DNA from: Aureispira anguillae | GTDB taxonomy: Bacteria; Bacteroidota; Bacteroidia; Chitinophagales; Saprospiraceae | DNA: 64,000 nt | Reading direction: 5' to 3' | NCBI RefSeq assembly: GCF_026000115.1 | Contig: NZ_AP026867.1 | Coordinates: 6,301,001-6,365,000 of the forward strand | Part shown: in pieces, positions 1-64,000 of the stretch | Layout: the number at the start of each line of letters is the position of its first letter | How positions within the stretch are numbered: the stretch's first letter is position 1 | Notes under the pieces: model-generated | What the model saw: only the letters and a program-made list of their open reading frames with translations | Database searches by the model: none | Told to the model about the DNA's origin: nothing | Position numbers and translations under genes: made by a program

Positions 1-21
1 TTTAATAACCTAAATAAAAAT

Positions 22-519
22 ATGGAAAAGCGTGTCTTGAAGAAAAAAAACGCTTCAAAACCCAATACGAAACCCACCATAAAAGATGATTTTTTATTGA
101 TACGTTGGCTGATTCTAACTGCTGGAACCTTTGCAATGTTAGGTTATGCACATCTATTGCCTACCCTTCTATCCGATTTATTTTACAATTTAGAACAATA
201 CAGTAAGTTTTTGGGGCGCTTTTCTTTTTTCTCTATGTTGTTTTTGCAGATCGTTTATATTTTTGGTGTAAACCCTGAAATTTCGGGGAGAGAAAAAGGA
301 CCCAAAGGAGATACGGCTTATTTGTTATCTTATATCTGCATTACGTTATACCCTATCGTAAGCACCTTGTTTTTTGGTTTGCTGAGTCCATTTCTGATCT
401 ATTTAAATCATTATTACTCTACCTTAGCCGTTTTGTATTTAGTAGCTATACTACCAGCTATTTTATTGTTAGAATGTTTGGTTCGTTGGAGGCTAAGAGC
501 GTATTTTCTAAAAAAATAG
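22..519 (+). CDS. Small integral membrane protein of unknown function (165 aa)
   Basis: I do not recognise the family. The protein has a short basic N-terminus (residues 1-25, Lys-rich) followed by about four hydrophobic segments, near residues 29-50, 65-85, 100-130 and 134-155, and ends in a basic tail. It is therefore probably an inner-membrane protein with a cytoplasmic N-terminus. It starts at an ATG 21 bases into the window, so its promoter and any upstream operon partner are outside view. Its stop codon lies inside the A-tract of a hairpin that probably serves as the terminator of the opposing gene downstream. No catalytic motif is visible. Confidence 0.6.
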   Translation: MEKRVLKKKNASKPNTKPTIKDDFLLIRWLILTAGTFAMLGYAHLLPTLLSDLFYNLEQYSKFLGRFSFFSMLFLQIVYIFGVNPEISGREKGPKGDTAYLLSYICITLYPIVSTLFFGLLSPFLIYLNHYYSTLAVLYLVAILPAILLLECLVRWRLRAYFLKK

Positions 520-542
520 CCTCATTTCAGTGAAGAAATGAG
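510..542 (-). terminator. Rho-independent terminator for the minus-strand T9SS gene
   Basis: Perfect 8-bp stem CTCATTTC (521-528) / GAAATGAG (535-542) with a 6-base loop. On the minus strand it is followed by a run of seven T (510-516 read in reverse). It sits about 130 bases past the stop of the minus-strand gene at 676. On the plus strand there is no T-run, so it is mainly a minus-strand terminator. Confidence 0.6.
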
Positions 543-675
543 ACTAAAATCTATAAGAGTAAGAGGGGAATTTTAGAGCTCCTCGTTAATTGATGGTTAC
601 ATGCGTTTCATAGTCACCACAGTAAGTAAATGTGATGGTAAAAGCGCCTTATTAAAACAACGCTTGGCTATGAAG

Positions 676-2775
676 TTAATCTTTGATAATTTTTGTAGTT
701 AATTCTTGATCGCCATAGATCACTCGAACCATATAGACGCCACTAGCCTCTTTCTTCAAATCCAATTCAATGGTAGATTGCCCTGTAATTTCTTTTTGTA
801 CAACGATTTTACCAACTGCATTGATAACTTGAATGCTGCTTGTTGTAGTCCCTATGTCTGATAAACGGATGTTAACCATACCTGTAGTAGGGTTAGGGAA
901 GGCTTGAATAGTTGTTGATTCAGAAATACCATTTACATTGTTATTACTTAGATCATTAAGACGTTTAGAGGTATTCCCTTTGGTGTGTCTATTGGGGGCA
1001 TCCAACCAATTAAATTGGTTGATATAGACCTTACAATCTTGAGCAACTTCTCGTCTCAATGTAACTTGGTATTCAATTCCTAGCGTGTAGTTGAAACGAA
1101 TGCCTCCTAAGTAAGGAATCGTTGGAATGGTCGTGCCAAATTGATCTGTTACCGTCCATGAATCAACCCCGCCTAATAGACTAATTAAAGGCTGGCAAGA
1201 AACCTGCCCTGCCATAAGTGGCGTAAACGTAAAATTGGCAAAAGAATGATTGTTAAATATTTGTAATTCATCAACTACTGTAATGGTAAAAGTTTCAGAA
1301 CAACCAGGAGTAACAACAACAGCAGTATAGGTACCTGGTCCTAAATAGGGCACTTGGTATAAAACACCCGTGTTAGGAATTGTAACGGTTGTGCCATCTA
1401 GGTCAGTATAGGTCCAACTAAAACCATAAGCTACTGCTCCAAATGGATCAGAAGGCCAGCCAATATAAGCAGGGGGATTATCCGTCAAAGAGCAGAAAGA
1501 GATACTCTTAGGGGATGGAATTCCAACACCCGTTTCATAAACCGTAAAGCAATGTGTTCTTTTACAACCAAAAGCGTCTGTTGCGGTTACACAGTAAGAG
1601 CCATATTCGGTAGGGGTGAAACAAGAACTAGTTGATAAAATACCCAATTCTCCTGCTTTTGTCCATTGGTAGGTGACACCAATTTGTGCGGTAAGTGGAG
1701 GCAATACACAGATCGGATCAAAATTGCCATCACAGAAACCATAGCTATCTTCCATGTCAATTATAATCTCTGGATGAATCGTAATCGTATAGTTTTTAGT
1801 ACAAGTCAATCCCGTTGTACTGTTATAATAAACATATTCAACATTTATAACCCCTGCGCCATAAGTCATGGCATCAATGATATGATCAGCATTACTTCCG
1901 CCTTCTTCAAATACTACAGTTCCATTAAAGATGAGTTTAAGCGGAGTAGTATTGCCTACAAATAGATTGTCAAAATCGTTTTCTGTAAATAATAGGCTCT
2001 CGTTATAACAAAGTGTCAAGTTGCTAAAAGGATCGGCATCTGGATTGCTGACCTGAATGGTAAACGTTTTGGTTTGTGTACAACCTGATGCTATATGGGT
2101 AATGTCAACGGTATAGGATTGAGTACTAGAAGGACTTGTTCCATCTGGATTACTTGTGTGCCAATTGTATGTGAAATCAGGATCTAGTGATAGGCTGACA
2201 ACATCACCAGGGCAGATTGCTTGGTTGGGAATAGAAGTTGTTGGAGCCAAGTTCATAGGAATAAAGATCCAACGAGGTCCACAGTTGTTTGGAGGGGTAG
2301 TATTGCCTATGATGCCAGTAGAAATAACCAAGTTAGTAGAGGCACAATCGTAGGGAGGAATAGTAAGAGTAAGGTCAGCTCCCCAATTCCAGTTCGGAAA
2401 ATGCAGGGGAATAGCATGACAACCAGAGGTACAAACATCTGCAAGAAGACTGATGGGTTGTGAATAGCCTATGGTACAGCTTAAAGCAAGTGTTGCTTTT
2501 TCTGATCCTCCATTAAAAGAAAGTTGCAGCCCATCTTTTGCGGTAAGGTTTTTAATAATTAACTGATCTCCAGGACAAATTTGCCCCGATAAAGGATCTG
2601 AAACATCGTATTCTGAAGTTCCATCGGTGTAGCCAGTATATTCTCCTAAATAATTGCCTGGGGTAACGGAATTTTTCCAAATTCGGAATTTAAAGTCAAC
2701 AACTGTTTGCGCAGAGGTCGTTCCTATAGATAAAAACCATGAACAAAGGAGTAAGACAAAAAAATTAATTTTCAT
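676..2775 (-). CDS. Secreted T9SS-sorted surface protein with Ig/PKD-like domains (699 aa)
   Basis: The N-terminus is a clear Sec signal peptide (hydrophobic residues 4-20, cleavage after SAQ). The body is Cys-, Thr- and Pro-rich with repeated Ig/PKD-like beta-sandwich signatures such as ICPGD, CxVTATDAFGCKRTHCF and YTAVVVTPGCSETFTITV, typical of Bacteroidota adhesin-like proteins. The last ~75 residues form a type A T9SS sorting domain: an AFPNPTTGMVNI motif, an IxVxNxxGK block, and a final VYMVRVxYGDQELTTKIIKD-type strand ending in Lys. The protein should therefore cross the outer membrane through the type IX system and be released or attached at the surface. Ligand or role cannot be read from sequence. 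The divergent neighbour is dinB. Confidence 0.8.
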   Translation of the reverse strand: MKINFFVLLLCSWFLSIGTTSAQTVVDFKFRIWKNSVTPGNYLGEYTGYTDGTSEYDVSDPLSGQICPGDQLIIKNLTAKDGLQLSFNGGSEKATLALSCTIGYSQPISLLADVCTSGCHAIPLHFPNWNWGADLTLTIPPYDCASTNLVISTGIIGNTTPPNNCGPRWIFIPMNLAPTTSIPNQAICPGDVVSLSLDPDFTYNWHTSNPDGTSPSSTQSYTVDITHIASGCTQTKTFTIQVSNPDADPFSNLTLCYNESLLFTENDFDNLFVGNTTPLKLIFNGTVVFEEGGSNADHIIDAMTYGAGVINVEYVYYNSTTGLTCTKNYTITIHPEIIIDMEDSYGFCDGNFDPICVLPPLTAQIGVTYQWTKAGELGILSTSSCFTPTEYGSYCVTATDAFGCKRTHCFTVYETGVGIPSPKSISFCSLTDNPPAYIGWPSDPFGAVAYGFSWTYTDLDGTTVTIPNTGVLYQVPYLGPGTYTAVVVTPGCSETFTITVVDELQIFNNHSFANFTFTPLMAGQVSCQPLISLLGGVDSWTVTDQFGTTIPTIPYLGGIRFNYTLGIEYQVTLRREVAQDCKVYINQFNWLDAPNRHTKGNTSKRLNDLSNNNVNGISESTTIQAFPNPTTGMVNIRLSDIGTTTSSIQVINAVGKIVVQKEITGQSTIELDLKKEASGVYMVRVIYGDQELTTKIIKD

Positions 2776-2957
2776 AAATAAAAGATTAAATTTGATATAA
2801 TGATATGAGGCGTCAACGTTTTGGGTGTATTACGAATACAAAAATAAGAAGTCACATAGGCTAACTTTTCTCCAATCCTTATTCGCAGAAGAAGAAGATT
2901 TATTCGTTAACAAAAGGGCTTTATTCGCAAATTTTATTTTTTAGGTAACATTACAAC

Positions 2958-4052
2958 TTGATGGTAGTCATAAATTCTGGTCGAAAAATTATACACATTG
3001 ACATGGATGCCTTTTATGCATCCATAGAGCAGAGAGACCAACCAGAACTAAGGGGCAAACCGATTGCTGTAGGAGGGAGTGGGGCTCGTGGAGTGGTGGC
3101 TACAGCAAGTTATGAAGCACGCAAATTTGGGGTGCATTCTGCTATGTCAAGTTTTCGAGCCCAGCAGCTTTGTCCTCAACTTATCTTTGTGCCTGCTAGG
3201 TTTGATGTCTATCGGGAGGTTTCTAGGCAAATTCGAGCCATTTTTGAAGAATATACAGATTTGATCGAACCACTTTCGTTGGATGAAGCTTACTTGGATG
3301 TTACGAGCAACAAAAAGCAGGAGCCTATTGCCACTATCATTGCTCAGCAAATTATAACGCAAGTTTATGAACAGACTCAATTGACTTGTTCGGCAGGCGT
3401 TTCTTATTGTAAGTTTATTGCTAAAATTGCTTCTGATATCAAAAAGCCCAATGGTTTGACCGTTATAAAACCACAGCAAGCCATTGCATTTTTAGAAAAA
3501 TTACCAGTCAAAAAATTTCATGGAGTAGGCAAAGTAACTGCGGCTAGAATGCAAAGTTTGGGACTAAAAACTGGAGCAGATCTTAAACAACTGAGCAAGT
3601 TAGAACTGGCTCAACATTTTGGCAAGGTTGGACGCTTTTATTATGATATTGTAAGAGGAATTGATAATCGCCCTGTTAATACCAATCGAATTCGAAAGTC
3701 ATTGGCTGTGGAACGTACTTTTAAGGACGATTTGTCAACGTTTGATGAAATTGTAGAGGTTTTAGAGCCTATTATTTTAAAGTTTTTTGAGCGATTAACA
3801 AAAGCCGATAACTTTGGACGAACCATTACCCTCAAACTAAAAACTAGTGATTTTCAATTGATGACTCGCAGTTTGTCAAAGGAACATTTTATCACATCAT
3901 TAGATGAAATTCGTACTGTTGCACATACTTTGCTCAAAGAAAATATAGATGATTTTGAAAAGATTAGGCTAATTGGCTTGACAGCATCTAATCTACAAAA
4001 GCAAGAAGATACTTTTGGAATTGGTTATCAGTTGAAGTTTGATTTTCCTTGA
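2958..4052 (+). CDS. dinB: DNA polymerase IV (Y-family translesion polymerase)
   Basis: Error-prone DNA polymerase that copies past damaged template bases. The family hallmarks are present: the metal-binding HIDMDAFYASIE motif (Asp15), YEARKFGVHSAMS at residues 52-64, and the catalytic SLDEAYLDV loop (Asp109, Glu110). The helix-hairpin-helix thumb follows (KFHGVGKVTAARM), then the C-terminal little-finger domain. The length of 364 residues is normal for DinB. Translation starts at the first ATG of two adjacent ATGs. It is a single gene, divergent from the T9SS protein and convergent with the subtilase. I see no recognisable LexA-type operator, so damage induction cannot be claimed. Confidence 0.95.
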   Translation: MMVVINSGRKIIHIDMDAFYASIEQRDQPELRGKPIAVGGSGARGVVATASYEARKFGVHSAMSSFRAQQLCPQLIFVPARFDVYREVSRQIRAIFEEYTDLIEPLSLDEAYLDVTSNKKQEPIATIIAQQIITQVYEQTQLTCSAGVSYCKFIAKIASDIKKPNGLTVIKPQQAIAFLEKLPVKKFHGVGKVTAARMQSLGLKTGADLKQLSKLELAQHFGKVGRFYYDIVRGIDNRPVNTNRIRKSLAVERTFKDDLSTFDEIVEVLEPIILKFFERLTKADNFGRTITLKLKTSDFQLMTRSLSKEHFITSLDEIRTVAHTLLKENIDDFEKIRLIGLTASNLQKQEDTFGIGYQLKFDFP

Positions 4053-4081
4053 ATGAAGCATCTCATTATGCTCCATTCAAG
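4048..4081. terminator. Inverted repeat between convergent dinB and subtilase genes
   Basis: 14-base arms at 4048-4061 and 4068-4081 pair with one mismatch across a 6-base loop. The position, between two convergent stop codons, suggests a shared bidirectional terminator. There is no clear T-tract on either side, so this is moderate evidence only. Confidence 0.45.
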
Positions 4082-4096
4082 AAAAGATCGAGAAGA

Positions 4097-6781
4097 TTAT
4101 AACTTTATAATACGTTTGGTTACTTGCCCTTCAGGGCTACTTATTTGCAAAAAATAAACTCCTGCTGGAATTTGTGGTTTTAGATGGATGCTTTGTGATC
4201 CTGTTGTTTGGTTAAGTAAGGTTTGATGATGCATTAATTGCCCTGTTGCAGAATATATAGCAACTGTTAAGTTCGTAGGTTTGGCAAGTGCCATGTCCAT
4301 GGTGATGTTGTCTGAAAATGGATTCGGATAAACATAAATAGAACTAAGATGATTGGGCAATGTTGTCGTTGAAGTTCCTGGAATGATTTGAACACAATAA
4401 TCTTCTATTTCCCCTGCATCCGTTACACCACAGTTTGGGGGAGGATTGTTCCAACGCAAACCGACTCGCATTCTTGTAATACCCAGCGTAGAAGTAGCAG
4501 GAACAATAATAGAACCCTGTACGGTTTTTGTATTAACAGGCATTACAGTACTATATACTTCTTCATTTGCATCCATAAAGTCACCATCTTGATTGATGTC
4601 TAGCCATATTTTTACATGCTCTGTGAAGCTTTTTCCTTGGCTAATCGAGATGTTATGATAATCACCTTTGCCCAAGAAAATATCCACATTACTATAAAAG
4701 AAGTAACCATTGTTATTGCCAGAGGCATGCTTAAAATTGTCTACAGAAAAAGTATCTATCCAATCGTGTGTTGTATTGCTTCCATTTGCAGAGCAGTAAT
4801 TAATGGTAGAACAAGAAAGACAACCCTGCGTAACAAAATTTATCGTATCAGAATAGGAGGTAGTATCCCCATTGTTACAAATTGCTTGTAAGGTGGCAGA
4901 ATAATAGGAACAAGCATTCAAATTGGTTAACCAGTAACTATTATTGGAGATATTAGAAATTTGTTGCCAATTGTTTGTACCCATCTCTAAATAGCTAAGA
5001 ATATAAGTATTTCCAGCCAATAGGTTGTTCCAATTCAACAGAACAGAGTCGGAGCTAACGACTGTATAGTTTAAGGCTGTTGGAGCCTCACAACAACCAT
5101 CCGTTTTAAAATTGTATAAAGTACTGTTTCCTACAGTAGCCCCACAGAGCGAATTGAGTTGAATTTCATAATTGGTACAAGCTAATAAATTGTTGAGAAC
5201 TACATTGTTTTGCCCAATGGGAATTGTGACCAGAGAAGACCAGGTTCCCCCTTGTTCTCTATAGCGATATTGAGCTTGATTAACCGTAGGAGGAAAGACC
5301 CAATTAATCTGTACTTGGGTATCGATATGATTAGATGTTGAAACTTGATAAGGGGCAAAACAAGCATTGCTAGGACAATCATTAAGGCAAAGCCCCAAAC
5401 TATTAAATAGGTTGAGATAGCCCCCCGAAACAGTAGTGCCATTCAAATCTGAAATCCCAACGACTCCATTCATTAAATAGCTTTTCATTTTTAGGGCGGC
5501 ACTGTCGGGATGAACAAGAGAATAAGCCATAAAATTGCTGCATGCTCCTGAATAAAGTAAGGCTACAGCCCCCGCAACATGAGGGGAAGCGGCAGAGGTT
5601 CCCCCAAATATTCCAAAGCTGGAAGGCGCTTTAGTGGTGTACACCCCAGACCCAAAAGCACCCAAGTCAATACTTGTGCTACCATAAGCTGCGCCCAATT
5701 CTTTGTTTCCTAATTTGTTGACATTCGTAACGGCTACTAAATAATCGCTAGGGCAGGCAGTGGGCAAATCGCCAACAGCATCTACATTTACATTAGAATT
5801 GGCAGTTGCAGCTATGTTTAGAATTCCATAAGAGCCTAGTGTATCGTAAAAAGAACACCATAAGGGAGCATTGGCAGGTTGCCCATTATTGAGTCCCCAA
5901 GAAGCATTCGTTGCTACGACATAAGCCCCTTGTTGCCCATTGGTTTGGTTGTAAATTTTTCGTTGAGTTAATGCATAACCATAAGCAATCAATACATTGG
6001 CTTCAGAAGTGTTAAAGTCGTTTTTGATAATCATCATTTTGACATTCCAATTGACTCCTGTAACGCCAATTCCATTATCGCCTTGTGCTCCTATAATCCC
6101 TGCTACAGAAGTACCATGCCCTCCGCCCGAAATCAAATCATTATTCGAAAGAGAATTCCACCCTAAGTAATCATCTTGGTAACCATTGTTGTCGTCATCA
6201 ATGCCATTATTTGGAATTTCTGCTCGATTAACCCAAAGGTTGTCTCCAAAATCTGTTTGAGAATGACTAATGCCATCATCTAATATAGCTACTACAATGG
6301 TATCATTATTGGCTGTTAGCCCTCCTGTTGTAATGTCCCAAGCTAGGTCGGCATCTAGGTCTACTCCAGCGGTGCCTCCACTTGCTCCTGTATTGATATA
6401 TTGCCATTGGTTGTTGAAATAGGGATCATTGGGAGTAGTTGCTGTTGGAGCAGGGGGAGGAGCAGGCGAGCGTAAGGTTATTTTGTGGTTGTATTGTGCA
6501 ATATCAACCATAGAGGATTGGTTGAAAAAATTCAATAGTTTTTCTTGAGGGCTTCCCCCTTGATATTTTAACAACCAAATATTCATTTTAGGAATTAGTT
6601 GTTGGGGAGCTTCCCATTTTGAGGAAGGGGCATAATCCTCTAGTCTAGCCATTAGTTGCTTAATTTCATAATCTGAATTAAGCTGTATTAAAAACTGATT
6701 GGACAGGTAGTTTTGCTCTTGGGCGAAGATCGTTGTGCCCAATAAGAAACCAATAATTATCGTTGTAAGAATCGCTCGCAT
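4097..6781 (-). CDS. Secreted S8 (subtilisin-like) serine protease with T9SS sorting domain (894 aa)
   Basis: Secreted peptidase. The signal peptide is at residues 1-20 (cleavage after FAQ). A fervidolysin-like propeptide region follows to about residue 110. The catalytic triad is complete: Asp168 in VAILDDGI, His222 in GGGHGTSVAGI, Ser396 in FGGTSAASPHVAGA, with the oxyanion Asn in ATNASWGLNN. A disulphide-rich region (~470-490) is followed by two fibronectin type III-like domains (~480-660), a GEVED-like module with a DINQDGDFMDANEE acidic motif, and a type A T9SS sorting domain beginning VYPNPFSDNITM and ending TKRIIKL. It probably acts at the cell surface or outside the cell, degrading protein for nutrition. 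Substrate specificity is unknown. Confidence 0.93.
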   Translation of the reverse strand: MRAILTTIIIGFLLGTTIFAQEQNYLSNQFLIQLNSDYEIKQLMARLEDYAPSSKWEAPQQLIPKMNIWLLKYQGGSPQEKLLNFFNQSSMVDIAQYNHKITLRSPAPPPAPTATTPNDPYFNNQWQYINTGASGGTAGVDLDADLAWDITTGGLTANNDTIVVAILDDGISHSQTDFGDNLWVNRAEIPNNGIDDDNNGYQDDYLGWNSLSNNDLISGGGHGTSVAGIIGAQGDNGIGVTGVNWNVKMMIIKNDFNTSEANVLIAYGYALTQRKIYNQTNGQQGAYVVATNASWGLNNGQPANAPLWCSFYDTLGSYGILNIAATANSNVNVDAVGDLPTACPSDYLVAVTNVNKLGNKELGAAYGSTSIDLGAFGSGVYTTKAPSSFGIFGGTSAASPHVAGAVALLYSGACSNFMAYSLVHPDSAALKMKSYLMNGVVGISDLNGTTVSGGYLNLFNSLGLCLNDCPSNACFAPYQVSTSNHIDTQVQINWVFPPTVNQAQYRYREQGGTWSSLVTIPIGQNNVVLNNLLACTNYEIQLNSLCGATVGNSTLYNFKTDGCCEAPTALNYTVVSSDSVLLNWNNLLAGNTYILSYLEMGTNNWQQISNISNNSYWLTNLNACSYYSATLQAICNNGDTTSYSDTINFVTQGCLSCSTINYCSANGSNTTHDWIDTFSVDNFKHASGNNNGYFFYSNVDIFLGKGDYHNISISQGKSFTEHVKIWLDINQDGDFMDANEEVYSTVMPVNTKTVQGSIIVPATSTLGITRMRVGLRWNNPPPNCGVTDAGEIEDYCVQIIPGTSTTTLPNHLSSIYVYPNPFSDNITMDMALAKPTNLTVAIYSATGQLMHHQTLLNQTTGSQSIHLKPQIPAGVYFLQISSPEGQVTKRIIKL

Positions 6782-6840
6782 ATTATTTTGTATCTGTAGG
6801 TGAAAATTTAGGCATCAAATGGGCTTGGGCTGTAAAATAC

Positions 6841-6877
6841 AAAAACCTATAAGATATATAAGAACTTATAGGTTTTT
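6841..6877 (-). terminator. Strong hairpin terminator after the DUF4294 gene
   Basis: Perfect 13-bp inverted repeat, AAAAACCTATAAG (6841-6853) and its complement (6865-6877), with an 11-base loop. The A/T-rich outer stem gives a T-run on either strand. It lies between the stop of the minus-strand DUF4294 gene (6946) and the start of the subtilase (6781), so the two genes are probably separate transcription units. Confidence 0.7.
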
Positions 6878-6945
6878 GAAAGGATAGCCAATTATAAAAC
6901 GAGCAAAAATGGAGCAATGTTGGTTGAGGTAGAGAGATTTTACAA

Positions 6946-7590
6946 TTAACTTTTAGGCTTAGTGCCATAAGTGATGTTTAAATCTTGGAGAATTGACTCT
7001 AAGAGTAGATCATCTTTAGCAGTATAGCCCTTTTTGAGATTATAACCATACCATCTGCCTAAGGCCTGCCATTGCATCGCTTTCCACCGTCCTTCTAATT
7101 GGACAACTACATCAAAAAAAGGCTTGTTGAGTTCCCGTTCCACCATTTTTATAAGGATATACCCTTGAGACTTTGTTAATTTTTTGAGTTCTTCGGTGTA
7201 TTTGGGCTTCAGTTCTTTTTCTTTTTTGCGTCCGTATTTACGTTTTTTACCTTTTTTCATTCCTTGGGTAGCTTCTTCTACATCACGATACAGGCGAATA
7301 GCTTCAGCAGCATAGGGGTATACTTTGGCAGCATACTTTCGCCACTGTTTATACCGTTTGCGTTCATCCCTATTCTTGAAGTTTCGTTTTTGGGTAACTT
7401 GGATACCTTCCATATCTGCTACGGGCAAGGTATCGCCGTCTATAATCAGTATTTTTACAACATGACCATTAATACTAGTCGTTCCATAATACTCACCTTC
7501 TCGTATTGGAGTGGAGTTTTTTTGCGCATTAATACTGTGATAAAGTCCTATGCAAATGAAAAAGGATAGATATATTCTTAACACTTTCAT
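6946..7590 (-). CDS. DUF4294 domain-containing exported protein (214 aa)
   Basis: Hypothetical protein widespread in Bacteroidota. A signal peptide covers residues 1-22 (IGLYHSINAQ). The conserved DUF4294 core includes MEGIQVTQKRNFKNRDERKRY, the RKYAAKVYPYA block, a very basic linker (KKGKKRKYGRKKEKELK), GYILIKMVERELNKPFFDVV and WQALGRWYGYNLKKGY. The function of the family is not established. Export and strong basicity suggest a periplasmic or envelope role. The gene stands alone with its own terminator. Confidence 0.8.
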   Translation of the reverse strand: MKVLRIYLSFFICIGLYHSINAQKNSTPIREGEYYGTTSINGHVVKILIIDGDTLPVADMEGIQVTQKRNFKNRDERKRYKQWRKYAAKVYPYAAEAIRLYRDVEEATQGMKKGKKRKYGRKKEKELKPKYTEELKKLTKSQGYILIKMVERELNKPFFDVVVQLEGRWKAMQWQALGRWYGYNLKKGYTAKDDLLLESILQDLNITYGTKPKS

Positions 7591-7794
7591 TGTATTGTGA
7601 TTTTATGGTAGAGATAAGAGTTGAGTTTGTTTATCAATTGTAATTCAAGAACTATGCTAATTTTAAAAAAAGCTTGGGTTTAATCTTTTGAGTTTTAATT
7701 ATATGTGGTATTTATTGATTGTTAAGGAGAAAAGTATTATTATTAAAGTAATATAGAATGTTTTTAATGAATTATAGGCGATAAATAATGAGAA

Positions 7795-8574
7795 ATGGCA
7801 ACCCAAAAAGAACAAATTAAACAATTACAAGACGAATTGATAAGATTAAAAGAAACTTTAAAAAATTATGAAAATCTGTTTAAAGCAGATGGATTTATTG
7901 ATACGCAGGAACAACAGCAGCTAGATTTTATGCAAGGTGTGATTAAAAAAGCAGAAGCTAAGTTAGCTCTTTTAGCCAATAAAGCACCTTCTAGCGGGGG
8001 AGACAAATTTACCAAACCATTTTATGATGGTAAAGTGGGCAAAAAATATGAATTACATGTTCTGGTTGACCAACCTGGGACGGGAGGCGATAGAGATACC
8101 TTTGAAGGGCTTACCGCTCCAGATGTTGGGCATACCTTTGTAAAACTAATCAAGACCAATGTGGATGGTACTAAAGTAGAAGCGGTTCTTGGGTTTTATC
8201 CAGCCAATAGTGTGAATCCCTTAACAGGGGTAATTGAAGTGGCAGGAGAGTTGGTTGATGATAAAGGGCATACTTCGGAAGTACAAGCGAATAAAATATT
8301 AACACACGATCAGTTTTTTGCAGCCTTAGCGTATATCGAAAAAAATAGAACTAGAAAGTATAATTTGGATACTTATAATTGTACCGACTTTGCAATTGAA
8401 GTAGCAGGGGCAGCAGGTTGGAATATAAAATCTAAAAAAGGGGTTTGGCCTGGTGGAGGAGGGCATAATCCTGGTGATTTAGGAGAGGATCTAAGAAATG
8501 CCAACAATGCAACTACAAAAAAAGCTAAAAAGGGAACTCAACCGACCCCAACTCCAGATAAAAAAATCAAATAA
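7795..8574 (+). CDS. Possible papain-like-fold (permuted NlpC/LRAT type) protein with coiled-coil N-terminus (259 aa)
   Basis: I do not recognise a named family. Residues 3-60 form a charged coiled coil. Residues 75-235 look like a cysteine-hydrolase domain of the circularly permuted NlpC/LRAT kind. A His comes early in PDVGHTFVKL (His113), a Cys comes later at the start of a helix in TYNCTDFAIEVAGAAGW (Cys196), and a second conserved-looking His is at 224 (GGGHNPGDLG). The tail is rich in Lys, Thr and Pro. There is no signal peptide, so it is cytoplasmic or exported by a dedicated machine. A small lipoprotein gene starts 10 bases downstream and is probably co-transcribed. The hydrolase call is inference from residue order only. 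Confidence 0.5.
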   Translation: MATQKEQIKQLQDELIRLKETLKNYENLFKADGFIDTQEQQQLDFMQGVIKKAEAKLALLANKAPSSGGDKFTKPFYDGKVGKKYELHVLVDQPGTGGDRDTFEGLTAPDVGHTFVKLIKTNVDGTKVEAVLGFYPANSVNPLTGVIEVAGELVDDKGHTSEVQANKILTHDQFFAALAYIEKNRTRKYNLDTYNCTDFAIEVAGAAGWNIKSKKGVWPGGGGHNPGDLGEDLRNANNATTKKAKKGTQPTPTPDKKIK

Positions 8575-8584
8575 TTCATAGAAG

Positions 8585-9049
8585 ATGAAATATAACATTA
8601 TATTATTAATCTGTCTTGCAATTTTTTTTACCAACTGTGTTTCAAACAATAAAACAATGGAAGTCAATAAAGCATATAAAATAGTTGATACATTTATTAA
8701 TACAGCAAAAAGCGATACGCTTAGTATAGAAGATGTTTTTAACGATTATATAATCAATGCCAATGTAATAAAAGCACACAAAGAGATGAAAGAGGCTTAT
8801 TTGGTGCAGCTAAAAGAATTGAGACAGGATTTAGCCCAACAAACTTATGCTGTTCTTCCTTGGCGAGAAGCAGAAGACAAACAAGCTGCTGCAACAATGG
8901 ATTTGTTGAAAAACGAAGAAGACAAAAATAATGTTTTTGTCATTTTTGTGGAGGACGAACCCAAGTACTATATTTTGGTCAAAGAAAACGAAGGAATTCA
9001 GTCAATTATACCTATGCGAAAAGTGGATACGATTATAGGATGGTTGTAA
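8585..9049 (+). CDS. Small lipoprotein (154 aa), partner of the preceding gene
   Basis: A hydrophobic N-terminus (IILLICLAIFF) ends in a lipobox-like TNC at residues 17-19, so the mature protein should be a lipid-anchored envelope protein. The rest is helical and charged (KAHKEMKEAYLVQLKELRQDLAQQ), followed by a short beta region (NNVFVIFVEDEPKYYILVKEN). No family is recognised. It begins 10 bases after the papain-like-fold candidate, and the two are likely translated from one mRNA. A protective (immunity-like) or accessory role toward the first protein is possible but unproven. Confidence 0.65.
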   Translation: MKYNIILLICLAIFFTNCVSNNKTMEVNKAYKIVDTFINTAKSDTLSIEDVFNDYIINANVIKAHKEMKEAYLVQLKELRQDLAQQTYAVLPWREAEDKQAAATMDLLKNEEDKNNVFVIFVEDEPKYYILVKENEGIQSIIPMRKVDTIIGWL

Positions 9050-9193
9050 TTAGACCTGTTTAAGGACTCATTTTTTATTAAAAATAGAACTTGTTGAAAA
9101 AAGCTGAGCGATATTTTTACTGTTTTTCAGTGTGTTATGATTTTAGTTTTTAAAAAAAAAGAAAAAAAGCTTCTTTTTTAAAAAAGCTAGTTG

Positions 9194-9201
9194 TACTTTT
9201 G
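9194..9201 (+). promoter_or_regulatory. Candidate -7 promoter element upstream of rplM
   Basis: TACTTTTG matches the Bacteroidota housekeeping -7 consensus TAnnTTTG exactly and is followed by GC as in many such promoters. No good TTTG -33 box is seen at the expected distance. Transcription would begin near 9207-9209, just before the leader stem-loop. Confidence 0.45.
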
Positions 9202-9211
9202 CATTCGCTTT

Positions 9212-9231
9212 GGTCTATCAATATATAGACC
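9212..9231 (+). promoter_or_regulatory. Stem-loop at the predicted 5' end of the rplM mRNA leader
   Basis: GGTCTAT (9212-9218) pairs perfectly with ATAGACC (9225-9231) around a 6-base loop. It sits just after the candidate promoter and about 44 bases before the rplM start codon. Ribosomal protein operons are often controlled by leader structures that mimic the rRNA target of an encoded protein, so this could be an autoregulatory leader. That role is inferred. Confidence 0.4.
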
Positions 9232-9274
9232 TCTTGAAAATAGGCAATTTTTTAATAATTAAAAGAATATAATT

Positions 9275-9721
9275 GTGGATACATTGAGCTATAAAACTCA
9301 ATCCGCCAAGAAGGAGACTGTTTCTCGTACTTGGTTGGTGGTAGATGCAGAAGGACAACCGTTAGGACGATTGGCATCTAAGATAGCTACAGTTTTGCGT
9401 GGCAAACACAAAACAAGCTATACCCCGCATGTTGATTGTGGTGATTATGTTATCGTATTGAACGCTGAAAAAGTGCGTCTTACTGGTAATAAAATGACAC
9501 AAAAGGTACACTATACGCATTCAGGCTATCCTGGTGGACAAAAACAAAGAACACCAGAACAAATTTTGGCTAAATACCCAAACCGTTTGATTGAAATCGC
9601 AGTGAAAGGTATGCTACCTAAAAATAAATTAGGGAGTGCTATGTACAAAAAACTATTTGTTTATGAGGGAGCAGAGCATCCACACCAAGCTCAAAAACCT
9701 TCAAAACTAGAGCTAAAATAA
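9275..9721 (+). CDS. rplM: 50S ribosomal protein L13
   Basis: Large-subunit ribosomal protein, 148 residues, usual for the phylum. The N-terminal [19 protein letters not shown] and the [18 protein letters not shown] region are diagnostic, as is [12 protein letters not shown] toward the C-terminus. The start codon is GTG at 9275, and the Bacteroidota-type N-terminus ([14 protein letters not shown]) begins exactly there. It heads the rplM-rpsI-rpsB-tsf block, with rpsI 13 bases downstream. Confidence 0.98.
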
Positions 9722-9734
9722 AAGAAGTATAATT

Positions 9735-10121
9735 ATGGAAATTATAAATGGACTAGGGAGAAGAAAAGCTGCTGTTGCTCGTGTTTACCTAAAACAAGGT
9801 TCTGGTAACATCACTGTAAATGGCAAAGATTACAAAGAATTCTTCCCAGTAGATCATGTTCAAGGAAAAATTTTGGAGCCATTGACATTGGTTGATGTCT
9901 TGAATATTTATGATTTAAAAGTTAATGTAAGAGGCGGTGGTATCAAAGGTCAAGCAGAAGCTGTTCGTTTGGGAATTGCTCGTGCACTTTGCAAAATTAA
10001 CGAAGAGTTTCGTGAGCCACTTAAAGCTGCTAAATTGTTATCTCGTGACTCTCGCGTTGTTGAGCGTAAGAAATACGGTAAACCTAAGGCTCGTAAAAGC
10101 TTTCAGTTTAGCAAACGTTAA
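9735..10121 (+). CDS. rpsI: 30S ribosomal protein S9
   Basis: Small-subunit protein of 128 residues. GLGRRKAAVARVYL at the N-terminus and the C-terminal KKYGKPKARKSFQFSKR tail, which reaches toward the P-site tRNA anticodon, are diagnostic. The final residues SKR are the universally conserved ending. It follows rplM by 13 bases, the classic rplM-rpsI pair. Confidence 0.98.
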   Translation: MEIINGLGRRKAAVARVYLKQGSGNITVNGKDYKEFFPVDHVQGKILEPLTLVDVLNIYDLKVNVRGGGIKGQAEAVRLGIARALCKINEEFREPLKAAKLLSRDSRVVERKKYGKPKARKSFQFSKR

Positions 10122-10143
10122 TTTTTGTCTATCTATTTTGGTA

Positions 10144-10235
10144 TGGCAAGAATTATTGGAACGCTTTTCAAGAAAAAGTAACTCCAGCCGTTTTGCCAAC
10201 ATTTAACATTAACCTTAGGTTTTTCCAAAACCTAA
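10144..10235 (+). promoter_or_regulatory. Structured rpsI-rpsB spacer, candidate S2 leader
   Basis: The 133-base spacer contains a perfect 9-bp hairpin, TTAGGTTTT (10215-10223) / AAAACCTAA (10227-10235), 19 bases before rpsB. A longer-range pairing TGGCAA (10144-10149) with TTGCCA (10194-10199) is also possible. The hairpin lacks a T-tract, so it does not look like a terminator. A leader controlling rpsB-tsf is plausible but inferred. Confidence 0.35.
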
Positions 10236-10254
10236 TTAAATTGAATAAAATAAT

Positions 10255-10986
10255 ATGCAAACTCCATCTCATAAAGAACTGTTGGATGCAGGATGCCACT
10301 TCGGTCACATGAAAAGAAAGTGGAATCCAAAAATGAGTCCTTATATCTTCATGGAACGTAAAGGGATCCATGTTATCGATCTAAATCGTACAATTGAAGG
10401 TCTAGAAACTGCTGCAAAGGCCTTGCGCCAAATGGCTAAGTCTGGCAAAAAAATTATGTTTGTTGGAACTAAAAAGCAAGCTCGTGAAATTATTTCCGAA
10501 GCAGCTAAGAGTGTAGGAATGCCTTACGTAACTGACCGTTGGTTGGGAGGAATGATGACTAACTTTTCTACAATTCGTCAATCTATCCGCAAAATGCAAA
10601 AAATCCAAACCATGTTGAACGATGGTTCTTTGGATAATATTACTAAAAAAGAGCGTTTGACCATGACTCGTACCCATACTAAATTGGATCGTGTATTTGG
10701 TGGTATGGCTCAATTGAATCGTTTGCCTAATGCCTTGTTCATCTTGGATATCAACCACGAACATCTAGCAGTAGCTGAGGCAACACGTTTAGGAATTAAA
10801 ACAGTTGGTGTTGTTGATACAAACTCTGACCCAACTAAAGTTGATTTCGCTATTCCTGCTAATGATGATGCTTCTAAATCAATCAAAATTATTACAGATT
10901 ATTTGGTAGATGCCATCAAAGAAGGTTTGGCTGAAAGAAGTCAAAACAAAGATGAAAGAGCTAAAAAAGAAGAAACTTCTGCTTAA
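10255..10986 (+). CDS. rpsB: 30S ribosomal protein S2
   Basis: Small-subunit protein that joins late in 30S assembly. The 243 residues contain LLDAGCHFGHMKRKWNPKM, FVGTKKQA, RWLGGMMTNF and IKTVGVVDTNSDP, all hallmark S2 blocks. The C-terminal ~20 residues are a charged tail (RSQNKDERAKKEETSA). It is followed by tsf in the common rpsB-tsf order. Confidence 0.98.
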   Translation: MQTPSHKELLDAGCHFGHMKRKWNPKMSPYIFMERKGIHVIDLNRTIEGLETAAKALRQMAKSGKKIMFVGTKKQAREIISEAAKSVGMPYVTDRWLGGMMTNFSTIRQSIRKMQKIQTMLNDGSLDNITKKERLTMTRTHTKLDRVFGGMAQLNRLPNALFILDINHEHLAVAEATRLGIKTVGVVDTNSDPTKVDFAIPANDDASKSIKIITDYLVDAIKEGLAERSQNKDERAKKEETSA

Positions 10987-11049
10987 GCCTTTTATCCCAA
11001 ACAATTCTTTAAACAATTTGATATAAAATATTAAATATTACTAAAAATC

Positions 11050-11889
11050 ATGGCTACTATTAAAATTTCTGCCAAAGATGTTAAAGCCTTGCGTGACCAA
11101 ACTGGAGCAGGCATGATGGATTGCAAAAAAGCACTTGTTGAAGCAAACGGTGATATGGAAGAAGCAATCGCTTATCTTCGTAAGAAAGGTCAAAAAATGA
11201 CTGAAAAACGTGCTGACCGTGACGCTAATGAAGGTGTAGTAGTTGCTGCTACTTCTGACGATAATACTAAAGGTATCGTTGTGCGTATCGGTTGTGAAAC
11301 TGATTTCGTTGCTAAAAATGATGACTTTGTTACTTTTGCTAAGTCTGTTGCTGATGCTGCTTTGGCTGCATTTGTTGCTACCAAAGAAGACTTGTTGGCA
11401 GTAACTATGGACGGTCAAACTATTGCTGATAAATTGATCGAAAGAACAGGTGTTATTGGTGAGAAAATTGAATTGTCTTCTTACGAAAAACTAGAAGCTG
11501 CTCAAGTTGTTCCTTATATTCACATGGGACACAAAGCTGGTGTTATTGTAGGTTTTAATAAAGCTAACGATGGTTTGGCAGAGGCTGGTAGAAACGTAGC
11601 AATGCAAATTGCTGCTATGAAACCAATTGCTGTTGATAAAGATGGTGTTGATGCTTCTGTTGTTCAAAAAGAAATTGAAATCGGAATGGATCAAGCTCGT
11701 CAAGATGGCAAGCCTGAGGCTATGCTTGAAAAAATTGCTCAAGGTAAACTAGGTAAGTTCTACAAAGAAAAAACCTTGTTGAACCAAGAGTATGTAAAAG
11801 CTGAAAAGAAAGAGACTGTTAAACAATACATTCAGTCTATCGATAAAGAACTTACTGTTACAGACTTCAAACATGTAACATTAGGTTAA
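11050..11889 (+). CDS. tsf: Elongation factor Ts
   Basis: Guanine-nucleotide exchange factor that regenerates EF-Tu-GTP. The N-terminal UBA-like module (VKALRDQTGAGMMDCKKALVEANGDMEEA) is the family signature, followed by the core domain with GCETDFVAKN and the MGHKAGVIVGF / GRNVAMQIAAMKP segments. The length of 279 residues is normal. It lies 63 bases after rpsB and is followed by a strong terminator. Confidence 0.97.
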   Translation: MATIKISAKDVKALRDQTGAGMMDCKKALVEANGDMEEAIAYLRKKGQKMTEKRADRDANEGVVVAATSDDNTKGIVVRIGCETDFVAKNDDFVTFAKSVADAALAAFVATKEDLLAVTMDGQTIADKLIERTGVIGEKIELSSYEKLEAAQVVPYIHMGHKAGVIVGFNKANDGLAEAGRNVAMQIAAMKPIAVDKDGVDASVVQKEIEIGMDQARQDGKPEAMLEKIAQGKLGKFYKEKTLLNQEYVKAEKKETVKQYIQSIDKELTVTDFKHVTLG

Positions 11890-11897
11890 GATTTTTT

Positions 11898-11931
11898 AAG
11901 CGTTCCATTTTTATATGGAGCGCTTTTTTTT
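11898..11931 (+). terminator. Rho-independent terminator after tsf
   Basis: A 10-bp stem AGCGTTCCAT / ATGGAGCGCT (one G:U pair, 6-base loop) is followed directly by eight T. It marks the end of the ribosomal protein/tsf transcript. pyrH starts 34 bases later, so it may be partly read through or have its own start. Confidence 0.85.
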
Positions 11932-11964
11932 AATAAGGAACTGATTTTATCAAATAAAAATTTC

Positions 11965-12675
11965 ATGGCTATCCGTTACAAAAGAGTTTTATTAAAATTA
12001 AGTGGTGAATCGCTTATGGGCGAGGATGAGTATGGCATCAACCCTGACATGCTCCAGCATTATGCCGAAGAAATCACTGCAATCGTAAAACAAGGGGTTG
12101 AATTGGCTATTGTGATTGGTGGTGGAAATATATTTAGAGGGCTACAGGCTTCCAAATCTAATATTAGCCGTGTTCAAGGGGATTATATGGGAATGTTGGC
12201 TACTGTTATCAACGGCTTAGCATTGCAGAGTGCCTTAGAAAATAACGGAATTTTTACACGTTTAATGACTGCTATTGCAATGGACCAAATTGCAGAGCCA
12301 TATATCCGTAGACGTGCAATTTCCCATCTTGAAAAGGGGAGAGTTATTATTTTCTCAGCAGGCACAGGAAATCCTTATTTTACAACAGATTCTGCTGCTG
12401 CTCTTAGAGCTAGCGAAATTAATGCTGATGTGATTCTTAAGGGAACCCGTGTTGATGGTATCTATACGGCAGATCCTGAGAAAGACCCACTGGCTACCAA
12501 GTATGACAATGTTTCTTTTGCAGAGGTGATCAAATCTAAATTGAATATTATGGATATGACGGCCTTTACAATGTGTTCAGAAAACGATATGCCGATTATT
12601 GTTTTTAATATTGAAAAGCCTAAAAACTTATCAAGAATTATACAGGGAGAGCTAGTAGGTACACTTGTAGAATAG
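11965..12675 (+). CDS. pyrH: UMP kinase
   Basis: Phosphorylates UMP to UDP in pyrimidine nucleotide synthesis. This is the bacterial amino-acid-kinase-fold enzyme, 236 residues. It contains the N-terminal [21 protein letters not shown] (nucleotide-binding glycine loop), [22 protein letters not shown], the [19 protein letters not shown] block and the [11 protein letters not shown] loop, all diagnostic. The tsf-pyrH-frr order is conserved across bacteria. Confidence 0.97.
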
Positions 12676-12815
12676 TTCTTACTAAAATTTTTATAAAAAA
12701 AAATAATTCTTGTTCGAATTGTTTGCTTCTTTAGATAGAAAATCTTAAAATGCCGCGTTCATTAACCCTATTAGTTATTTTAAATGACTAAAAGACGATT
12801 AAATATTACAAAATT

Positions 12816-13379
12816 ATGGAAGAGGAAATAGCTTTATATGTAGAAACTGCTGAGGAAAGCATGCAAGGTTCTATCGAACATTTTAAAAAGGAGGTATCTA
12901 GAATTCGTTCTGGAAAAGCAACTCCTGCTATGTTTGATGGGGTTAGAGTTGATTATTATGGTTCGCAAACGCCACTGGCGCAAGTTGCTAATATCAAAGC
13001 ACAAGATGGGCGTACATTGATTATCGCTCCTTGGGAAAAATCTATGTTACAGGCAATTGAGCAGGCTATCTTTCAAGCAAATATGGGGGTTACTCCCCAA
13101 AATGATGGCGAAATAATTCGTATTGTATTGCCAATGTTGACGGAGGAGCGACGCAAAGATTTGATTAAACAAGCTCATGTTTTGGTTGAGAATGCTAAAG
13201 TAAGTATTCGTAATGCAAGACGTGATGTGATGAATGAAATCAAAAAGGCAGTAAAGGATGGTTACCCAGAAGATGCGGGTAAAACTAAAGAGGCGGTTGT
13301 TCAGGACTTAACGAATAAATATAGTAATGTTGTTGAACAACTAATGAAACGAAAAGAAGAAGATATTATGACGATCTAG
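12816..13379 (+). CDS. frr: Ribosome recycling factor
   Basis: Splits post-termination ribosomes together with EF-G. The 187-residue protein shows the canonical RIRSGKATPAMFDGVRVDYYGSQTPLAQVANI segment, APWEKSMLQAIEQAI, and LTEERRKDLIKQAHVLVENAKVSIRNARRD. It follows pyrH by 140 bases that show no gene or clear terminator. Confidence 0.97.
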   Translation: MEEEIALYVETAEESMQGSIEHFKKEVSRIRSGKATPAMFDGVRVDYYGSQTPLAQVANIKAQDGRTLIIAPWEKSMLQAIEQAIFQANMGVTPQNDGEIIRIVLPMLTEERRKDLIKQAHVLVENAKVSIRNARRDVMNEIKKAVKDGYPEDAGKTKEAVVQDLTNKYSNVVEQLMKRKEEDIMTI

Positions 13380-13399
13380 TTTAGCTACTAAACGATAAT

Positions 13400-13436
13400 A
13401 AAAAAAGCCATCTGTATCTACAGGTGGCTTTTTTTA
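13400..13436. terminator. Bidirectional terminator between frr and the convergent hypothetical gene
   Basis: AAGCCATCTGT / ACAGGTGGCTT (one G:U pair, 4-base loop) is flanked by seven A on the left and seven T on the right. It should stop transcription from both frr and the minus-strand gene ending at 13444. Confidence 0.85.
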
Positions 13437-13443
13437 TTATCAC

Positions 13444-13854
13444 TTAAATTGGGGATCGATCGTCTTTTTTTCCCAGTTCAGATCTTGTTCCGTGTTGTAC
13501 TAAATATTGGATGAAAGTATGATAATAGCCCGATAATTTAACGATTCTCAAATCAGAAATTTCAATTTGGGTATTATCCTCTAAGGTAATTCGTAACTGA
13601 GAAATGGTTTGTCCTTCATTTAAAGCACCTGTATAATTGGCGGCGTATATCTGTTCTAATAAAGCTTTGTTGTTATTCTTGTAAGCTGCCAAGAATGCTT
13701 TAAAGTCAGTTGTTTCATTAACGCTCGAAGAAGCCAGAAGTTGTTGGAATACTTCTTCATGAGGGGATTTATTTTGCAGGGTATAAGAAATAATTCTTTC
13801 AGAAGGACCCATAGAGGGGTTGTAGTGTCTTAATCGAATGGAAGTGATTTGCAT
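13444..13854 (-). CDS. Hypothetical protein (136 aa)
   Basis: No family is recognised. The protein is soluble, with no signal peptide. The N-terminal half is helical (EEVFQQLLASSSV, FKAFLAAYKNNNKALLEQIYAAN). The C-terminal half is a short beta region (QLRITLEDNTQIEISDLRIVKLSGYYHTF). It ends against a strong bidirectional terminator shared with frr. It lies 59 bases downstream of a small membrane-protein gene on the same strand. Confidence 0.6.
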   Translation of the reverse strand: MQITSIRLRHYNPSMGPSERIISYTLQNKSPHEEVFQQLLASSSVNETTDFKAFLAAYKNNNKALLEQIYAANYTGALNEGQTISQLRITLEDNTQIEISDLRIVKLSGYYHTFIQYLVQHGTRSELGKKDDRSPI

Positions 13855-13913
13855 CTTGATATTTTGAGCTAGTAAAGAGGAATATAAAACTAAGATTGAA
13901 GCTTCCTAGTACC

Positions 13914-14282
13914 TTAGGAAGATTTCTTGAGTGCCCACATGGTCCAAGTAGCTGCCAAGGCATCAACACTAGCAAACAAAATAATAGACATTTCAACTTG
14001 TTTGCTTGCCCATAGTCCAAAAATAAAGAGTGCTGCAATATAGCGTAGAAAAACAGTTGAGGGATATAATACACTTATTTTGTGCTTACCAATTAAACAA
14101 TAATAAACTCCAAGGAGTAGAACTACTAAGCCGAGCATTCTTGAAGTCCATAGTTCTTTACTATAGCTAAGTTGAAAAAGATCAAACAAAAGCTCTGGAA
14201 CAACAATAAGTCCTAAGCCTGGTACCGTAATCATATATATACCAAATATAAGAATACTGGTTTCTGGTAATTTTAAGTTCAT
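13914..14282 (-). CDS. Small membrane protein (122 aa), four predicted TM segments
   Basis: It has four hydrophobic segments, roughly residues 9-30, 44-64, 76-93 and 97-117. Its size and layout resemble small DoxX-like or DUF-type four-helix membrane proteins, but I cannot assign a family. It is the middle member of a run of three minus-strand genes, with spacers of 23 and 59 bases. The upstream NTF2-like gene ends 23 bases before its start, so co-transcription is likely. Confidence 0.65.
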   Translation of the reverse strand: MNLKLPETSILIFGIYMITVPGLGLIVVPELLFDLFQLSYSKELWTSRMLGLVVLLLGVYYCLIGKHKISVLYPSTVFLRYIAALFIFGLWASKQVEMSIILFASVDALAATWTMWALKKSS

Positions 14283-14305
14283 AATAAAAGGCTAATAACG
14301 AATAA

Positions 14306-14770
14306 TTAAACGATGTTTTTTGCTTTAAATTTTTGCAACATTTGTTGGGTTTGTTGTTGTAATTTTTTTTGAAAAAAAGCCGTTCCACCTAACAAAAAGC
14401 CTTGAAAACCTAAGGCTTGTCTTGCCCATTTGTGCAGGTTAAATTGATCCGTATGCTTGATAATCTTGCCCTCTTTGAACTCAAAAGTGGCATCTATAAT
14501 ATTGTGGACTTTTCGACCTGTTCTAGAGAAGGTATACCATGCTTCCCAATGAGCCGTTCCTCCCTGCTCATTTGCAGTAATATTAGAGAATTCAAGCTTA
14601 AAATCCTGAGCATTTTGACAAAGCATGGTCCACATTGCTCCCGCATCTTCGCCTTTTAATGTCCCAAAACCAGGATCCCAAAATTCAATATCTTGATGAT
14701 AACAAGCCTTCATCCCTTCTGCATCTAGGTTTTGAAAGGCTTCGTAAAATGTAGTGATGGTATTTTGCAT
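14306..14770 (-). CDS. NTF2-like (SnoaL-type) protein (154 aa)
   Basis: A single NTF2/SnoaL cone fold is indicated by the opening helix and loop ITTFYEAFQNLDAEGMKACYHQDIEFWDPGFGTLKG, the WTMLCQNA helix, and the strands HWEAWYTFSRTGRKVHNIIDATFEFKEGKI ending in HTDQFNLHKWARQALG. The family includes small hydrolases and isomerases and many proteins of unknown role. The C-terminus carries an extra amphipathic Gln/Lys-rich helix (FFQKKLQQQTQQMLQKF). It is probably the first gene of a short operon with the membrane protein downstream. Confidence 0.75.
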   Translation of the reverse strand: MQNTITTFYEAFQNLDAEGMKACYHQDIEFWDPGFGTLKGEDAGAMWTMLCQNAQDFKLEFSNITANEQGGTAHWEAWYTFSRTGRKVHNIIDATFEFKEGKIIKHTDQFNLHKWARQALGFQGFLLGGTAFFQKKLQQQTQQMLQKFKAKNIV

Positions 14771-14825
14771 AATTTTGACGTATATTTAGTTTGATAGCAA
14801 CCTGTAATATAGTTTTTTTTAGAAT

Positions 14826-14867
14826 AAAAAAAGCAAAGACTTCGAAAAGAAGCCCTTGCTCAATTTT
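14826..14867 (-). terminator. Terminator downstream of nadV
   Basis: An imperfect 12-bp hairpin (AGCAAAGACTTC with GAAGCCCTTGCT, two mismatches) is flanked by A-rich sequence on the left and seven T on the right. On the minus strand it would end the prs-nadV transcript about 110 bases past the nadV stop. Confidence 0.6.
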
Positions 14868-14974
14868 TTTAAGTTATTGTTTTAATACTCTGTGTTTTTT
14901 TTGCATTTTCTGCGAAAAAAGCGAAAAGTACCTTGTTTTAATAATCAATTTTTACAGGACAATGTGCTTAAGAA

Positions 14975-16429
14975 TTAGAATTGTTTAAGTCTTGTCCGAA
15001 TTTCTTGTAGGCTCCAATCTATTAACAGTTGACCATCACGGAAAACTTCTTTCATTTCGCCCTGTTTTTCTTCCTCCCAGCTCACTTGATCTATTAAGGC
15101 ATAAGTGCCGTTTTGTTTGACAATCTTGATTAACCCCTTGGCAGATTTTTTGGTGCCATCATCTGTGATTGGATCTTTAAAAATTTCTCTGCCTACTCCC
15201 TCTACTTCTCCGTAGGTAGCCTTCATGGCAAAACCAAAGGTATCTCTAGTATTGTACTGATAGGTAAAAGAGCCAATCCCTAAAACAACGTTGGTAGAGG
15301 CAAAGCCCTTTTGTTTTAAACGTTCACAAATTTGAGTTGCTCGCTCAAGAGTGATACTATCGCCATAAATGGCACCAATATGGGCATCTAATTCTTTGTA
15401 TCCTTTTTCATTAATTGTTCCTCCAAAGGTTTCCCAAAGGCTTTCAATGACACCTTTTTTTTCTATCGCTGTTGTTCCATTAGGATTGCCACAGATGATA
15501 TCAACAGGATCGCCACTATCAGGTCGAATTACAACTTTGCCATCTCTAGCTAGAATTTCATTTTTTAGGGCAGGCAAATATTCTGTTAACACCTTCCACA
15601 AGTCCCAAGTATCCGAAACAATAGAAACAATTCCGTGAGGATAAACATCCGTTACTAAACGTTTGAAGGTTTCTAGTTCTCCTAGATTAGTTCCCATACA
15701 CATAACAGAATGTTCTGTAGCGGCAACAGAGCCACCTACCAATTCATGATCGGAATTGGCATTATAATAATGTTCTAAGAAATCAATGGTGGGAATGGTA
15801 TCCGTTCCAGTAAAACTTAATAGATGTCCAGCAGAAGACATCGTTGCGGCTTCTAAACCAGCCATTCCTCGCATCGAGAAATCATGTCCTTGCCAATCTA
15901 CAAAGGCCAAATCACTCGCTGTTTCTTCAGCATATTGATCCAATATCTGGCGATATTTTTTAGCGATGGTAGCCGAATTACAAGGCATCCATACCGTTGC
16001 AGACAATAGCGTTTCAAAATAATTGGTCAACCAAAAAAATTCTGCCTTAGTATTGTACATGGTAAACATTGGAACACGAATAGGAACACTGACTCCTTCT
16101 GGTAACGCTTTTATGACCATAGGAATATAGCCCAAATCGTGTAAATCTGCGATATGTTGAGTTCCCACTGCATTAGGGCCTAAATAATTGTTGATTCTAC
16201 GAGCATATTGAGCAACGATTTGATCTTTAGGTTGTTCAAAGAAGTTTTTTTGGAAATCTTCTAGGATGTATTTTTTGATAAAATATTGTAAGCCAAAGAA
16301 CACTACTTGGTCAATATTGGCAACTCTACTTTTTCTAGGAGTCCAGTTGGAATAAACAAGAGAAGTATTATCTGGGTATTGTCTTCTGTGATCTACTTTG
16401 TAACCATCTGTATATAATAATGGATTCAT
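14975..16429 (-). CDS. nadV: Nicotinamide phosphoribosyltransferase (NAMPT/NadV)
   Basis: Makes NMN from nicotinamide and PRPP, the first step of the short NAD salvage route. At 484 residues it matches NAMPT rather than the ~400-residue nicotinate enzyme. It starts LLYTDGYKVDHRRQYP and contains DWQGHDFSMRGMAG. His240 in AATEHS corresponds to the phosphorylated catalytic histidine. Asp210 in FTGTDT corresponds to the aspartate that selects nicotinamide over nicotinate. The RPDSGDP loop (302-308) binds the phosphoribosyl group. The PRPP synthetase gene lies 49 bases upstream on the same strand, so the operon supplies the co-substrate. Confidence 0.93.
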   Translation of the reverse strand: MNPLLYTDGYKVDHRRQYPDNTSLVYSNWTPRKSRVANIDQVVFFGLQYFIKKYILEDFQKNFFEQPKDQIVAQYARRINNYLGPNAVGTQHIADLHDLGYIPMVIKALPEGVSVPIRVPMFTMYNTKAEFFWLTNYFETLLSATVWMPCNSATIAKKYRQILDQYAEETASDLAFVDWQGHDFSMRGMAGLEAATMSSAGHLLSFTGTDTIPTIDFLEHYYNANSDHELVGGSVAATEHSVMCMGTNLGELETFKRLVTDVYPHGIVSIVSDTWDLWKVLTEYLPALKNEILARDGKVVIRPDSGDPVDIICGNPNGTTAIEKKGVIESLWETFGGTINEKGYKELDAHIGAIYGDSITLERATQICERLKQKGFASTNVVLGIGSFTYQYNTRDTFGFAMKATYGEVEGVGREIFKDPITDDGTKKSAKGLIKIVKQNGTYALIDQVSWEEEKQGEMKEVFRDGQLLIDWSLQEIRTRLKQF

Positions 16430-16478
16430 GTTGTCGGTTTTATAAATGAAAAAAGATGCATTAGTTTTACTTGCTGAA

Positions 16479-17318
16479 TTAAAAGAGCACTTGTTCTAAT
16501 TTTAATTGTACCAGTTGCGGCTGAGGAGTTCTTGTTTGGATAGAATCGGTTGTAAAGATGAGATCAAAATACTTACTTAAGGACTCTAATCCCTTACTAA
16601 AAATTCCATGGCTAACGGCTAAATATAGCTTGCCTGCATTTTTGTTTTTTAGTTCAGCAGCTAAACCCATAAAGGTTCCACCTGCATCACAAATATCATC
16701 TACAATAAGGCAATCTGCTCCTTCTAGGTCATTGCTATATACCTTGAAGCCCGAAAGCTTTCCTGTTTTAACATCTCTTGATTTGGAACATTCCACGACT
16801 TCCATGCCGTCCAAATAGGCAGCTACTTTATAGATTTTTTTTAAGGCTCCTCCGTCTGGCGAAATAAGTTTAACGTTCCCAAGTTGTGCAACTACTTTTT
16901 GTATGAATTTATGATTGTTAACAGGATTACAATTGTCCAATAACGCAATGGATACCTCAGAATGCGGATCAAAAATAGTGACTTGTTGAAGTTGCATAGC
17001 GTTAATCAAGTCGGCATAGACCTTAACCGATAAGGCTTCCCCTGCAACCATTACACGATCTTGTCTAGCTGCTGGAAAATACGGAATAACTAAGTTAATG
17101 TTATGTACTCCAGATCGCTTGAGGGCATCAACTGCAATTAATAGCAACCCCATATCATTAAAGGAGTTGATCCGATGCGTGACGTTGACCTGTGATACTT
17201 CACTTAGGTTTGTAATTATTTTGATGTGGGGTTCTCCTCCTGAAAAAGTGAAGGATTGAAAATCAATATTATTCAGTGTTCCATATGGTAAAAAGGAAGC
17301 GTCCAAGTTTAGATTCAT
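16479..17318 (-). CDS. prs: Ribose-phosphate pyrophosphokinase (PRPP synthetase), short form (279 aa)
   Basis: Produces PRPP from ribose 5-phosphate and ATP. It shows PYFPAARQDR (79-88), DPHS (117-120), SPDGGALKK and the PRPP loop DDICDAGGT (207-215). It is about 35 residues shorter than housekeeping Prs (~315) and diverges at the N-terminus, which resembles the Prs-like enzymes found beside nadV in other bacteria and some phages. It is first in the operon with nadV, so it is probably dedicated to nicotinamide salvage rather than being the sole cellular PRPP synthetase. Confidence 0.9.
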   Translation of the reverse strand: MNLNLDASFLPYGTLNNIDFQSFTFSGGEPHIKIITNLSEVSQVNVTHRINSFNDMGLLLIAVDALKRSGVHNINLVIPYFPAARQDRVMVAGEALSVKVYADLINAMQLQQVTIFDPHSEVSIALLDNCNPVNNHKFIQKVVAQLGNVKLISPDGGALKKIYKVAAYLDGMEVVECSKSRDVKTGKLSGFKVYSNDLEGADCLIVDDICDAGGTFMGLAAELKNKNAGKLYLAVSHGIFSKGLESLSKYFDLIFTTDSIQTRTPQPQLVQLKLEQVLF

Positions 17319-17391
17319 AGTGTTGTTGGTTTGAACAATTAATTTAGTGCTTTTTTTGCCAAAAACAGCAAGGTTTGTTGGTTTGATAGAG

Positions 17392-17421
17392 TATTACATG
17401 AGTGCTGCGTAGTTGATTATC
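17392..17421 (-). repeat. Intergenic mosaic repeat, copy F (fragment)
   Basis: Reads as the reverse complement of the first ~30 bases of copy C at 30783-30812. Over 27 aligned bases they differ at five positions, all transitions, and share the GTTGATTATC end exactly. It also shares 14 bases (ATTACATGAGTGCT) with copy E near 52340. The rest of the element is missing. Confidence 0.6.
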
Positions 17422-17628
17422 AGTAAGGTATGTTTTGTTAGTAAAGAATAAAGCGTTGATAATTAGCTAATCCACGAAGTATTATAGATTAAGTATACGA
17501 TAAAATTGATACTTTGTTTACTTTTTAAACTAAGTATTTTCAAAAAAAGTTCAAACTCATTTATTTTATTTCAAAAGAACACCCCTCTGTATTTTTTTTA
17601 AATAGCATAAAGAGTAAAGCTTCAATTT

Positions 17629-17660
17629 TTTGATTAAGAATTTTTTAGACCCTATCTTTG
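17629..17660 (+). promoter_or_regulatory. Promoter of the WG-repeat gene
   Basis: TTTG (17629-17632), a 20-base spacer and TATCTTTG (17653-17660) match the Bacteroidota housekeeping promoter (TTTG / TAnnTTTG). The start codon is 59 bases downstream. Confidence 0.65.
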
Positions 17661-17719
17661 TGCCCGTTTTATGAATAAATATTCCCAATAGAAACAAATG
17701 CTTTTATAGCCAAAATATT

Positions 17720-19657
17720 ATGAAATTAAAACTAACGTATATTATAATTTTATTAGCCAATAGTTTGCTCTTGTTGGGGCAACGGTTATCTCCCCAATTA
17801 AAAATGGAAACCCGCATGAATCTTGGTGAAAAACATTATTTAATTCAAAATAAAATAAAGCAATGGGGGCTGTTTACGAAAGGTCATAAGGTTGTTATTG
17901 CTGCAAGTTATGATACTATTTTCCCATTGAATCGCACAAAGTTTGATGCTGAAACCTATGCTGTTGAATACACCCCTACCAGTTATGTGATTGGAGAAAA
18001 GGGAGAGCGCCAAACGCTATTGGATTTAAAAGGGAATGTTTGCCTAAAGGCTAATAATATAATGCCTAGATTAATGGGAGAGGTCGTTTTGATTCAAAAC
18101 GATAAAAAATGGGGACTTGCACAGACTTCAGGAAAAATACTAGTGCCTGCTACTTGTGCTAGGATCGAATGGTATGAAGATATATTGGCGCTTAATAATG
18201 ACAAGGGGTGGTTATTGTTTGATCCTATTGCTGGAGAATTAATAACAGATACAGGGTATGATACTTTAATAGAAGTCACCAATGAACGATATCCTAGTGC
18301 GAATAATTATTACTTATTAACCCAAAAAGATGGATTGTGGGGTGTGCTAAATGTAAAAGGAAAAGCTGTCGTTCCTGCTAAATACCAAACTATTAAACCA
18401 CTGTATGCCATTCGGCGACATTCCCCAAATAGACTTTGTTTTTTAGTAAAAAAAGAAAATAAATGGGGAATAATTACGACCAAGAATCGGTCCTTAGTCT
18501 CCATTCAATACGACACACTTAAGGTGAACCATGCCGATCAAGCATGCATTGTGTTTCTGAAAGGAGACAAGTGGGGGATTATAGATGCTCAGGGAAATGA
18601 AAAAATTAGCAATTGTACCGCAATCAAAGCACTAGGGAGGTTTGTTAATACCTATAAAATTTATAAAGAAAATAAAGTGGGTTTATGGTCGGGAGATAAA
18701 GGAATTCAGTTGCCTAGTGAATATGATCGTATTGTGGTTGGAAAACTGTTTTTTACTTGCGAAAAAGAAGGTGAAACGTTCTATGTTAATAAACAAAATA
18801 ACCAAGCCGTCAATTTACCAATACATGAGGATATCGATTATTTTTCTTATCAATTCTACAAAATTAAACAAAATAAATTGTGGGGCTTGATCGATTTAAA
18901 TGGGAAAGAAATTCTTGCTCCTAAATACGATTACATCAATAGTGGGACTTATAGCTCCAATCGTATTGTAGTTGTGAAGGGTGCTAGGTCTGGTCTAATT
19001 GATTCCATGGGTAGGGAATTGATTGAACCAACGTATGATGAGATTAGCCCAATTTATTTGAATCGTAGTAAATTATATTCACAAAGGCAATTTTTTGTAG
19101 TCGCTAGAGGGCTTAAAAAAGGAGTCTTAAATTATAATGGAAAGGAATTGTTGGCAGTAGATTATGACGAAATTCTTTATGATCGAAAGCGTTTTGATGG
19201 TTATTTTGAAGTCGTAAAAAAAGAAAAAAAGGGACTGCTAAAATGGGATGGAACGGTTCTTATTGCACCCCATTATGAGACTATTTCTGCATTAACGTTG
19301 GAGGATCGCCAGCAATCAAAAGATGGAATTTGGAAGGTTAAACAAAATGAAAAATATGGATTGCTTCAAATCCAACAGGACGTTTCCAATCCAATATTGC
19401 CTTTAGCTTATGAAACCATTGAACGGATTTATAGCGCTACTAGGTCTTTAAAATCTTATTTTATAGTTGGGAATAAAGGGAAATACGGTATTTATAACAC
19501 GGATAAACAAGTGTGGATTTTGCCAATAGTGTACACTGCTATTCAAACACATACAACGGATGGTAAGGAGTTAAGAGGGAATGACTCTTCATTTTTTCAG
19601 GTTGAACAAGGAAAACAGCAGCTTTTATTTGATTTAGAAGGAAATCTCTTTGAATAG
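17720..19657 (+). CDS. Exported WG-repeat protein (645 aa)
   Basis: A signal peptide (residues 1-20, LANSLLLLGQ) is followed by about ten WG-type repeats of ~50 residues along the whole chain. Each has a core such as KWGLFTKG, KWGLAQTSGKILVPATC, LWGVLNVKGKAVVPAKYQTI, KWGIITTKN, LWGLIDLNGKEILAPKYDYI and KYGLLQI. WG repeats form beta-rich repeat structures and are common in exported Bacteroidota proteins, with no established function. There is no T9SS sorting domain, so it is probably periplasmic. It has its own promoter and no clear operon partner. Confidence 0.85.
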   Translation: MKLKLTYIIILLANSLLLLGQRLSPQLKMETRMNLGEKHYLIQNKIKQWGLFTKGHKVVIAASYDTIFPLNRTKFDAETYAVEYTPTSYVIGEKGERQTLLDLKGNVCLKANNIMPRLMGEVVLIQNDKKWGLAQTSGKILVPATCARIEWYEDILALNNDKGWLLFDPIAGELITDTGYDTLIEVTNERYPSANNYYLLTQKDGLWGVLNVKGKAVVPAKYQTIKPLYAIRRHSPNRLCFLVKKENKWGIITTKNRSLVSIQYDTLKVNHADQACIVFLKGDKWGIIDAQGNEKISNCTAIKALGRFVNTYKIYKENKVGLWSGDKGIQLPSEYDRIVVGKLFFTCEKEGETFYVNKQNNQAVNLPIHEDIDYFSYQFYKIKQNKLWGLIDLNGKEILAPKYDYINSGTYSSNRIVVVKGARSGLIDSMGRELIEPTYDEISPIYLNRSKLYSQRQFFVVARGLKKGVLNYNGKELLAVDYDEILYDRKRFDGYFEVVKKEKKGLLKWDGTVLIAPHYETISALTLEDRQQSKDGIWKVKQNEKYGLLQIQQDVSNPILPLAYETIERIYSATRSLKSYFIVGNKGKYGIYNTDKQVWILPIVYTAIQTHTTDGKELRGNDSSFFQVEQGKQQLLFDLEGNLFE

Positions 19658-19692
19658 TAAATTGTTGATGAATAGAATTGTTGCTCAGGCAG

Positions 19693-19724
19693 TTTGATAG
19701 TATCACTATTATGCTGTATCTTTG
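19693..19724 (+). promoter_or_regulatory. Promoter of ygiQ
   Basis: TTTG (19693-19696), a 20-base spacer and TATCTTTG (19717-19724) give an exact match to the phylum promoter. The start codon is 41 bases downstream. Confidence 0.65.
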
Positions 19725-19765
19725 TGATTACCCTTAAGTAATAAACAGCATAAAAAAAAAGTCTA

Positions 19766-21721
19766 ATGCGAGATCAACATCAAATAACCGATTGGCTACC
19801 AACGACCAAAAAAGAAGTGGAGCGGAGAGGCTGGGAAGAACTGGATGTGATTCTTTTTAGTGGAGATGCCTATGTTGATCATCCTGCATTTGGTGCTGCT
19901 GTTATTGGTCGAATTATTGAAAGCATGGGCTTCAAAGTAGCTATCGTACCACAGCCCAATTGGCAAGATGATTTGCGGGATTTTAAAAAGTTGGGGACAC
20001 CAAGGTTATTTTTTGGTGTGACTTCTGGTTGCATGGACTCAATGGTTAACCATTATACGGCCAATCGAAGACGTCGTTCTACGGATGCCTATAGCCCAGG
20101 AGGAAAAAGCGGATTTAGACCAGATTATACCACTACCGTATATACTAAAATCTTAAAAGACCTTTTTCCTGATGTTCCTGTTATGATTGGAGGAATAGAA
20201 GCTTCTTTGCGACGTGTAACTCATTATGACTATTGGAAAGATGAGCTGCTACCAACTATCTTAGAGAGTTCAGGGGCGGATATTTTGGTCTATGGAATGG
20301 GAGAGCAACCGTTGAGGGATTTGGTGCATCTCATGGATAAGGGGGTGCCTTTTTCTTCGCTTAAAACGATTGCACAAACTGCTTTTTTGGTCGATAAGGG
20401 GCAGTTGCCCAAAAATAAAAACTGGAAGGATAAGGTTTTGAACTCCCATGAAGCTTGTTTGGAAGACAAAAAGAAATTTGCCTCTAATTTTAAATTCATA
20501 GAACAGGAGTCCAATAACCTAAATGCTAAACGTTTATTGCAAGATGTAGGAGATAAAACCTTAGTGATAAACCCTCCTTATCGAACGATGACGGAGCTTG
20601 AAATAGATGCTTCCTTTGATTTACCTTATACTAGAAAACCACATCCCAAATACAAAAAGCGTGGAGCAATTCCTGCTTACGAAATGATTAAGTTTTCGGT
20701 CAATATGCATAGAGGCTGTTTTGGGGGCTGTAGTTTTTGTACGATTTCTGCGCATCAGGGCAAGTTTATAGCAAGTCGCTCTAAAGAATCGATTCTAAAA
20801 GAAGTAGACCAAATTACACAAGACGAAAGTTTTAAGGGCTATATCAGTGACTTAGGCGGTCCTTCTGCCAATATGTATCGAATGAAAGGAAAAGTGCAAT
20901 CTATTTGTGATAAATGCATTAGCCCATCTTGTATATCGCCATCTATTTGTAGCAATTTGGATACTTCCCATGCTCCAATGACTGAAATTTACCGAGCGGT
21001 AGATGAGCATCCCGATGTAAAAAAGGCGTTTGTCGGTTCTGGTATTCGCTATGATATGTTGGTGCCCGAATTTAATAAAAATGCAGATGTAGCTGATTTG
21101 GAGGAGTATTCTGAACAATTGATAACGAGACATGTTTCTGGACGTCTAAAAGTAGCACCAGAGCATACCTCTGACAATGTGCTAAAAGTAATGCGCAAAC
21201 CTTCTTTTAAACATTTTCATTCTTTTAAGAAAATGTTTGATCGAATCAATGCCAAACACGATTTAAAGCAACAGTTGATTCCTTATTTCATTTCTAGTCA
21301 TCCCGCTTGTGAGTTAGAGGATATGGCAAACTTAGCCGCAGAAACTAAGGATATGGGGTTCCAATTGGAACAGGTGCAAGATTTTACACCTACACCAATG
21401 ACCGTAGCTACTGTGATTTATTATTCGGGGTATCATCCATATACTTTACAACCCACTTTTACCCCCAAGGCAGAGGATGAGAAAAAAGATCAACATCGTT
21501 TCTTCTTTTGGTACAAACACGAGAATCATCGCTGGATTAAGAAGGTGTTAAATAAGGCAAATCGCCAAGATTTAATCAATCAACTATTGGTTTCTGCTGC
21601 GCCCAAAGGTGCTGTTCCTAAAGCAAAAAAAACAAGCCAAGGACGGCGAAATAAGTCGTACAAAAAGGATTATCACAAAAACAAAAAGCGCAGAAAGCCT
21701 AATTTTAAGAAAAAGACTTAG
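19766..21721 (+). CDS. YgiQ-family radical SAM protein (651 aa)
   Basis: Radical SAM enzyme of the YgiQ/UPF0313 family, whose reaction is not established. The N-terminal domain (WLPTTKKEVERRGWEELDVILFSGDAYVDHPAFG, then GGIEASLRRVTHYDYW) has the B12-binding-like fold typical of the family. The [4Fe-4S] cluster motif CFGGCSFC lies in NMHRGCFGGCSFCTISAHQG at about residue 315. Further family blocks include CISPSCISPSICSNLD, a second Cys-rich segment, and VAPEHTSDNVLKVMRKP. The C-terminal ~40 residues are an Arg/Lys-rich tail that may bind nucleic acid. Length and start agree with relatives. Confidence 0.9.
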   Translation: MRDQHQITDWLPTTKKEVERRGWEELDVILFSGDAYVDHPAFGAAVIGRIIESMGFKVAIVPQPNWQDDLRDFKKLGTPRLFFGVTSGCMDSMVNHYTANRRRRSTDAYSPGGKSGFRPDYTTTVYTKILKDLFPDVPVMIGGIEASLRRVTHYDYWKDELLPTILESSGADILVYGMGEQPLRDLVHLMDKGVPFSSLKTIAQTAFLVDKGQLPKNKNWKDKVLNSHEACLEDKKKFASNFKFIEQESNNLNAKRLLQDVGDKTLVINPPYRTMTELEIDASFDLPYTRKPHPKYKKRGAIPAYEMIKFSVNMHRGCFGGCSFCTISAHQGKFIASRSKESILKEVDQITQDESFKGYISDLGGPSANMYRMKGKVQSICDKCISPSCISPSICSNLDTSHAPMTEIYRAVDEHPDVKKAFVGSGIRYDMLVPEFNKNADVADLEEYSEQLITRHVSGRLKVAPEHTSDNVLKVMRKPSFKHFHSFKKMFDRINAKHDLKQQLIPYFISSHPACELEDMANLAAETKDMGFQLEQVQDFTPTPMTVATVIYYSGYHPYTLQPTFTPKAEDEKKDQHRFFFWYKHENHRWIKKVLNKANRQDLINQLLVSAAPKGAVPKAKKTSQGRRNKSYKKDYHKNKKRRKPNFKKKT

Positions 21722-21755
21722 TGGCAAAGGATCATATTGGTAACGTTTATTTTCA

Positions 21756-22130
21756 ATGAAAAAAATAATCCTATTTAATTTCCTTATTACTACGATTTGG
21801 ATCCCTTATTCGATGCAACGTTGGTTAGAGATGCCCTATGCTGAAGGTGTGCTGGAAGATGTTCTTATCTTTGGAACTTTTTTTATGGGTACAGCTTTGG
21901 CCTTCAGTAATGTTTTGTTGCTATTGAGCCAGAAATGGACTAAATATAAACGACAGTATCTAAAGCTAACGATGATTTTTTTGGCGGGACTCTTTGTTTT
22001 TCCAATATATTCAGGCCTTGTTGTAGGATATGAAGGGCAAGCAATTTGGATGGATATAGTTGTGTTAGGTTGCTTATATATGAATCTCTCGCTGTCGAAT
22101 AAGGAATACCAATTGTTAATTCATCAATGA
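21756..22130 (+). CDS. Small membrane protein (124 aa) upstream of a Crp/Fnr regulator
   Basis: It has four hydrophobic segments (near residues 3-18, 30-48, 63-82 and 90-110) and no recognised family. It starts 34 bases after ygiQ. The next gene, a Crp/Fnr-type regulator, starts 7 bases after its stop, so the pair is probably co-transcribed and may be functionally linked. Confidence 0.65.
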   Translation: MKKIILFNFLITTIWIPYSMQRWLEMPYAEGVLEDVLIFGTFFMGTALAFSNVLLLLSQKWTKYKRQYLKLTMIFLAGLFVFPIYSGLVVGYEGQAIWMDIVVLGCLYMNLSLSNKEYQLLIHQ

Positions 22131-22137
22131 TTTTCTT

Positions 22138-22728
22138 TTGGAAAACGCACTCAATACATATCAAAAATCGGTGTTAGCACTTTGCCCTAAATTAACAAAA
22201 GAAGAATGGGCTTATCTAGAAAAAGGCTTAACGATTAAAGATTTGTCTCCTAAATCTTTTTTTATTCAAGCAGGAGATGTTCAACGACAAATTGGTTTTA
22301 TTGTTAAGGGCTTGTTTAGAGCTTATTATGTTGATTATAAGGGAAATGAAATTACGATCCGTTTTAATAAAGAAGGAGCTTATGTGACCGATTATGTTAC
22401 ATTTATAACACAACAACCTAGCAATTACTATTTTCAATGCCTTGAACCTTCCCAATTGATAACACTTTCTTATCAACATATACAGGAGGGCTATGATCTT
22501 TATCGGGGAATAGAACGATATGGGCGTTTGATTGCAGAAGAAGTACTAAAAAGTCAGCAGAAACGAATTGATAGTTTTCAATTTTATAATGCAGAACAGC
22601 GTTATTTGCAATTTGTGGAAGAAAACAGAGGGCTATTCAACCGCATTTCATTAACACATCTTGCTTCTTATTTAGGTGTAGAGCGCCCTTCTCTTAGCCG
22701 AATTCGAAAAAAAATATCTAGAGAATAA
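22138..22728 (+). CDS. Crp/Fnr-family transcriptional regulator (196 aa)
   Basis: The N-terminal cyclic-nucleotide-binding-like beta barrel (residues 30-120) includes FIQAGDVQRQIGFIVKGLFRAYYVDYKGNEITIRF. The C-terminal winged helix contains ISLTHLASYLGVERPSLSRIRKKI, a clear helix-turn-helix. There are no Fe-S cysteines, so it is not an Fnr-type oxygen sensor, and the classical cAMP-binding Arg/Ser cluster is not evident. Translation probably starts at TTG (22138), because the family N-terminus begins there and no ATG is nearby. Bacteroidota carry many such regulators with unknown ligands. Confidence 0.85.
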   Translation: MENALNTYQKSVLALCPKLTKEEWAYLEKGLTIKDLSPKSFFIQAGDVQRQIGFIVKGLFRAYYVDYKGNEITIRFNKEGAYVTDYVTFITQQPSNYYFQCLEPSQLITLSYQHIQEGYDLYRGIERYGRLIAEEVLKSQQKRIDSFQFYNAEQRYLQFVEENRGLFNRISLTHLASYLGVERPSLSRIRKKISRE

Positions 22729-22839
22729 GTCATTTAGATAGAACAGTACCTTCATTATGTAACAAATGTTACAGGTAATGTTGATAAAGATAATTCAACT
22801 TTGTAGGGTGATTAATTTTTGCCACTAAATACAATACCA

Positions 22840-23715
22840 ATGAATGTCTTAAATCTAATGATGAGTTTTTTTATGCTTCAATCAGGGGCTTCAATTTCTT
22901 GTGATACAACAGCTCCTATTCAATATAAAACAATAACAACTAGCTTGGGAGATATTGCTGTACAGTTAAAAATAATTGACAAAAAGCCTCCCATCTTATT
23001 GCTGCATGGCGTTTATTTTGATCATCATTTATGGGATTATCAAGTTGACAAGTTGACCAACTATTCTACCATAACCATTGATATGCCCTTGCATGGAGGG
23101 AGCAAAGCTGTAAAAACTAAAGGTTGGAATTTGCAAGATTGTGCCAAAATGGTGCTTGAAATTTTAGACCAATTAGAACTACCCCAGGTAATCGCAATTG
23201 GGCACTCTTGGGGAAGCATGACGCTCCTTCGAGCGGCTGACTTGCAACCAGAGCGGTTCCAAGCGCTTGGCTTTTGTAATATGCCATTTAAAGGATCTAC
23301 CCCCAAAATAAGGTCAAAATTTCGTTTCCAGCATATTGTATTAGGTTTCAGAACATTTTATACTAAGCAGGTAGCAAAAGCGTTATTTGGTAAAAAAATA
23401 TTGAAAGATAATCCAAAACTGCTCGCTTATTTGCAACAGTCGATGGGAAAACTGACGGCTAAAGAAGTTCGGTGGACGGATAAAATAGCAATTATAGATG
23501 CAGAGGATGCGAGTCAAAAAATAAGAACGCTAAAAGTTCCCACTATTGCTCTAAAAGGAGAAGAAGATTATGTAGCTGCTCCGCTTCAGCTTCCATTGCT
23601 CATGGTAAAGGGAGGGCATGTAAGCCCCTTGGAAGCCAAAGAAGATGTTTTAGCGTTCATTTTTAAAGTAATTGCATTGGGTGAACAAAATGATACTACA
23701 AGGGTTATAAAGTAA
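22840..23715 (+). CDS. Alpha/beta hydrolase (291 aa)
   Basis: Alpha/beta-hydrolase fold: ILLLHGVYFDHHLWDYQ carries the oxyanion HG, IAIGHSWGSM is the nucleophile elbow (Ser123), GEEDYVAAP holds the acid residue, and VKGGHVSPLEAKE the catalytic His. The enzyme could be an esterase or lipase-like hydrolase; the substrate is not predictable. The ATG at 22840 gives a hydrophobic signal-like N-terminus (MNVLNLMMSFFMLQSG). An in-frame TTG 21 bases upstream is a less likely start. It stands alone between the Crp/Fnr gene and the ALDH gene. Confidence 0.85.
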   Translation: MNVLNLMMSFFMLQSGASISCDTTAPIQYKTITTSLGDIAVQLKIIDKKPPILLLHGVYFDHHLWDYQVDKLTNYSTITIDMPLHGGSKAVKTKGWNLQDCAKMVLEILDQLELPQVIAIGHSWGSMTLLRAADLQPERFQALGFCNMPFKGSTPKIRSKFRFQHIVLGFRTFYTKQVAKALFGKKILKDNPKLLAYLQQSMGKLTAKEVRWTDKIAIIDAEDASQKIRTLKVPTIALKGEEDYVAAPLQLPLLMVKGGHVSPLEAKEDVLAFIFKVIALGEQNDTTRVIK

Positions 23716-23807
23716 GAAAAATAGCTTTTGAAGGCCAATGATACACAAGTTCATCTTATAGAAATAATAATTAAGTACATCTACTCTTTATTCTTAGTCT
23801 TGAATAG

Positions 23808-23815
23808 TATCTTTG
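23808..23815 (+). promoter_or_regulatory. Candidate -7 element for the ALDH gene
   Basis: TATCTTTG followed by CGCC is an exact TAnnTTTG match 63 bases before the start codon. No TTTG box lies at the usual distance, so evidence is partial. Confidence 0.45.
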
Positions 23816-23878
23816 CGCCATAGCGTAAATGAGTACAAAAAGCTCATACTTAACTAATAATTTAACGTAGTAAAACTT

Positions 23879-25408
23879 ATGCAAGAAGTACTAAAAACAC
23901 TAGGTATCCAAGAAGTAAATTTTGGAACTAGTACAGGTGTAGAATTTTTTGGTAATACGAGTCAAAATCTGATTGAATCTTATTCTCCTGTAGATGGCAA
24001 ACTAATCGGAAAAGTTAGTACCACCACTAAAGAAGAATATGAGCAGGTCATGGAACTTGCCCAAGAAGCTTTCAAAACTTGGCGTTTGGTGCCTGCTCCT
24101 CAACGTGGAGAAATTGTTAGACAATATGGCGAAGCACTTCGTAAATATAAAGATGAGTTGGGCCGTTTAGTGTCTTACGAAATGGGTAAAAGCCTTCAAG
24201 AAGGTTGGGGAGAAGTTCAGGAGATGATTGATATTTGTGATTTTGCAGTAGGCTTGTCTCGTCAGTTGTATGGTTTGAGCATGCACTCTGAGCGTCCTTC
24301 TCACCGTATGTATGAGCAATGGCACCCAATGGGAGTAGTAGGAATTATTTCTGCTTTTAACTTCCCTGTGGCGGTTTGGTCATGGAATGCAATGATTGCT
24401 ATGGTTTGTGGTAATGTTTGTGTGTGGAAAGGTTCTGAAAAAACGCCTTTGTGTGGCGTTGCTTGTCAAAATATCTTGGCTGAAGTACTAAAAGCAAATG
24501 ATTTGCCAGAAGGTATTTCTGCTATCGTTACTGGAAATTACGAGGTGGGTGAATGGATTAGCACAGATGCTCGTATTCCTTTGGTTTCTGCAACGGGATC
24601 TACTCGTATGGGTAAAATTGTTGCTCAAAAAGTAGCGGGTCGTTTGGGTCGTTATTTATTAGAATTGGGTGGTAACAATGCTATGATTGTAACCCCTTCT
24701 GCTGATTTAGATGTAACCTTGGTTGGTTCTGTATTTGGTGCAGTGGGAACTTGTGGTCAACGTTGTACTTCTACTCGTCGTTTGATTATTCACGAAAGTG
24801 TATACAGCGATTTTGTTCAAAAACTAGCCAATGCTTATGGACAATTGCGTATTGGAGATCCTTTAGATCAAAACAATCATGTTGGTCCATTGATCGATAA
24901 AGATGCTGTAGCAATGTATAACAATGCCATTGCTGAGGCTAAAAAATCTGGCGGTAAGGTATTGGTTGAAGGTGGTGTTTTGGAAGGTGAAGGCTACGAG
25001 AGTGGTTGTTATGTAAAACCTTGCGTGATAGAGGTAGAGTCGCAGCTTGATATTGTTAAGCACGAAACATTTGCTCCGATTTTATATGTAATGAAGTATT
25101 CAACCTTGGACGAAGCAATTGCTTTGCAAAATGATGTGCCTCAAGGTTTGTCTTCTGCTATGATGACAACAAACTTGCGTGATTCTGAGCAGTTCTTAAG
25201 TGTTGCTGGTTCAGATTGCGGTATCGCCAATGTTAATATTGGAACTTCTGGTGCTGAGATTGGAGGTGCTTTTGGTGGTGAAAAAGAAACAGGTGGAGGA
25301 CGTGAGTCTGGTTCTGATTCTTGGAAAGCTTATATGCGTCGCCAAACCAATACCATTAATTATAGTACAGAATTGCCATTGGCACAAGGAATTAAGTTTG
25401 ATTTCTAG
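23879..25408 (+). CDS. Aldehyde dehydrogenase, ALDH7 (alpha-aminoadipic semialdehyde dehydrogenase) type
   Basis: NAD-dependent oxidation of an aldehyde to an acid. The catalytic Glu262 is in LLELGGNNA and Cys296 in CGQRCTSTRR. The ELGGNNAMIV signature, the QWHPMGVVGIISAFNFP cofactor block and the C-terminal SGAEIGGAFGGEKETGGGRESGSDSWK segment are features of the ALDH7 branch, which in characterised members oxidises alpha-aminoadipic semialdehyde in lysine breakdown. The length of 509 residues is normal. Monocistronic, with a strong terminator. Substrate assignment rests on family resemblance. Confidence 0.88.
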   Translation: MQEVLKTLGIQEVNFGTSTGVEFFGNTSQNLIESYSPVDGKLIGKVSTTTKEEYEQVMELAQEAFKTWRLVPAPQRGEIVRQYGEALRKYKDELGRLVSYEMGKSLQEGWGEVQEMIDICDFAVGLSRQLYGLSMHSERPSHRMYEQWHPMGVVGIISAFNFPVAVWSWNAMIAMVCGNVCVWKGSEKTPLCGVACQNILAEVLKANDLPEGISAIVTGNYEVGEWISTDARIPLVSATGSTRMGKIVAQKVAGRLGRYLLELGGNNAMIVTPSADLDVTLVGSVFGAVGTCGQRCTSTRRLIIHESVYSDFVQKLANAYGQLRIGDPLDQNNHVGPLIDKDAVAMYNNAIAEAKKSGGKVLVEGGVLEGEGYESGCYVKPCVIEVESQLDIVKHETFAPILYVMKYSTLDEAIALQNDVPQGLSSAMMTTNLRDSEQFLSVAGSDCGIANVNIGTSGAEIGGAFGGEKETGGGRESGSDSWKAYMRRQTNTINYSTELPLAQGIKFDF

Positions 25409-25430
25409 GCTAGGAAATATGATAAATAAA

Positions 25431-25465
25431 AAACGCCAGTCCTTGAAAGAGGCTGGCGTTTTTTT
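25431..25465 (+). terminator. Rho-independent terminator after the ALDH gene
   Basis: AAACGCCAG at 25431-25439 pairs with CTGGCGTTT (25453-25461) around an A-rich loop and runs into a T-tract. It starts 22 bases after the ALDH stop codon. Confidence 0.8.
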
Positions 25466-25547
25466 GTTTGGTAAACTCATTGTTCTGCTAAAAAAAATGA
25501 ACTAGTAGGGTAGCTAAGCAATGAAGTATTATAAATTAAGTTTTTAT

Positions 25548-26468
25548 TTACTTCACAGGAGTAACTTTAAACCCTTCCTTTTTTAGCAAGCGGATCACAC
25601 CATTTTCACCCCCTAAATGCCCTGCACCAACAGCGTAGAACGTAGGAGTTTCCTTTGATGTTTCCATGATTTGAGGAATCCACTTGATATTTCTATTGTC
25701 TAATAATTCAGCTTGATTTTCCATCTCGTCCAATTCACCTTGCATGGCATCTAGCATACCATCTATATCTTGTTCTTTATAGAACACCACCATTTTGGAA
25801 AATTCATTTTCGCTGCCTTTACCCTCTTTTAGGTTTTTAATCATTTCAACCAATGCTTGAGCTTGGGTTTTGTAAGGGATAGAATTAAAAACAGACATTT
25901 GATCTGCTACTGTTTCTAAACCACCAAAAGCCATGTCTTCTTCTTTGGCTTTGGAAGTAAGTTCCATTTCATACATTTTGACTGGACCATCAATCATTTC
26001 CATGTACAAAAGGGATTGTAAAAGCATAGGTTGCCAATTTTGAGCCATTGCAAAGGTCATTTTTGCTTGAGGAGACTTAGCCTCTTCTGTAAAGTACGTT
26101 TTGATGAGCTCATAATCTTCTTCAGAAACCAGATCCTTAAGCGTTTCTCCTCCTTTCATCGGTGCTAATTTCATCATCTCAACAGCCATAGCCATTTGCT
26201 GACTCATGTCCATTTCCATGACTAATTTTTTTGTCTTTTTAAAGGCCTTATCCATGGATTTATTCCAAAAGAAATCCTCTGCTCCAATCATATGAATGGT
26301 GCCAAAGACATAAGAAGGCTTAATGCCTTTGCCCGTTACTTTCCAAAGTAAGCTTTTGGTCAGTTTCTCATCTTTGGGGGCATCTTTTTGTGCAGTTGCA
26401 GGAGCTAAAGAGCAAGTCCAGCAAATTACAATAGTTAAGAGGGTAGATAATGTTTTAAGCATTGACAT
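25548..26468 (-). CDS. TraB/GumN-family protein (306 aa)
   Basis: Exported member of the TraB/PrgY/GumN family. A signal peptide occupies residues 1-26 (SLAPATAQ). The domain opens with SLLWKVTGKGIKPSYVFGTIHMIG, containing the GTIH metal-site-like motif, and closes with TFYAVGAGHLGGENGVIRLLKKEGF, the second conserved GAGH motif. Some members are proposed metal-dependent hydrolases acting on peptides, but the role in bacteria is not settled. Met- and Lys-rich helices (MDMSQQMAMAVEMMKLAPM) form the middle. It is probably periplasmic, and single on the minus strand. Confidence 0.85.
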   Translation of the reverse strand: MSMLKTLSTLLTIVICWTCSLAPATAQKDAPKDEKLTKSLLWKVTGKGIKPSYVFGTIHMIGAEDFFWNKSMDKAFKKTKKLVMEMDMSQQMAMAVEMMKLAPMKGGETLKDLVSEEDYELIKTYFTEEAKSPQAKMTFAMAQNWQPMLLQSLLYMEMIDGPVKMYEMELTSKAKEEDMAFGGLETVADQMSVFNSIPYKTQAQALVEMIKNLKEGKGSENEFSKMVVFYKEQDIDGMLDAMQGELDEMENQAELLDNRNIKWIPQIMETSKETPTFYAVGAGHLGGENGVIRLLKKEGFKVTPVK

Positions 26469-26875
26469 AATTATCGTTTATTTTATTGAATAGTTTATAC
26501 TACATGGTGTAATATTAATCGTTTGGTAATTTTTTGCTTTTTCCTTTATAGCTTTAGCTACAAACTAGCGCAGTTAGTACGCTATCACTTGTGAGGTCGC
26601 AAGCTCTGTTCGGGTTTTTAACGGAGTAATGTTTCATTTAAATAATGAAAATTTACTTAAAACAGTTCAAAAGGGTTGCCAAATAACGACAAAGTGCCAT
26701 TTTTACAGGTCAAACAAAGGTTAAGGCTCGAATATAAACTTGTAATAAAATGTTAAAGAGAACCGATTGCACTGAAAATTGTTGGGTATAGGAGCTGCTA
26801 ATAATTGTTAAAAAATATCTTATTTTGTATTGAATGATGTTTTGTTATGCTCAAAAGACATCTAAAAAGAGGACT
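26469..26875. other. 407-base divergent intergenic region holding repeat copy A
   Basis: No gene seen. The left half contains mosaic repeat copy A (26529-26631). The right half is plain AT-rich sequence leading to the Crp/Fnr gene, with no convincing promoter motif. Confidence 0.6.
26529..26631 (+). repeat. Intergenic mosaic repeat, copy A
   Basis: Bases 26538-26584 are identical at 46 of 47 positions to 52142-52188 (copy E). The right end, GTTCGGGTTTT then TAACGGAGTAATG, matches the right end of copy D at 43139-43162. The left ACTCCGTTA end is absent. The core is richer in G+C than the surrounding sequence and contains no ORF. Confidence 0.8.
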
Positions 26876-27454
26876 ATGGAAAACTTATTAAAAATAATCA
26901 ACCAATATACTCCATTGGATAAACAGATGGAAATGGAGTTGATAAATATTGTCACAAAAAGGGTCATACCAGCAGGAGAATATTTGTTGAAAGCAGGACA
27001 AATTTCTTCTTCTATTTTATTTATCGAGCAGGGAGCGGTCTATTATTATAAAATTGACAAAGAGGGAAAAGAGCGGGTTGTACATTTTACCTTTGAGGGG
27101 GACTTATTTTCTGATCTAGAATCTTATTCAACAGGCATTCCTTCCAATTTTTATATAAAAACACTAGAACCGTCTATTGTTTACCGCTTAGAAAAAAGAC
27201 ATTTGGATAACTTTTTGGAAAAAGATTTGCGTTGGGAACGTTTGATGCGCTTATTTATGCAGGATGCTTTAATTAAGATTGTTGGCGATAAGAAAAATAG
27301 AGGAACACTTTCGAATACAGAGCATTATGTAAAGTTGGTCGAAACTTATCCAGATTTGTTAAATCGTGTTCCTTTGTATTTGATTGCCTCTTACCTTAAT
27401 ATTACTCCTGAAGGATTATCTAAAATTCGTCGTCGAATAATTAATAAGCGGTAG
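26876..27454 (+). CDS. Crp/Fnr-family transcriptional regulator (192 aa)
   Basis: Cyclic-nucleotide-binding-like N-terminal domain (RVIPAGEYLLKAGQISSSILFIEQGAVYYYKIDKEGKERVVHF) and a C-terminal helix-turn-helix (VPLYLIASYLNITPEGLSKIRRRI). No Fe-S cysteine set. I prefer the ATG at 26876, preceded by a purine-rich AAAAAGAGG, over one 42 bases upstream because the family N-terminus begins at MENLL. Repeat copy B follows its stop by 8 bases, and the P450-reductase gene lies 160 bases downstream on the same strand. Control of that gene by this regulator is a reasonable guess only. Confidence 0.85.
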   Translation: MENLLKIINQYTPLDKQMEMELINIVTKRVIPAGEYLLKAGQISSSILFIEQGAVYYYKIDKEGKERVVHFTFEGDLFSDLESYSTGIPSNFYIKTLEPSIVYRLEKRHLDNFLEKDLRWERLMRLFMQDALIKIVGDKKNRGTLSNTEHYVKLVETYPDLLNRVPLYLIASYLNITPEGLSKIRRRIINKR

Positions 27455-27462
27455 TTATTCAG

Positions 27463-27493
27463 CATTACTCCGTTAAAAAATCAACGGAGTATG
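27463..27493. repeat. Intergenic mosaic repeat, copy B (ends only)
   Basis: The two element ends are fused: CATTACTCCGTTA, a short A-rich loop, then AACGGAGTATG. This gives a 9-bp hairpin (27466-27474 / 27483-27491) starting 8 bases after the regulator's stop codon. It has no T-tract. It looks like a minimal or internally deleted copy. Confidence 0.65.
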
Positions 27494-27614
27494 AATTCAG
27501 ATTACTTCTTGAAAAAGTTCAAGGAAAGAGGTTAGGAGATCAATTAGTTTTGTCTTTATGTGAAATTATTTTGAGCAATTTCAGTATTAAAAAAGATAAA
27601 CTAAATGATATATA

Positions 27615-30600
27615 ATGGAGAAAACGATGCTAAAGAGGACTAAAATCCCTCAAGACCAATCCCTTCCTTTTTTAGGCAATCTACTCGAATTGGATAAGAG
27701 CGAAGGAATGATCTCAAACTTTGAAAGAATGGCTGAAAAACATGGCGAAATTTATCGCATGGACTTTCCTTCTAGTACCGTTCTTATTGTTAGTTCTCAT
27801 CGCCTAATCAATGAATTGTGTGATGAAACAAGGTTTAGAAAAAAATTAACAACCCCTCTTGAAATTATTCGAGATTTTGCAAAAGATGGGTTGTTTACGG
27901 CCTATGGAGATGAGCCGAATTGGCATAAGGCACATCGTATTTTGACGCCGACCTTTGGTCCAATGTCCATTAGAGCTATGTTCCCTCAAATGCTCGATAT
28001 TGCAGAACAATTGATGCTAAAATGGGAACGAATGGGAGACAATGCTGTCTTTGATGTCCCTGATGATATGACACGGCTTACCTTGGATACGATTGCTTTG
28101 TGTGCCTTTAATTATCGTTTTAATAGTTTTTATAGAGATGAGATGCACCCTTTTGTACATGCCATGGTAGAAGGGCTTGTTGAAGCAGGAGAAAAAGCAA
28201 AACGATTGCCATTGCAAGATAATGTGATGTTTTGGGTTCGAAAAAAGTACGAAAGTAATATTGAATACATGAACCGAGTAGCAGATACGATTATTCAAAA
28301 GCGGAAGGGAGATGGTCTTGAAGAGGCTCCAGATGATTTGCTCAATAAAATGCTTGTTGGTAAAGATCCTGTTACTGGAGAAAAGTTGACGGATGAAAAT
28401 ATTCGTTATCAGATGATTACATTTCTAATCGCAGGGCATGAAACAACCAGTGGTTTGCTTTCTTTTGCTTTGTACTATTTGAGTAAGCATCCTGAGATTT
28501 TAGCAAAAGCACAAGCTGAAGTAGACGAGGTTTTGGGTAATAAAAGACCAAAGGTAGAGGATATTAATCAATTGTCGTATATCAGCCAAATTCTAAAAGA
28601 AACCTTGAGATTGAGTCCTACGGCTCCTGTATTTGCTGTAGAACCAATAGAAGATACGATGTTGGGGGATAAATATGCCGTAAAAAAAGGCGAAATTATT
28701 TTAGTCCTACTTCCTGCGTTGCATAAAGATCCATTGGTTTGGGGTGAAGATGCAGCATTGTTTAAGCCTGCACGTTTCTCAACAGAAAATTTCAAAAAAT
28801 TGCCTCCCAATGCTTGGAAACCCTTTGGCAATGGAGCTCGTGCTTGTATTGGCCGACCATTTGCCATACAAGAAGCTATTTTGGTATTGTCTATGATTTT
28901 GCAGCGCTTTGAAATTGAGTCGGATGATCCTAACTATGAACTCAAAATAAAGGAAACACTGACCCTAAAACCAGAAAATTTTTATCTTCGGGCAAAACGA
29001 AGAAATCGCATTATTGAAGACGAAACCCCATCTGTTGAAAGGAAACAATCCAGTAGCCAAGATGAGCCATTAGAAGAAGTAGAGAACCCTCAACTCGTTG
29101 TTTTGTACGGCTCTAATAGCGGCAGTTCTAGGAATTTTGCTTTGCAATTGGTGCATAATGTGACAAAAAAAGGATTTACTGCCAAAATGGGAGAGTTGGA
29201 TGCTTATGTAGATCAAATTCCCAAAGATAGTAAGGTGGTGATAATAACTGCTTCTTATGAAGGACAGCCAACGAATGATGCGAAAAACTTTGTACAATGG
29301 TTGAAAAAAAATAGCACCATAGATTTAAAGGGCTTAGCGTATACGGTCTTTGGTTGTGGTAATAAAGATTGGGCAAATACCTATCAAGCTATTCCTATCT
29401 TTTTGGATCAACGGTTACAAGAACTAGGCGCAACACGATTTTTTGAGAGGGGTGAAGCCGATGCAAAAGCAGATTTTTTGGGCAATTTTGAAAGATGGGA
29501 AGAAGCGCTTTTAAATGTTTTAGAACAGACGTTAGAACACTCAAAAAATCCTAATAATAGGGGGCAACAATTGGCGGTTGAAATGATTAAAACACCCTCC
29601 AAGCTACAGCACCTTAAGCAAAAACAGTTGAAAGAAGGACGAATCCTAGCAAATAAGGAATTGGTTGATATGACCCATGAACTTGGACGTTCTAAGCGGC
29701 ACATTGAAATTCAATTAACGAATGGAATGACTTACCAAGCGGGCGATTATTTGACAATTTTACCCTTTAATACTACCGATAATGTAGCAAGAGTTTTAAA
29801 GCACTTTTTAATAGCTCCAGACACAAAAATTATTCTAAAAGATCAATCTCAAACTGCTCTATTGCCTTTGGGTTATCCTGTTGCTGTTGGAGAAGTGCTA
29901 ACACATTATGTGGAATTGGGGCAGCCTGTGACCCGTCAGCAGTTAGAAACTTTGGTAGATAAAACGCCTTGCCCCCCTGAACGAATGGAATTGGAAAAAT
30001 GGCTACAAAAGGATATTTACACCAAAGAAGTTTTTGAGAAAAGGGTTAGCCTTATTGATGTCCTTCAGCGAATAGGTTCTTGTAGTCTAACGTTTGATGA
30101 ATTTTTGGGGATGTTGCCAGCCATGAAACCTCGTCAATATTCCATTTCTTCTTCTCCTGTTGTTGATCCTAGCATCTGTAGTTTGACCGTTGCCGTTGTA
30201 GCTGCTCCTGCTTGGTGTGGTCAAGGCAATTATCAAGGAGTTGCCTCCAATTATTTGGCTTCTCTAAATATTGGGGATGCTGTATGGATAGCCATTACGC
30301 CTTCCAAACAGGCATTCCACTTGCCTGAGAATATTCAAACGCCTGTTATTATGGTTGGTGCTGGTTCAGGGATTGCACCCTTCAGAGGATTTATACAAGA
30401 ACGAGCAGAACAAATTGCTGCCGAAAAGATGCTCTTATTTTTTGGTTGCGATCATCCTGATGTAGATTTTTTGTATAAAGAGGAGCTTATGGTTTGGCAA
30501 GAACGAGGTATTGTAGATGTCTGTCCTGCTTATACTTATCAAGTTGATAATGGTATAAAATATGTTCAGGATCGAGTATGGAAAGAGAAAGACCAAATCT

Positions 30601-30782
30601 GGGAAACCTTAAAAGAAGGCGCTGTGGTTTATGTTTGTGGTGATGGCAAATATATGGCTCCTGCGGTGAGGGCTACCTTTGTTCAAATTTATAAAGAACA
30701 GATGAGTGCGAAGCAGGAGGAGGCAGAAAAGTGGATGGATCAATTAATTGAAACGGGACAATATGTTTTGGATACCTTTTGA
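27615..30782 (+). CDS. Self-sufficient cytochrome P450/NADPH-P450 reductase fusion (CYP102/BM3-like, 1055 aa)
   Basis: Fused monooxygenase and reductase that hydroxylates fatty-acid-like substrates in characterised relatives. The P450 half (1-470) has AGHETTS in helix I (273-279), ETLR (329-332) and the haem loop FGNGARACIGRPFA with ligand Cys411. Phe94 in DGLFTAY corresponds to BM3 Phe87. The FMN domain starts near 492 (VVLYGSNSGSSRNFA). The FAD/NADPH domain follows with PRQYSISSSP, GAGSGIAPFRGFIQER and CGDGKYMAP. The chain ends in Phe where BM3 has the flavin-stacking Trp. BM3 Arg47 and Tyr51, which anchor the fatty-acid carboxylate, align with Ser54 and Ile58, so the substrate may differ. 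No membrane anchor. Confidence 0.93.
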   Translation: MEKTMLKRTKIPQDQSLPFLGNLLELDKSEGMISNFERMAEKHGEIYRMDFPSSTVLIVSSHRLINELCDETRFRKKLTTPLEIIRDFAKDGLFTAYGDEPNWHKAHRILTPTFGPMSIRAMFPQMLDIAEQLMLKWERMGDNAVFDVPDDMTRLTLDTIALCAFNYRFNSFYRDEMHPFVHAMVEGLVEAGEKAKRLPLQDNVMFWVRKKYESNIEYMNRVADTIIQKRKGDGLEEAPDDLLNKMLVGKDPVTGEKLTDENIRYQMITFLIAGHETTSGLLSFALYYLSKHPEILAKAQAEVDEVLGNKRPKVEDINQLSYISQILKETLRLSPTAPVFAVEPIEDTMLGDKYAVKKGEIILVLLPALHKDPLVWGEDAALFKPARFSTENFKKLPPNAWKPFGNGARACIGRPFAIQEAILVLSMILQRFEIESDDPNYELKIKETLTLKPENFYLRAKRRNRIIEDETPSVERKQSSSQDEPLEEVENPQLVVLYGSNSGSSRNFALQLVHNVTKKGFTAKMGELDAYVDQIPKDSKVVIITASYEGQPTNDAKNFVQWLKKNSTIDLKGLAYTVFGCGNKDWANTYQAIPIFLDQRLQELGATRFFERGEADAKADFLGNFERWEEALLNVLEQTLEHSKNPNNRGQQLAVEMIKTPSKLQHLKQKQLKEGRILANKELVDMTHELGRSKRHIEIQLTNGMTYQAGDYLTILPFNTTDNVARVLKHFLIAPDTKIILKDQSQTALLPLGYPVAVGEVLTHYVELGQPVTRQQLETLVDKTPCPPERMELEKWLQKDIYTKEVFEKRVSLIDVLQRIGSCSLTFDEFLGMLPAMKPRQYSISSSPVVDPSICSLTVAVVAAPAWCGQGNYQGVASNYLASLNIGDAVWIAITPSKQAFHLPENIQTPVIMVGAGSGIAPFRGFIQERAEQIAAEKMLLFFGCDHPDVDFLYKEELMVWQERGIVDVCPAYTYQVDNGIKYVQDRVWKEKDQIWETLKEGAVVYVCGDGKYMAPAVRATFVQIYKEQMSAKQEEAEKWMDQLIETGQYVLDTF

Positions 30783-30861
30783 TAATCAACTGCGTAGTGC
30801 TCATGTGATAATCGAATACGATTAGCTACGCTGCTACTACGTGGTTTTTAACGGAGTAATG
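30783..30861 (+). repeat. Intergenic mosaic repeat, copy C (full length, 79 bases)
   Basis: It begins immediately after the P450 stop codon and runs from GATAATCAAC to TAACGGAGTAATG. Its reverse complement aligns over the whole length with copy G at 37615-37685. Twenty bases at 30800-30819 match 52331-52350 (copy E) in the opposite orientation with one mismatch. It contains the small hairpin AATCG-AATA-CGATT. Confidence 0.8.
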
Positions 30862-30882
30862 TTTTGATGCATTAAGCAAATA

Positions 30883-30926
30883 AAAAAATAAGAGTCATCT
30901 TAAACCCAACGGTTAAGATGACTCTT
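30883..30926 (-). terminator. Terminator of the T9SS beta-propeller gene
   Basis: A perfect 14-bp stem AAGAGTCATCTTAA (30890-30903) / complement (30913-30926) is followed on the minus strand by a T-run (30883-30888 read in reverse). It is 32 bases past the stop of the minus-strand gene at 30958. Confidence 0.8.
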
Positions 30927-30957
30927 ACTAACAACATCGTTAATGTGGCTTTATCGA

Positions 30958-33900
30958 TTAGTTTTTAATAAATCGTTTTGAAACGGCCATGTCTTTATTT
31001 AATACCGTTACGACATAAACACCATTGGGTTCATTTCCAAAGTGGATTTGCTGTTGGTATGTTTTTACTTGATTGACTTCTTGCCAAAATACACGCTGTC
31101 CCAAGGCATTGTGTATGACAATTTCGATTGCCTCTTGTGTTTTCATAAACTCAATATCCAATAAGAACTTGTCCTGTATAGGATTCGGGAGGATAGAAAT
31201 ATTAGCAGTATTTTCAACTTTAGTAACATCAAGGTTATCAATAACGGTAATATTTAGTGTATCTGAACTACTACAAGCGCCATTGGTAACCGTCAAAATG
31301 ACCTGTTGTACACCATCTGTTGTAAATGTAAAACTAGGGTCGGCTTGGGTAGAGGTTGTATTATCTGGGAATTTCCAAGAATAAGCAGCTGCATTCGTTG
31401 AGTTGGTAGAAAAGAAATTAGCAATTCCTCCTTGATTCAGATAGATACTTGTTGCACTAGCAGAGGCTACGGCAATAGGATTGTTTAAACTATTGATAAC
31501 AGCAGTGCTAGAGACTTGTATTCCTTGTCCATCTTCTACCATAACGGTATAGCTACCAGCAGAAAGATTATTAAAAATATTGCTGGCTTGAGCAGCTCCT
31601 CCATTGATGCTATACATAAAATTACCATCTCCACCCAAAGCAGTTACTTCAATAGAGCCATTCGATAGACCACAATCGGTATGCGTGATAGATGTGCCAG
31701 AAGATAATGGTGTTGGTTGATTCACACAAAAATCAGTCGTATCTCTATTGCCATAATTTGTACCAAATGCAAGTGTATCGCCATTGGCATCTGTTAATAG
31801 GTAATAACCAGAACCGTTGCTACAACAAAGCCCATTGCTGGCAATATCAATCATAATTAAACGGTAGCAACCTGCTGCCAAACAGACAGGAGTATGGATA
31901 AGTTGGTTGTTTTGCCCACTCAAGCCAAAAAGAGGACTAGAGTAAATAACATTGCCTGCATTATCTTGTAAGTCCCAGGCAACATCAATAGGACTATTAT
32001 CTAATTGCAAGTTAAAATCTAGAATATTGGGCTGATAACTAACTGGAACAGCTTTGGTAATGCTATCTACTCCGTTTATGTTTTGAACAATTAGCGTAAC
32101 ATTATAAATTCCAGTTGCAGGATAGACTACTTTGGGGTTTTGAGCAGTTGATGTACTCGGAGACCCTCCAGGAAAATGCCAAGTCCAGTTAGGAGCATGA
32201 TCCACTGATGCATCTGAAAACTCAATCGAATCCGTTGTACAAATTTGATGCGTACTGTATCCAAAATTAGCAGTAGGTGGAGTGGTTACAGGTTGCTTGA
32301 TGGGTGATTCCCAAATTCCTCTACCATAGGTACCTGCACGAATTTTTCCAATAGTATAATTGATTTCTAGATCATTCACAATAACATTGGGCAAACCTGT
32401 CATATATTGTTGCCAACCTGCTAATAGCGTATCGGTATAATATATTCCTACATCCGTTCCAATATAAATACCATCTGCCGAACCTGTTTGATAGATTAAA
32501 CAATTCACAGGAATATTGGGCAAGTTACTCGAAATATTGACCCAAGTGGTTCCGCCATCATCTGAGCGATATACTTTGTTGCCTGCTTGAAAACCAGAGA
32601 AGGTCACCCATAGTTTTAAAGGATTATTAGGATGTACCGTTATTGAAGACATTGCAGAACTCGGAAGCCCAGCAGTGATGTCAGTCCAAGATGAACCACT
32701 ATTAGCAGTTGCAAAAATTTGATTGTAAGTACCCGCATAGAAATGCGTATAACCGTCAGAAGGAGCAATCGCTATGTTACGCAATAAATCACCACCTAAG
32801 TTAAAGGAAGAAATAGGGCTATCAGAGTTTCCTCTATCTAGTGTTAGGTAGACCTGATCAAAACCTGCCAATAGCATATCATTATCTTGTGGATTCATTG
32901 CTAATGGAGTTACCCATGCACCGCTTCCTGATTTAGAAGGGAAAATGTTCGTAAAGGTATGTCCTCCATTGATTGAGCGTTTAAAGCCACCATATTGAGA
33001 ACTTGTATAAACCACCAAAGAATCAAAAGGAGAAATTAGCGTTTCCATCCCATCTCCTCCATTGGTGTGGAGTGCTACCCCATTATTCAATAAATTACAG
33101 CCATTATCTTGCGTTCCGCCAATAATTTTGTGTGGGACTTGTTCCGACCCTCCAATCTTATAAAATTGAGAAATACTTAATCCTGCCGATAAATCGACAA
33201 AACTATTTCCTCCATTGGTGGATTTGAAGATACCTCCGTCACTACCACAGTATAATTTATTGCCAAATATTTCTAAGGTATGAATGTCAGCATGAGTATA
33301 TCCAACTGTTGGTGGATAGTACCAATGAGATTTGATGGTATAGGTCAACCCTCCATCGGTTGATTTCCAAACGTTGATGCCTCCAATGTAAATTTCATTG
33401 GCATTAGTAGGCGAAGCAACAATTGCCATGTCGTACCAACTTTGTCCAGAGGTGGTATTAGAACCTGTCATTCCAGAAGCAAAGATGTTAGGGCTATTGG
33501 CTTGTAAGGAAAAAGAAGTGCCACTGTTGGTCGAACGGTAAAGACCATAAAAACTACCATTACCACTTGTTCCACAAACAAAATAAACATAATTAGGATC
33601 GGCAGCAGATACTGCAATTTCGGCACGATTGATACTAGAGCTTTGAGGCAAACCTACATTTACCAAATTCCAAGTAAGTCCTCCGTTCGTAGTACGATAA
33701 AAAGATTGATTGGCTAGATACATTGTATTGGGATCTCCTGGTTTGAGTTCCATATCTCGCCAACTACCTGAGTGCAGTAAAGACCAAGTTGTACCACCAT
33801 CCGTACTTTTGTGACATCCAGTTGATGAAGCCAAGAAAACGGTGTTGTGATCTGTCGGGTGAATGATAACTTTAAAAATTTTAGATCCAAAGATAGAAGC

Positions 33901-34557
33901 AGAAGATGGCATTACTTCGTGCCAAGTAGTTCCTCCATCAGTACTTTTTAATAACCCAATACTATAGGTGTCATTAGCGTCATCATCACCTGTTCCAATA
34001 TAAATTACATCACTATTGGTATAATCAATAGCGATAGCGGAAACCCCTAAAGATTGTAAATGATCGGTTAGAACAGTCCATGTGTTTCCTCCATCGGTTG
34101 ATTTCCAGCAGCCCCCAGCAGGCGCTCCAACATAAATGGTATTGGGATCATTGGGGTCTTCTGCTATGGCATTAACCCGCCCCATACCTGGGTTGTAAGA
34201 AGAGTTGGTCCAAGAAAAAGGTCCCATTGGAGTCCAATTGGCGTTGCGAGCTCCTGTATTGGAGCTAGAAGGGAAGGTTCGTTGGAATTTTAAATGTTCT
34301 TTCCATGCATAATTTTGGGGAGGACGAATGCCATGAGGAAATACTCTAGGCTCCCAAAAGGCTTCCCAACGTTTGTATTGTTTCCAGCCATTGCCTCTTG
34401 TATAGGGTTTATTGCCCCAATCGGCATTAAAGGCTTGTTGAATATCATAGAAATTAGTGGAGCGATTGTGCATTTTGCTTACCCATGGCTGTGCACTCAG
34501 CGAAGAAGAAAGCAATATGCCTAAAGTGGCAAATAGCCAAATTGTTACAAATTTCAT
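30958..34557 (-). CDS. Large secreted Asp-box (BNR/sortilin-like) beta-propeller with PKD domains and T9SS sorting (1199 aa)
   Basis: The signal peptide is at 1-22 (LLSSSLSAQP). Residues ~100-740 carry many Asp-box motifs (SxDGGxTW type: KSTDGGNTWTVL, KSTDGGTTWHEV, RTTNGGLTWNLV, RSDDGGTTWVNI), indicating one or two beta-propellers of the VPS10/sialidase-like kind. A PKD-type domain follows (NWTWHFPGGSPSTSTAQNPKVVYPATGIYNVTL), then a Cys-rich module (CLAAGCYRLIMIDIASNGLCC), an SprB-like repeat (HTDCGLSNGSIEVTALGGDG), a second PKD-like domain and a type A sorting domain (ISILPNPIQDKFLLDI … SKRFIKN). It is a cell-surface or released protein. No sialidase catalytic set is recognised, so a binding or structural role is more likely than enzymatic. 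Confidence 0.88.
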   Translation of the reverse strand: MKFVTIWLFATLGILLSSSLSAQPWVSKMHNRSTNFYDIQQAFNADWGNKPYTRGNGWKQYKRWEAFWEPRVFPHGIRPPQNYAWKEHLKFQRTFPSSSNTGARNANWTPMGPFSWTNSSYNPGMGRVNAIAEDPNDPNTIYVGAPAGGCWKSTDGGNTWTVLTDHLQSLGVSAIAIDYTNSDVIYIGTGDDDANDTYSIGLLKSTDGGTTWHEVMPSSASIFGSKIFKVIIHPTDHNTVFLASSTGCHKSTDGGTTWSLLHSGSWRDMELKPGDPNTMYLANQSFYRTTNGGLTWNLVNVGLPQSSSINRAEIAVSAADPNYVYFVCGTSGNGSFYGLYRSTNSGTSFSLQANSPNIFASGMTGSNTTSGQSWYDMAIVASPTNANEIYIGGINVWKSTDGGLTYTIKSHWYYPPTVGYTHADIHTLEIFGNKLYCGSDGGIFKSTNGGNSFVDLSAGLSISQFYKIGGSEQVPHKIIGGTQDNGCNLLNNGVALHTNGGDGMETLISPFDSLVVYTSSQYGGFKRSINGGHTFTNIFPSKSGSGAWVTPLAMNPQDNDMLLAGFDQVYLTLDRGNSDSPISSFNLGGDLLRNIAIAPSDGYTHFYAGTYNQIFATANSGSSWTDITAGLPSSAMSSITVHPNNPLKLWVTFSGFQAGNKVYRSDDGGTTWVNISSNLPNIPVNCLIYQTGSADGIYIGTDVGIYYTDTLLAGWQQYMTGLPNVIVNDLEINYTIGKIRAGTYGRGIWESPIKQPVTTPPTANFGYSTHQICTTDSIEFSDASVDHAPNWTWHFPGGSPSTSTAQNPKVVYPATGIYNVTLIVQNINGVDSITKAVPVSYQPNILDFNLQLDNSPIDVAWDLQDNAGNVIYSSPLFGLSGQNNQLIHTPVCLAAGCYRLIMIDIASNGLCCSNGSGYYLLTDANGDTLAFGTNYGNRDTTDFCVNQPTPLSSGTSITHTDCGLSNGSIEVTALGGDGNFMYSINGGAAQASNIFNNLSAGSYTVMVEDGQGIQVSSTAVINSLNNPIAVASASATSIYLNQGGIANFFSTNSTNAAAYSWKFPDNTTSTQADPSFTFTTDGVQQVILTVTNGACSSSDTLNITVIDNLDVTKVENTANISILPNPIQDKFLLDIEFMKTQEAIEIVIHNALGQRVFWQEVNQVKTYQQQIHFGNEPNGVYVVTVLNKDMAVSKRFIKN

Positions 34558-34802
34558 TAATTTGATCGTTTGTTAAGTGAATAGTGATTAATTATCTGGA
34601 GAATTGCAACTTCGGAGGGGACAACAAAGCTACTAAAAATGTGTTAACGAGGTACTAAAATTTTATCATAATCAATACAATATTTTGTGAATCTGTACAA
34701 ATCAAGTAGTAAGATAGCTTTTTGGAGAGAAAATAAGTACTTAATTACTATTTAATAAATACTAAAATGAAAAATATTACAATGTAGTATGCTGTTAGTG
34801 AG

Positions 34803-36395
34803 TTAATTATTGATAGGAGGATCTTTTTCACCTAAGCAATATAAGTAGCCATTTCGAGAGGCAATATACACTCTTCCGTGGTCTACAACAGGAGTTGATT
34901 CACAGCGTATTTTTACTTTTGTCTTAAGCTTAAAGTTCATATCCTTGTCGAATTCAAATAGATAAATGCCCTTGTAGCTGGCAGCAATGATCTTATTTTG
35001 AACGATAATAGGAGTGGAAATAGAGGGACCAATATACTGTTTGAATAAGAGTTTGGGGGCAGGGAAATAATGGCTGCTATCGTAGGTAGTAGTAGTGGTA
35101 AAAGAAGCGAGTTGGTCGGTATCCACAACATAAAGAAAACCATCAATAGCAGTGAAAGCAGCTATGTTAGGTTGTTTAGGAGCTTTATAATAATAATTTA
35201 CAGAGGAGGAGCCAATAATTCCTCCCTCCCAAGTAGAAAAAGGCTTGTTTTGAGTGGGGAAAAACCATTCCACAGCCTGTTGAGGAGCTTTGCTGGGGTT
35301 TAATTTTAATAATCCTCCTTGCCCTTTGATGTATTGTTTTTCTATAGAAATAAGCAAGCAGTTGTCTATTGTTACAACAGGAGAGCCATCAATATCAGAA
35401 CCAACCCAATAGTCCCAATCAATAGCATGAGTAGCTAAATTATATCCCCAAATATGCCCCGAACCTGAAGCAATGTAAATGTGATTATGGAGCAATGCAG
35501 GGGAAGCTTCTGTCACTAAGTTTCCTCCATGCGCCACAATGTCTTTGGGCAGATAGAGCGTATCGCTATTGTTATAAATTTTAGGCTGTAAGAGCTTATT
35601 TCGGAAGGAGGCTTTGCTAGGGTTAGGGTCTAGTACTGTAAAAATGCTATTTTCTAAACCAATATAGGCTGTGTCTCTGACAATCAGCGCAGAGGCATCT
35701 ACATCTCGGCTATAACTGGCTGTTTTTACACTGTTCAGACTCCATAGTTCTTCGCCTGTAAAATAAGAAATGGCTCGATAGCTAGGTATGGTTGTGGCAT
35801 AGTTGCTTTTGCCTGCTCGACTTCCTTGCAAAATAATACAGAAATGTTTTAAAGAATCTGCTAGTGGATTTAACCAGATCGTTCCTGTACCTTTTATAAC
35901 ATCATCAAATTGGTATTGCCAAATTAATTTCCCTGTTTCAGCATCTATTTTTTTTAAGTGATGATCATAAGCGCCTTGAATAAGATATTTCTTTCCATTT
36001 TCTTCTACTAACAAAGGCTGACCAGTCCATCCTGCTCCTCGCCATATTTTGGTTTCTTTGCCAATACGAGTAGTTCCATGCCCTAGTTTATGTTTCCAAA
36101 TAACCTCCAATTGGCTAGGGGCACTATCTCCATAATAATTTCGCATAGCATTATGTAAAAAACTTGCATTGAGTATTTTTAGATGATGAGTAACAGATGG
36201 AGCGGTGTTAAATGTTCCTTGATAGGAACCTATTTGTGGTTGAGCGGGAGAAAGAAGGGAAGGAACGGGGAGTGAAAAAATAGTAGCTTTGGGTTCTTCG
36301 GCTCTAGTATGGGTGTATAATAGATAGAACAGTATAATGATACAGCCCAGTGTACTAATAACAATACCTATTAATAATTGTTGGGGTTTATTCAT
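34803..36395 (-). CDS. Membrane-anchored PQQ-like beta-propeller protein (530 aa)
   Basis: An N-terminal transmembrane or signal-anchor helix (residues 7-27, LLIGIVISTLGCIIILFYLLY) places the rest outside the inner membrane. The body has PQQ-like/quinoprotein repeats (EVIWKHKLGHGTTRIGKETKIWRGAGWTG, KIDAETGKLIWQYQFDD, SYFTGEELWSLNSV, YIASRNGYLYCLG), each close to the A.xGxxxW pattern. There are no alcohol-dehydrogenase active-site features, so it is not clearly an enzyme. Its 245-base upstream spacer from the T9SS gene shows no other gene. Confidence 0.78.
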   Translation of the reverse strand: MNKPQQLLIGIVISTLGCIIILFYLLYTHTRAEEPKATIFSLPVPSLLSPAQPQIGSYQGTFNTAPSVTHHLKILNASFLHNAMRNYYGDSAPSQLEVIWKHKLGHGTTRIGKETKIWRGAGWTGQPLLVEENGKKYLIQGAYDHHLKKIDAETGKLIWQYQFDDVIKGTGTIWLNPLADSLKHFCIILQGSRAGKSNYATTIPSYRAISYFTGEELWSLNSVKTASYSRDVDASALIVRDTAYIGLENSIFTVLDPNPSKASFRNKLLQPKIYNNSDTLYLPKDIVAHGGNLVTEASPALLHNHIYIASGSGHIWGYNLATHAIDWDYWVGSDIDGSPVVTIDNCLLISIEKQYIKGQGGLLKLNPSKAPQQAVEWFFPTQNKPFSTWEGGIIGSSSVNYYYKAPKQPNIAAFTAIDGFLYVVDTDQLASFTTTTTYDSSHYFPAPKLLFKQYIGPSISTPIIVQNKIIAASYKGIYLFEFDKDMNFKLKTKVKIRCESTPVVDHGRVYIASRNGYLYCLGEKDPPINN

Positions 36396-36706
36396 CTTCT
36401 ATTTTTTAACATTAGAGGAGGCTGACTATGGATGAAAGAGCCGCCTAGACTTAGGGCGATTCTCTTGCTTATGAAAATCTTTGTTTTTAAAACTACTTGA
36501 TAGCAAAAGAAAATCCTTAACTTTGAATAACTACTTGTAAAATGATAAACGTTGAATAGAACGGGTAGATTGTTAAAAGACTAGTTATCCATTTAAAATT
36601 TTACACAATATACTTAAATTAATTATTGATGTTGTTTAATTGGGTTGTAATCAGTCTTTTATGGATTGTAATGAAAAATTAAAAAAAGCCAAAATTTGTA
36701 ATAAAC
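36396..36706. other. 311-base divergent intergenic region
   Basis: No gene or repeat-family copy. TAACTTTG at 36518-36525 fits TAnnTTTG on the plus strand, with a weak TTG 18 bases upstream. If used it would give a ~175-base leader for the flavin reductase. Weak evidence. Confidence 0.35.
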
Positions 36707-37612
36707 ATGCGCAGCATTATTCCTGGTGAGATAGAAACAAAAGATTTGCATCAATTTATATTGGGGGCAGTAGCTCCTAGACCTATTGCTTTTGTGAGTA
36801 CGATTGATGATAAGGGCATTGCAAACATTGCTCCTTATAGCTTTTTTAATGCTTTTAGCTCCAACCCACCTGTACTGGTTTTTTCATCTAATAGAAGGGT
36901 CGCAGATAATACAACCAAAGATACTTTACACAATGTTCAGTTGAATCAGGAAGTTGTTGTGAATGTAGTTAATTATGATATTGTGCGTCAGATGGCACTG
37001 GCTAGTATTTCTTATCCTTCAGATATTAGTGAGTTTGCAAAATCTGGTCTAACGCCCCTTGCTTCAGATGAAGTAAAGCCGTTTAGAATAAAAGAATCAC
37101 CAGCGCATTTTGAGTGTAAAGTGAGTGAAATTATCACGCTAGGAGAACATGGAGGAGCAGGGCATCTAATCATCTGTAATGTCTTAAAAATGCATGTTAG
37201 CGAAGCCGTGATAGATGCAGATACCAATAGAATCAATCCTCATAAAATTGATTTAGTTGGAAGAATGGGACGTTCTCATTATGTGCGTGCTAGTGGAGAC
37301 AACATCTTTGATCTCTATCAATCGGTTTTAAAACCAGCCTTAGGCTTTGATGAGCTGCCTCCTCATATCTTAAATAGCAATGTATTGACAGGAAATGATA
37401 TTGCTCAGTTAGCAGGTTTGTATGAGTATCCTAAAGATGAGTTGATTCATGAATTGTTAATGACAGAAGAAATTCAAGAGGTATTAATCAGCTCAGAGGC
37501 TCCTGATGATACGATGTTAGATGGTTTGCACAAATTAGCAAAAAAGGCTTTGAATGAAGGGAATGCAGAGCGAGCATTTGGTTTAGCAATGGTTTTTGAA
37601 GCAATAGGTTAG
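36707..37612 (+). CDS. Flavin reductase-like (split-barrel FMN-binding) protein with C-terminal extension (301 aa)
   Basis: Residues 1-200 form a flavin-reductase-like domain: LHQFILGAVAPRPIAFVSTIDDKGIANIAPYSFFNAFSSNPPVLVFSSNR, then VNVVNYDIVRQMALASISYPSDISEFAKSGLTP and the GGAGHLIICNVLKMHV segment. Such proteins bind FMN and reduce flavins or small substrates with NAD(P)H. Residues ~210-301 are a helical extension (ALGFDELPPHILNSNVLTGNDIAQLAGLYEYPKDELIHELL …) not part of the core fold. Repeat copy G begins 2 bases after the stop codon. Confidence 0.8.
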   Translation: MRSIIPGEIETKDLHQFILGAVAPRPIAFVSTIDDKGIANIAPYSFFNAFSSNPPVLVFSSNRRVADNTTKDTLHNVQLNQEVVVNVVNYDIVRQMALASISYPSDISEFAKSGLTPLASDEVKPFRIKESPAHFECKVSEIITLGEHGGAGHLIICNVLKMHVSEAVIDADTNRINPHKIDLVGRMGRSHYVRASGDNIFDLYQSVLKPALGFDELPPHILNSNVLTGNDIAQLAGLYEYPKDELIHELLMTEEIQEVLISSEAPDDTMLDGLHKLAKKALNEGNAERAFGLAMVFEAIG

Positions 37613-37614
37613 AT

Positions 37615-37685
37615 CATTAGTCCGTTTGAAAACACGTAGCTAATTGTGTTCGGTTACTTTATGTGTCCTACACCGTTGATTATTA
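37615..37685 (-). repeat. Intergenic mosaic repeat, copy G (full length, diverged)
   Basis: Aligns end to end with the reverse complement of copy C. The shared landmarks in order are CATTA-TCCGTT, CGTAGCTAAT, GT-TTCG-TTA, CTAC and GTTGATTAT. The internal hairpin AATTG-TGTT-CGGTT keeps pairing through G:U wobbles where copy C has Watson-Crick pairs. It sits 2 bases after the flavin reductase stop codon. Confidence 0.65.
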
Positions 37686-37728
37686 TAACAAGAGTGTCTG
37701 GACTATTATTAGATAAATATCCAATTAT

Positions 37729-38895
37729 ATGGAACATACAGAAAACATACAGCATTTACTGCCAAGGCATATTCGGAAATTGGTTGAGTCCAAAGAAGCG
37801 TTGACCACGGGTTATCCGAACAAAGAAGGTTATCTAAATGCCCACTCTGCTGTGGGGTTGTATGGGACTATCGGAACCGATGACGACTATAGCCAACGTC
37901 CCGATTCACAGGCATTGAAGCTAAAAGAAGAATTAGCTGCTTATGCAATGGTGGATGCCAACCAAATTTGTATAGGGAATGGCTCTACAGAATTGATCGA
38001 TTTGGTACTGCGTGCTTTTTGTGTGCCCAACCAAGATCGAATTTTGACGTTTTCCCCTGCTAATAATCGCATTGAACATTTTGCTAAAATGCAAGCATTA
38101 GAGGTTCTATCATTAAATTTGGGGCATGATTTTGAGTTGCCTATTTATGAAGTCCGAAAGGCATTGGAAGAGGAGCCGAAGATGATTGTAATAGAAAATC
38201 CCAATCATATTACAGGTTCTTGTGTAGCCAGTTTTGATTTGGTTGATTTGGCAACCAACTTTGATGGTATTGTTGTTATTGATGAATCTGCCATTGATTA
38301 TGTCTCAGAACAAAGTTTATTGACGATTATAAAGGATTGTTCAAATGTAATAATTATTCAGAGCTTTTCTAGAGCTTGGGGATTAGCTGCTTTGCCCGTA
38401 GGTATCGCTTATGCTGATCCTGAAATTATAAAGGTTCTAAATGCCATAAAACCAGCATACTCTGTCAATGAAATGGCACAGCGCATGGCGACCAAAGCAT
38501 TGTATGTAGCAGATCAGAAAGACAGGATTGTTTCAAGAACAATTGAAGAACGTCAACAGGTAAAAGAAACATTAGAAAAGTTGCCTGCAATTGTCAACGT
38601 CTACGATAGCAACACCAATACGCTTTTGATAGAAGTAGAAGATGCTACTCTGATGACAGAGCACCTTCGAAAAGAAGAACAAATTTATGTGCTTAATGTA
38701 TCGAATTATCCTGGTTTAGAGAATTGTATCAGAATTACAATTGGCAAAGGGATTGATAATCTAAGGCTGGTAAAGGCATTTAAAGATATGCCTTCCAAGA
38801 CATCAGGAAGTCGATTTTTCTGGCAAACCGTTTCTAAAACATTGCGCCAAGCTAGTTCTTTTTTAGGCGTATTCAAGAAAATACTAGGCGTCTAA
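37729..38895 (+). CDS. HisC-like aminotransferase-fold protein lacking the PLP lysine (388 aa)
   Basis: The fold-type I aminotransferase scaffold is evident: ICIGNGSTELIDLVLRAF, IENPNHITGSC (NPNxxTG-like), VVIDESAIDY (Asp of DEAY), and C-terminal CIRITIGKGIDNLRL with the substrate-carboxylate Arg. The internal-aldimine position, normally SKA(F/W), reads SFSRAWGLAALPVG with Arg215 (codon AGA at 38371). The PLP-stacking Tyr of the PTY motif is Asn112 (SPANNR), and the Tyr of DEAY is Ala188. It is therefore unlikely to be an active PLP aminotransferase. It may be a pseudo-enzyme with a binding or regulatory role. The reading frame is intact. Confidence 0.75.
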   Translation: MEHTENIQHLLPRHIRKLVESKEALTTGYPNKEGYLNAHSAVGLYGTIGTDDDYSQRPDSQALKLKEELAAYAMVDANQICIGNGSTELIDLVLRAFCVPNQDRILTFSPANNRIEHFAKMQALEVLSLNLGHDFELPIYEVRKALEEEPKMIVIENPNHITGSCVASFDLVDLATNFDGIVVIDESAIDYVSEQSLLTIIKDCSNVIIIQSFSRAWGLAALPVGIAYADPEIIKVLNAIKPAYSVNEMAQRMATKALYVADQKDRIVSRTIEERQQVKETLEKLPAIVNVYDSNTNTLLIEVEDATLMTEHLRKEEQIYVLNVSNYPGLENCIRITIGKGIDNLRLVKAFKDMPSKTSGSRFFWQTVSKTLRQASSFLGVFKKILGV

Positions 38896-38997
38896 TAGCA
38901 CCTCATAAAACTCTGGGAGTGGTTAGAATGCTTACCAAGAAATAGGAAATAGTCTATCTTTATAAAAGGTGGGCTTTTTTTTGTCCACTTACTTGAC

Positions 38998-39005
38998 TAC
39001 TTTTG
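38998..39005 (+). promoter_or_regulatory. Candidate -7 element for the ArsA-elaA-coaX group
   Basis: TACTTTTG followed by TGC matches TAnnTTTG, 71 bases before the start codon. No properly spaced TTTG box. Confidence 0.4.
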
Positions 39006-39076
39006 TGCATCACACAATCAATCATTGTATAATGCTTAGAGCCTTTGTGTTTTTTGCATTATAAAAAAACAAAATA

Positions 39077-40243
39077 ATGCGTATAATTTTATTTACAGGC
39101 AAAGGGGGCGTTGGTAAAACTACAACTGCGGCGGCTACTGCTCTTCAGTGTGCCAAAAAAGGATTAAAAACGTTGGTGGTATCTACTGATCCAGCCCATA
39201 GTTTGTCTGATGCTCTAAATGTAGAGTTAAAGCCAGAGCCTACTCTTATTGCAGAGAACCTTTGGGGGCAAGAATTTGATGTATACTATTCTATGAAGAA
39301 AAACTGGGAGAGTATGCGCAATTTGATGTTGTCGATTTTTAAATGGAGAGGTGTGGATAACGTGGTTGCAGAGGAATTGTCTGTATTGCCAGGCATGGAA
39401 GAAGCTTCGGCTTTTTTATGGATAGAAAAATACTATAGCGAACAGTTTTATGATGTGCTGATTATTGACAGTGCCCCAACTGGTGAGACGTTGACCTTAT
39501 TGACTTTGCCACAAGTTATGCAATCTTGGCTAACCAAAGCGTTTCCTGGGCAAAAGATGGTCATTAAAGCGGTTGGAAAATTGCTGAAAAAAACAAAAGG
39601 AATTCCTTTGGAAGAGGGCTATGAAGAGCTACAAAACTTGTTTGGAAAGTTGGAAGTTGTTCAAAAAATTATGTTGAACCCTGAAGTATGCTCGATTCGT
39701 ATTGTCGCTAATCCTGAACGTATGGTGATTCAAGAAGCTAAACGGGCTTATACCTATCTCAATTTGTATGGGTATAATGTGGATGGTATCATTGTTAATC
39801 GCATTTTACCAGATTTAGCAGGAGGTGTAGGGAGTGTGTTTGAACAATATGTGAAATCTCAGGGAAAATACATAGAAGATATAGAAGAGAGCTTCCAGCC
39901 TTTACCTATTTTTAAGGTACAACATCAAGGGCAAGAGGTGTTTGGTTTAGCGTTGTTAGAAAAAATCGCAACCGCTATTTATCAGGAACTCAACCCTGCG
40001 GATATATTCCACAAAGAAAGCCCTTTTAAGGTGCAAGAATATCCAGATTATTATAAAATTTCCATGTATCTACCATTTATTGGGCAAGCTGAATTTGGTC
40101 TGGAAAAATATGGCGATGAGTTATTGATTAGCGTAGGAGGGCGCAAAAAGAGTGTTTTATTACCTCGATTTGCTAACTTTTTGAAACTAGATGGGCATGC
40201 CTTTGATAATTCTTGGTTGCACATTCGATTAAAAAAGAGTTAA
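39077..40243 (+). CDS. ArsA-family (Get3-like) ATPase with HSP20-like C-terminal domain (388 aa)
   Basis: P-loop ATPase of the ArsA/Get3 group. The deviant Walker A GKGGVGKTT is at residues 8-16, followed by STDPAHSLSDAL (switch I type) and IIDSAPTGETLTLL (switch II/Walker B). The arsenite-binding cysteines of true ArsA pumps are not apparent and no ArsB or arsenic operon genes are nearby, so arsenic export is unlikely. The C-terminus (about 325-388, YYKISMYLPFIGQAEFGLEKYGDELLISVGG) looks like the ArsA-HSP20 domain of this subfamily. A chaperone-type role on membrane clients is possible. elaA begins one base after the stop. Confidence 0.85.
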   Translation: MRIILFTGKGGVGKTTTAAATALQCAKKGLKTLVVSTDPAHSLSDALNVELKPEPTLIAENLWGQEFDVYYSMKKNWESMRNLMLSIFKWRGVDNVVAEELSVLPGMEEASAFLWIEKYYSEQFYDVLIIDSAPTGETLTLLTLPQVMQSWLTKAFPGQKMVIKAVGKLLKKTKGIPLEEGYEELQNLFGKLEVVQKIMLNPEVCSIRIVANPERMVIQEAKRAYTYLNLYGYNVDGIIVNRILPDLAGGVGSVFEQYVKSQGKYIEDIEESFQPLPIFKVQHQGQEVFGLALLEKIATAIYQELNPADIFHKESPFKVQEYPDYYKISMYLPFIGQAEFGLEKYGDELLISVGGRKKSVLLPRFANFLKLDGHAFDNSWLHIRLKKS

Positions 40244-40244
40244 C

Positions 40245-40703
40245 ATGAAATGGACTTGGACAAATAAACCATTTAAAGACTTGTCAGGAGAAGAAATCTA
40301 TGAAATAGGACATCTTAGGCAGCAAGTTTTTGTAGTAGAACAAAATTGCCCTTATCTGGACTTCGATAATAAAGATCAGTTTTGTTGGCATGTGATGGCT
40401 CGGAATGAAAAGCAGGAATTGGTGGCTTATACTCGGTTGGTACCTAAAGGAGGATCGTATGAAAATGATGTTGCAATTGGACGTGTCGTAACTAGTCCCA
40501 TAGCGAGGGGCAAAGGATTGGGACGCTTATTAATGGAACAATCAATTGCCTATTGCCAAGAATTGTGGGAAGGGCAGAATATACGAATTTCGGCTCAAGA
40601 TTATCTATTAAAATTCTATTCAGAATTAGGTTTTGTAGATACAGGAAAAAAATATTTAGAGGATAATATCCCTCATACAGAAATGTATTTGGTCGATAAA
40701 TAG
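40245..40703 (+). CDS. elaA: ElaA-type GNAT N-acetyltransferase (152 aa)
   Basis: GNAT-fold acyltransferase. The ElaA signatures are visible: the N-terminal FKDLSGEEIYEIGHLRQQVFVVEQNCPYLDFDNKD, YTRLVPKG, IGRVVTSPIARGKGLGRLLMEQSI (acetyl-CoA pyrophosphate loop RGKGLG) and the FYSELGFVDTGKKYLEDNIPHTEMY ending. The substrate is not established. It is separated from the ArsA-like gene by one base, so translation is likely coupled. coaX follows 80 bases later. Confidence 0.88.
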   Translation: MKWTWTNKPFKDLSGEEIYEIGHLRQQVFVVEQNCPYLDFDNKDQFCWHVMARNEKQELVAYTRLVPKGGSYENDVAIGRVVTSPIARGKGLGRLLMEQSIAYCQELWEGQNIRISAQDYLLKFYSELGFVDTGKKYLEDNIPHTEMYLVDK

Positions 40704-40783
40704 GCTTATTCTATTGCAAAAAAATAGAATTGAACTATCCTTTCTTCTTTTCAAAACGTTTCTATCAACAAAACAAAAACACA

Positions 40784-41512
40784 ATGAACCTCTGCATTGA
40801 TGTAGGCAATACACAAGTTAAGTTTGGGCTTTATAATGCCAAAGGAGAATTATGTTCTTTTTTTCGGAATCCTGAATTAACCGTAGAATTCTTGCAGACA
40901 ATTTTGACGGATTTTGAAGTGAAAAACGCTATCCTTTCTTCTGTTCGAGTAGAGAATGAAGCGGCATTTGCATTTTTAGAAGAGCGATTAGATAAAGTTC
41001 TATCACTTTCGCCTGATGTTTTAGTGCCAATTGAAAGTGTTTATGAAACCCCTAAAACCTTAGGGAATGATCGTTTAGCGGTTGTTGTGGGAGCAACAGT
41101 TTTGTACCCCAATGAGGGCGTTTTGGTAGTAGATGCAGGAACTTGTATTACCTATGACTTTATCACAGCCAGTGGTGTTTATATGGGGGGGAGTATTTTG
41201 CCAGGGATAAACATGCGTTTTAGAGCATTGCATGAATTGACAGCAAAATTACCGTTGATAGAAGCAGAAACATTGGATGTTTTTATCGGCACTTCAACCA
41301 AAACATCCATCCAAACAGGGATAATGCAGGGGGTACTGCACGAGCTCAAAGGATTTAGGACTCAATATGGGCGACAATTTGGCAATATTCGACTCATTGT
41401 AACAGGGGGAGATGCATCTTATTTTGAAAGTCAACTTAAAAATGAGATATTTGCGCAGCCTAATTTGGTTCTAATAGGTTTGAATAAAATTTTAGATTAT
41501 AATATACAATAA
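40784..41512 (+). CDS. coaX: Type III pantothenate kinase
   Basis: Phosphorylates pantothenate in the first step of coenzyme A synthesis. The 242-residue ASKHA-fold enzyme opens with NLCIDVGNTQVKFGLY (phosphate-1 loop), has ETPKTLGNDRLAVVVGA (the GxDR motif), VVDAGTCITYDFI (phosphate-2) and GGSILPGINMRF. The start is the ATG at 40784; an in-frame TTG 54 bases upstream would add residues absent from relatives. It is followed by an outer-membrane protein gene, an order common in Bacteroidota. Confidence 0.95.
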   Translation: MNLCIDVGNTQVKFGLYNAKGELCSFFRNPELTVEFLQTILTDFEVKNAILSSVRVENEAAFAFLEERLDKVLSLSPDVLVPIESVYETPKTLGNDRLAVVVGATVLYPNEGVLVVDAGTCITYDFITASGVYMGGSILPGINMRFRALHELTAKLPLIEAETLDVFIGTSTKTSIQTGIMQGVLHELKGFRTQYGRQFGNIRLIVTGGDASYFESQLKNEIFAQPNLVLIGLNKILDYNIQ

Positions 41513-41581
41513 ATTTGACACAGTTGGTGACGTTGGATGCTTGTACTTCAAGTTTGGTTGGCAACTCAAAAATAAATTTTC

Positions 41582-42982
41582 ATGCAACAGCTTTTTAAGC
41601 AATTATTTACACCGTTTGTAGTTCTGTTTCTAATGGTGGCAGTGGTGACTGTTTCTGAGGGGCAGTATTCTAGAGGAAATTCACCTTATTCTCGTTATGG
41701 TTTAGGAGATCTAAAAGGATCATTGTTTACTCCTAATGCTTCCATGAGTGGGGGACTGTCTGCTACTTATAGAAGTTATTGGGATGTTAACTTAACCAAC
41801 CCTGCCTCTTTAGGGAAACTTCGCTATACTTCTTTTCAATTGGGGTTAGATTATCAGCACAGCGAATTATCAGAAAAAAATACAGGCTTAACAGCACAGG
41901 CAGACAATGGAAACTTGACCTATATTTCCTTGGCATTTCCGATTACAAAAAGTTGGGAAATCATGCGTGATACCCTTCGTAGAGGAGTACCAATTCAATG
42001 GGGAATGGGATTTAGTTTAATGCCTTACAGTCAAGTGAATTATGACGTTGCTGTAACTAGATCGGTTGGTTCCGTTCCTAATGTTTTATTTAACTATACG
42101 GGAGAAGGGAATAAATATAGAGTTAATTGGTCAAATGGTTTTACTTATAAGGGCTTTTCAGCAGGGGCTAACTTGGGGCTATTATTCGGAAAAATAAGCA
42201 ATAATACCTATATAGATTTTCAAGACAGTGCCTATGCTGTAGCTTATGACGAACGATTGATTGTGGAAGAAAATGGTGTAGGATTTATCTGGGATTTGGG
42301 AGTACAATACGAATATGTTTTTAAATCTACCAATGGAAAAACTTCACCCGATCCAAATTTTAGCATCAAAAATAAACTGACAATAGGAGCTTATGCAGGA
42401 GGTGTTTCAGATATTATCACCACTTCTAGCAAACAGTATACTAGACAGAGTAGCTATCACCCAGTCGATTCTATCCAGAATATTAGTGGCGTGAAGGGAA
42501 CGTTAAATATGCCAATTAAAATTGGTGGAGGTGTTTCTTTTGGTAAGGAATTAGGACTAATAGTTGGTGCTTCTTATGAAACAGAAATGTGGTCTATGTT
42601 TCGTAGAGATGGCGTAGCAGATGCTAATTTGGAAAACTCACATAGAATAGCAGTGGGGATGCAAATTGTCCCAGATTTTTCTGATTATACCAGCTATTTC
42701 AATCGAATTCGTTATCGAGTTGGAGCACATTATGGCTTAGATGCTCGTGCCTTTACGGCAAAGAATGGCACTCGCTACCAATTAATGGATTACGGTTTGT
42801 CTGTAGGGGCTGGTTTCCCTATGCGTCCTCCCAAAGCAAAAAGTATCTTAGGTTTTGTTAATCTTGGTTTAGATATTGGTTATTTAGGGCATCCAGAATT
42901 GATTGGCGATGTCTATTTTAGAGTTAACCTTGGTTTTGCACTCAACGCTAGTGGTTGGTTCAACCGCTCTAAGTTTAGATAG
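41582..42982 (+). CDS. Outer-membrane beta-barrel protein (466 aa), downstream of coaX
   Basis: The signal peptide is at 1-27 (VVTVSEGQ). The N-terminus of the mature chain, NSPYSRYGLGDLKGSLFTPNASMSGGLSATYRSYWDVNLTNPASLGKL, is typical of a Bacteroidota FadL/PorV-like barrel family often found next to coaX. Alternating hydrophobic strands continue to an aromatic-rich end (VYFRVNLGFALNASGWFNRSKF). It is probably a 12- to 16-strand barrel. The transported or bound molecule is unknown. It ends with a good terminator. Confidence 0.8.
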   Translation: MQQLFKQLFTPFVVLFLMVAVVTVSEGQYSRGNSPYSRYGLGDLKGSLFTPNASMSGGLSATYRSYWDVNLTNPASLGKLRYTSFQLGLDYQHSELSEKNTGLTAQADNGNLTYISLAFPITKSWEIMRDTLRRGVPIQWGMGFSLMPYSQVNYDVAVTRSVGSVPNVLFNYTGEGNKYRVNWSNGFTYKGFSAGANLGLLFGKISNNTYIDFQDSAYAVAYDERLIVEENGVGFIWDLGVQYEYVFKSTNGKTSPDPNFSIKNKLTIGAYAGGVSDIITTSSKQYTRQSSYHPVDSIQNISGVKGTLNMPIKIGGGVSFGKELGLIVGASYETEMWSMFRRDGVADANLENSHRIAVGMQIVPDFSDYTSYFNRIRYRVGAHYGLDARAFTAKNGTRYQLMDYGLSVGAGFPMRPPKAKSILGFVNLGLDIGYLGHPELIGDVYFRVNLGFALNASGWFNRSKFR

Positions 42983-43006
42983 TATAGCATAAAAAAAAGT
43001 GTTTAG

Positions 43007-43050
43007 AACTGCCAAATTGTTGATTAAGCGTCAATGGTTTGGCAGTTTTT
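43007..43050 (+). terminator. Terminator after the outer-membrane protein gene
   Basis: AACTGCCAAA (43007-43016) pairs with TTTGGCAGTT (43038-43047) and is followed by a T-run. It is 25 bases past the stop codon and immediately before repeat copy D. Confidence 0.75.
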
Positions 43051-43056
43051 AATTTT

Positions 43057-43162
43057 AATACTCCGTTAATTAGCTAGTGCGCTAGCGCTTATGAGCTCCC
43101 TGAGGTCGGTTCGTTACACTCGTGAGCCAGCAAGCTGGGTTCGGGTTTTCAACGGAGTAATG
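43057..43162 (+). repeat. Intergenic mosaic repeat, copy D (both ends present)
   Basis: It begins AATACTCCGTTA and ends AACGGAGTAATG, giving terminal inverted repeats of 9 bp. The last 24 bases match copy A at 26608-26631 with one difference. The interior contains short palindromes (GCTAGTGCGCTAGC). It is noticeably richer in G+C than flanking DNA and has no ORF. Confidence 0.8.
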
Positions 43163-43256
43163 TAATTTTAGACAAAATTTTAACATTTTTTCTTACACCA
43201 AGATGGAGCATCTTATCATCTAGTTGGTTGTAGTTCGTTCCCCACCAACTATAAAC

Positions 43257-44696
43257 ATGACAACTATGGCTAGATGGATGCAGGGCAGTTATTTGTTGCT
43301 CACACTAGGAATTATATGGACAAATTTGCTGCAAGCTCAATGCAATTCATGGGAGGAACACCCTAAGGGCATTCAAAGTGCAAAAGAAGCGCACCAACGA
43401 TATAGAGATTTATTTCGTGCGAAACAGTACGAAGCTGCTTTCCCAATCTGGCAGGCTTTATTTCAATCGGTACAAATGCCTAAAGAAGCGCCAAGCAGGC
43501 ATTTTAAAGATGGGATAAAAATGTATCGAGTCTTTGCAAAAAAAGAAAATATTCCTACCCAAAAGGCATTGTTGGTAGATACCATTATCAATTTATACCA
43601 ACAAATGGAAATTTGCATTGGCAAAAATAGTCAAGATAAAGCTTGGTTGGGCTATAGTCTCTATGCTTTAAAAGCAAAACCCGCATTGGCTGTACAAGCA
43701 CTAGAAGAGGCTTTGGTTTTAGGGGAAGATAATACTTCTAGCATGGTGATTGTTCCGCTTGCGCAATTGACGGTTTATTTGTATCAAAAAAGAGTTGCCT
43801 CATTTACAAAAGACTATTTAACTCAGTTGTATTATAAATTGGAGCGACTTGTTGAGGCAAACCAAGATGAAAAAAATATTTATCGAGAAAAATGGATGCG
43901 GGCAAAACAGGAATTTCTAAGATTACAAGACGAATTGGAAGAAATATGGGATTGTGAATTTTTTGAAAAACAATGGCAAGCTGCCTATCTGTTGGATTCT
44001 AATAATAGAAAACAAAATAGCATCATTCTAAAAAAAATAAAACAGAAATGTGGAAATACTTCAATGTTGTATCAACGGATTGAGCAGCATCAAGAATATT
44101 TGATGATTAATTATTGCGATGGTGTTCTTGTTGATAATTTGCCGTTGTTTCGGCAGGGGAACCATTGGGAAAAACAAGCTGCATCCTTATCAGAGAGAGG
44201 AGATAGCCTTCAGGCAAAAAGCTATTTAAAAAAGGCTTTTATCTTGTATGAGCAAGCCATCGAAAAAAGAGACAGTGCAATGACAGATGAAGAGAGGGGA
44301 AGGTTGTGCTATCGGTTGGCATATAAGGAGTATTTAGCAAAGGATTATATCAAAGCGAGAAAGTTTTGCCGACAGGCTACGACTTACAAAACCAATTGGG
44401 GAGCGCCTTATTTATTGGTTGGTGACATGTATGCGAGTAGTCTAAAGCTTTGCCAAAGTGGTGACCCTCAGAATCTAAGTGGTAGAGTGGTCATTTGGGT
44501 GGCTTTGGATGAATGGCGAAAGGCAATAAAAGTAGATCCTAAAAGTAGAGAAAAGGCAGAAAAAAAGATTAAAACATACAAAAAATACTTGCCTTTAATT
44601 GGGGAGGGATTTCAGGCTAGTTTGAAGGAAGGGGAATCGTATAAGGTAGCTTGTTGGATCAATCAAAGAACACGAGTTCAGTTTGCACAGGAGTGA
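43257..44696 (+). CDS. Exported TPR-like protein, paralogue 1 (479 aa)
   Basis: Signal peptide (residues 4-25 from the ATG, LLLTLGIIWTNLLQAQ), then a helical TPR-like solenoid. It is clearly related to the next gene. Shared blocks include QCxSWEExPxGxxSAKExHxxYRDLF, HFKxGIxMYxxFAKxE, VxVPLAQLTVYL-type, a CxFFxxxWxxxY-type cysteine block, DEExGxLxYRxAYxxY, KxxWGxPYxLxGxMYASS and the end SYKxxCWI. The start is set at 43257 because the signal peptide begins there; an upstream in-frame TTG gives an unlikely extension. The function is not known. The conserved cysteines suggest disulphides in the periplasm or at the surface. Confidence 0.75.
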   Translation: MTTMARWMQGSYLLLTLGIIWTNLLQAQCNSWEEHPKGIQSAKEAHQRYRDLFRAKQYEAAFPIWQALFQSVQMPKEAPSRHFKDGIKMYRVFAKKENIPTQKALLVDTIINLYQQMEICIGKNSQDKAWLGYSLYALKAKPALAVQALEEALVLGEDNTSSMVIVPLAQLTVYLYQKRVASFTKDYLTQLYYKLERLVEANQDEKNIYREKWMRAKQEFLRLQDELEEIWDCEFFEKQWQAAYLLDSNNRKQNSIILKKIKQKCGNTSMLYQRIEQHQEYLMINYCDGVLVDNLPLFRQGNHWEKQAASLSERGDSLQAKSYLKKAFILYEQAIEKRDSAMTDEERGRLCYRLAYKEYLAKDYIKARKFCRQATTYKTNWGAPYLLVGDMYASSLKLCQSGDPQNLSGRVVIWVALDEWRKAIKVDPKSREKAEKKIKTYKKYLPLIGEGFQASLKEGESYKVACWINQRTRVQFAQE

Positions 44697-44766
44697 AATA
44701 AAGAATGATCGATAATAATAAAACATTAAGCCCTGTAATGATTTATGTGTTTTGAGCAAATTTTAC

Positions 44767-44774
44767 TATTTTTG
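44767..44774 (+). promoter_or_regulatory. Candidate -7 element for TPR paralogue 2
   Basis: TATTTTTG followed by CAACG matches TAnnTTTG. It lies 164 bases before the start, leaving a long leader, and lacks a well-placed -33 box. Confidence 0.3.
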
Positions 44775-44938
44775 CAACGTCCTTGAATAATGATTTTAAA
44801 GTGTTGATTTGCAGTTGTTTATTAGTGCGGTTGCCTGTTGCGGATTATTGTGGCACACTTTTGGATTTTTATAAAGCAAGAACTTAGAAGGATGAGTGAA
44901 AATAGAACTTAAATTAAGAATAAAAAATATAGACAGTT

Positions 44939-46399
44939 ATGTTAAAAAAATGGAAATCTCTTTTGAAATTCGGTTCAGCCTTGTCACTTACCGTTGTAAT
45001 GACAGGTCAAGTTTCTGCTCAGTGTGAATCTTGGGAAGCCTATCCTAGTGGTGTTGAGAGTGCCAAAGAGAAACATGTCATTTATAGGGATTTGTTTAAG
45101 TCTAAAAAATATGTAGAGGCTTTTCCTGTATGGGAAGAGTTGTTTGCTACTGTGAAAATTCCATTGCCAGCCAAAACAACGCACTTTAAGAATGGAATCA
45201 CTATGTATAAAGAGTTTGCAAAGACAGAAAAAGACAAAGAAAAGAAAAATGAATATTTAGATAAAATGATCACGCTTTATGATGAAATGGCTGCCTGCTT
45301 GGGAGAACAAGCCAAAGATAGAGCGTGGGAAGGGTACAATATCTACGCTGCACGTGGTAGCTCAGAAAAAGCAATTGAGGTATTTGAAAAAGCAATTGAA
45401 TTGGGCAAAAACGAAACGCCTAATATGGTATTGGTACCACTTACTCAATTAACGGTTTATTTGTTTCAAAGAAAACATCCCAAATTTACCGCAGAATATA
45501 TGCGCAATTTGCACCAACAGTTAAAGGGAATTGCAGAGCATAATATTAAGAACAATGAAAAAGATGGCGAAAAGTATAAAACCAAGTGGGATAAAGTAGA
45601 GGCTGAGTTCAAGAAAATTGGTGGACAAATTTGGGGCTGTGATTTTTACCAAAACGAATGGAAACCTAAGTTTGAGGCAGAGCCTAAAAACATGGAGCAA
45701 AATGCTGAAATTCTTGCTGTCATTAAGAAAAAATGTGGTGTAGAGAATGAGTTTTACAAAGAGGTATTTGCAATCTATGATCCTTGGAATAAAGAACAAC
45801 TGTATATAAAGGCTCAAAAGGAATTTGAAGGATGGTGTAACCTGAAAAAAGGCGAATTCCGTGAAATGGAGTCGAGAAAGTTTAAGAAGGCAGGAGATGA
45901 AGAACAAGCAAAAAAATACAAAGAAGAAGCTTTTGATTGGTACGAAAAATCGCTAAATGATCCTAGTTCAGAAGACTGTGAAACAACTGATGAAGAGAAA
46001 GGTGATTTGGCTTATCGTATTGCTTATCACGCTTATGGAAAAGGTGCTTATGGTACTGCCCGTACATTTTGTAAAAAAGCAGCAAGTTTGAAGCCAGGAT
46101 GGGGAGAGCCTTATATGTTAATTGGAAATATGTATGCTTCTAGCGGAAAGCGTTGTTCTGGAGGAAAAGGAACGGGTTGGGATGCGCAAGTGGTGGCATG
46201 GGCTGCTATGGATATGTGGGCAAAAGCTAAAAGTGTAGATCCTAGTCTAGCATCTAGTGCAAATAGCAAAATAGCAAAATACAAAAAATATTTACCAACT
46301 AAAGGGGACATTTTCCAACGTGGATTGAAAGAAGGTGGCAGCTACAAAATTGGTTGTTGGATCGGCGTTACTACAACCATTCGTTCAAGCGGAGAATAG
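44939..46399 (+). CDS. Exported TPR-like protein, paralogue 2 (486 aa)
   Basis: Signal peptide at residues 1-27 (VVMTGQVSAQ), followed by a mostly alpha-helical, Lys/Glu-rich body with TPR-like repeats (GYNIYAARGSSEKAIEVFEKAIELGKNETPNMVL, EEAFDWYEKSLNDPSSEDCETTDEEKGDLAYRIAYHAYGKGAYGTARTFCKKAASL). It is collinear with paralogue 1 over its whole length, with conserved cysteines, so the two arose by tandem duplication. It has a separate 242-base leader region and its own strong terminator. The role is unknown. Confidence 0.78.
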   Translation: MLKKWKSLLKFGSALSLTVVMTGQVSAQCESWEAYPSGVESAKEKHVIYRDLFKSKKYVEAFPVWEELFATVKIPLPAKTTHFKNGITMYKEFAKTEKDKEKKNEYLDKMITLYDEMAACLGEQAKDRAWEGYNIYAARGSSEKAIEVFEKAIELGKNETPNMVLVPLTQLTVYLFQRKHPKFTAEYMRNLHQQLKGIAEHNIKNNEKDGEKYKTKWDKVEAEFKKIGGQIWGCDFYQNEWKPKFEAEPKNMEQNAEILAVIKKKCGVENEFYKEVFAIYDPWNKEQLYIKAQKEFEGWCNLKKGEFREMESRKFKKAGDEEQAKKYKEEAFDWYEKSLNDPSSEDCETTDEEKGDLAYRIAYHAYGKGAYGTARTFCKKAASLKPGWGEPYMLIGNMYASSGKRCSGGKGTGWDAQVVAWAAMDMWAKAKSVDPSLASSANSKIAKYKKYLPTKGDIFQRGLKEGGSYKIGCWIGVTTTIRSSGE

Positions 46400-46829
46400 T
46401 AAAACCGAATATTTTTTATCAAAATAAAAGATTATTTTACCTAGAGAGGTATTAAAAATCTAAAAAAAGTCATCCATTACCGGATGACTTTTTTTTAGAT
46501 TAAATTTTATACTTGCAAATTAGATTGGATACCATCGAAATAGCTGTTTCTTTCCCTAATCTACCAAATTTTATTAGTTTTGTAACGACTGCTCTCTAAT
46601 TCAATGATTGACTATAAATTAAGTAAGCGGGCATAAAAGAGTATAGGTAAAAAAAATAATTATTTTTAGTGCTAATCAAAGAAAAAAGTTGAAGTTTTAG
46701 CAAGCTAAGACAAAACTTTTTGATGAAGAGTAGAGCAAAAAGATTTATTTTTTCCTGTAAATTATTGTGAACGGTTACTTATCCTAATTTAAGCATTGTT
46801 AAAACTCAAAAATCAAAAATAGACAATAG
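46400..46829. other. 430-base intergenic region before the M1 aminopeptidase
   Basis: It contains the terminator at 46462-46496 and a TAGTTTTG -7-like match at 46575-46582 far from the next start codon. Otherwise plain AT-rich sequence without a gene. Confidence 0.5.
46462..46496 (+). terminator. Rho-independent terminator after TPR paralogue 2
   Basis: AAAGTCATCC / GGATGACTTT stem with a 6-base loop, flanked by A-run and eight T. It is 63 bases past the stop codon. Confidence 0.85.
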
Positions 46830-49625
46830 ATGACCAACAAACATTTACTCGCCCTTCTTACTGCTGCATTATTTTGGACGGCATGCAATACTAATAGTAG
46901 GATCATTACTGTTGATTATACGGTTGAAAATCGAAATTTGGATACCGTTGCGGTAACGGCATCTAGAGTATCAAGCTTTGAACGACCTGTATACAATCCT
47001 AGTGCAACACGTACAAATGATTTGTTGCATACCAAATTGGATGTTTCTTTTGATTGGGAAAGACAGTATCTAAATGGAAAAGCTGTTTTGGAGCTAAAAC
47101 CTATTTTTAAGCCAACCAATCAAGTGCGTTTAGATGCCAAAGGTTTTGATATTCACAAAGTCGCCTTAATGGGGACTAGTGGACAAGTCCCATTGCAATA
47201 TAAATATGAAAACAATAAGGATCTGTATATTACCTTAGATCGAGTTTATAAAGCCGATGAGGTTTATCGTTTGTACATTACTTATACCGCAAAACCTAAT
47301 GAATTGCCAATAGGGGGGAGTGATGCAATTACTTCTGACAAAGGTTTGTATTTTATCAACCCATTAGGAAAAGAAAAGGGGAAACCCCAACAAATTTGGA
47401 CACAGGGAGAAACAGAGTCTAGCTCTTGTTGGTTTCCTACGATTGACCGCCCCAATGAGCGTTGTACCCAAGAAATTTACATGACGGTAGATAAAAAGTA
47501 TAAAACCTTATCCAATGGTCGCCTGAATAATTCAATTGAAAATTCAGATGGAACACGTACCGATCATTGGAAAATGGATTTGCCACATGCTCCTTATTTG
47601 TTTGCTATGGTTGTGGGCGATTTTGCGGTAGTTACGGAAGAGTGGAACGGTAGATTGTTGGAGTACTTTGTAGAACCAAAGTATGAAAAAGATGCGAAGG
47701 CCATCTATAAAAATACTCCTGAAATGTTGACTTTCTTTTCAAATAAATTAGGCGTAACTTATCCTTGGGCTAAATATTCGCAGGCTGTTGTTCGTGATTA
47801 TGTATCGGGTGCCATGGAAAATACTACAGCGGTTATTTTTGGTGATTTTGTTCAAATGACTACCCGTGAATTGATTGACAATGGCGACTTAAACGAGTCC
47901 ATTGTTGCGCATGAAATGATGCATCATTGGTTTGGTGATTTGGTCACTTGCGAAAGCTGGGCTAATTTGCCGCTGAACGAGTCTTTTGCTAATTATAGCG
48001 AATACCTTTGGTTTGAGCATAAATACGGTAGAGATGCTGCTGATTATATTCGAAAAAATGAAATTGATGGATATATGAATCAAGCAATTATAGGCGCAGA
48101 TAAGCATCCTCTAATTCATTATGGCTATGCAGATAAAGAGGATATGTTTGATGCTCATAGTTATAATAAAGGAGGGGCGATTTTGCACATGCTGCGTTAT
48201 TATGTGGGGGATGATGCCTTTTTTGCAAGTTTGAAAAAATACCTAGAAGACAACAAATACCAAGCAGCAGAAGTACATAATTTGCGATTGGCTTTTGAGA
48301 AAGTGACAGGAGAGGACTTAAATTGGTTTTTTAATCAATGGTTTTTTACTGCTGGGCATCCTGATTTGGAGGTAACCAAGACTTATGATGCGGTAACTCG
48401 CACGCTAAACGTTACGGTGAAACAAACACAAGATTACAAAGAAAGCACGGTATTTATGTTGCCTTTTGCGATTGATGTTTATACTTCTAAAGGGGGCAAA
48501 GCTCAACGTACTAATGTTGTAATGACAGAGCAGGAACAAACGTTTTCTATTTATACAGGTGGAGAGCCTGTTTGGGTAGGAGTGGATGCTGAACGTGTCA
48601 TCTTAGGCAAGAGAAAATACAAACAAACAAAGGAGGAATTAATCAGCCAGTTTCGTTTGAGCAAGCGTTTTCAAGATCGTTTTGAGTCTATCAAAGAATT
48701 GAGATACGCACAAGACAAAAATCCTGATGTTCAACGATTATTTAAAGATGCCTTAAATGATCCTTTTTGGGCGATTAGAGAAAGAGCAATTGATGCCATT
48801 GACATTGATCCAAGTGATGAATTGTTGATTAGTAAAATCATTGAAATTGCTAAAAATGACCCTCGTTCACATGTACGACGTGCAGCGATGGAGCGTATTG
48901 GTGGTTTAGAGAATTCGAAGTATTTAGAGGTTGCTAAGCAGGCTGTGGATAAGGAGCAATCTTATATTGTGGTTTCAGCAGCTTTACAAGCGATTTATCG
49001 TACCAATCCTACTATGGGAACGCAGTATGCTGAGCGCTTAAAGGGGGCTGAAAATGTTTCTATCTTATTGGGAATTGCTGCAATATTTGAAAAAACAGGG
49101 GATAGAAAACACCTTCCTTTTTATGAAAATAATTGGAACAAAACAGATAATTATGCTCGCTTTACATTCTTTAACAGCTATGCTACTTTGTTAGAAAATA
49201 CAAAGGATGAAGCTTTGGTTAGAGAAAAAACGACCTATCTGAAAGGGGTTGGAACCAATAAAGATGTTTCTCAATGGGGGCGTTATGCTGCTTCTAATGC
49301 GCTCAAAAAATTACGAGATGACTTTTTTACAGAAGCAGAGCGAGAATGTAAGAAAATTGAAATGCTTCTTAAGGAGCTAAAAGGACAAGATACAAAGGAT
49401 GCTATTGCCAAACTTCAGACGCTATTAAATGATAAGTCAAAATCAAACTACGAAGATGCTGTGGATGCTATTCAACGTCTAAAAGGCAATGAAATAGGAG
49501 GCATATTAGATAAGGTGGATGCTTTTTCGAAAGTAAATACTTATGATATTATTGCAGATACCATTGAAGAAATTAAGGCTTGGGAAACTGATCCTACTTT
49601 GTTAAAGCTATATCGTTCTTGGTAA
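46830..49625 (+). CDS. M1-family aminopeptidase lipoprotein with HEAT-like C-terminus (931 aa)
   Basis: Zinc aminopeptidase that removes N-terminal residues from peptides. The N-terminus is a lipoprotein signal (LLALLTAALFWTAC, Cys19), so it is tethered in the envelope. The domain order is the M1 beta-domain (40-250), then the catalytic domain with the substrate motif GAMENTT and the zinc site HEMMH (His361, Glu362, His365) plus Glu384 in NLPLNESFANY. The region ~600-931 consists of HEAT-like helical repeats (DPFWAIRERAIDAIDIDPSDELLISKIIEIAKNDPRSHVRRAAMERIG) in place of the classical C-terminal arch. Likely role: peptide nutrition after extracellular proteolysis. Confidence 0.93.
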   Translation: MTNKHLLALLTAALFWTACNTNSRIITVDYTVENRNLDTVAVTASRVSSFERPVYNPSATRTNDLLHTKLDVSFDWERQYLNGKAVLELKPIFKPTNQVRLDAKGFDIHKVALMGTSGQVPLQYKYENNKDLYITLDRVYKADEVYRLYITYTAKPNELPIGGSDAITSDKGLYFINPLGKEKGKPQQIWTQGETESSSCWFPTIDRPNERCTQEIYMTVDKKYKTLSNGRLNNSIENSDGTRTDHWKMDLPHAPYLFAMVVGDFAVVTEEWNGRLLEYFVEPKYEKDAKAIYKNTPEMLTFFSNKLGVTYPWAKYSQAVVRDYVSGAMENTTAVIFGDFVQMTTRELIDNGDLNESIVAHEMMHHWFGDLVTCESWANLPLNESFANYSEYLWFEHKYGRDAADYIRKNEIDGYMNQAIIGADKHPLIHYGYADKEDMFDAHSYNKGGAILHMLRYYVGDDAFFASLKKYLEDNKYQAAEVHNLRLAFEKVTGEDLNWFFNQWFFTAGHPDLEVTKTYDAVTRTLNVTVKQTQDYKESTVFMLPFAIDVYTSKGGKAQRTNVVMTEQEQTFSIYTGGEPVWVGVDAERVILGKRKYKQTKEELISQFRLSKRFQDRFESIKELRYAQDKNPDVQRLFKDALNDPFWAIRERAIDAIDIDPSDELLISKIIEIAKNDPRSHVRRAAMERIGGLENSKYLEVAKQAVDKEQSYIVVSAALQAIYRTNPTMGTQYAERLKGAENVSILLGIAAIFEKTGDRKHLPFYENNWNKTDNYARFTFFNSYATLLENTKDEALVREKTTYLKGVGTNKDVSQWGRYAASNALKKLRDDFFTEAERECKKIEMLLKELKGQDTKDAIAKLQTLLNDKSKSNYEDAVDAIQRLKGNEIGGILDKVDAFSKVNTYDIIADTIEEIKAWETDPTLLKLYRSW

Positions 49626-49650
49626 ACTTAGGTTGCCTTGCCGCTAACAG

Positions 49651-49684
49651 GAGCCATCTCTTAGATTAAGGGATGGCTTCTTTT
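49651..49684 (+). terminator. Terminator between the M1 peptidase and the convergent DUF2279 gene
   Basis: GCCATCTCTTA / TAAGGGATGGC stem (one G:U pair, 3-base loop), followed by a T-rich stretch. It is 26 bases past the peptidase stop. Confidence 0.75.
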
Positions 49685-49707
49685 ATCATTACTCTTATTA
49701 TAGCAAT

Positions 49708-50718
49708 TTAAAAATAAAATGGATGAAATTTAACAGCTCCCAGTGTATTGATTTCTAAGGTAGGAAAGGGGACTTTAAAAATATTCAGTATTCCAAAGAT
49801 TGTTTTTAGCCATTTGTGTTTGGTGGGAATTCGCTCAAAGTCAATGTCTAAGGATAGAAAAAATTGACTGTGCCGTTGATAGTGGGCAGGAGCCGTAAAT
49901 GAATTCCCTGCCTTATCTTCCCAAGTATTACTTTCTGCTCCAAATACATTTTCTATTCCATAACCTACTGCTACATTGATCCAAGGAGGGGGAAAACCAT
50001 GTGGTCTGTTTTTTAGAAAGGAGGCAATATTGACCGAAAGCCAAATCGTTTGCCCATTGTATTCTTTGAATAGTAATTCAGGAATGCTATTCCCAAAAAG
50101 TGCCGTTGTACGGGCGTGAATGGAGGAGGTTGCATTGCTATTGGTGGCTTGGATGGGAGTTGTAGAATATGATGGGCGGTGCGTTGACATTTTTAAGCGA
50201 AATCGCTGCTCTTGCCACAATAATTCTTGCCCTAAGTACAAGCTAGACCCCAATAAATTAAAGCCCATATCTCCCCAAGAAAAGCCCCATTTTTCAGAAA
50301 AACCATCCATGATTTCTAGTGTTGTTTGGAACAACAACCCCGTTCCAAAACCAACCCAAGCGGCTTGATTTCTAGAAAGCCCTGCCCAACGATAAAGATC
50401 ACCAGCCCATTTACTTTCGAAATAACTGGTCATAGCGTGACCAAACTTATCCATTTGCCGCCAGCCATTCCAATCGTCAAAAGAATGAAATTTACTTCTG
50501 GGGTAATTCGCATACCAAGCTTGGTTTAATCCTATGGTAACCGCACTATAACCCGCTACTCCAATGGAAGTAATTGTCCAGAATCTAGCCTTGTTAAAAC
50601 TTGGAGCGGTGTCAAAAAAAGTCAATTTTGGGGACGCTAATAAGGATAAACTATCGGTTTGGGCACTGGATGGAAAAGTAAGCAATAGAAGCAATAAGCA
50701 GTAAAGTAGTTTTTTCAT
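49708..50718 (-). CDS. YfiM/DUF2279-family exported protein (336 aa)
   Basis: Signal peptide at 1-20 (KLLYCLLLLLLTFPSSAQ). The DUF2279 core reads MDKFGHAMTSYFESKWAGDLYRWAGLSRNQAAWVGFGTGLLFQTTLEIMDGFSEKWGFSWGDMGFNLLGSSLYLGQE. The family is thought to comprise envelope-associated proteins of unknown role. The C-terminal half looks like beta strands of an outer-membrane domain (WINVAVGYGIENVFG, QFFLSLDIDFERIP, VKFHPFYF). The start is placed at the ATG at 50718, where the signal peptide begins. The 105-base in-frame extension upstream runs over the terminator of the neighbouring gene and is rejected. Confidence 0.8.
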   Translation of the reverse strand: MKKLLYCLLLLLLTFPSSAQTDSLSLLASPKLTFFDTAPSFNKARFWTITSIGVAGYSAVTIGLNQAWYANYPRSKFHSFDDWNGWRQMDKFGHAMTSYFESKWAGDLYRWAGLSRNQAAWVGFGTGLLFQTTLEIMDGFSEKWGFSWGDMGFNLLGSSLYLGQELLWQEQRFRLKMSTHRPSYSTTPIQATNSNATSSIHARTTALFGNSIPELLFKEYNGQTIWLSVNIASFLKNRPHGFPPPWINVAVGYGIENVFGAESNTWEDKAGNSFTAPAHYQRHSQFFLSLDIDFERIPTKHKWLKTIFGILNIFKVPFPTLEINTLGAVKFHPFYF

Positions 50719-50803
50719 AATCTTGATACTAGATGGTTCTAGGCGGCAAGTTTCAAAAGTACAATAAACAGCCTGCTTTTCAAAAGCCAATAACAACCTT
50801 AAT

Positions 50804-50855
50804 AAAAAGAAAAAGTAGAACAACCATTTTACCTGCTGTCCTACTTTTTCTTTTT
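50804..50855 (-). terminator. Terminator of the 321-residue secreted protein gene
   Basis: 15-bp perfect arms at 50804-50818 and 50841-50855 (AAAAAGAAAAAGTAG and complement) with a 22-base loop, ending in T-rich sequence on the minus strand. It is 19 bases past the stop at 50874. Confidence 0.7.
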
Positions 50856-50873
50856 TATAAAACTAAAAATAAA

Positions 50874-51839
50874 TTATTCTATAATGCTTTTGCCTCGACG
50901 CATTTCATAATACAAAATACTTTGTCTGTTTTTTTCATCTTGCAATTCAATAGCTTTTAGAAATGATTTAACCCCACGATGCATAAGAATAAAGAAGTTT
51001 TCCTGTCGAACTTCATCTCTGACTTCTACTTCAAGAACAGTTCTGTCAGCATCTCGATTTTTATATTGGATTTCTTTCATTTTTTTGACCAATAATTTTC
51101 TGCGAGTACCATCTTTTTCATTAAAAATAATGTACTGAAGCAATTTCTCTTTTTTGCCTTTTATCACCGTTTCTTCTTCAAAACGAATGTCGATGTCATC
51201 GGTAGCATGAATGCGAGATATTTTGCGAAAATCAAGATTGGATTGTTGATCAAAAGATAAAAAAGGATATAAAACCTTTCCCCAGAATTCATCTAGGGTT
51301 TTAGCGTCAAAATCTTCTTGATGTGTAAAGAATTTGCCATCTTCTAATAGCTGTTCTTTGGAGGCTCGTTCAATCATATAGGTGTGCTCAGGATCGGCCA
51401 TGCTTGGGCGATATTTGATCATATCCACAAGACTAATTCCATCGATATAGAATTTTAAATAGCCGATTAGCTCTCTATTTTCAGGATCAACTAATTTAAG
51501 TTCATAACCATAGACCGTTTTGCTGATGCTGGATATACGCAAACGATAGGGTTTGTCATCGGTAGGAGGGTCAACAATTCCTGCTGGGGTATATCTGGCT
51601 CGCTCATGAATGATTACATTGGATCTTGAAATCACAAAAGAAACAATACCTGGTTGAATAGGGTCAGGATAATGTGCTGTACTCATTTTCCCTTGAGAAG
51701 GAATGAAGGTGTAGCCATAAAAATCGGATTCTTTTATAAACTGATGATCTTCAGATAAGGTATAGCGAGTAGTATCACTTTGTGCCCAAAATAATACAGG
51801 GACTAAATTCGCTAATATCAGTATAATAAATTGTTTCAT
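50874..51839 (-). CDS. Exported protein of unknown function (321 aa)
   Basis: Signal peptide at 1-19 (LANLVPVLFWAQ). The mature part is a mix of strands and charged helices (VSFVISRSNVIIHERARYTPAG, RISSISKTVYGYELKLVDPENRELIGYLKFYIDG, FEEETVIKGKKEKLLQYIIFNEKDGTRRKLLVKKMKEI). No T9SS domain, lipobox or known motif. It appears to be a single-gene unit between a terminator and a long repeat-containing spacer. Confidence 0.65.
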   Translation of the reverse strand: MKQFIILILANLVPVLFWAQSDTTRYTLSEDHQFIKESDFYGYTFIPSQGKMSTAHYPDPIQPGIVSFVISRSNVIIHERARYTPAGIVDPPTDDKPYRLRISSISKTVYGYELKLVDPENRELIGYLKFYIDGISLVDMIKYRPSMADPEHTYMIERASKEQLLEDGKFFTHQEDFDAKTLDEFWGKVLYPFLSFDQQSNLDFRKISRIHATDDIDIRFEEETVIKGKKEKLLQYIIFNEKDGTRRKLLVKKMKEIQYKNRDADRTVLEVEVRDEVRQENFFILMHRGVKSFLKAIELQDEKNRQSILYYEMRRGKSIIE

Positions 51840-52705
51840 AATCTATTTAGTATTGTTTTAGAAACTGCTATAAGAGATCTTTAAAAGCAAAACATTATCT
51901 TTAGGGAAACACAAAAATAAAAATTTATTATTGTATTCTTTAAAAATAGGGAGATTAAGCCCCTAATGTTCTGACTAAAACAAGTTTAAAAATGGTAGTT
52001 TTGTAATTTTTTGTGTTTATTGGATGAATAAAGTTTTATAGAGGGGAATAAATGGTTAAGGGAGAATTTTTTTTGCCTTATAATAAATTAATACTCCGTT
52101 ATTTTTTTGCTTTTTTACAAAAAAAGCAAAAAAAACATTGTTTTTTCCTTTATAGCTTTAGCTATAAACTAGCGCAGTTAGTACGCTAACGGGCTTTACC
52201 TTTACCTGCGGTGCTACTACGTGGTGGTACATTGTACCAACCCACGCAGTTAGCTCCCTGCGGTCGTGAGCGTTTGACTTATAGTTCGTTATCACTCGTG
52301 AGCTCGCAGGGCTCGGTTCGCTTTGCTCATGTATTCGATTATTACATGAGTGCTATACTGTCTTATTGATAAAAAATTGTGCAACACTATTGGTATATTA
52401 CCCCAAGCTGCTCGTTTTATTAGTAGCTTGCACTCAGAGTATTACTAATGTTCTTATCTTGTGGAGCTTATTTTGCTCCTGTTTATACTTAGTTTGGACT
52501 GGATTGTTCAAACAATTTTAATAAGATATACGCAATATTACTGATCGGGTATACATTAATTGGGAGAATGTTGCAAAAAAAATTATCCTCGTCTTATCTA
52601 TGGCAAGGCTTATGCCATTTTAAATGAATTAAAGGTAGAATTGCATTTTATCTGTTATTCTTGTTGTTTAATGACTAGTATCTAATTGGATAACACTATC
52701 CTATA
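51840..52705. other. 866-base divergent intergenic region holding repeat copy E
   Basis: The longest gene-free stretch in the window. It contains mosaic repeat copy E (52090-52350), including a long A/T hairpin. The sides are plain AT-rich sequence. No ORF in either strand resembles a gene, and no RNA gene is recognised. Confidence 0.6.
52090..52350 (+). repeat. Intergenic mosaic repeat, copy E (long composite)
   Basis: It opens with ATACTCCGTTA, then an A/T hairpin (TTTTTTTGCTTTTTT, 52102-52116, with its complement). Next is the 47-base block 52142-52188 shared with copy A, a CTACTACGTGG segment shared with copy C, a run of short palindromes and TCACTCGTGAG. It ends with 52331-52350, which matches copy C in inverse orientation. 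The TAACGGAGTAATG end is absent. It looks like several modules joined together. Confidence 0.75.
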
Positions 52706-54961
52706 ATGAAAGAACGATTAACTAATATATATTATACTTTTCCAGTGCAGTTGATAAAATTGCAGCTCAAGCATAATATTTTATTATTAAGTATTTGGGC
52801 TGCTCTATTTGCCCTAATGAGTGGAGCGTTGGGGGCTTCAATGGGCTTTCACAAGATGTTTTTGGATCCAGAGTATATGGGGGAAGTTACCTTTTGGAGC
52901 TTTTTTATTATAGGGCTGGCCTATGGTAGCTTTTTTATTGCATGGAATACAAGTGTTTATATCTTAAATAGTTATCGTTTTCCTTTTTTAGCTTCGCTCT
53001 ATAGACCCTTTGCCAAATTCAGTTTTAATAACTTTTTTATTCCCGTATTGTTTATCGTCTTTTATGTTTATAAAATTGTACATTTTCAGTGGTATAATGA
53101 ATACACAGGACAGTATAGTATTTTGTTTTATTGCCTAGGTTTTCTGTTAGGATCCTTTGTAATGGTATTGAGCTCAATGCTGTATTTTCAGTATACGAAT
53201 ACAGATGTGCAGACTTACCGAAAATTAAATAAGTTAAAGCTTTCTAAAATGTTGAAAGCAATTGTTGTTAAGCGAAAAGAAAGAGAAAGAGGGCTTAGAG
53301 ATAATGCTTTGTATAAAAATGCATGGAGAGTCGATTTCTTTTTAACGGAATATTTCCAGTGGAGAATTGTACGAAATGTAGAACATTATAACTCTAAGTT
53401 ATTAGAGCGAGTTTTTCGCCAAAATCATGCGAATGCTTTAGTGATTCAGAGCTTGAGTATTACGGCTTTGATTTTGATGGCTGCGTTGGTAGAATACGAA
53501 CATTTTAGAATCCCAGCAGCAGCAAGTTTATTGTTGTTGATGTCAATTATTACAACAATTATTGGTGCTTTAACCTATTGGATGGAAGAATGGAGGATAC
53601 TGTTCTTAATGGTCGCTTTTTTTATCATCAGTCAAATGATGTCTTGGGGCTGGTTTTCCTACCAAAATAGTGCCTATGGGCTAAACTATCAAGAACCCTC
53701 TGTTCATTATTCTATAGAGACACTAGACTCTATTTGTTCCAAAGAACAGTACAGAAAGGACAGTAAAAATACAATAGCAATTTTAGAACGTTGGCGGGCT
53801 AAGTTTGGACAAAGTCGTTTGTTGCGGAAACCTAAATTAGTATTATTGTGTGTAAGTGGCGGAGGAATACGAGCCAGTTTGTGGTCCAATCATGTCATTC
53901 GAGAAATCGATAAAACCTTAAATGGTAAACTGATGAAGCATACGGCATTGATGACAGGGGCTTCTGGGGGAATGTGGGGCGCTTCTTTATATCGTGAATT
54001 GTACTATAAAAAACAAAAGGGGGCAGCAATTGATTTGTACGATAAAAAATACCTTGATTATACCTCAAAAGATTTAATGAATTCATTGGCGTTTACTTTT
54101 TTGGTAAATGATATTTTTATTCCATGGGTAAACAGAGAAGTAAATGGTTATACCTATAGGCAGGACAGGGGATATATCTTTGAACAACAGTTTATTGAAA
54201 ATACAGAGGGGCTATTGGGGCAACGATTGGAATATTACAAAGAACCAGAAGAGCAGGCTGTGATTCCAATGATGTTCTTAACGCCATTAATTTCGAATGA
54301 TAGTAGGATGATGGTTATTTCTCCTCATGGTGTTAGTTATATGATGCGCCCTCCATTTAGTTATCAGGGAGGAGGTGTAAAAACTAAGATAGATGCAGTA
54401 GATTATGGTGCTTTGTTTAAAAATCACGATCCGCTTAATTTACGTTTTGCAACGGCTTTAAGAATGAATGCGACTTTTCCTTTTATTTTTCCAAGTGTCC
54501 AAATGCCTACGAACCCAGTATTGGCAATTGTTGATGCAGGTTTTAGAGACAATTTTGGCTTAGAAACGGCTACTCGATTTGCGGCTATTTTTAGAAAATG
54601 GATTCGTGAAAACACAAGTGGCATTACAATTATCTCTATACGGTCTTATGCGCAAGCCGAAAAAATAGCAGAAACAACTTCTAAATCACTAACAGAATTG
54701 GCGTTTAATCCTTTAGGACCAGTCTTTGCATTGGATGCGCTTCAAAACTATCATCATGATGCCTACGTTTCTTACCTAAAATCTAAAATTGGATATAATA
54801 AGATAGATGTGGTCGATTTTGTCTATAAACCAACAATTTTGGATGAACGAGCATCGCTTAGTTTGCATTTGACACAACGAGAGAAAAACGATATACTGAA
54901 TGCAATTAATTTAGATGAAAATCAACAAAATATAAAGCGACTAAAAGAGTTAATTAAGTAA
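52706..54961 (+). CDS. Patatin-like phospholipase with multi-pass membrane N-terminus (751 aa)
   Basis: Residues ~20-330 contain about six or seven hydrophobic helices (LLSIWAALFALMSGALGA, FFIIGLAYGSFFIAW, FFIPVLFIVFYVYKIV, SIITTIIGALTYW, ILFLMVAFFIISQMM). The C-terminal half is a patatin domain: oxyanion hole SGGGIR (384-389), nucleophile elbow GASGG with Ser420, and the dyad acid in VDAGFRDNFG (Asp610). A membrane-anchored lipid acyl hydrolase acting on phospholipids or other acyl esters is the likely function. The membrane part has no named domain that I recognise. Monocistronic after a long repeat-bearing spacer. Confidence 0.85.
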   Translation: MKERLTNIYYTFPVQLIKLQLKHNILLLSIWAALFALMSGALGASMGFHKMFLDPEYMGEVTFWSFFIIGLAYGSFFIAWNTSVYILNSYRFPFLASLYRPFAKFSFNNFFIPVLFIVFYVYKIVHFQWYNEYTGQYSILFYCLGFLLGSFVMVLSSMLYFQYTNTDVQTYRKLNKLKLSKMLKAIVVKRKERERGLRDNALYKNAWRVDFFLTEYFQWRIVRNVEHYNSKLLERVFRQNHANALVIQSLSITALILMAALVEYEHFRIPAAASLLLLMSIITTIIGALTYWMEEWRILFLMVAFFIISQMMSWGWFSYQNSAYGLNYQEPSVHYSIETLDSICSKEQYRKDSKNTIAILERWRAKFGQSRLLRKPKLVLLCVSGGGIRASLWSNHVIREIDKTLNGKLMKHTALMTGASGGMWGASLYRELYYKKQKGAAIDLYDKKYLDYTSKDLMNSLAFTFLVNDIFIPWVNREVNGYTYRQDRGYIFEQQFIENTEGLLGQRLEYYKEPEEQAVIPMMFLTPLISNDSRMMVISPHGVSYMMRPPFSYQGGGVKTKIDAVDYGALFKNHDPLNLRFATALRMNATFPFIFPSVQMPTNPVLAIVDAGFRDNFGLETATRFAAIFRKWIRENTSGITIISIRSYAQAEKIAETTSKSLTELAFNPLGPVFALDALQNYHHDAYVSYLKSKIGYNKIDVVDFVYKPTILDERASLSLHLTQREKNDILNAINLDENQQNIKRLKELIK

Positions 54962-55108
54962 TTTTAAAATTTTATTTGCTTAATTTTTTTGCTTTTAAAA
55001 AATCTATTTAATTTTGCTTTTGGACTTACAATCAGTGTTTTAGTGCGTTTTTTGTTTTGCTTGTTCTAAAATAAAAAACAAAAAAAATGCAACTATTAAA
55101 GCTATTGC

Positions 55109-55139
55109 TTTGAATATGAGAAATAGTTTTTTATCTTTG
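55109..55139 (+). promoter_or_regulatory. Promoter of rplY
   Basis: TTTG (55109-55112), a 19-base spacer and TATCTTTG (55132-55139) fully match the Bacteroidota housekeeping promoter. The start codon is 49 bases downstream. Confidence 0.7.
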
Positions 55140-55188
55140 CACGTCCAAAAAGAAAAGTATTTACTTAGAATAAAATATAAATATTCAA

Positions 55189-55782
55189 ATGAAAACGATC
55201 GCATTAACAGGTACTTCAAGAACTGAATTAGGCAAAAAAAGTACAAAAGCACTACGCAATGCAGGTTTGGTACCTTGCGTTCTTTATGGTGGCGAAAACA
55301 ACGTTCACTTTAGCGTTACTCCTAAAGCTTTACGTGACTTAATTTATACCAATGAATTTAGAGTTGCAGAGATTGAAGTAGAGGGTAAAAAAATCAATGC
55401 TATTATAAAAACTGTAGAGTTTCATCCTGTTACAGATGTTATCATGCACGTTGACTTCTTGGAATTGGTTGAAGGAAAAGCTGTAAAAGCTGAAATTCCA
55501 ATTCGTTTGGTAGGAGCTGCTAAAGGTGTAAAAGTAGGTGGTGTTTTGATGCAAAAAATTCGTAAGCTAAAAATTCAAACTACTCCAGACAAATTGTCTT
55601 CTGTTATTGATGTAAATGTTGAGCATTTGGCTTTGGGTAAATCTATCCGTGTTCGTGAAGTACAAGTTGAAGAAGGAATCGAAATCATCAATGCTGGAGG
55701 AACTCCATTGGCATCTGTTGAAATTCCACGTGCATTGCGTTCTGCTGAAGCTAAAGCTGAAGCTGTAGAAGCACAAGAATAA
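55189..55782 (+). CDS. rplY: 50S ribosomal protein L25 (long, Ctc-type)
   Basis: 5S rRNA-binding large-subunit protein. The 197 residues include the L25 domain (LTGTSRTELGKKSTKALRNAGLVPCVLYGGENNVHFSV and VEFHPVTDVIMHVDFLEL) and the C-terminal TL5/Ctc beta domain (AEIPIRLVGAAKGVKVGGVLMQKIRKLKI, LALGKSIRVREVQVEEGIEII). It is followed by pth, a common pairing because both act in translation. Confidence 0.97.
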   Translation: MKTIALTGTSRTELGKKSTKALRNAGLVPCVLYGGENNVHFSVTPKALRDLIYTNEFRVAEIEVEGKKINAIIKTVEFHPVTDVIMHVDFLELVEGKAVKAEIPIRLVGAAKGVKVGGVLMQKIRKLKIQTTPDKLSSVIDVNVEHLALGKSIRVREVQVEEGIEIINAGGTPLASVEIPRALRSAEAKAEAVEAQE

Positions 55783-55853
55783 GTATAATTTACACACTCT
55801 GAACAATAGTTTGATTTAGGTCTGACTAACTGAGTTCGTATATAAATATAATA

Positions 55854-55890
55854 AGACGTATTAGAATGCTATTCTAGTACGTCTTTTCTT
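55854..55890 (+). terminator. Terminator between rplY and pth
   Basis: AGACGTATTAGAAT / ATTCTAGTACGTCT stem (14 bp with one G:U pair, 3-base loop), then TTTTCTT. pth begins 40 bases further on, so it may be read through or have another start. Confidence 0.75.
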
Positions 55891-55929
55891 GTATCTTGCT
55901 AATTCATTTTGTCATTTAAAGCAAGGTTT

Positions 55930-56622
55930 ATGTTTAAGTTTATCGTTGACTTATTCAAGAAAAAGAATCCAGAAACGTTAAAAATAGATAATAGCGTGAA
56001 ATATCTTATTACAGGTCTTGGTAATATAGGACCAGATTATGAAGGCACTCGTCATAATATCGGGTTTGATGTAGTGGACTATTTGGCTGGCAAATTTGAT
56101 GTACAGTACAAAAGCGAACGGTATGGCTTTGTTGGGTCTTTTAAACACAAAGGACGCACTTATATTTTGCTAAAACCAACTACTTATATGAACCTTAGTG
56201 GGCAAGCTGTACGGTATTGGATGCAAAAAGAAAAAATCAAAGCGTCTAATTTATTGGTCATTTTAGACGACTTGAATATTAAGTTTGGACAAGTGAAAAT
56301 GAAGACCAAGGGGAGTGCAGGTGGGCATAATGGACTCAAAAATATTGAACAGCTGCTTAATACTGCGCAGTATCCTCGCCTAAGAGTTGGTATTGGAGAT
56401 CAATTTGGAAGAGGTCGCCAGGTTGATTTTGTGCTGGGACGCTGGACTTCTGAAGAAGAAGATTTATTGCCTAAAATCATCAAACATGCAGCAGAAGGAG
56501 TGTTGAATTTTGGTACAATAGGAGTAGACCGTACGATGAATCTTGTTAATAAGAATCTTAATGCTCCACCCAAAAAGAAAAAGGCAAAACCCAGCTCAGA
56601 TGATTTGCCCCAAAAAGACTAA
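55930..56622 (+). CDS. pth: Peptidyl-tRNA hydrolase
   Basis: Releases peptides from tRNAs that drop off the ribosome. GLGNIGPDYEGTRHNIGFDVVD carries the conserved Asn and catalytic His, followed by LKPTTYMNLSG, VILDDLNIKFGQVKMKTKGSAGGHNGLKNI and RVGIGDQFGRGRQVDFVLG. The 230-residue protein has an N-terminal lead of ~20 residues and a Lys-rich tail (PPKKKKAKPSSDD) beyond the usual ~190 residues. ATG at 55930 is preferred to an in-frame TTG 21 bases upstream. Confidence 0.96.
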   Translation: MFKFIVDLFKKKNPETLKIDNSVKYLITGLGNIGPDYEGTRHNIGFDVVDYLAGKFDVQYKSERYGFVGSFKHKGRTYILLKPTTYMNLSGQAVRYWMQKEKIKASNLLVILDDLNIKFGQVKMKTKGSAGGHNGLKNIEQLLNTAQYPRLRVGIGDQFGRGRQVDFVLGRWTSEEEDLLPKIIKHAAEGVLNFGTIGVDRTMNLVNKNLNAPPKKKKAKPSSDDLPQKD

Positions 56623-56641
56623 AGAAAATGATGTAAATAGA

Positions 56642-56681
56642 GACGATTTGAAAAAGCAGTAACAAGCTTTTTCAAATCGTC
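56642..56681. terminator. Perfect 16-bp inverted repeat between pth and the convergent array
   Basis: GACGATTTGAAAAAGC (56642-56657) and its complement (56666-56681), with an 8-base loop, lie between two convergent stop codons. There is no long T-tract on either side, but the stem is strong. Confidence 0.6.
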
Positions 56682-56687
56682 AAAAGC

Positions 56688-57896
56688 TTAGTCCTCTTTT
56701 TGTTTTGGAGGGGCATGGTAGGTATAGTTATAAACATCCCGTTTCTTTAATTCATTGGCTATATAGAAATCAATTTGGGTATAATTTCCATGTTGATTGT
56801 AAGTTTTTATTGTTTTCCAATCTTTGCCATTTTTTCGATATTCAATTTCTGTATGTGTATGAATCTTGAAAGTTGCAGTATCGTAGGTAATTTCTTTTCT
56901 CAAAAAAGGTTTCCCCTCTAATGTTTCTGTATATAATGTCAGGCATTGCTGGTTGCTATCCAAATATTCATAGGTTTTAATTTCTTGATAGTTGCCCTTA
57001 GGAGTTGTAATATTCTGGATGTCTTTCTGGTCTTCAAAGGCATAGCTTACCTTTTTTATCGTTTTTCGGAGTTTTTTTTCTGTTCTTTTGAACGGCAGGT
57101 TGTTTTTATAAATTGTAATCACCTGATCTGTTCGTTTTACCTTGCCATTAGAATTCCTTGTACCGATATTCGAAATGCTTTTCTTTAAATGGTTGTTGCG
57201 ATCATACTTATTGATGACTTGGTTCCAGTTATGGTATAAATAGCCATCCGATTGAAGGAGTAAGGTGTCATCTTTATATTTTGCATTAAAAGACCTGGCT
57301 TGCATCTTGGTGTCTCCATCGTCATCAAAAGATTCCCAATGGGTGATATTCCCTGCGGCATTCCGTTGTACTTTTTCGGTAGAACTATTGGGGGGAGAGC
57401 TGCTATAATTGGTTGTTTTTGTATGCGTAACAAAGCCATTTTTATCAAATGTTTTTTGAGTTTGGCGCAACAATAGCCTACTATTTTTTTTAAATATTTT
57501 AACCCATTCACGCTTAAATTTATGATCGTAACTCTTAAACTTTGATTCTTGTTTACTATACTTTTTGTTCGGTTTTGATTCATGCGTCAGCTGCTCGGTA
57601 TAATAAGTGCCTAATTTATTAGTAGGGTTATAAGTAAAGTAATAATGGGTGCGTGCAGCGAAACCTGTATCTACTTTCATATAGTTATAACGATGTTGAC
57701 GTATTAGGATCGCATTGGTGTCAAAAAGACTTTCTTTGATGCTTGATAGATTCGAAACCCCATTTTTAAAATTGTAGGTGGTATGAACAATAGTAGCAAC
57801 GCTATCTAAATTTAGTTTGGACTGTCCCAATAGGGGCTGTTGTAAAACAGCCAATAGAACAAAAAGAAGATAAGGACGTGTAAGCAAGGTTTGCAT
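56688..57896 (-). CDS. Exported YD-repeat-like protein, array member 5 (402 aa)
   Basis: Last gene of a five-gene minus-strand array. Signal peptide at 1-25 (LLFVLLAVLQQPLLGQ). The body repeats short beta hairpins of the YD/RHS style (KTFDKNGFVTHTKTTNY, NAAGNITHWESFDDDGDTK, TYNQHGNYTQIDFYIANELKKRDVYNYTY). It ends YNYTYHAPPKQKED, matching the aromatic endings of its neighbours. No T9SS sorting domain or lipobox. The ATG at 57896 starts the signal peptide; a longer in-frame start 45 bases upstream is less likely. It is the most diverged member. Function unknown. Confidence 0.72.
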   Translation of the reverse strand: MQTLLTRPYLLFVLLAVLQQPLLGQSKLNLDSVATIVHTTYNFKNGVSNLSSIKESLFDTNAILIRQHRYNYMKVDTGFAARTHYYFTYNPTNKLGTYYTEQLTHESKPNKKYSKQESKFKSYDHKFKREWVKIFKKNSRLLLRQTQKTFDKNGFVTHTKTTNYSSSPPNSSTEKVQRNAAGNITHWESFDDDGDTKMQARSFNAKYKDDTLLLQSDGYLYHNWNQVINKYDRNNHLKKSISNIGTRNSNGKVKRTDQVITIYKNNLPFKRTEKKLRKTIKKVSYAFEDQKDIQNITTPKGNYQEIKTYEYLDSNQQCLTLYTETLEGKPFLRKEITYDTATFKIHTHTEIEYRKNGKDWKTIKTYNQHGNYTQIDFYIANELKKRDVYNYTYHAPPKQKED

Positions 57897-57989
57897 AACT
57901 GTTTTTTTGATTAAAAATAAGAATATCTGCCAATTAAACAATTGACAGATATAGGTATTACTTGTTATAGAACAAAAAATGAATAAAGC

Positions 57990-59141
57990 TTATTCTTTCG
58001 GAAAGTATTCATAGGTATAGCGATCTTCCGATATTACTTTACCATTCTTTTTAATTATTTTTTTGGATGTATTTCCCCAGTCATCGTATTCATTCAATTC
58101 TTCTTCTTTTAAGTTCTTTTCTTTGTCAACCTTAATCATTTTGATCTGGTTGCCATAATCGTCATAAACATATTGAGTAACTGTAATGACGGTTTCATTG
58201 GAACTTTGAGTTGTCACTAAAATATTACCATAAGCATCATACTCTGTATTTGTGATAAATACATTGGTGCCCTTAATTTCTTTATTGATTGTATTTCTGT
58301 TTTTTCGTTTTTCTAGGCGCTCTTTTTCTTTTTCGGCTTCTTCTAGTGTTAGTATTTTGCGCTTATTTTGGCGAGTAGTACGAATAATGACGCTATCTCT
58401 ATATTCATTAAAAAAGTGACTTTCTAATTTTCCTTCAATAAAGGTTTTCCATTCAATGACATAATTTTTGCTAAAGAATCGAATATCTTTTCTAAATTCT
58501 TTGCCATTAACTTTTTCGGTGGTAATGGATTGTGCTAAATCACCCTTGTTGTTACGTTTGTAAATGGTTAGAATCTCTTTGCGAGGCTCCTTGTAGTTCT
58601 CAATCCAAGTAAAAGATTTGCTAATTTCTTTTTGGTTATTATAGAACCAAGTTCTTTCTTTTACTTGTGTACCATTAGGCGTAAAGAATTTTTCTTGCTC
58701 TTTGTTTCCATCTTCATTGTATTCTAATAAATAAGTAACGGCTACAGAGGTTTGTTGCCCATTGTCATATTCAATCTGCTCAACTTTACTTTTGTTGTTA
58801 TAAGCATCCCAATAAATTTTAGTTTCAGCCTGAAGAATACCCTCCTTATCATATTCTAGCGTATTTTGATGACGTCCCTTTGGATCATAGCTAAGTCGTT
58901 CTTGGCGATCCAATTCTAGTTCCTTTTTGTTGTTGATGAGGTACTTTTCTAATAAGGATAGTTTGTTAAATAAGTTAAATTCTTTTTTTTCTTGGGATGA
59001 CAAGGTCATTTCGCCATCTTCTGTAAGGAGGTATTGTTGATGTAAAATAGATTTTACCTGTAGCTTTTGTGCTTGGGCACTTGTTCCCCAAAGCAATAAA
59101 AATAACAGCGTAAAGATATATGTTGATTTATGCTTGTCCAT
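57990..59141 (-). CDS. Exported YD-repeat-like protein, array member 4 (383 aa)
   Basis: Signal peptide at 1-25 (LLFLLLWGTSAQAQ). YD-type repeats are numerous: YDPKGRHQNTLEYDKEG, EYNEDGNKEQEKFF, NTEYDAYGNILVTTQ, QYVYDDYGNQIKMIKV, EYDDWGNTSKKIIKKNGK, and it ends TYEYFPKE. It shares the block KDIRFFSKNYVIEWKTFIEGKL with members 2 and 3. A charged coiled segment (EEAEKEKERLEKRKNRN) lies near residue 270. Soluble, exported, function unknown. Spacing to neighbours is about 90 bases on either side. Confidence 0.75.
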   Translation of the reverse strand: MDKHKSTYIFTLLFLLLWGTSAQAQKLQVKSILHQQYLLTEDGEMTLSSQEKKEFNLFNKLSLLEKYLINNKKELELDRQERLSYDPKGRHQNTLEYDKEGILQAETKIYWDAYNNKSKVEQIEYDNGQQTSVAVTYLLEYNEDGNKEQEKFFTPNGTQVKERTWFYNNQKEISKSFTWIENYKEPRKEILTIYKRNNKGDLAQSITTEKVNGKEFRKDIRFFSKNYVIEWKTFIEGKLESHFFNEYRDSVIIRTTRQNKRKILTLEEAEKEKERLEKRKNRNTINKEIKGTNVFITNTEYDAYGNILVTTQSSNETVITVTQYVYDDYGNQIKMIKVDKEKNLKEEELNEYDDWGNTSKKIIKKNGKVISEDRYTYEYFPKE

Positions 59142-59229
59142 AGCCTTTAGAGTAATTTTAATTACTAGAAAATAATTATGTCTAATTTGTTATTTAAAAG
59201 ATATACAATCAGCATTCAAACTGATCAAT

Positions 59230-60384
59230 TTATCGTTGATGATAATATTCATAACTATACAAATGCTGTTGCGTTAACAACCCATTATAGAAAATTTTTT
59301 TGATCGTTGGGTTTTTATTAGGATCATATTCGTACTGAATTTCTTCTATATCATGAGTTAACTTATCGTGTTTTTTCTCAGAAATAAGCAAGCCTACCTC
59401 GTTATAAGAATAATAAATAACCTCACTGACCTGATTATTGGTGCGGGTAATGCGTTTAGTTGGCAATCCTAATTTATTGTTCTTAAACGTTACTGTTTTG
59501 AAAGGGGTATGAGGAATATTTTCGAGTGGATCCCTTTTGGCATCGTCATATTCTAATATAATTTTTTGTTGGGGGATAGGAGGGGGAAGTTTATATTCTC
59601 TTAGTAGCGGTGAGGAATCCTGTTTTATATTTGTAAATTGGCTAATTAAGCGACCATTTCTATACTTAGTCCAGTCAATAATAGCATTGTTCTTAAATAA
59701 TTTAATATCCTTTATCCGCTCTTTTCCTTCCTGAGAAAGTAAAGTAGATTGGATAATTTGCCCTCGATTATTGTAAACATTATCTAGAGAAATTGTCTTT
59801 TTGATCACTTTGGAATTATGATGAACATAAGTCCAACTGATTGCAGAAATCAATTCCCCTGTAGCGGCATACGTTCGTTTTTGTTCACTCACTTGACTAT
59901 CTTTTTGATCAAATGTTTTACTAAGAACAACATGCCCATCTTTGTCATAAGATAGTACTGTATAAGTAACTATTGGTGTTTCTTCATATTTAGTATGTGT
60001 TATCTTAACAACTTGATCAGCCTCATTATACGTGTTCTCTTCGCTCCATATCAATGCATTATTATTGTCATAGACCATTGTTCCAATGTATAAGCCCTCT
60101 ACATTATACTTGATAAGTTTTAGTTGTTTAAGAACGGGCTTTCCTTTATCATTTTCTATGTATTCAGCATACTCAATAATCTCTCCATGGATATTGTATT
60201 TTGTTTCTGTATGCTGTTCTAATATGGGTTGATCCGATTTAATTAAGAAAAATTTATGACTTTTGGTTTTTACTTGAGGAGGGGACTGTGGATACAATTG
60301 AAAAGCTACCAATACGATCCAAAGCATTGATAAATTGCATAGTATAAATAACCTAGAGGTGTTTTTAAAAATATTTATAATCAT
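59230..60384 (-). CDS. Exported YD-repeat-like protein, array member 3 (384 aa)
   Basis: N-terminal hydrophobic signal (LFILCNLSMLWIVLVAFQLYPQS). Repeats include YNIHGEIIEYAEYIENDKGK, SYDKDGHVVLSKTFDQKDS, TYAATGELISAISW, SYNEVGLLISEKK and YEYDPNKNPTIKKIFYNG, ending SYEYYHQR. The family block reads DIKLFKNNAIIDWTKYRNGRL. Its start overlaps the end of the preceding gene by 20 bases (60365-60384), so the two are probably translationally coupled. Function unknown. Confidence 0.75.
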   Translation of the reverse strand: MIINIFKNTSRLFILCNLSMLWIVLVAFQLYPQSPPQVKTKSHKFFLIKSDQPILEQHTETKYNIHGEIIEYAEYIENDKGKPVLKQLKLIKYNVEGLYIGTMVYDNNNALIWSEENTYNEADQVVKITHTKYEETPIVTYTVLSYDKDGHVVLSKTFDQKDSQVSEQKRTYAATGELISAISWTYVHHNSKVIKKTISLDNVYNNRGQIIQSTLLSQEGKERIKDIKLFKNNAIIDWTKYRNGRLISQFTNIKQDSSPLLREYKLPPPIPQQKIILEYDDAKRDPLENIPHTPFKTVTFKNNKLGLPTKRITRTNNQVSEVIYYSYNEVGLLISEKKHDKLTHDIEEIQYEYDPNKNPTIKKIFYNGLLTQQHLYSYEYYHQR

Positions 60385-61465
60385 AGGTATATTTAGTCAT
60401 TAGTTTGCCATCTTTATAAGACTCCTTTTTTAAGATATTTTGATACTGATCGTATTCTACTACCTCTTTGTTAGTGCCCGTTTCTTTTCCATCGTTATAA
60501 GATGTTTTTAGGGTTTCAGTAAGATTGGAGTGTTTATCGTAAGAATAAGTCGTAACCTGAGTGACTTCCTCTCCTGCCATTTGAGTCGTTTTTATTTTAT
60601 TCCCCTTATCGTCAAATTCATCCTCACTAGTCCATAAGCCAAAACCACCAAAACCACCACTATTGCCATCGCCACCATTCCCAAAGTCCATTAAAACTCT
60701 AGCTTTGGACGGGTCATACTTAGCTTTTGCACCACCAAAAGCACTAATTTGTTCTCCATTCTTAAACTTCAGGTGTTCCTTTACTTTATTGCGTTGGAAA
60801 GTAATCAAATCTTTATAGACATCCTTTCCGTCTTTTACAAATTTCTCAGAAGATGCTAAAAAACCTTCTTGTGTATAGGATGTTTTTTTTACTTCGGTGT
60901 ATTTTTTTCCATCGGGGAAAATTTCCCATTTTTTGTAGTAAGTTTCCTCATAATCCTTGTTGTATTTATAGAGTTCTTCCCCCACTTTTCGGTTGTCAGG
61001 ATTCGTCAAGGTGATTTTTTCAGGTTTGCCAACGGTCGTATAACTAAACATCTTAGTATACTTCATATTAGGCGCTTTGATATAGTCGGTATATTCTTCT
61101 TTTATTTTTAACTTACTCTTATTAGAAACAAAAGACTTGGTCGTAATGATAGGGTCGCCCATTTCGTCATACTTAGAAACTTCTTCCGTTCTAAAATTTT
61201 GTTGCCACTCTTTAATCGTAACCTTATTTTTTACCAACTCACCAATGGGGTTGGCAAGGTGTATTTCTGTTTTTAATATTCGTCCTTTTTCATCAAACTC
61301 TTTAAGTTCCTTTTTGGTAAGCGTTAAACCATCCTTTGTTTGGTTTTGTAGACGTTCATAATTGTTAAATTCTACGGATTTTACTTTTGCTTCTTGCGCT
61401 TGTAAGTCATTAAATAGTGCAAAAGCTATCAATAGCAAAAACGGCATTATTAGCCTATTTCTCAT
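60365..61465 (-). CDS. Exported YD-repeat-like protein, array member 2 (366 aa)
   Basis: Signal peptide at 1-23 (LLIAFALFNDLQAQ). Repeats: EFDEKGRILKTEIHL, KYDEMGDPIITTKSF, DEFDDKGNKIKTTQMAGEEVTQVTTYSYDKHSNLTETLKTSY, EYDQYQNILKKESYKDGKLM, ending KYTYDYKYF. The family block is DLITFQRNKVKEHLKFKNGEQ. It has a Gly-rich insert (NGGDGNSGGFGGFGLW) around residue 270. Overlaps the next gene by 20 bases. Function unknown. Confidence 0.75.
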   Translation of the reverse strand: MRNRLIMPFLLLIAFALFNDLQAQEAKVKSVEFNNYERLQNQTKDGLTLTKKELKEFDEKGRILKTEIHLANPIGELVKNKVTIKEWQQNFRTEEVSKYDEMGDPIITTKSFVSNKSKLKIKEEYTDYIKAPNMKYTKMFSYTTVGKPEKITLTNPDNRKVGEELYKYNKDYEETYYKKWEIFPDGKKYTEVKKTSYTQEGFLASSEKFVKDGKDVYKDLITFQRNKVKEHLKFKNGEQISAFGGAKAKYDPSKARVLMDFGNGGDGNSGGFGGFGLWTSEDEFDDKGNKIKTTQMAGEEVTQVTTYSYDKHSNLTETLKTSYNDGKETGTNKEVVEYDQYQNILKKESYKDGKLMTKYTYDYKYF

Positions 61466-61607
61466 AATTCTATAAATTTGTTTTGATAAAATAGAGCGAA
61501 TATACTAGGTACTATAGCGTAAAATATTTTAATTCATAATCAATGAAATGAACCCTAAAATTCCATCTTTATTAAGATTAAATAAGGAATAATCATATCT
61601 GTTGATG

Positions 61608-62816
61608 TTAGTAGTACTTATAAATATACAGCGTTTTTTCTAAATTCTTATTATTCTTAGCCGATAAACTTTGCACAAGGGGATTCCCGTGTTTGTCATA
61701 TTTTATTTCTAAAACAGATAAGGTTTTTTGACCTATAATTTGTTCTTCTTTTATGACATTGCCTTTTGGGTTAAAATGGGTAATAATAGAATAGCGAATT
61801 TTTCCATTTTTATGGTATTTGTTGGTGGTCAACTGAGTCAAGATAAGCTGTGCGTTATAGGTATAAATTTTTTCTACTACTACGATGGTATTAAGACTAG
61901 TCGTTATTGTTTTTGGAAGACTATCTTGATAGGTAATCTCCTTTTTTTTGGTTTCTTTTTTGTTAACCAATTGGATTTCTTTGACCAAAAGACCATTTTG
62001 ATAATGGAGTGTTTTTTCTTCTTTATGGATATAAAACTTCTTTTGGGGTGGATTATCTTTCGTCCCCACTTGCCTTGCTTTATGTTTAACAATAGACTTA
62101 TCTTCTAGAATTTTATGTTGTTTGTCGTATTTTATTTTTTGGCAAAAGCGTTTTTTGTAATGTCTGCCAAAGGATCGGGTCAACTGTTTGTTTTTGTTGT
62201 ATTTGTAACGGAAATCTCGCCGTTTAGCTTGACGCTCAACAACCATTCCTTTTACATTAATGGTAGTCCATTTAGTATAGGTAGTCCATCTTGTTTGTAA
62301 ATTATCCTTATAGGTATAATAATTACAAAATAAAGAGGTACTCCCTTGGTAATTATAATTACAAACGGCAATTAAGTTACTATCCTTGTCATAAGTAAGG
62401 GTATCTTCTTTAGAGAGCTCTCCATATTTATCATAAAGCTGTCGCAAAATGTGTTTACTATTTTTTTCATTTGCTTGGTAATCCAAGTATTTTGTTCTTA
62501 GTTTTTTATAAATAGGATCTTTACCCAATGGATAAGTAATGATTTGTTCGGTTAACCATTGATCTTGAGGGTTGAAGAACGCTTTTTCTTCTTTTACTAA
62601 AACCCCTTTCTCTCTATGGTGATAATAATAATTCTGTCGATTTATTAATCGACCTAATGAATCATAATTCACTGTTTTTCTAAAGCGAATTATACTGTCT
62701 TGTTGTCCTATACCATAAGCTACAATTGTTTGTTCTTTTATTTGGGCTTGTCCATAAACAAAAAAAGTTAGGTGAACCAAAACGAAAATAAAGATGCTTT
62801 TTAGTATGGTGCTCAT
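61608..62816 (-). CDS. Exported YD-repeat-like protein, array member 1 (402 aa)
   Basis: First gene of the array. Signal peptide at 1-23 (IFIFVLVHLTFFVYGQ). Repeats include NYDSLGRLINRQNYYYHH, LYDKYGELSKEDTLTYDKDSNLIAVCNYNYQG, HFNPKGNVIKEEQIIG and IKYDKHGNPLVQSL, ending YIYKYY. It is very rich in Lys and Tyr, unlike ordinary cytoplasmic proteins. It is separated from member 2 by 142 bases. No T9SS domain, so the product is probably periplasmic unless another signal is used. Function unknown. Confidence 0.73.
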   Translation of the reverse strand: MSTILKSIFIFVLVHLTFFVYGQAQIKEQTIVAYGIGQQDSIIRFRKTVNYDSLGRLINRQNYYYHHREKGVLVKEEKAFFNPQDQWLTEQIITYPLGKDPIYKKLRTKYLDYQANEKNSKHILRQLYDKYGELSKEDTLTYDKDSNLIAVCNYNYQGSTSLFCNYYTYKDNLQTRWTTYTKWTTINVKGMVVERQAKRRDFRYKYNKNKQLTRSFGRHYKKRFCQKIKYDKQHKILEDKSIVKHKARQVGTKDNPPQKKFYIHKEEKTLHYQNGLLVKEIQLVNKKETKKKEITYQDSLPKTITTSLNTIVVVEKIYTYNAQLILTQLTTNKYHKNGKIRYSIITHFNPKGNVIKEEQIIGQKTLSVLEIKYDKHGNPLVQSLSAKNNKNLEKTLYIYKYY

Positions 62817-63452
62817 ATATAGTTAATTAAGGTTTGATAGTATTTGTGGGTAAGTAGAAGAAGGAAGAATGTTCTATTACTTCTTCTTTAAGAGCGAAAT
62901 AACATCAATGAATTGATCTTATATACCAAAAGTAAGCCAATCTAGTGGAAAAGACGAACGCTATTAAAAACAAAAAGGCAAATCTATATAGATTTGCCTT
63001 AATTGTAACGAAAGTTTGCTTCTAGTAAACTTTTGTTTTAGCCTTTTACTCGACTTCAATACTTTTATGATGGTAGAATCAATAGAAGTACAAAGTCATT
63101 GGGTACGTAACGAAAAAAATTGCCTTTGCTTATAAAACGTCTAAAACTTGAATACGCTGCCTAATAAATTATTTTTTTTTATGAGAATCAAAAAATGTCG
63201 TTTATTCTCCTAGTTAACCCAATCCTTTTGGGAGTAACTGAACTAAAAATAGCAGGCGAATGTTTTGAGTAGGTAAAAGAACTTCAACTACAAAATGGAC
63301 TCAAAATTGTATTTTTTATAAAAAAAGCCTAACTTTTGTAATTATTAAATCATTAACCCATTTAATCTCATCTATATTTATAATTCCTAATCCTTTACGG
63401 TACAAAGGTGTATAAGATGGGCTCTTAACTGCTTGCTATCCCGATATCGTTT
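62817..63452. other. 636-base divergent intergenic region with an orphan terminator
   Basis: No protein gene is credible on either strand. It holds a perfect terminator-like palindrome at 62975-63000, an adjacent AAAGTTT/AAACTTT stem near 63011-63033 and AT-rich sequence. See the separate entry and finding for the possible minus-strand transcript. Confidence 0.5.
62966..63000 (-). terminator. Orphan terminator-like palindrome
   Basis: AAGGCAAATCTA (62975-62986) and its perfect complement (62989-63000) with a 2-base loop. On the minus strand it is followed by a T-rich tract. No minus-strand gene lies upstream of it within the window, so it may end a small non-coding transcript. Confidence 0.55.
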
Positions 63453-64000
63453 ATGTGGAAAAAAATAATTCGTGTTTTTACGCTTCAAGATGTATTTCTA
63501 GGTGATCGTTTTTTTTGGTTATTTGGAGGGGTAACCGCTTTGTTTATTGCCAGTTTTCCTTTCCCTTTTCTTTTTGCAATAGCCAAAGCTACCTTAGTTG
63601 CTGCTATAGCTTTAGTTTTTGTCGATGCTTTTTTATTATTTAATAAGGGGGTACAGTTACCCTGTGAACGTGTTTTGCCTCGTCAATTATCATTGGGAGA
63701 TGAAAATACCGTTTTACTAAAATTGCACAATCAATATGGTCTAAATTTAGGAATAACGATTATAGACGAATTGCCTGTGGAGTTTCAAAAACGTGATTTT
63801 GAAATCAAAGACGACTTAAAAGCGAATGAGCAGAAAACCTATCAATATAAACTAAGACCAACCATTCGTGGAGAATATACTTTTCACAATGTCAATCTTT
63901 ATCTTCATACTACCTTAAGCATATTAGAACGGAGAATAAAACATCGAATTACACAGAAAATTCTGGTTTACCCATCTATTATGCAAATGAATCGATTTTC
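63453..64000 (+). CDS. DUF58-domain protein, N-terminal part (runs off the window)
   Basis: An open frame starts at ATG 63453 and is still open at base 64000 (182 codons). Two hydrophobic helices (FFWLFGGVTALFIASFPFPFLFAI and ATLVAAIALVFVDAFLLF) are followed by a beta region: LPRQLSLGDENTVLLKLHNQYGLNLGITIIDELPVEFQ … KTYQYKLRPTIRGEYTFHNVNLYLHTTLSILERRIKH, then ILVYPSIMQMNRF. This is the layout of DUF58/von Willebrand-like proteins that usually sit beside MoxR ATPases. The conserved C-terminal DUF58 core lies beyond the window, so the 3' end is missing here, not truncated biologically as far as can be seen. Confidence 0.85.
   Translation, partial: MWKKIIRVFTLQDVFLGDRFFWLFGGVTALFIASFPFPFLFAIAKATLVAAIALVFVDAFLLFNKGVQLPCERVLPRQLSLGDENTVLLKLHNQYGLNLGITIIDELPVEFQKRDFEIKDDLKANEQKTYQYKLRPTIRGEYTFHNVNLYLHTTLSILERRIKHRITQKILVYPSIMQMNRF

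Follow-up and report, generated by a model that had tools for sequence, protein, structure and literature searches.

Dispersed gene-less repeats of Aureispira, very probably a MITE family with mosaic hairpin interiors

Features of the locus

The DNA analysed here, called the window, is a stretch of 64,000 nucleotides of an Aureispira genome (G000:C1:6301001-6365000; genome of 7.79 Mb in three contigs). It holds seven copies or fragments of one repeat family (Table 1), the weakest of which is the degenerate copy G. An earlier note on this DNA had placed copies B and D correctly; their extents have been corrected, both being complete elements. The 24-bp core of copy B is found exactly at four places in the genome, B included. 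Copy C spans the stop codon of a P450-fusion ORF that ends at 30782. The P450 fusion itself is a widespread protein. Rfam gave no match at gathering score within the window.

The copies share blocks of sequence. The block common to A and E extends to a 51-nt match at 96% identity, and the one common to C and E, in opposite orientation as first described, to 25 nt at 88%. For A and D, a shared right end stood up as part of a 47-nt match at 85%, with one mismatch in its last 25 nt. In addition, C matches F over 34 nt in inverted orientation (82%), and E matches F directly over 33 nt (76%).

Table 1. Copies and target-site duplications (TSD) in the window, empty/filled locus pairs of genomes G003 and G008, and inner insertions
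Feature	Position	Strand	Remark
Copy D, complete 107-bp element TAATACTCCGTT...AACGGAGTAATG	43056..43162	+	both ends exact
Copy D, left TSD TAATTT	43050..43055	.	direct repeat
Copy D, right TSD TAATTT	43163..43168	.	direct repeat
Copy B, complete minimal 32-bp element, ends plus GATTTTTT	27463..27494	-	TSD on both sides
Copy B, TSD ATTCAG	27457..27462	.	direct repeat
Copy B, TSD ATTCAG	27495..27500	.	direct repeat
Copy A, right end exact, left end decayed	26516..26631	+	left boundary by eye
Copy C, right end exact, left part lost	30776..30861	+	left boundary by eye
Copy E, left end TAATACTCCGTTA, long mosaic interior, right end not seen	52089..52354	+	
Copy F, lone module fragment without ends	17390..17422	-	inverted match to copy C
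Copy G, degenerate copy or remnant, end-like CATTAGTCCGTTTGA	37615..37685	.	weak, by eye
Empty/filled pair L366/L375			TSD TTTGTT
Empty/filled pair L365/L374			TSD ATTTTA
Empty/filled pair L370/L379			TSD ATAAAA
Empty/filled pair L368/L377			TSD AAAAAT
Inner insertion TTAT[...]TTAT			26 nt
Inner insertion TAATT[...]TAATT			25 nt
Inner insertion GTTCG[...]GTTCG			21 nt

Occurrence, ends and target-site duplications

The right-end motif AACGGAGTAAT occurs 96 times in the G000 genome, against 8 times for its letters read backwards, and the left-end motif TACTCCGTTRATT 85 times, against none for the backward control. When both motifs are merged within 400 nt, 128 distinct loci result, about 17 per Mb. 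The seven stretches picked out in the earlier note are thereby confirmed, at their places, as parts of one dispersed family; its estimate of hundreds of copies genome-wide is too high for exact ends and was only approached. With copy A alone as DNA query, the G000 genome was hit 47 times at E values up to 10.

The ends are 12-bp imperfect inverted repeats, TAATACTCCGTT and, on the other strand, CATTACTCCGTT. Searched up to a limit of 700 nt, left and right ends form 52 pairs in G000, 24-367 nt apart when counted from ACTCCGTT to AACGGAGT inclusive. TAAT and AATG stand outside the paired ends, and the direct repeat lies beyond them. Target-site duplications were tested on 47 pairs, the five of the 52 without AAT after the right end having been dropped beforehand. 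A perfect 6-bp duplication flanks 25 of the 47 (mean 0.57, maximum 5 in 500 shuffles). With 5-7 bp allowed the number rises to 37, while the other 10 show no perfect duplication of 5-7 bp in the register tested. The same test gave 37 perfect 6-mers out of 59 in G003 (shuffle mean 0.82, maximum 5) and 24 out of 44 in G008 (mean 0.67, maximum 4).

The paired copies of 24-367 nt have no coding capacity, and no ORF reaching 100 aa encloses any of the 47; the earlier description of the copies as gene-free and without ORFs holds to this extent, copy C being the exception at the stop codon. Their G+C content averages 0.350 against 0.288 in the 100+100 nt of flanking DNA and is the higher of the two in 36 of 47 copies, as had been noticed in the window.

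The minimal copies bear target-site duplications (copy B, and two more by eye), and for the majority of the nine in G003 there is an identical counterpart in G008. That 32-bp copies transpose as such was not accepted, as a longer copy that lost the stretch between its GATTTTTT repeats would yield the same product. End pairs 0.5-4.5 kb apart were also rejected: they enclose ordinary genes where checked, or lack, by eye, a matching target-site duplication.

Distribution and recent transposition

The end survey took in 60 genomes, nine of them of the genus Aureispira. The right end is numerous in five of these nine (96 in G000, 132 in G001, 94 in G003, 67 in G006 and 104 in G008) and occurs not at all or once in the other four (G002, G004, G005 and G007); in none of the 51 genomes from other genera does the count exceed 6, which is within the range of the backward controls. 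The distribution of the element within the genus is patchy.

Identity between genomes G003 and G008 is 98.1-99.7% across most stretches that are collinear, with a mean over all alignments of 97.7% that is lowered by a tandem repeat. Nine candidate G008-specific sites or stretches were picked from the end spacing and compared on both sides, the search running one way, for G008 only. Four are empty/filled pairs, filled in G008 and empty in G003, with exact 6-bp target-site duplications (Table 1); between congeners about 99% identical, they show recent transposition. Among the remaining candidates, L372/L381 differ by another kind of indel, L373/L382 by a tandem change or recombination and L371/L380 by rearrangement, and the loci L367 and L369 gave no alignment to the guessed partner locus. 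L365 and L374 also differ by an internal deletion through ACTAATAC.

Sister end-types occur at the G003 and G008 loci examined. The first sister end-type (F2), TAGTAGTTCGTTG...CAACGAACTATTG, forms 15 pairs, 14 of them with a 5-7-bp duplication, and a further type, TAGTAGTTAGC...GCTAACTATTG, forms 2 pairs with duplications of 5 and 6 bp; orthologues may have been counted twice in both sets. Among plasmid records, a relative of the element turned up only in NZ_CP133672.1 of Aureispira sp. CCB-E, where a copy of type F2 with the duplication TTCTAG lies between the rep and parA genes. Gene-less family copies are also present at the transposase loci L390 and L396 (F2) and L393 (F3).

Folding and compensatory changes

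As a single strand, the typical 146-nt element can fold into an end stem that closes two hairpins; one copy folded as DNA gave -29.9 kcal/mol (z -7.8). Covariation was scored on a structure written from the sequence, with 20 core copies aligned out of 42 found (nine from G000 and eleven from G003/G008, chosen for diversity). In stem 2, both partners have changed in 9 of 19 pairs, and 95.5% of cells are paired. Over all helices 37 cells are changed on both sides, compared with 12.9 in shuffles and 1-5 when the structure is slid; the covariation score reaches 0.145, against 0.066. Counted as pairs with changes on both sides there is no clear excess (10 against 7.6 expected, a value reached in 40 of 500 shuffles), nor is there any in further pair types (16 against 16.3 in shuffles). 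In hairpin 1, which is 86.3% paired, two pairs fail in most copies. The end stem is invariant in the 20 copies, partly by construction, because the copies were chosen by these ends. The compensatory changes in stem 2 suggest that a folded state, single-stranded or cruciform, may matter for the spread of the element, or that the two arms may be repaired against each other.

The apical loop of hairpin 2

In hairpin 2, the 36-nt loop apparently diverges far more quickly than its surroundings. It was compared in one genome pair, G003 and the draft G008, in the 17 of 29 orthologous copies where the loop was recognisable in both. Differences occur at 31 of 602 loop positions (5.15%; 27 transitions, 4 transversions), against 16 of 2179 (0.73%) in the rest of the same cores, 0.67% in the 400-nt flanks of the same copies and 63 of 7696 (0.82%; 39 transitions, 24 transversions) in the intergenic flank baseline. 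The ratio of loop to intergenic divergence is 6.3 (Poisson P 3e-15, or 1e-11 minus the two most different pairs), and the transition bias of the loop relative to intergenic DNA has P 0.016.

The minority letters among 49 distinct loops make up 284 transitions and 26 transversions, counts that shared ancestry inflates. The changes are coordinated by strand: G/T letters, counted loop by loop, have a variance of 14.7, compared with 3.9 (maximum 6.65) in 2000 column shuffles. The number of G+C letters per loop shows no such excess (2.97 against 3.92 in shuffles). Thirteen G000 loops, a set that mixes two subfamilies, gave a G/T variance of 11.6 against 4.2. Where orthologous loops differ by at least two substitutions, six of the nine pairs change one way only and three are mixed, as judged by eye.

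Short-tract gene conversion between copies, and not new mutation, could make orthologous loops differ, an explanation that we regard as plausible without being probable. The loop of L346 is identical to that of L475, yet the orthologue L469 differs at four sites and in length, and modules, too, move between copies. Replacement of whole loops should, however, bring in about nine differences (the mean pairwise difference among the 49 loops is 8.8), whereas 12 of the 17 pairs differ by 1-4 substitutions, four by none and one by six. The rest of the core also speaks against conversion, showing no excess divergence even though 12 distinct cores differ there by 4.6%.

The loop may instead be a built-in hypermutable cassette that changes at about six times the intergenic rate, mostly by transitions and often in one-way strand bursts (A to G and C to T, or the reverse), and the elements would then be mobile, self-diversifying hairpins. 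This reading is tentative and somewhat unlikely; it is kept below a verdict because ancestry inflates the counts, G008 is a draft and gene conversion mimics part of the pattern. The mechanisms behind both loop change and module exchange are ones that we infer. For the loop, fast change in place, mostly by transitions, would most plausibly follow from its exposure as a single strand or its repeated resynthesis. Copying or damage of one exposed strand would yield one-way bursts of transitions, and G-T mispairing by an error-prone polymerase in hairpin repair, or an RNA step, is a candidate process.

Mosaic interior

The interiors consist of recurring hairpin modules of about 20 bp, and the interchangeability of modules proposed in the earlier note is borne out by this recurrence and by the gain or loss of one module in orthologous copies. 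This 20-nt module, which lies in the loop of hairpin 1, is present or absent at two G003/G008 copies, once each way, and the polymorphism probably reflects exchange between copies. Module differences are also seen between L360 and L319. Recombination or gene conversion between copies, together with template switching at hairpins, is the most likely process by which interiors would gain, lose and exchange modules of about 20 nt.

It is rather unlikely that the inner modules are themselves mobile micro-elements that enter the MITE, and one another, with 4-6-bp duplications of their own, in the manner of mitochondrial GC clusters. Such mobility would fit the lone module F in the window and the presence or absence of the 20-nt module, and in a filled/empty comparison within the set 3 of 101 rows give inserts of 21-26 nt with 4-5-nt repeats on either side (Table 1). 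Many of the other rows are, however, overlaps of similar modules or tandem-like, the two clean module polymorphisms show by eye a 2-bp duplication only, and an identical module at an identical position is explained by gene conversion.

Transposase searches and a candidate partner

Among 32 loci with Y1 or DDE_Tnp_1 matches that were examined, one, L396 in G008, holds an insertion sequence with matching ends. It is 1365 bp long (L396:1282-2646), has the target-site duplication TTATGC and carries a 429-aa ORF between ends that read CAATACTTCGTTGA on both sides (longer form CAATACTTCGTTGAAGTATTAA). Its outer 14 bases agree with the family ends at 12 (TAATACTCCGTTGA), 12 (CATTACTCCGTTGA), 11 (TAGTAGTTCGTTGA) and 13 (CAATAGTTCGTTGA) positions; by chance, 45 of 200,000 random positions in element-holding loci match any of the four ends at 13 or more. 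The protein matches PF01609 over the cut-off. Among NCBIfam models it scores best with IS701 (2.8e-26) and IS4 (2.1e-12), in both cases under the curated cut-off, which leaves the family name unsettled.

Relatives of the L396 protein were found in 42 named-plasmid records, and five were taken for end comparison. Two from Persicobacter (protein 38-39% identical) have the ends CAATACTCCGTAGA/CAATACTCCGTAAA and duplications of 7 and 6 bp, one from Bacteroides finegoldii (36%) has CAATACTTCGGTAA/CAATAGTTCGTTAA and 7 bp, and one from Segatella copri (35%) has CAATACTCTGTTAA/CAATAGTTCGTTAA and 6 bp; ISDra7 of Deinococcus (31%) has no such ends at the locus tested. Since the L396 insertion sequence and its Bacteroidota relatives combine similar ends with 6-7-bp duplications, the ends and duplication length of the repeat family are close to those of this group. 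The L396 insertion sequence is likely the partner of the family, judged by ends that are a close, though not exact, match.

The partner was found in G008 only and was not detected in G000, the genome of the window. No relative of its protein was present at the loci tested from G000, G003 and G006, and carrier G001 has no DDE_Tnp_1 match. Present mobility in G000 is therefore unaccounted for, as none of the carriers G000, G001 and G006, as tested, has the partner. Draft assemblies may lack insertion sequences. The four new insertions in the partner-bearing G008 are no evidence of a difference between genomes, because G008-specific sites alone were examined.

Across the nine congeners, none of the families RAYT, DDE_Tnp_1, rve and DDE_Tnp_1_3 is common to all five carriers. 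Beside unpaired ends, 134 of 140 listed ORFs (six left out) gave no transposase among the best 25 of 159 Pfam, 25 of 58 PHROGs and 25 of 291 NCBIfam families. Other insertion sequence groups were rejected as partner, having other ends or no clear ends (52 + 15 loci, best two terminus candidates each); L412 holds one lone family end with a mismatch. A phage search found no match to the element and no viral contigs. The statement in the earlier note that no transposase or known family is apparent still holds for the window and for G000, but congener G008 has an insertion sequence with matching ends and duplication length.

Class of the repeat family

The dispersed Aureispira repeats are very probably a gene-less MITE family with mosaic interiors, presumably moved by a DDE transposase encoded elsewhere. 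The class rests on the inverted ends, the target-site duplications, the lack of genes, the presence/absence between genomes and the likeness to insertion sequence ends. Movement in trans would be provided by the L396-type group, whose nearest models are IS701 and IS4: on the reading from sequence, the transposase would bind the inverted ends of the element and cut the target with a stagger of mostly 6 bp (5-7), and the element would be inserted into A+T-rich intergenic DNA. Mosaics of hairpin modules, a compensatory internal stem and a fast-diverging loop are unusual for a MITE.

It is improbable that the host retains the elements for a function of its own, as transcribed terminators or regulatory RNAs. 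The compensatory stem changes would suit such a role, as would the gene context of the 47 paired copies (33 between tandem genes, 12 between divergent genes, 1 between convergent genes and 1 at a locus edge), for which there is no genome-wide expectation to compare. Sequences kept for function are hard to reconcile, however, with presence and absence between nearly identical genomes, with a right end that is missing or single in four of nine congeners, and with the lack of any Rfam match in the window.

That the repeats are REP or REPIN elements moved by a RAYT (Y1) transposase we consider very improbable. REP and REPIN elements are likewise small, palindromic, intergenic and high in copy number, and the earlier note had likened the copies to REP/MITE-type elements; the MITE part of that comparison is upheld by the target-site duplications and empty sites and the REP part is not. 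REP and REPIN sequences are not known to duplicate their target site on moving, whereas true inverted ends with 6-bp duplications point to a different chemistry, and a DDE insertion sequence bears such ends. No PF01797 match was found in G000, G001, G003 or G008, carriers with 94-132 exact right ends each; carrier G006 and non-carrier G004 have one match apiece. For the four carriers that lack a match, a RAYT mobiliser is thus ruled out, short of a Y1 enzyme of very divergent sequence. Of the two kinds of enzyme that the earlier note had thought might carry the same ends, RAYT-like or other, it is a DDE transposase that was found, with ends similar and not identical.

Decayed genes or chance matches, for which no support was found, are scarcely credible given the excess of exact ends over the backward controls and the target-site duplications; a decayed gene or a lack of further copies was what the earlier note had named as speaking against its reading.

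Comparison with known systems

The family is mobile, with insertions that are recent and an insertion sequence as its likely partner, and in the near-identical G003 and G008 insertion can be seen together with loop change and module exchange. One close likeness is to the L396 insertion sequence group itself, which resembles the family in its ends (11-13 of 14 bases) and 6-bp duplication and differs in encoding a 429-aa transposase. The small dispersed repeats (SDR) of Nostoc are about 20-27 nt long and lodged in other repeats; unlike these, the Aureispira modules sit within elements that have defined ends and target-site duplications.

REPINs with RAYT are, in the part of the account considered here, also short palindromic intergenic DNA (PMC3116915), but the Aureispira family has inverted ends with duplications, and the Y1 transposase is absent from four of five carriers. 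Bacterial MITEs are described, in the section consulted, as typically having 10-20 copies and a size of 50-1000 bp (PMC4596501), against 128 loci and a shortest complete copy of 32 bp here. BrickBuilt and MITE239 of Porphyromonas gingivalis, a member of the same phylum, are according to that section also short and gene-less, with inverted ends, target-site duplications, many copies and presence/absence between strains (PMC4596501). The mosaic hairpin interior and the fast-changing loop set the Aureispira family apart from bacterial MITEs. TIMEs, as far as the excerpt describes them, are Tn3-derived, non-autonomous elements with predicted secondary structure and mosaic derivatives; they differ in their 38-bp ends, a 5-bp duplication (TIME-RES), a length near 262 bp and a proposed Tn3-family partner (PMC4133298).

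The literature search returned no paper joining Aureispira, repeats and transposable elements. If true, loop hypermutation would link hairpin formation to a strand-specific mutational process. The GC clusters of yeast mitochondria are, in the portion of the source considered, short and palindromic, with rapid substitution, merger and shuffling of units and short direct repeats at their flanks (PMC4478555). Unlike the Aureispira family they are organellar, and in that portion they are flanked by AG or ACT without 6-bp duplications (PMC4478555). Mosaic, shuffling mobile hairpins have thus been described in yeast mitochondria (PMC4478555), and a bacterial case would permit genetics.

Change of ends at one insertion

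The loci L341 of the congener G008 and L332 of the congener G003 carry one insertion, with the common target-site duplication TGATGTT (read by eye). The element is 118 nt long at L332, with ends TAGTAGTTCGTTG, vs only a short hairpin, AGTTAGCGCAGCTAACT, at the orthologous insertion of L341. The inner end sequence itself is altered between the two genomes.

Eight sites of the window's own genome (G000:C1) show a single end, ATTACTCCGTTRAT(T), in which the motif of the left end and that of the right end run into each other; these are possibly remnants left once the rest of the element was lost. The insertion sequence L396:1282-2646 of G008, the likely partner of the family, has near-palindromic outer ends AATACTTCGTTGAAGTATT, so that a small hairpin of its own could form at each end.

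Features and their coordinates
Feature	Position	Strand	Remarks
P450-flavodoxin-FAD-NAD domain fusion ORF, 1055 aa	window 27615-30782	+	domains: cytochrome P450, flavodoxin, FAD, NAD
Single-end ATTACTCCGTTRAT(T) sites	G000:C1 126361, 3138243, 3729783, 5186677, 5898493, 6617167, 6654283, 7310778
Tandem array, period ~153 nt	L371 about 10500-12070; L380 about 3000-9400		alignment offsets

Other genome differences and gene context

Despite ~99% identity in collinear stretches, the whole genomes of G003 and G008 hold 42 and 3 DDE_Tnp_1 matches, respectively, a difference that may stem either from the spread of insertion sequences or from copies collapsed in the draft assembly of G008. A long tandem array also differs between them, as judged from alignment offsets.

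Copy C of the window holds the stop codon of the cytochrome P450 fusion ORF. Among the classified copies of G000, only 1 of 46 lies between convergent genes, which may be a deficit relative to the genome. Another family copy is located at 3001-3145 of the Aureispira plasmid NZ_CP133672.1, flanked by replication initiator and ParA genes; this plasmid is a possible vehicle for the element between strains.
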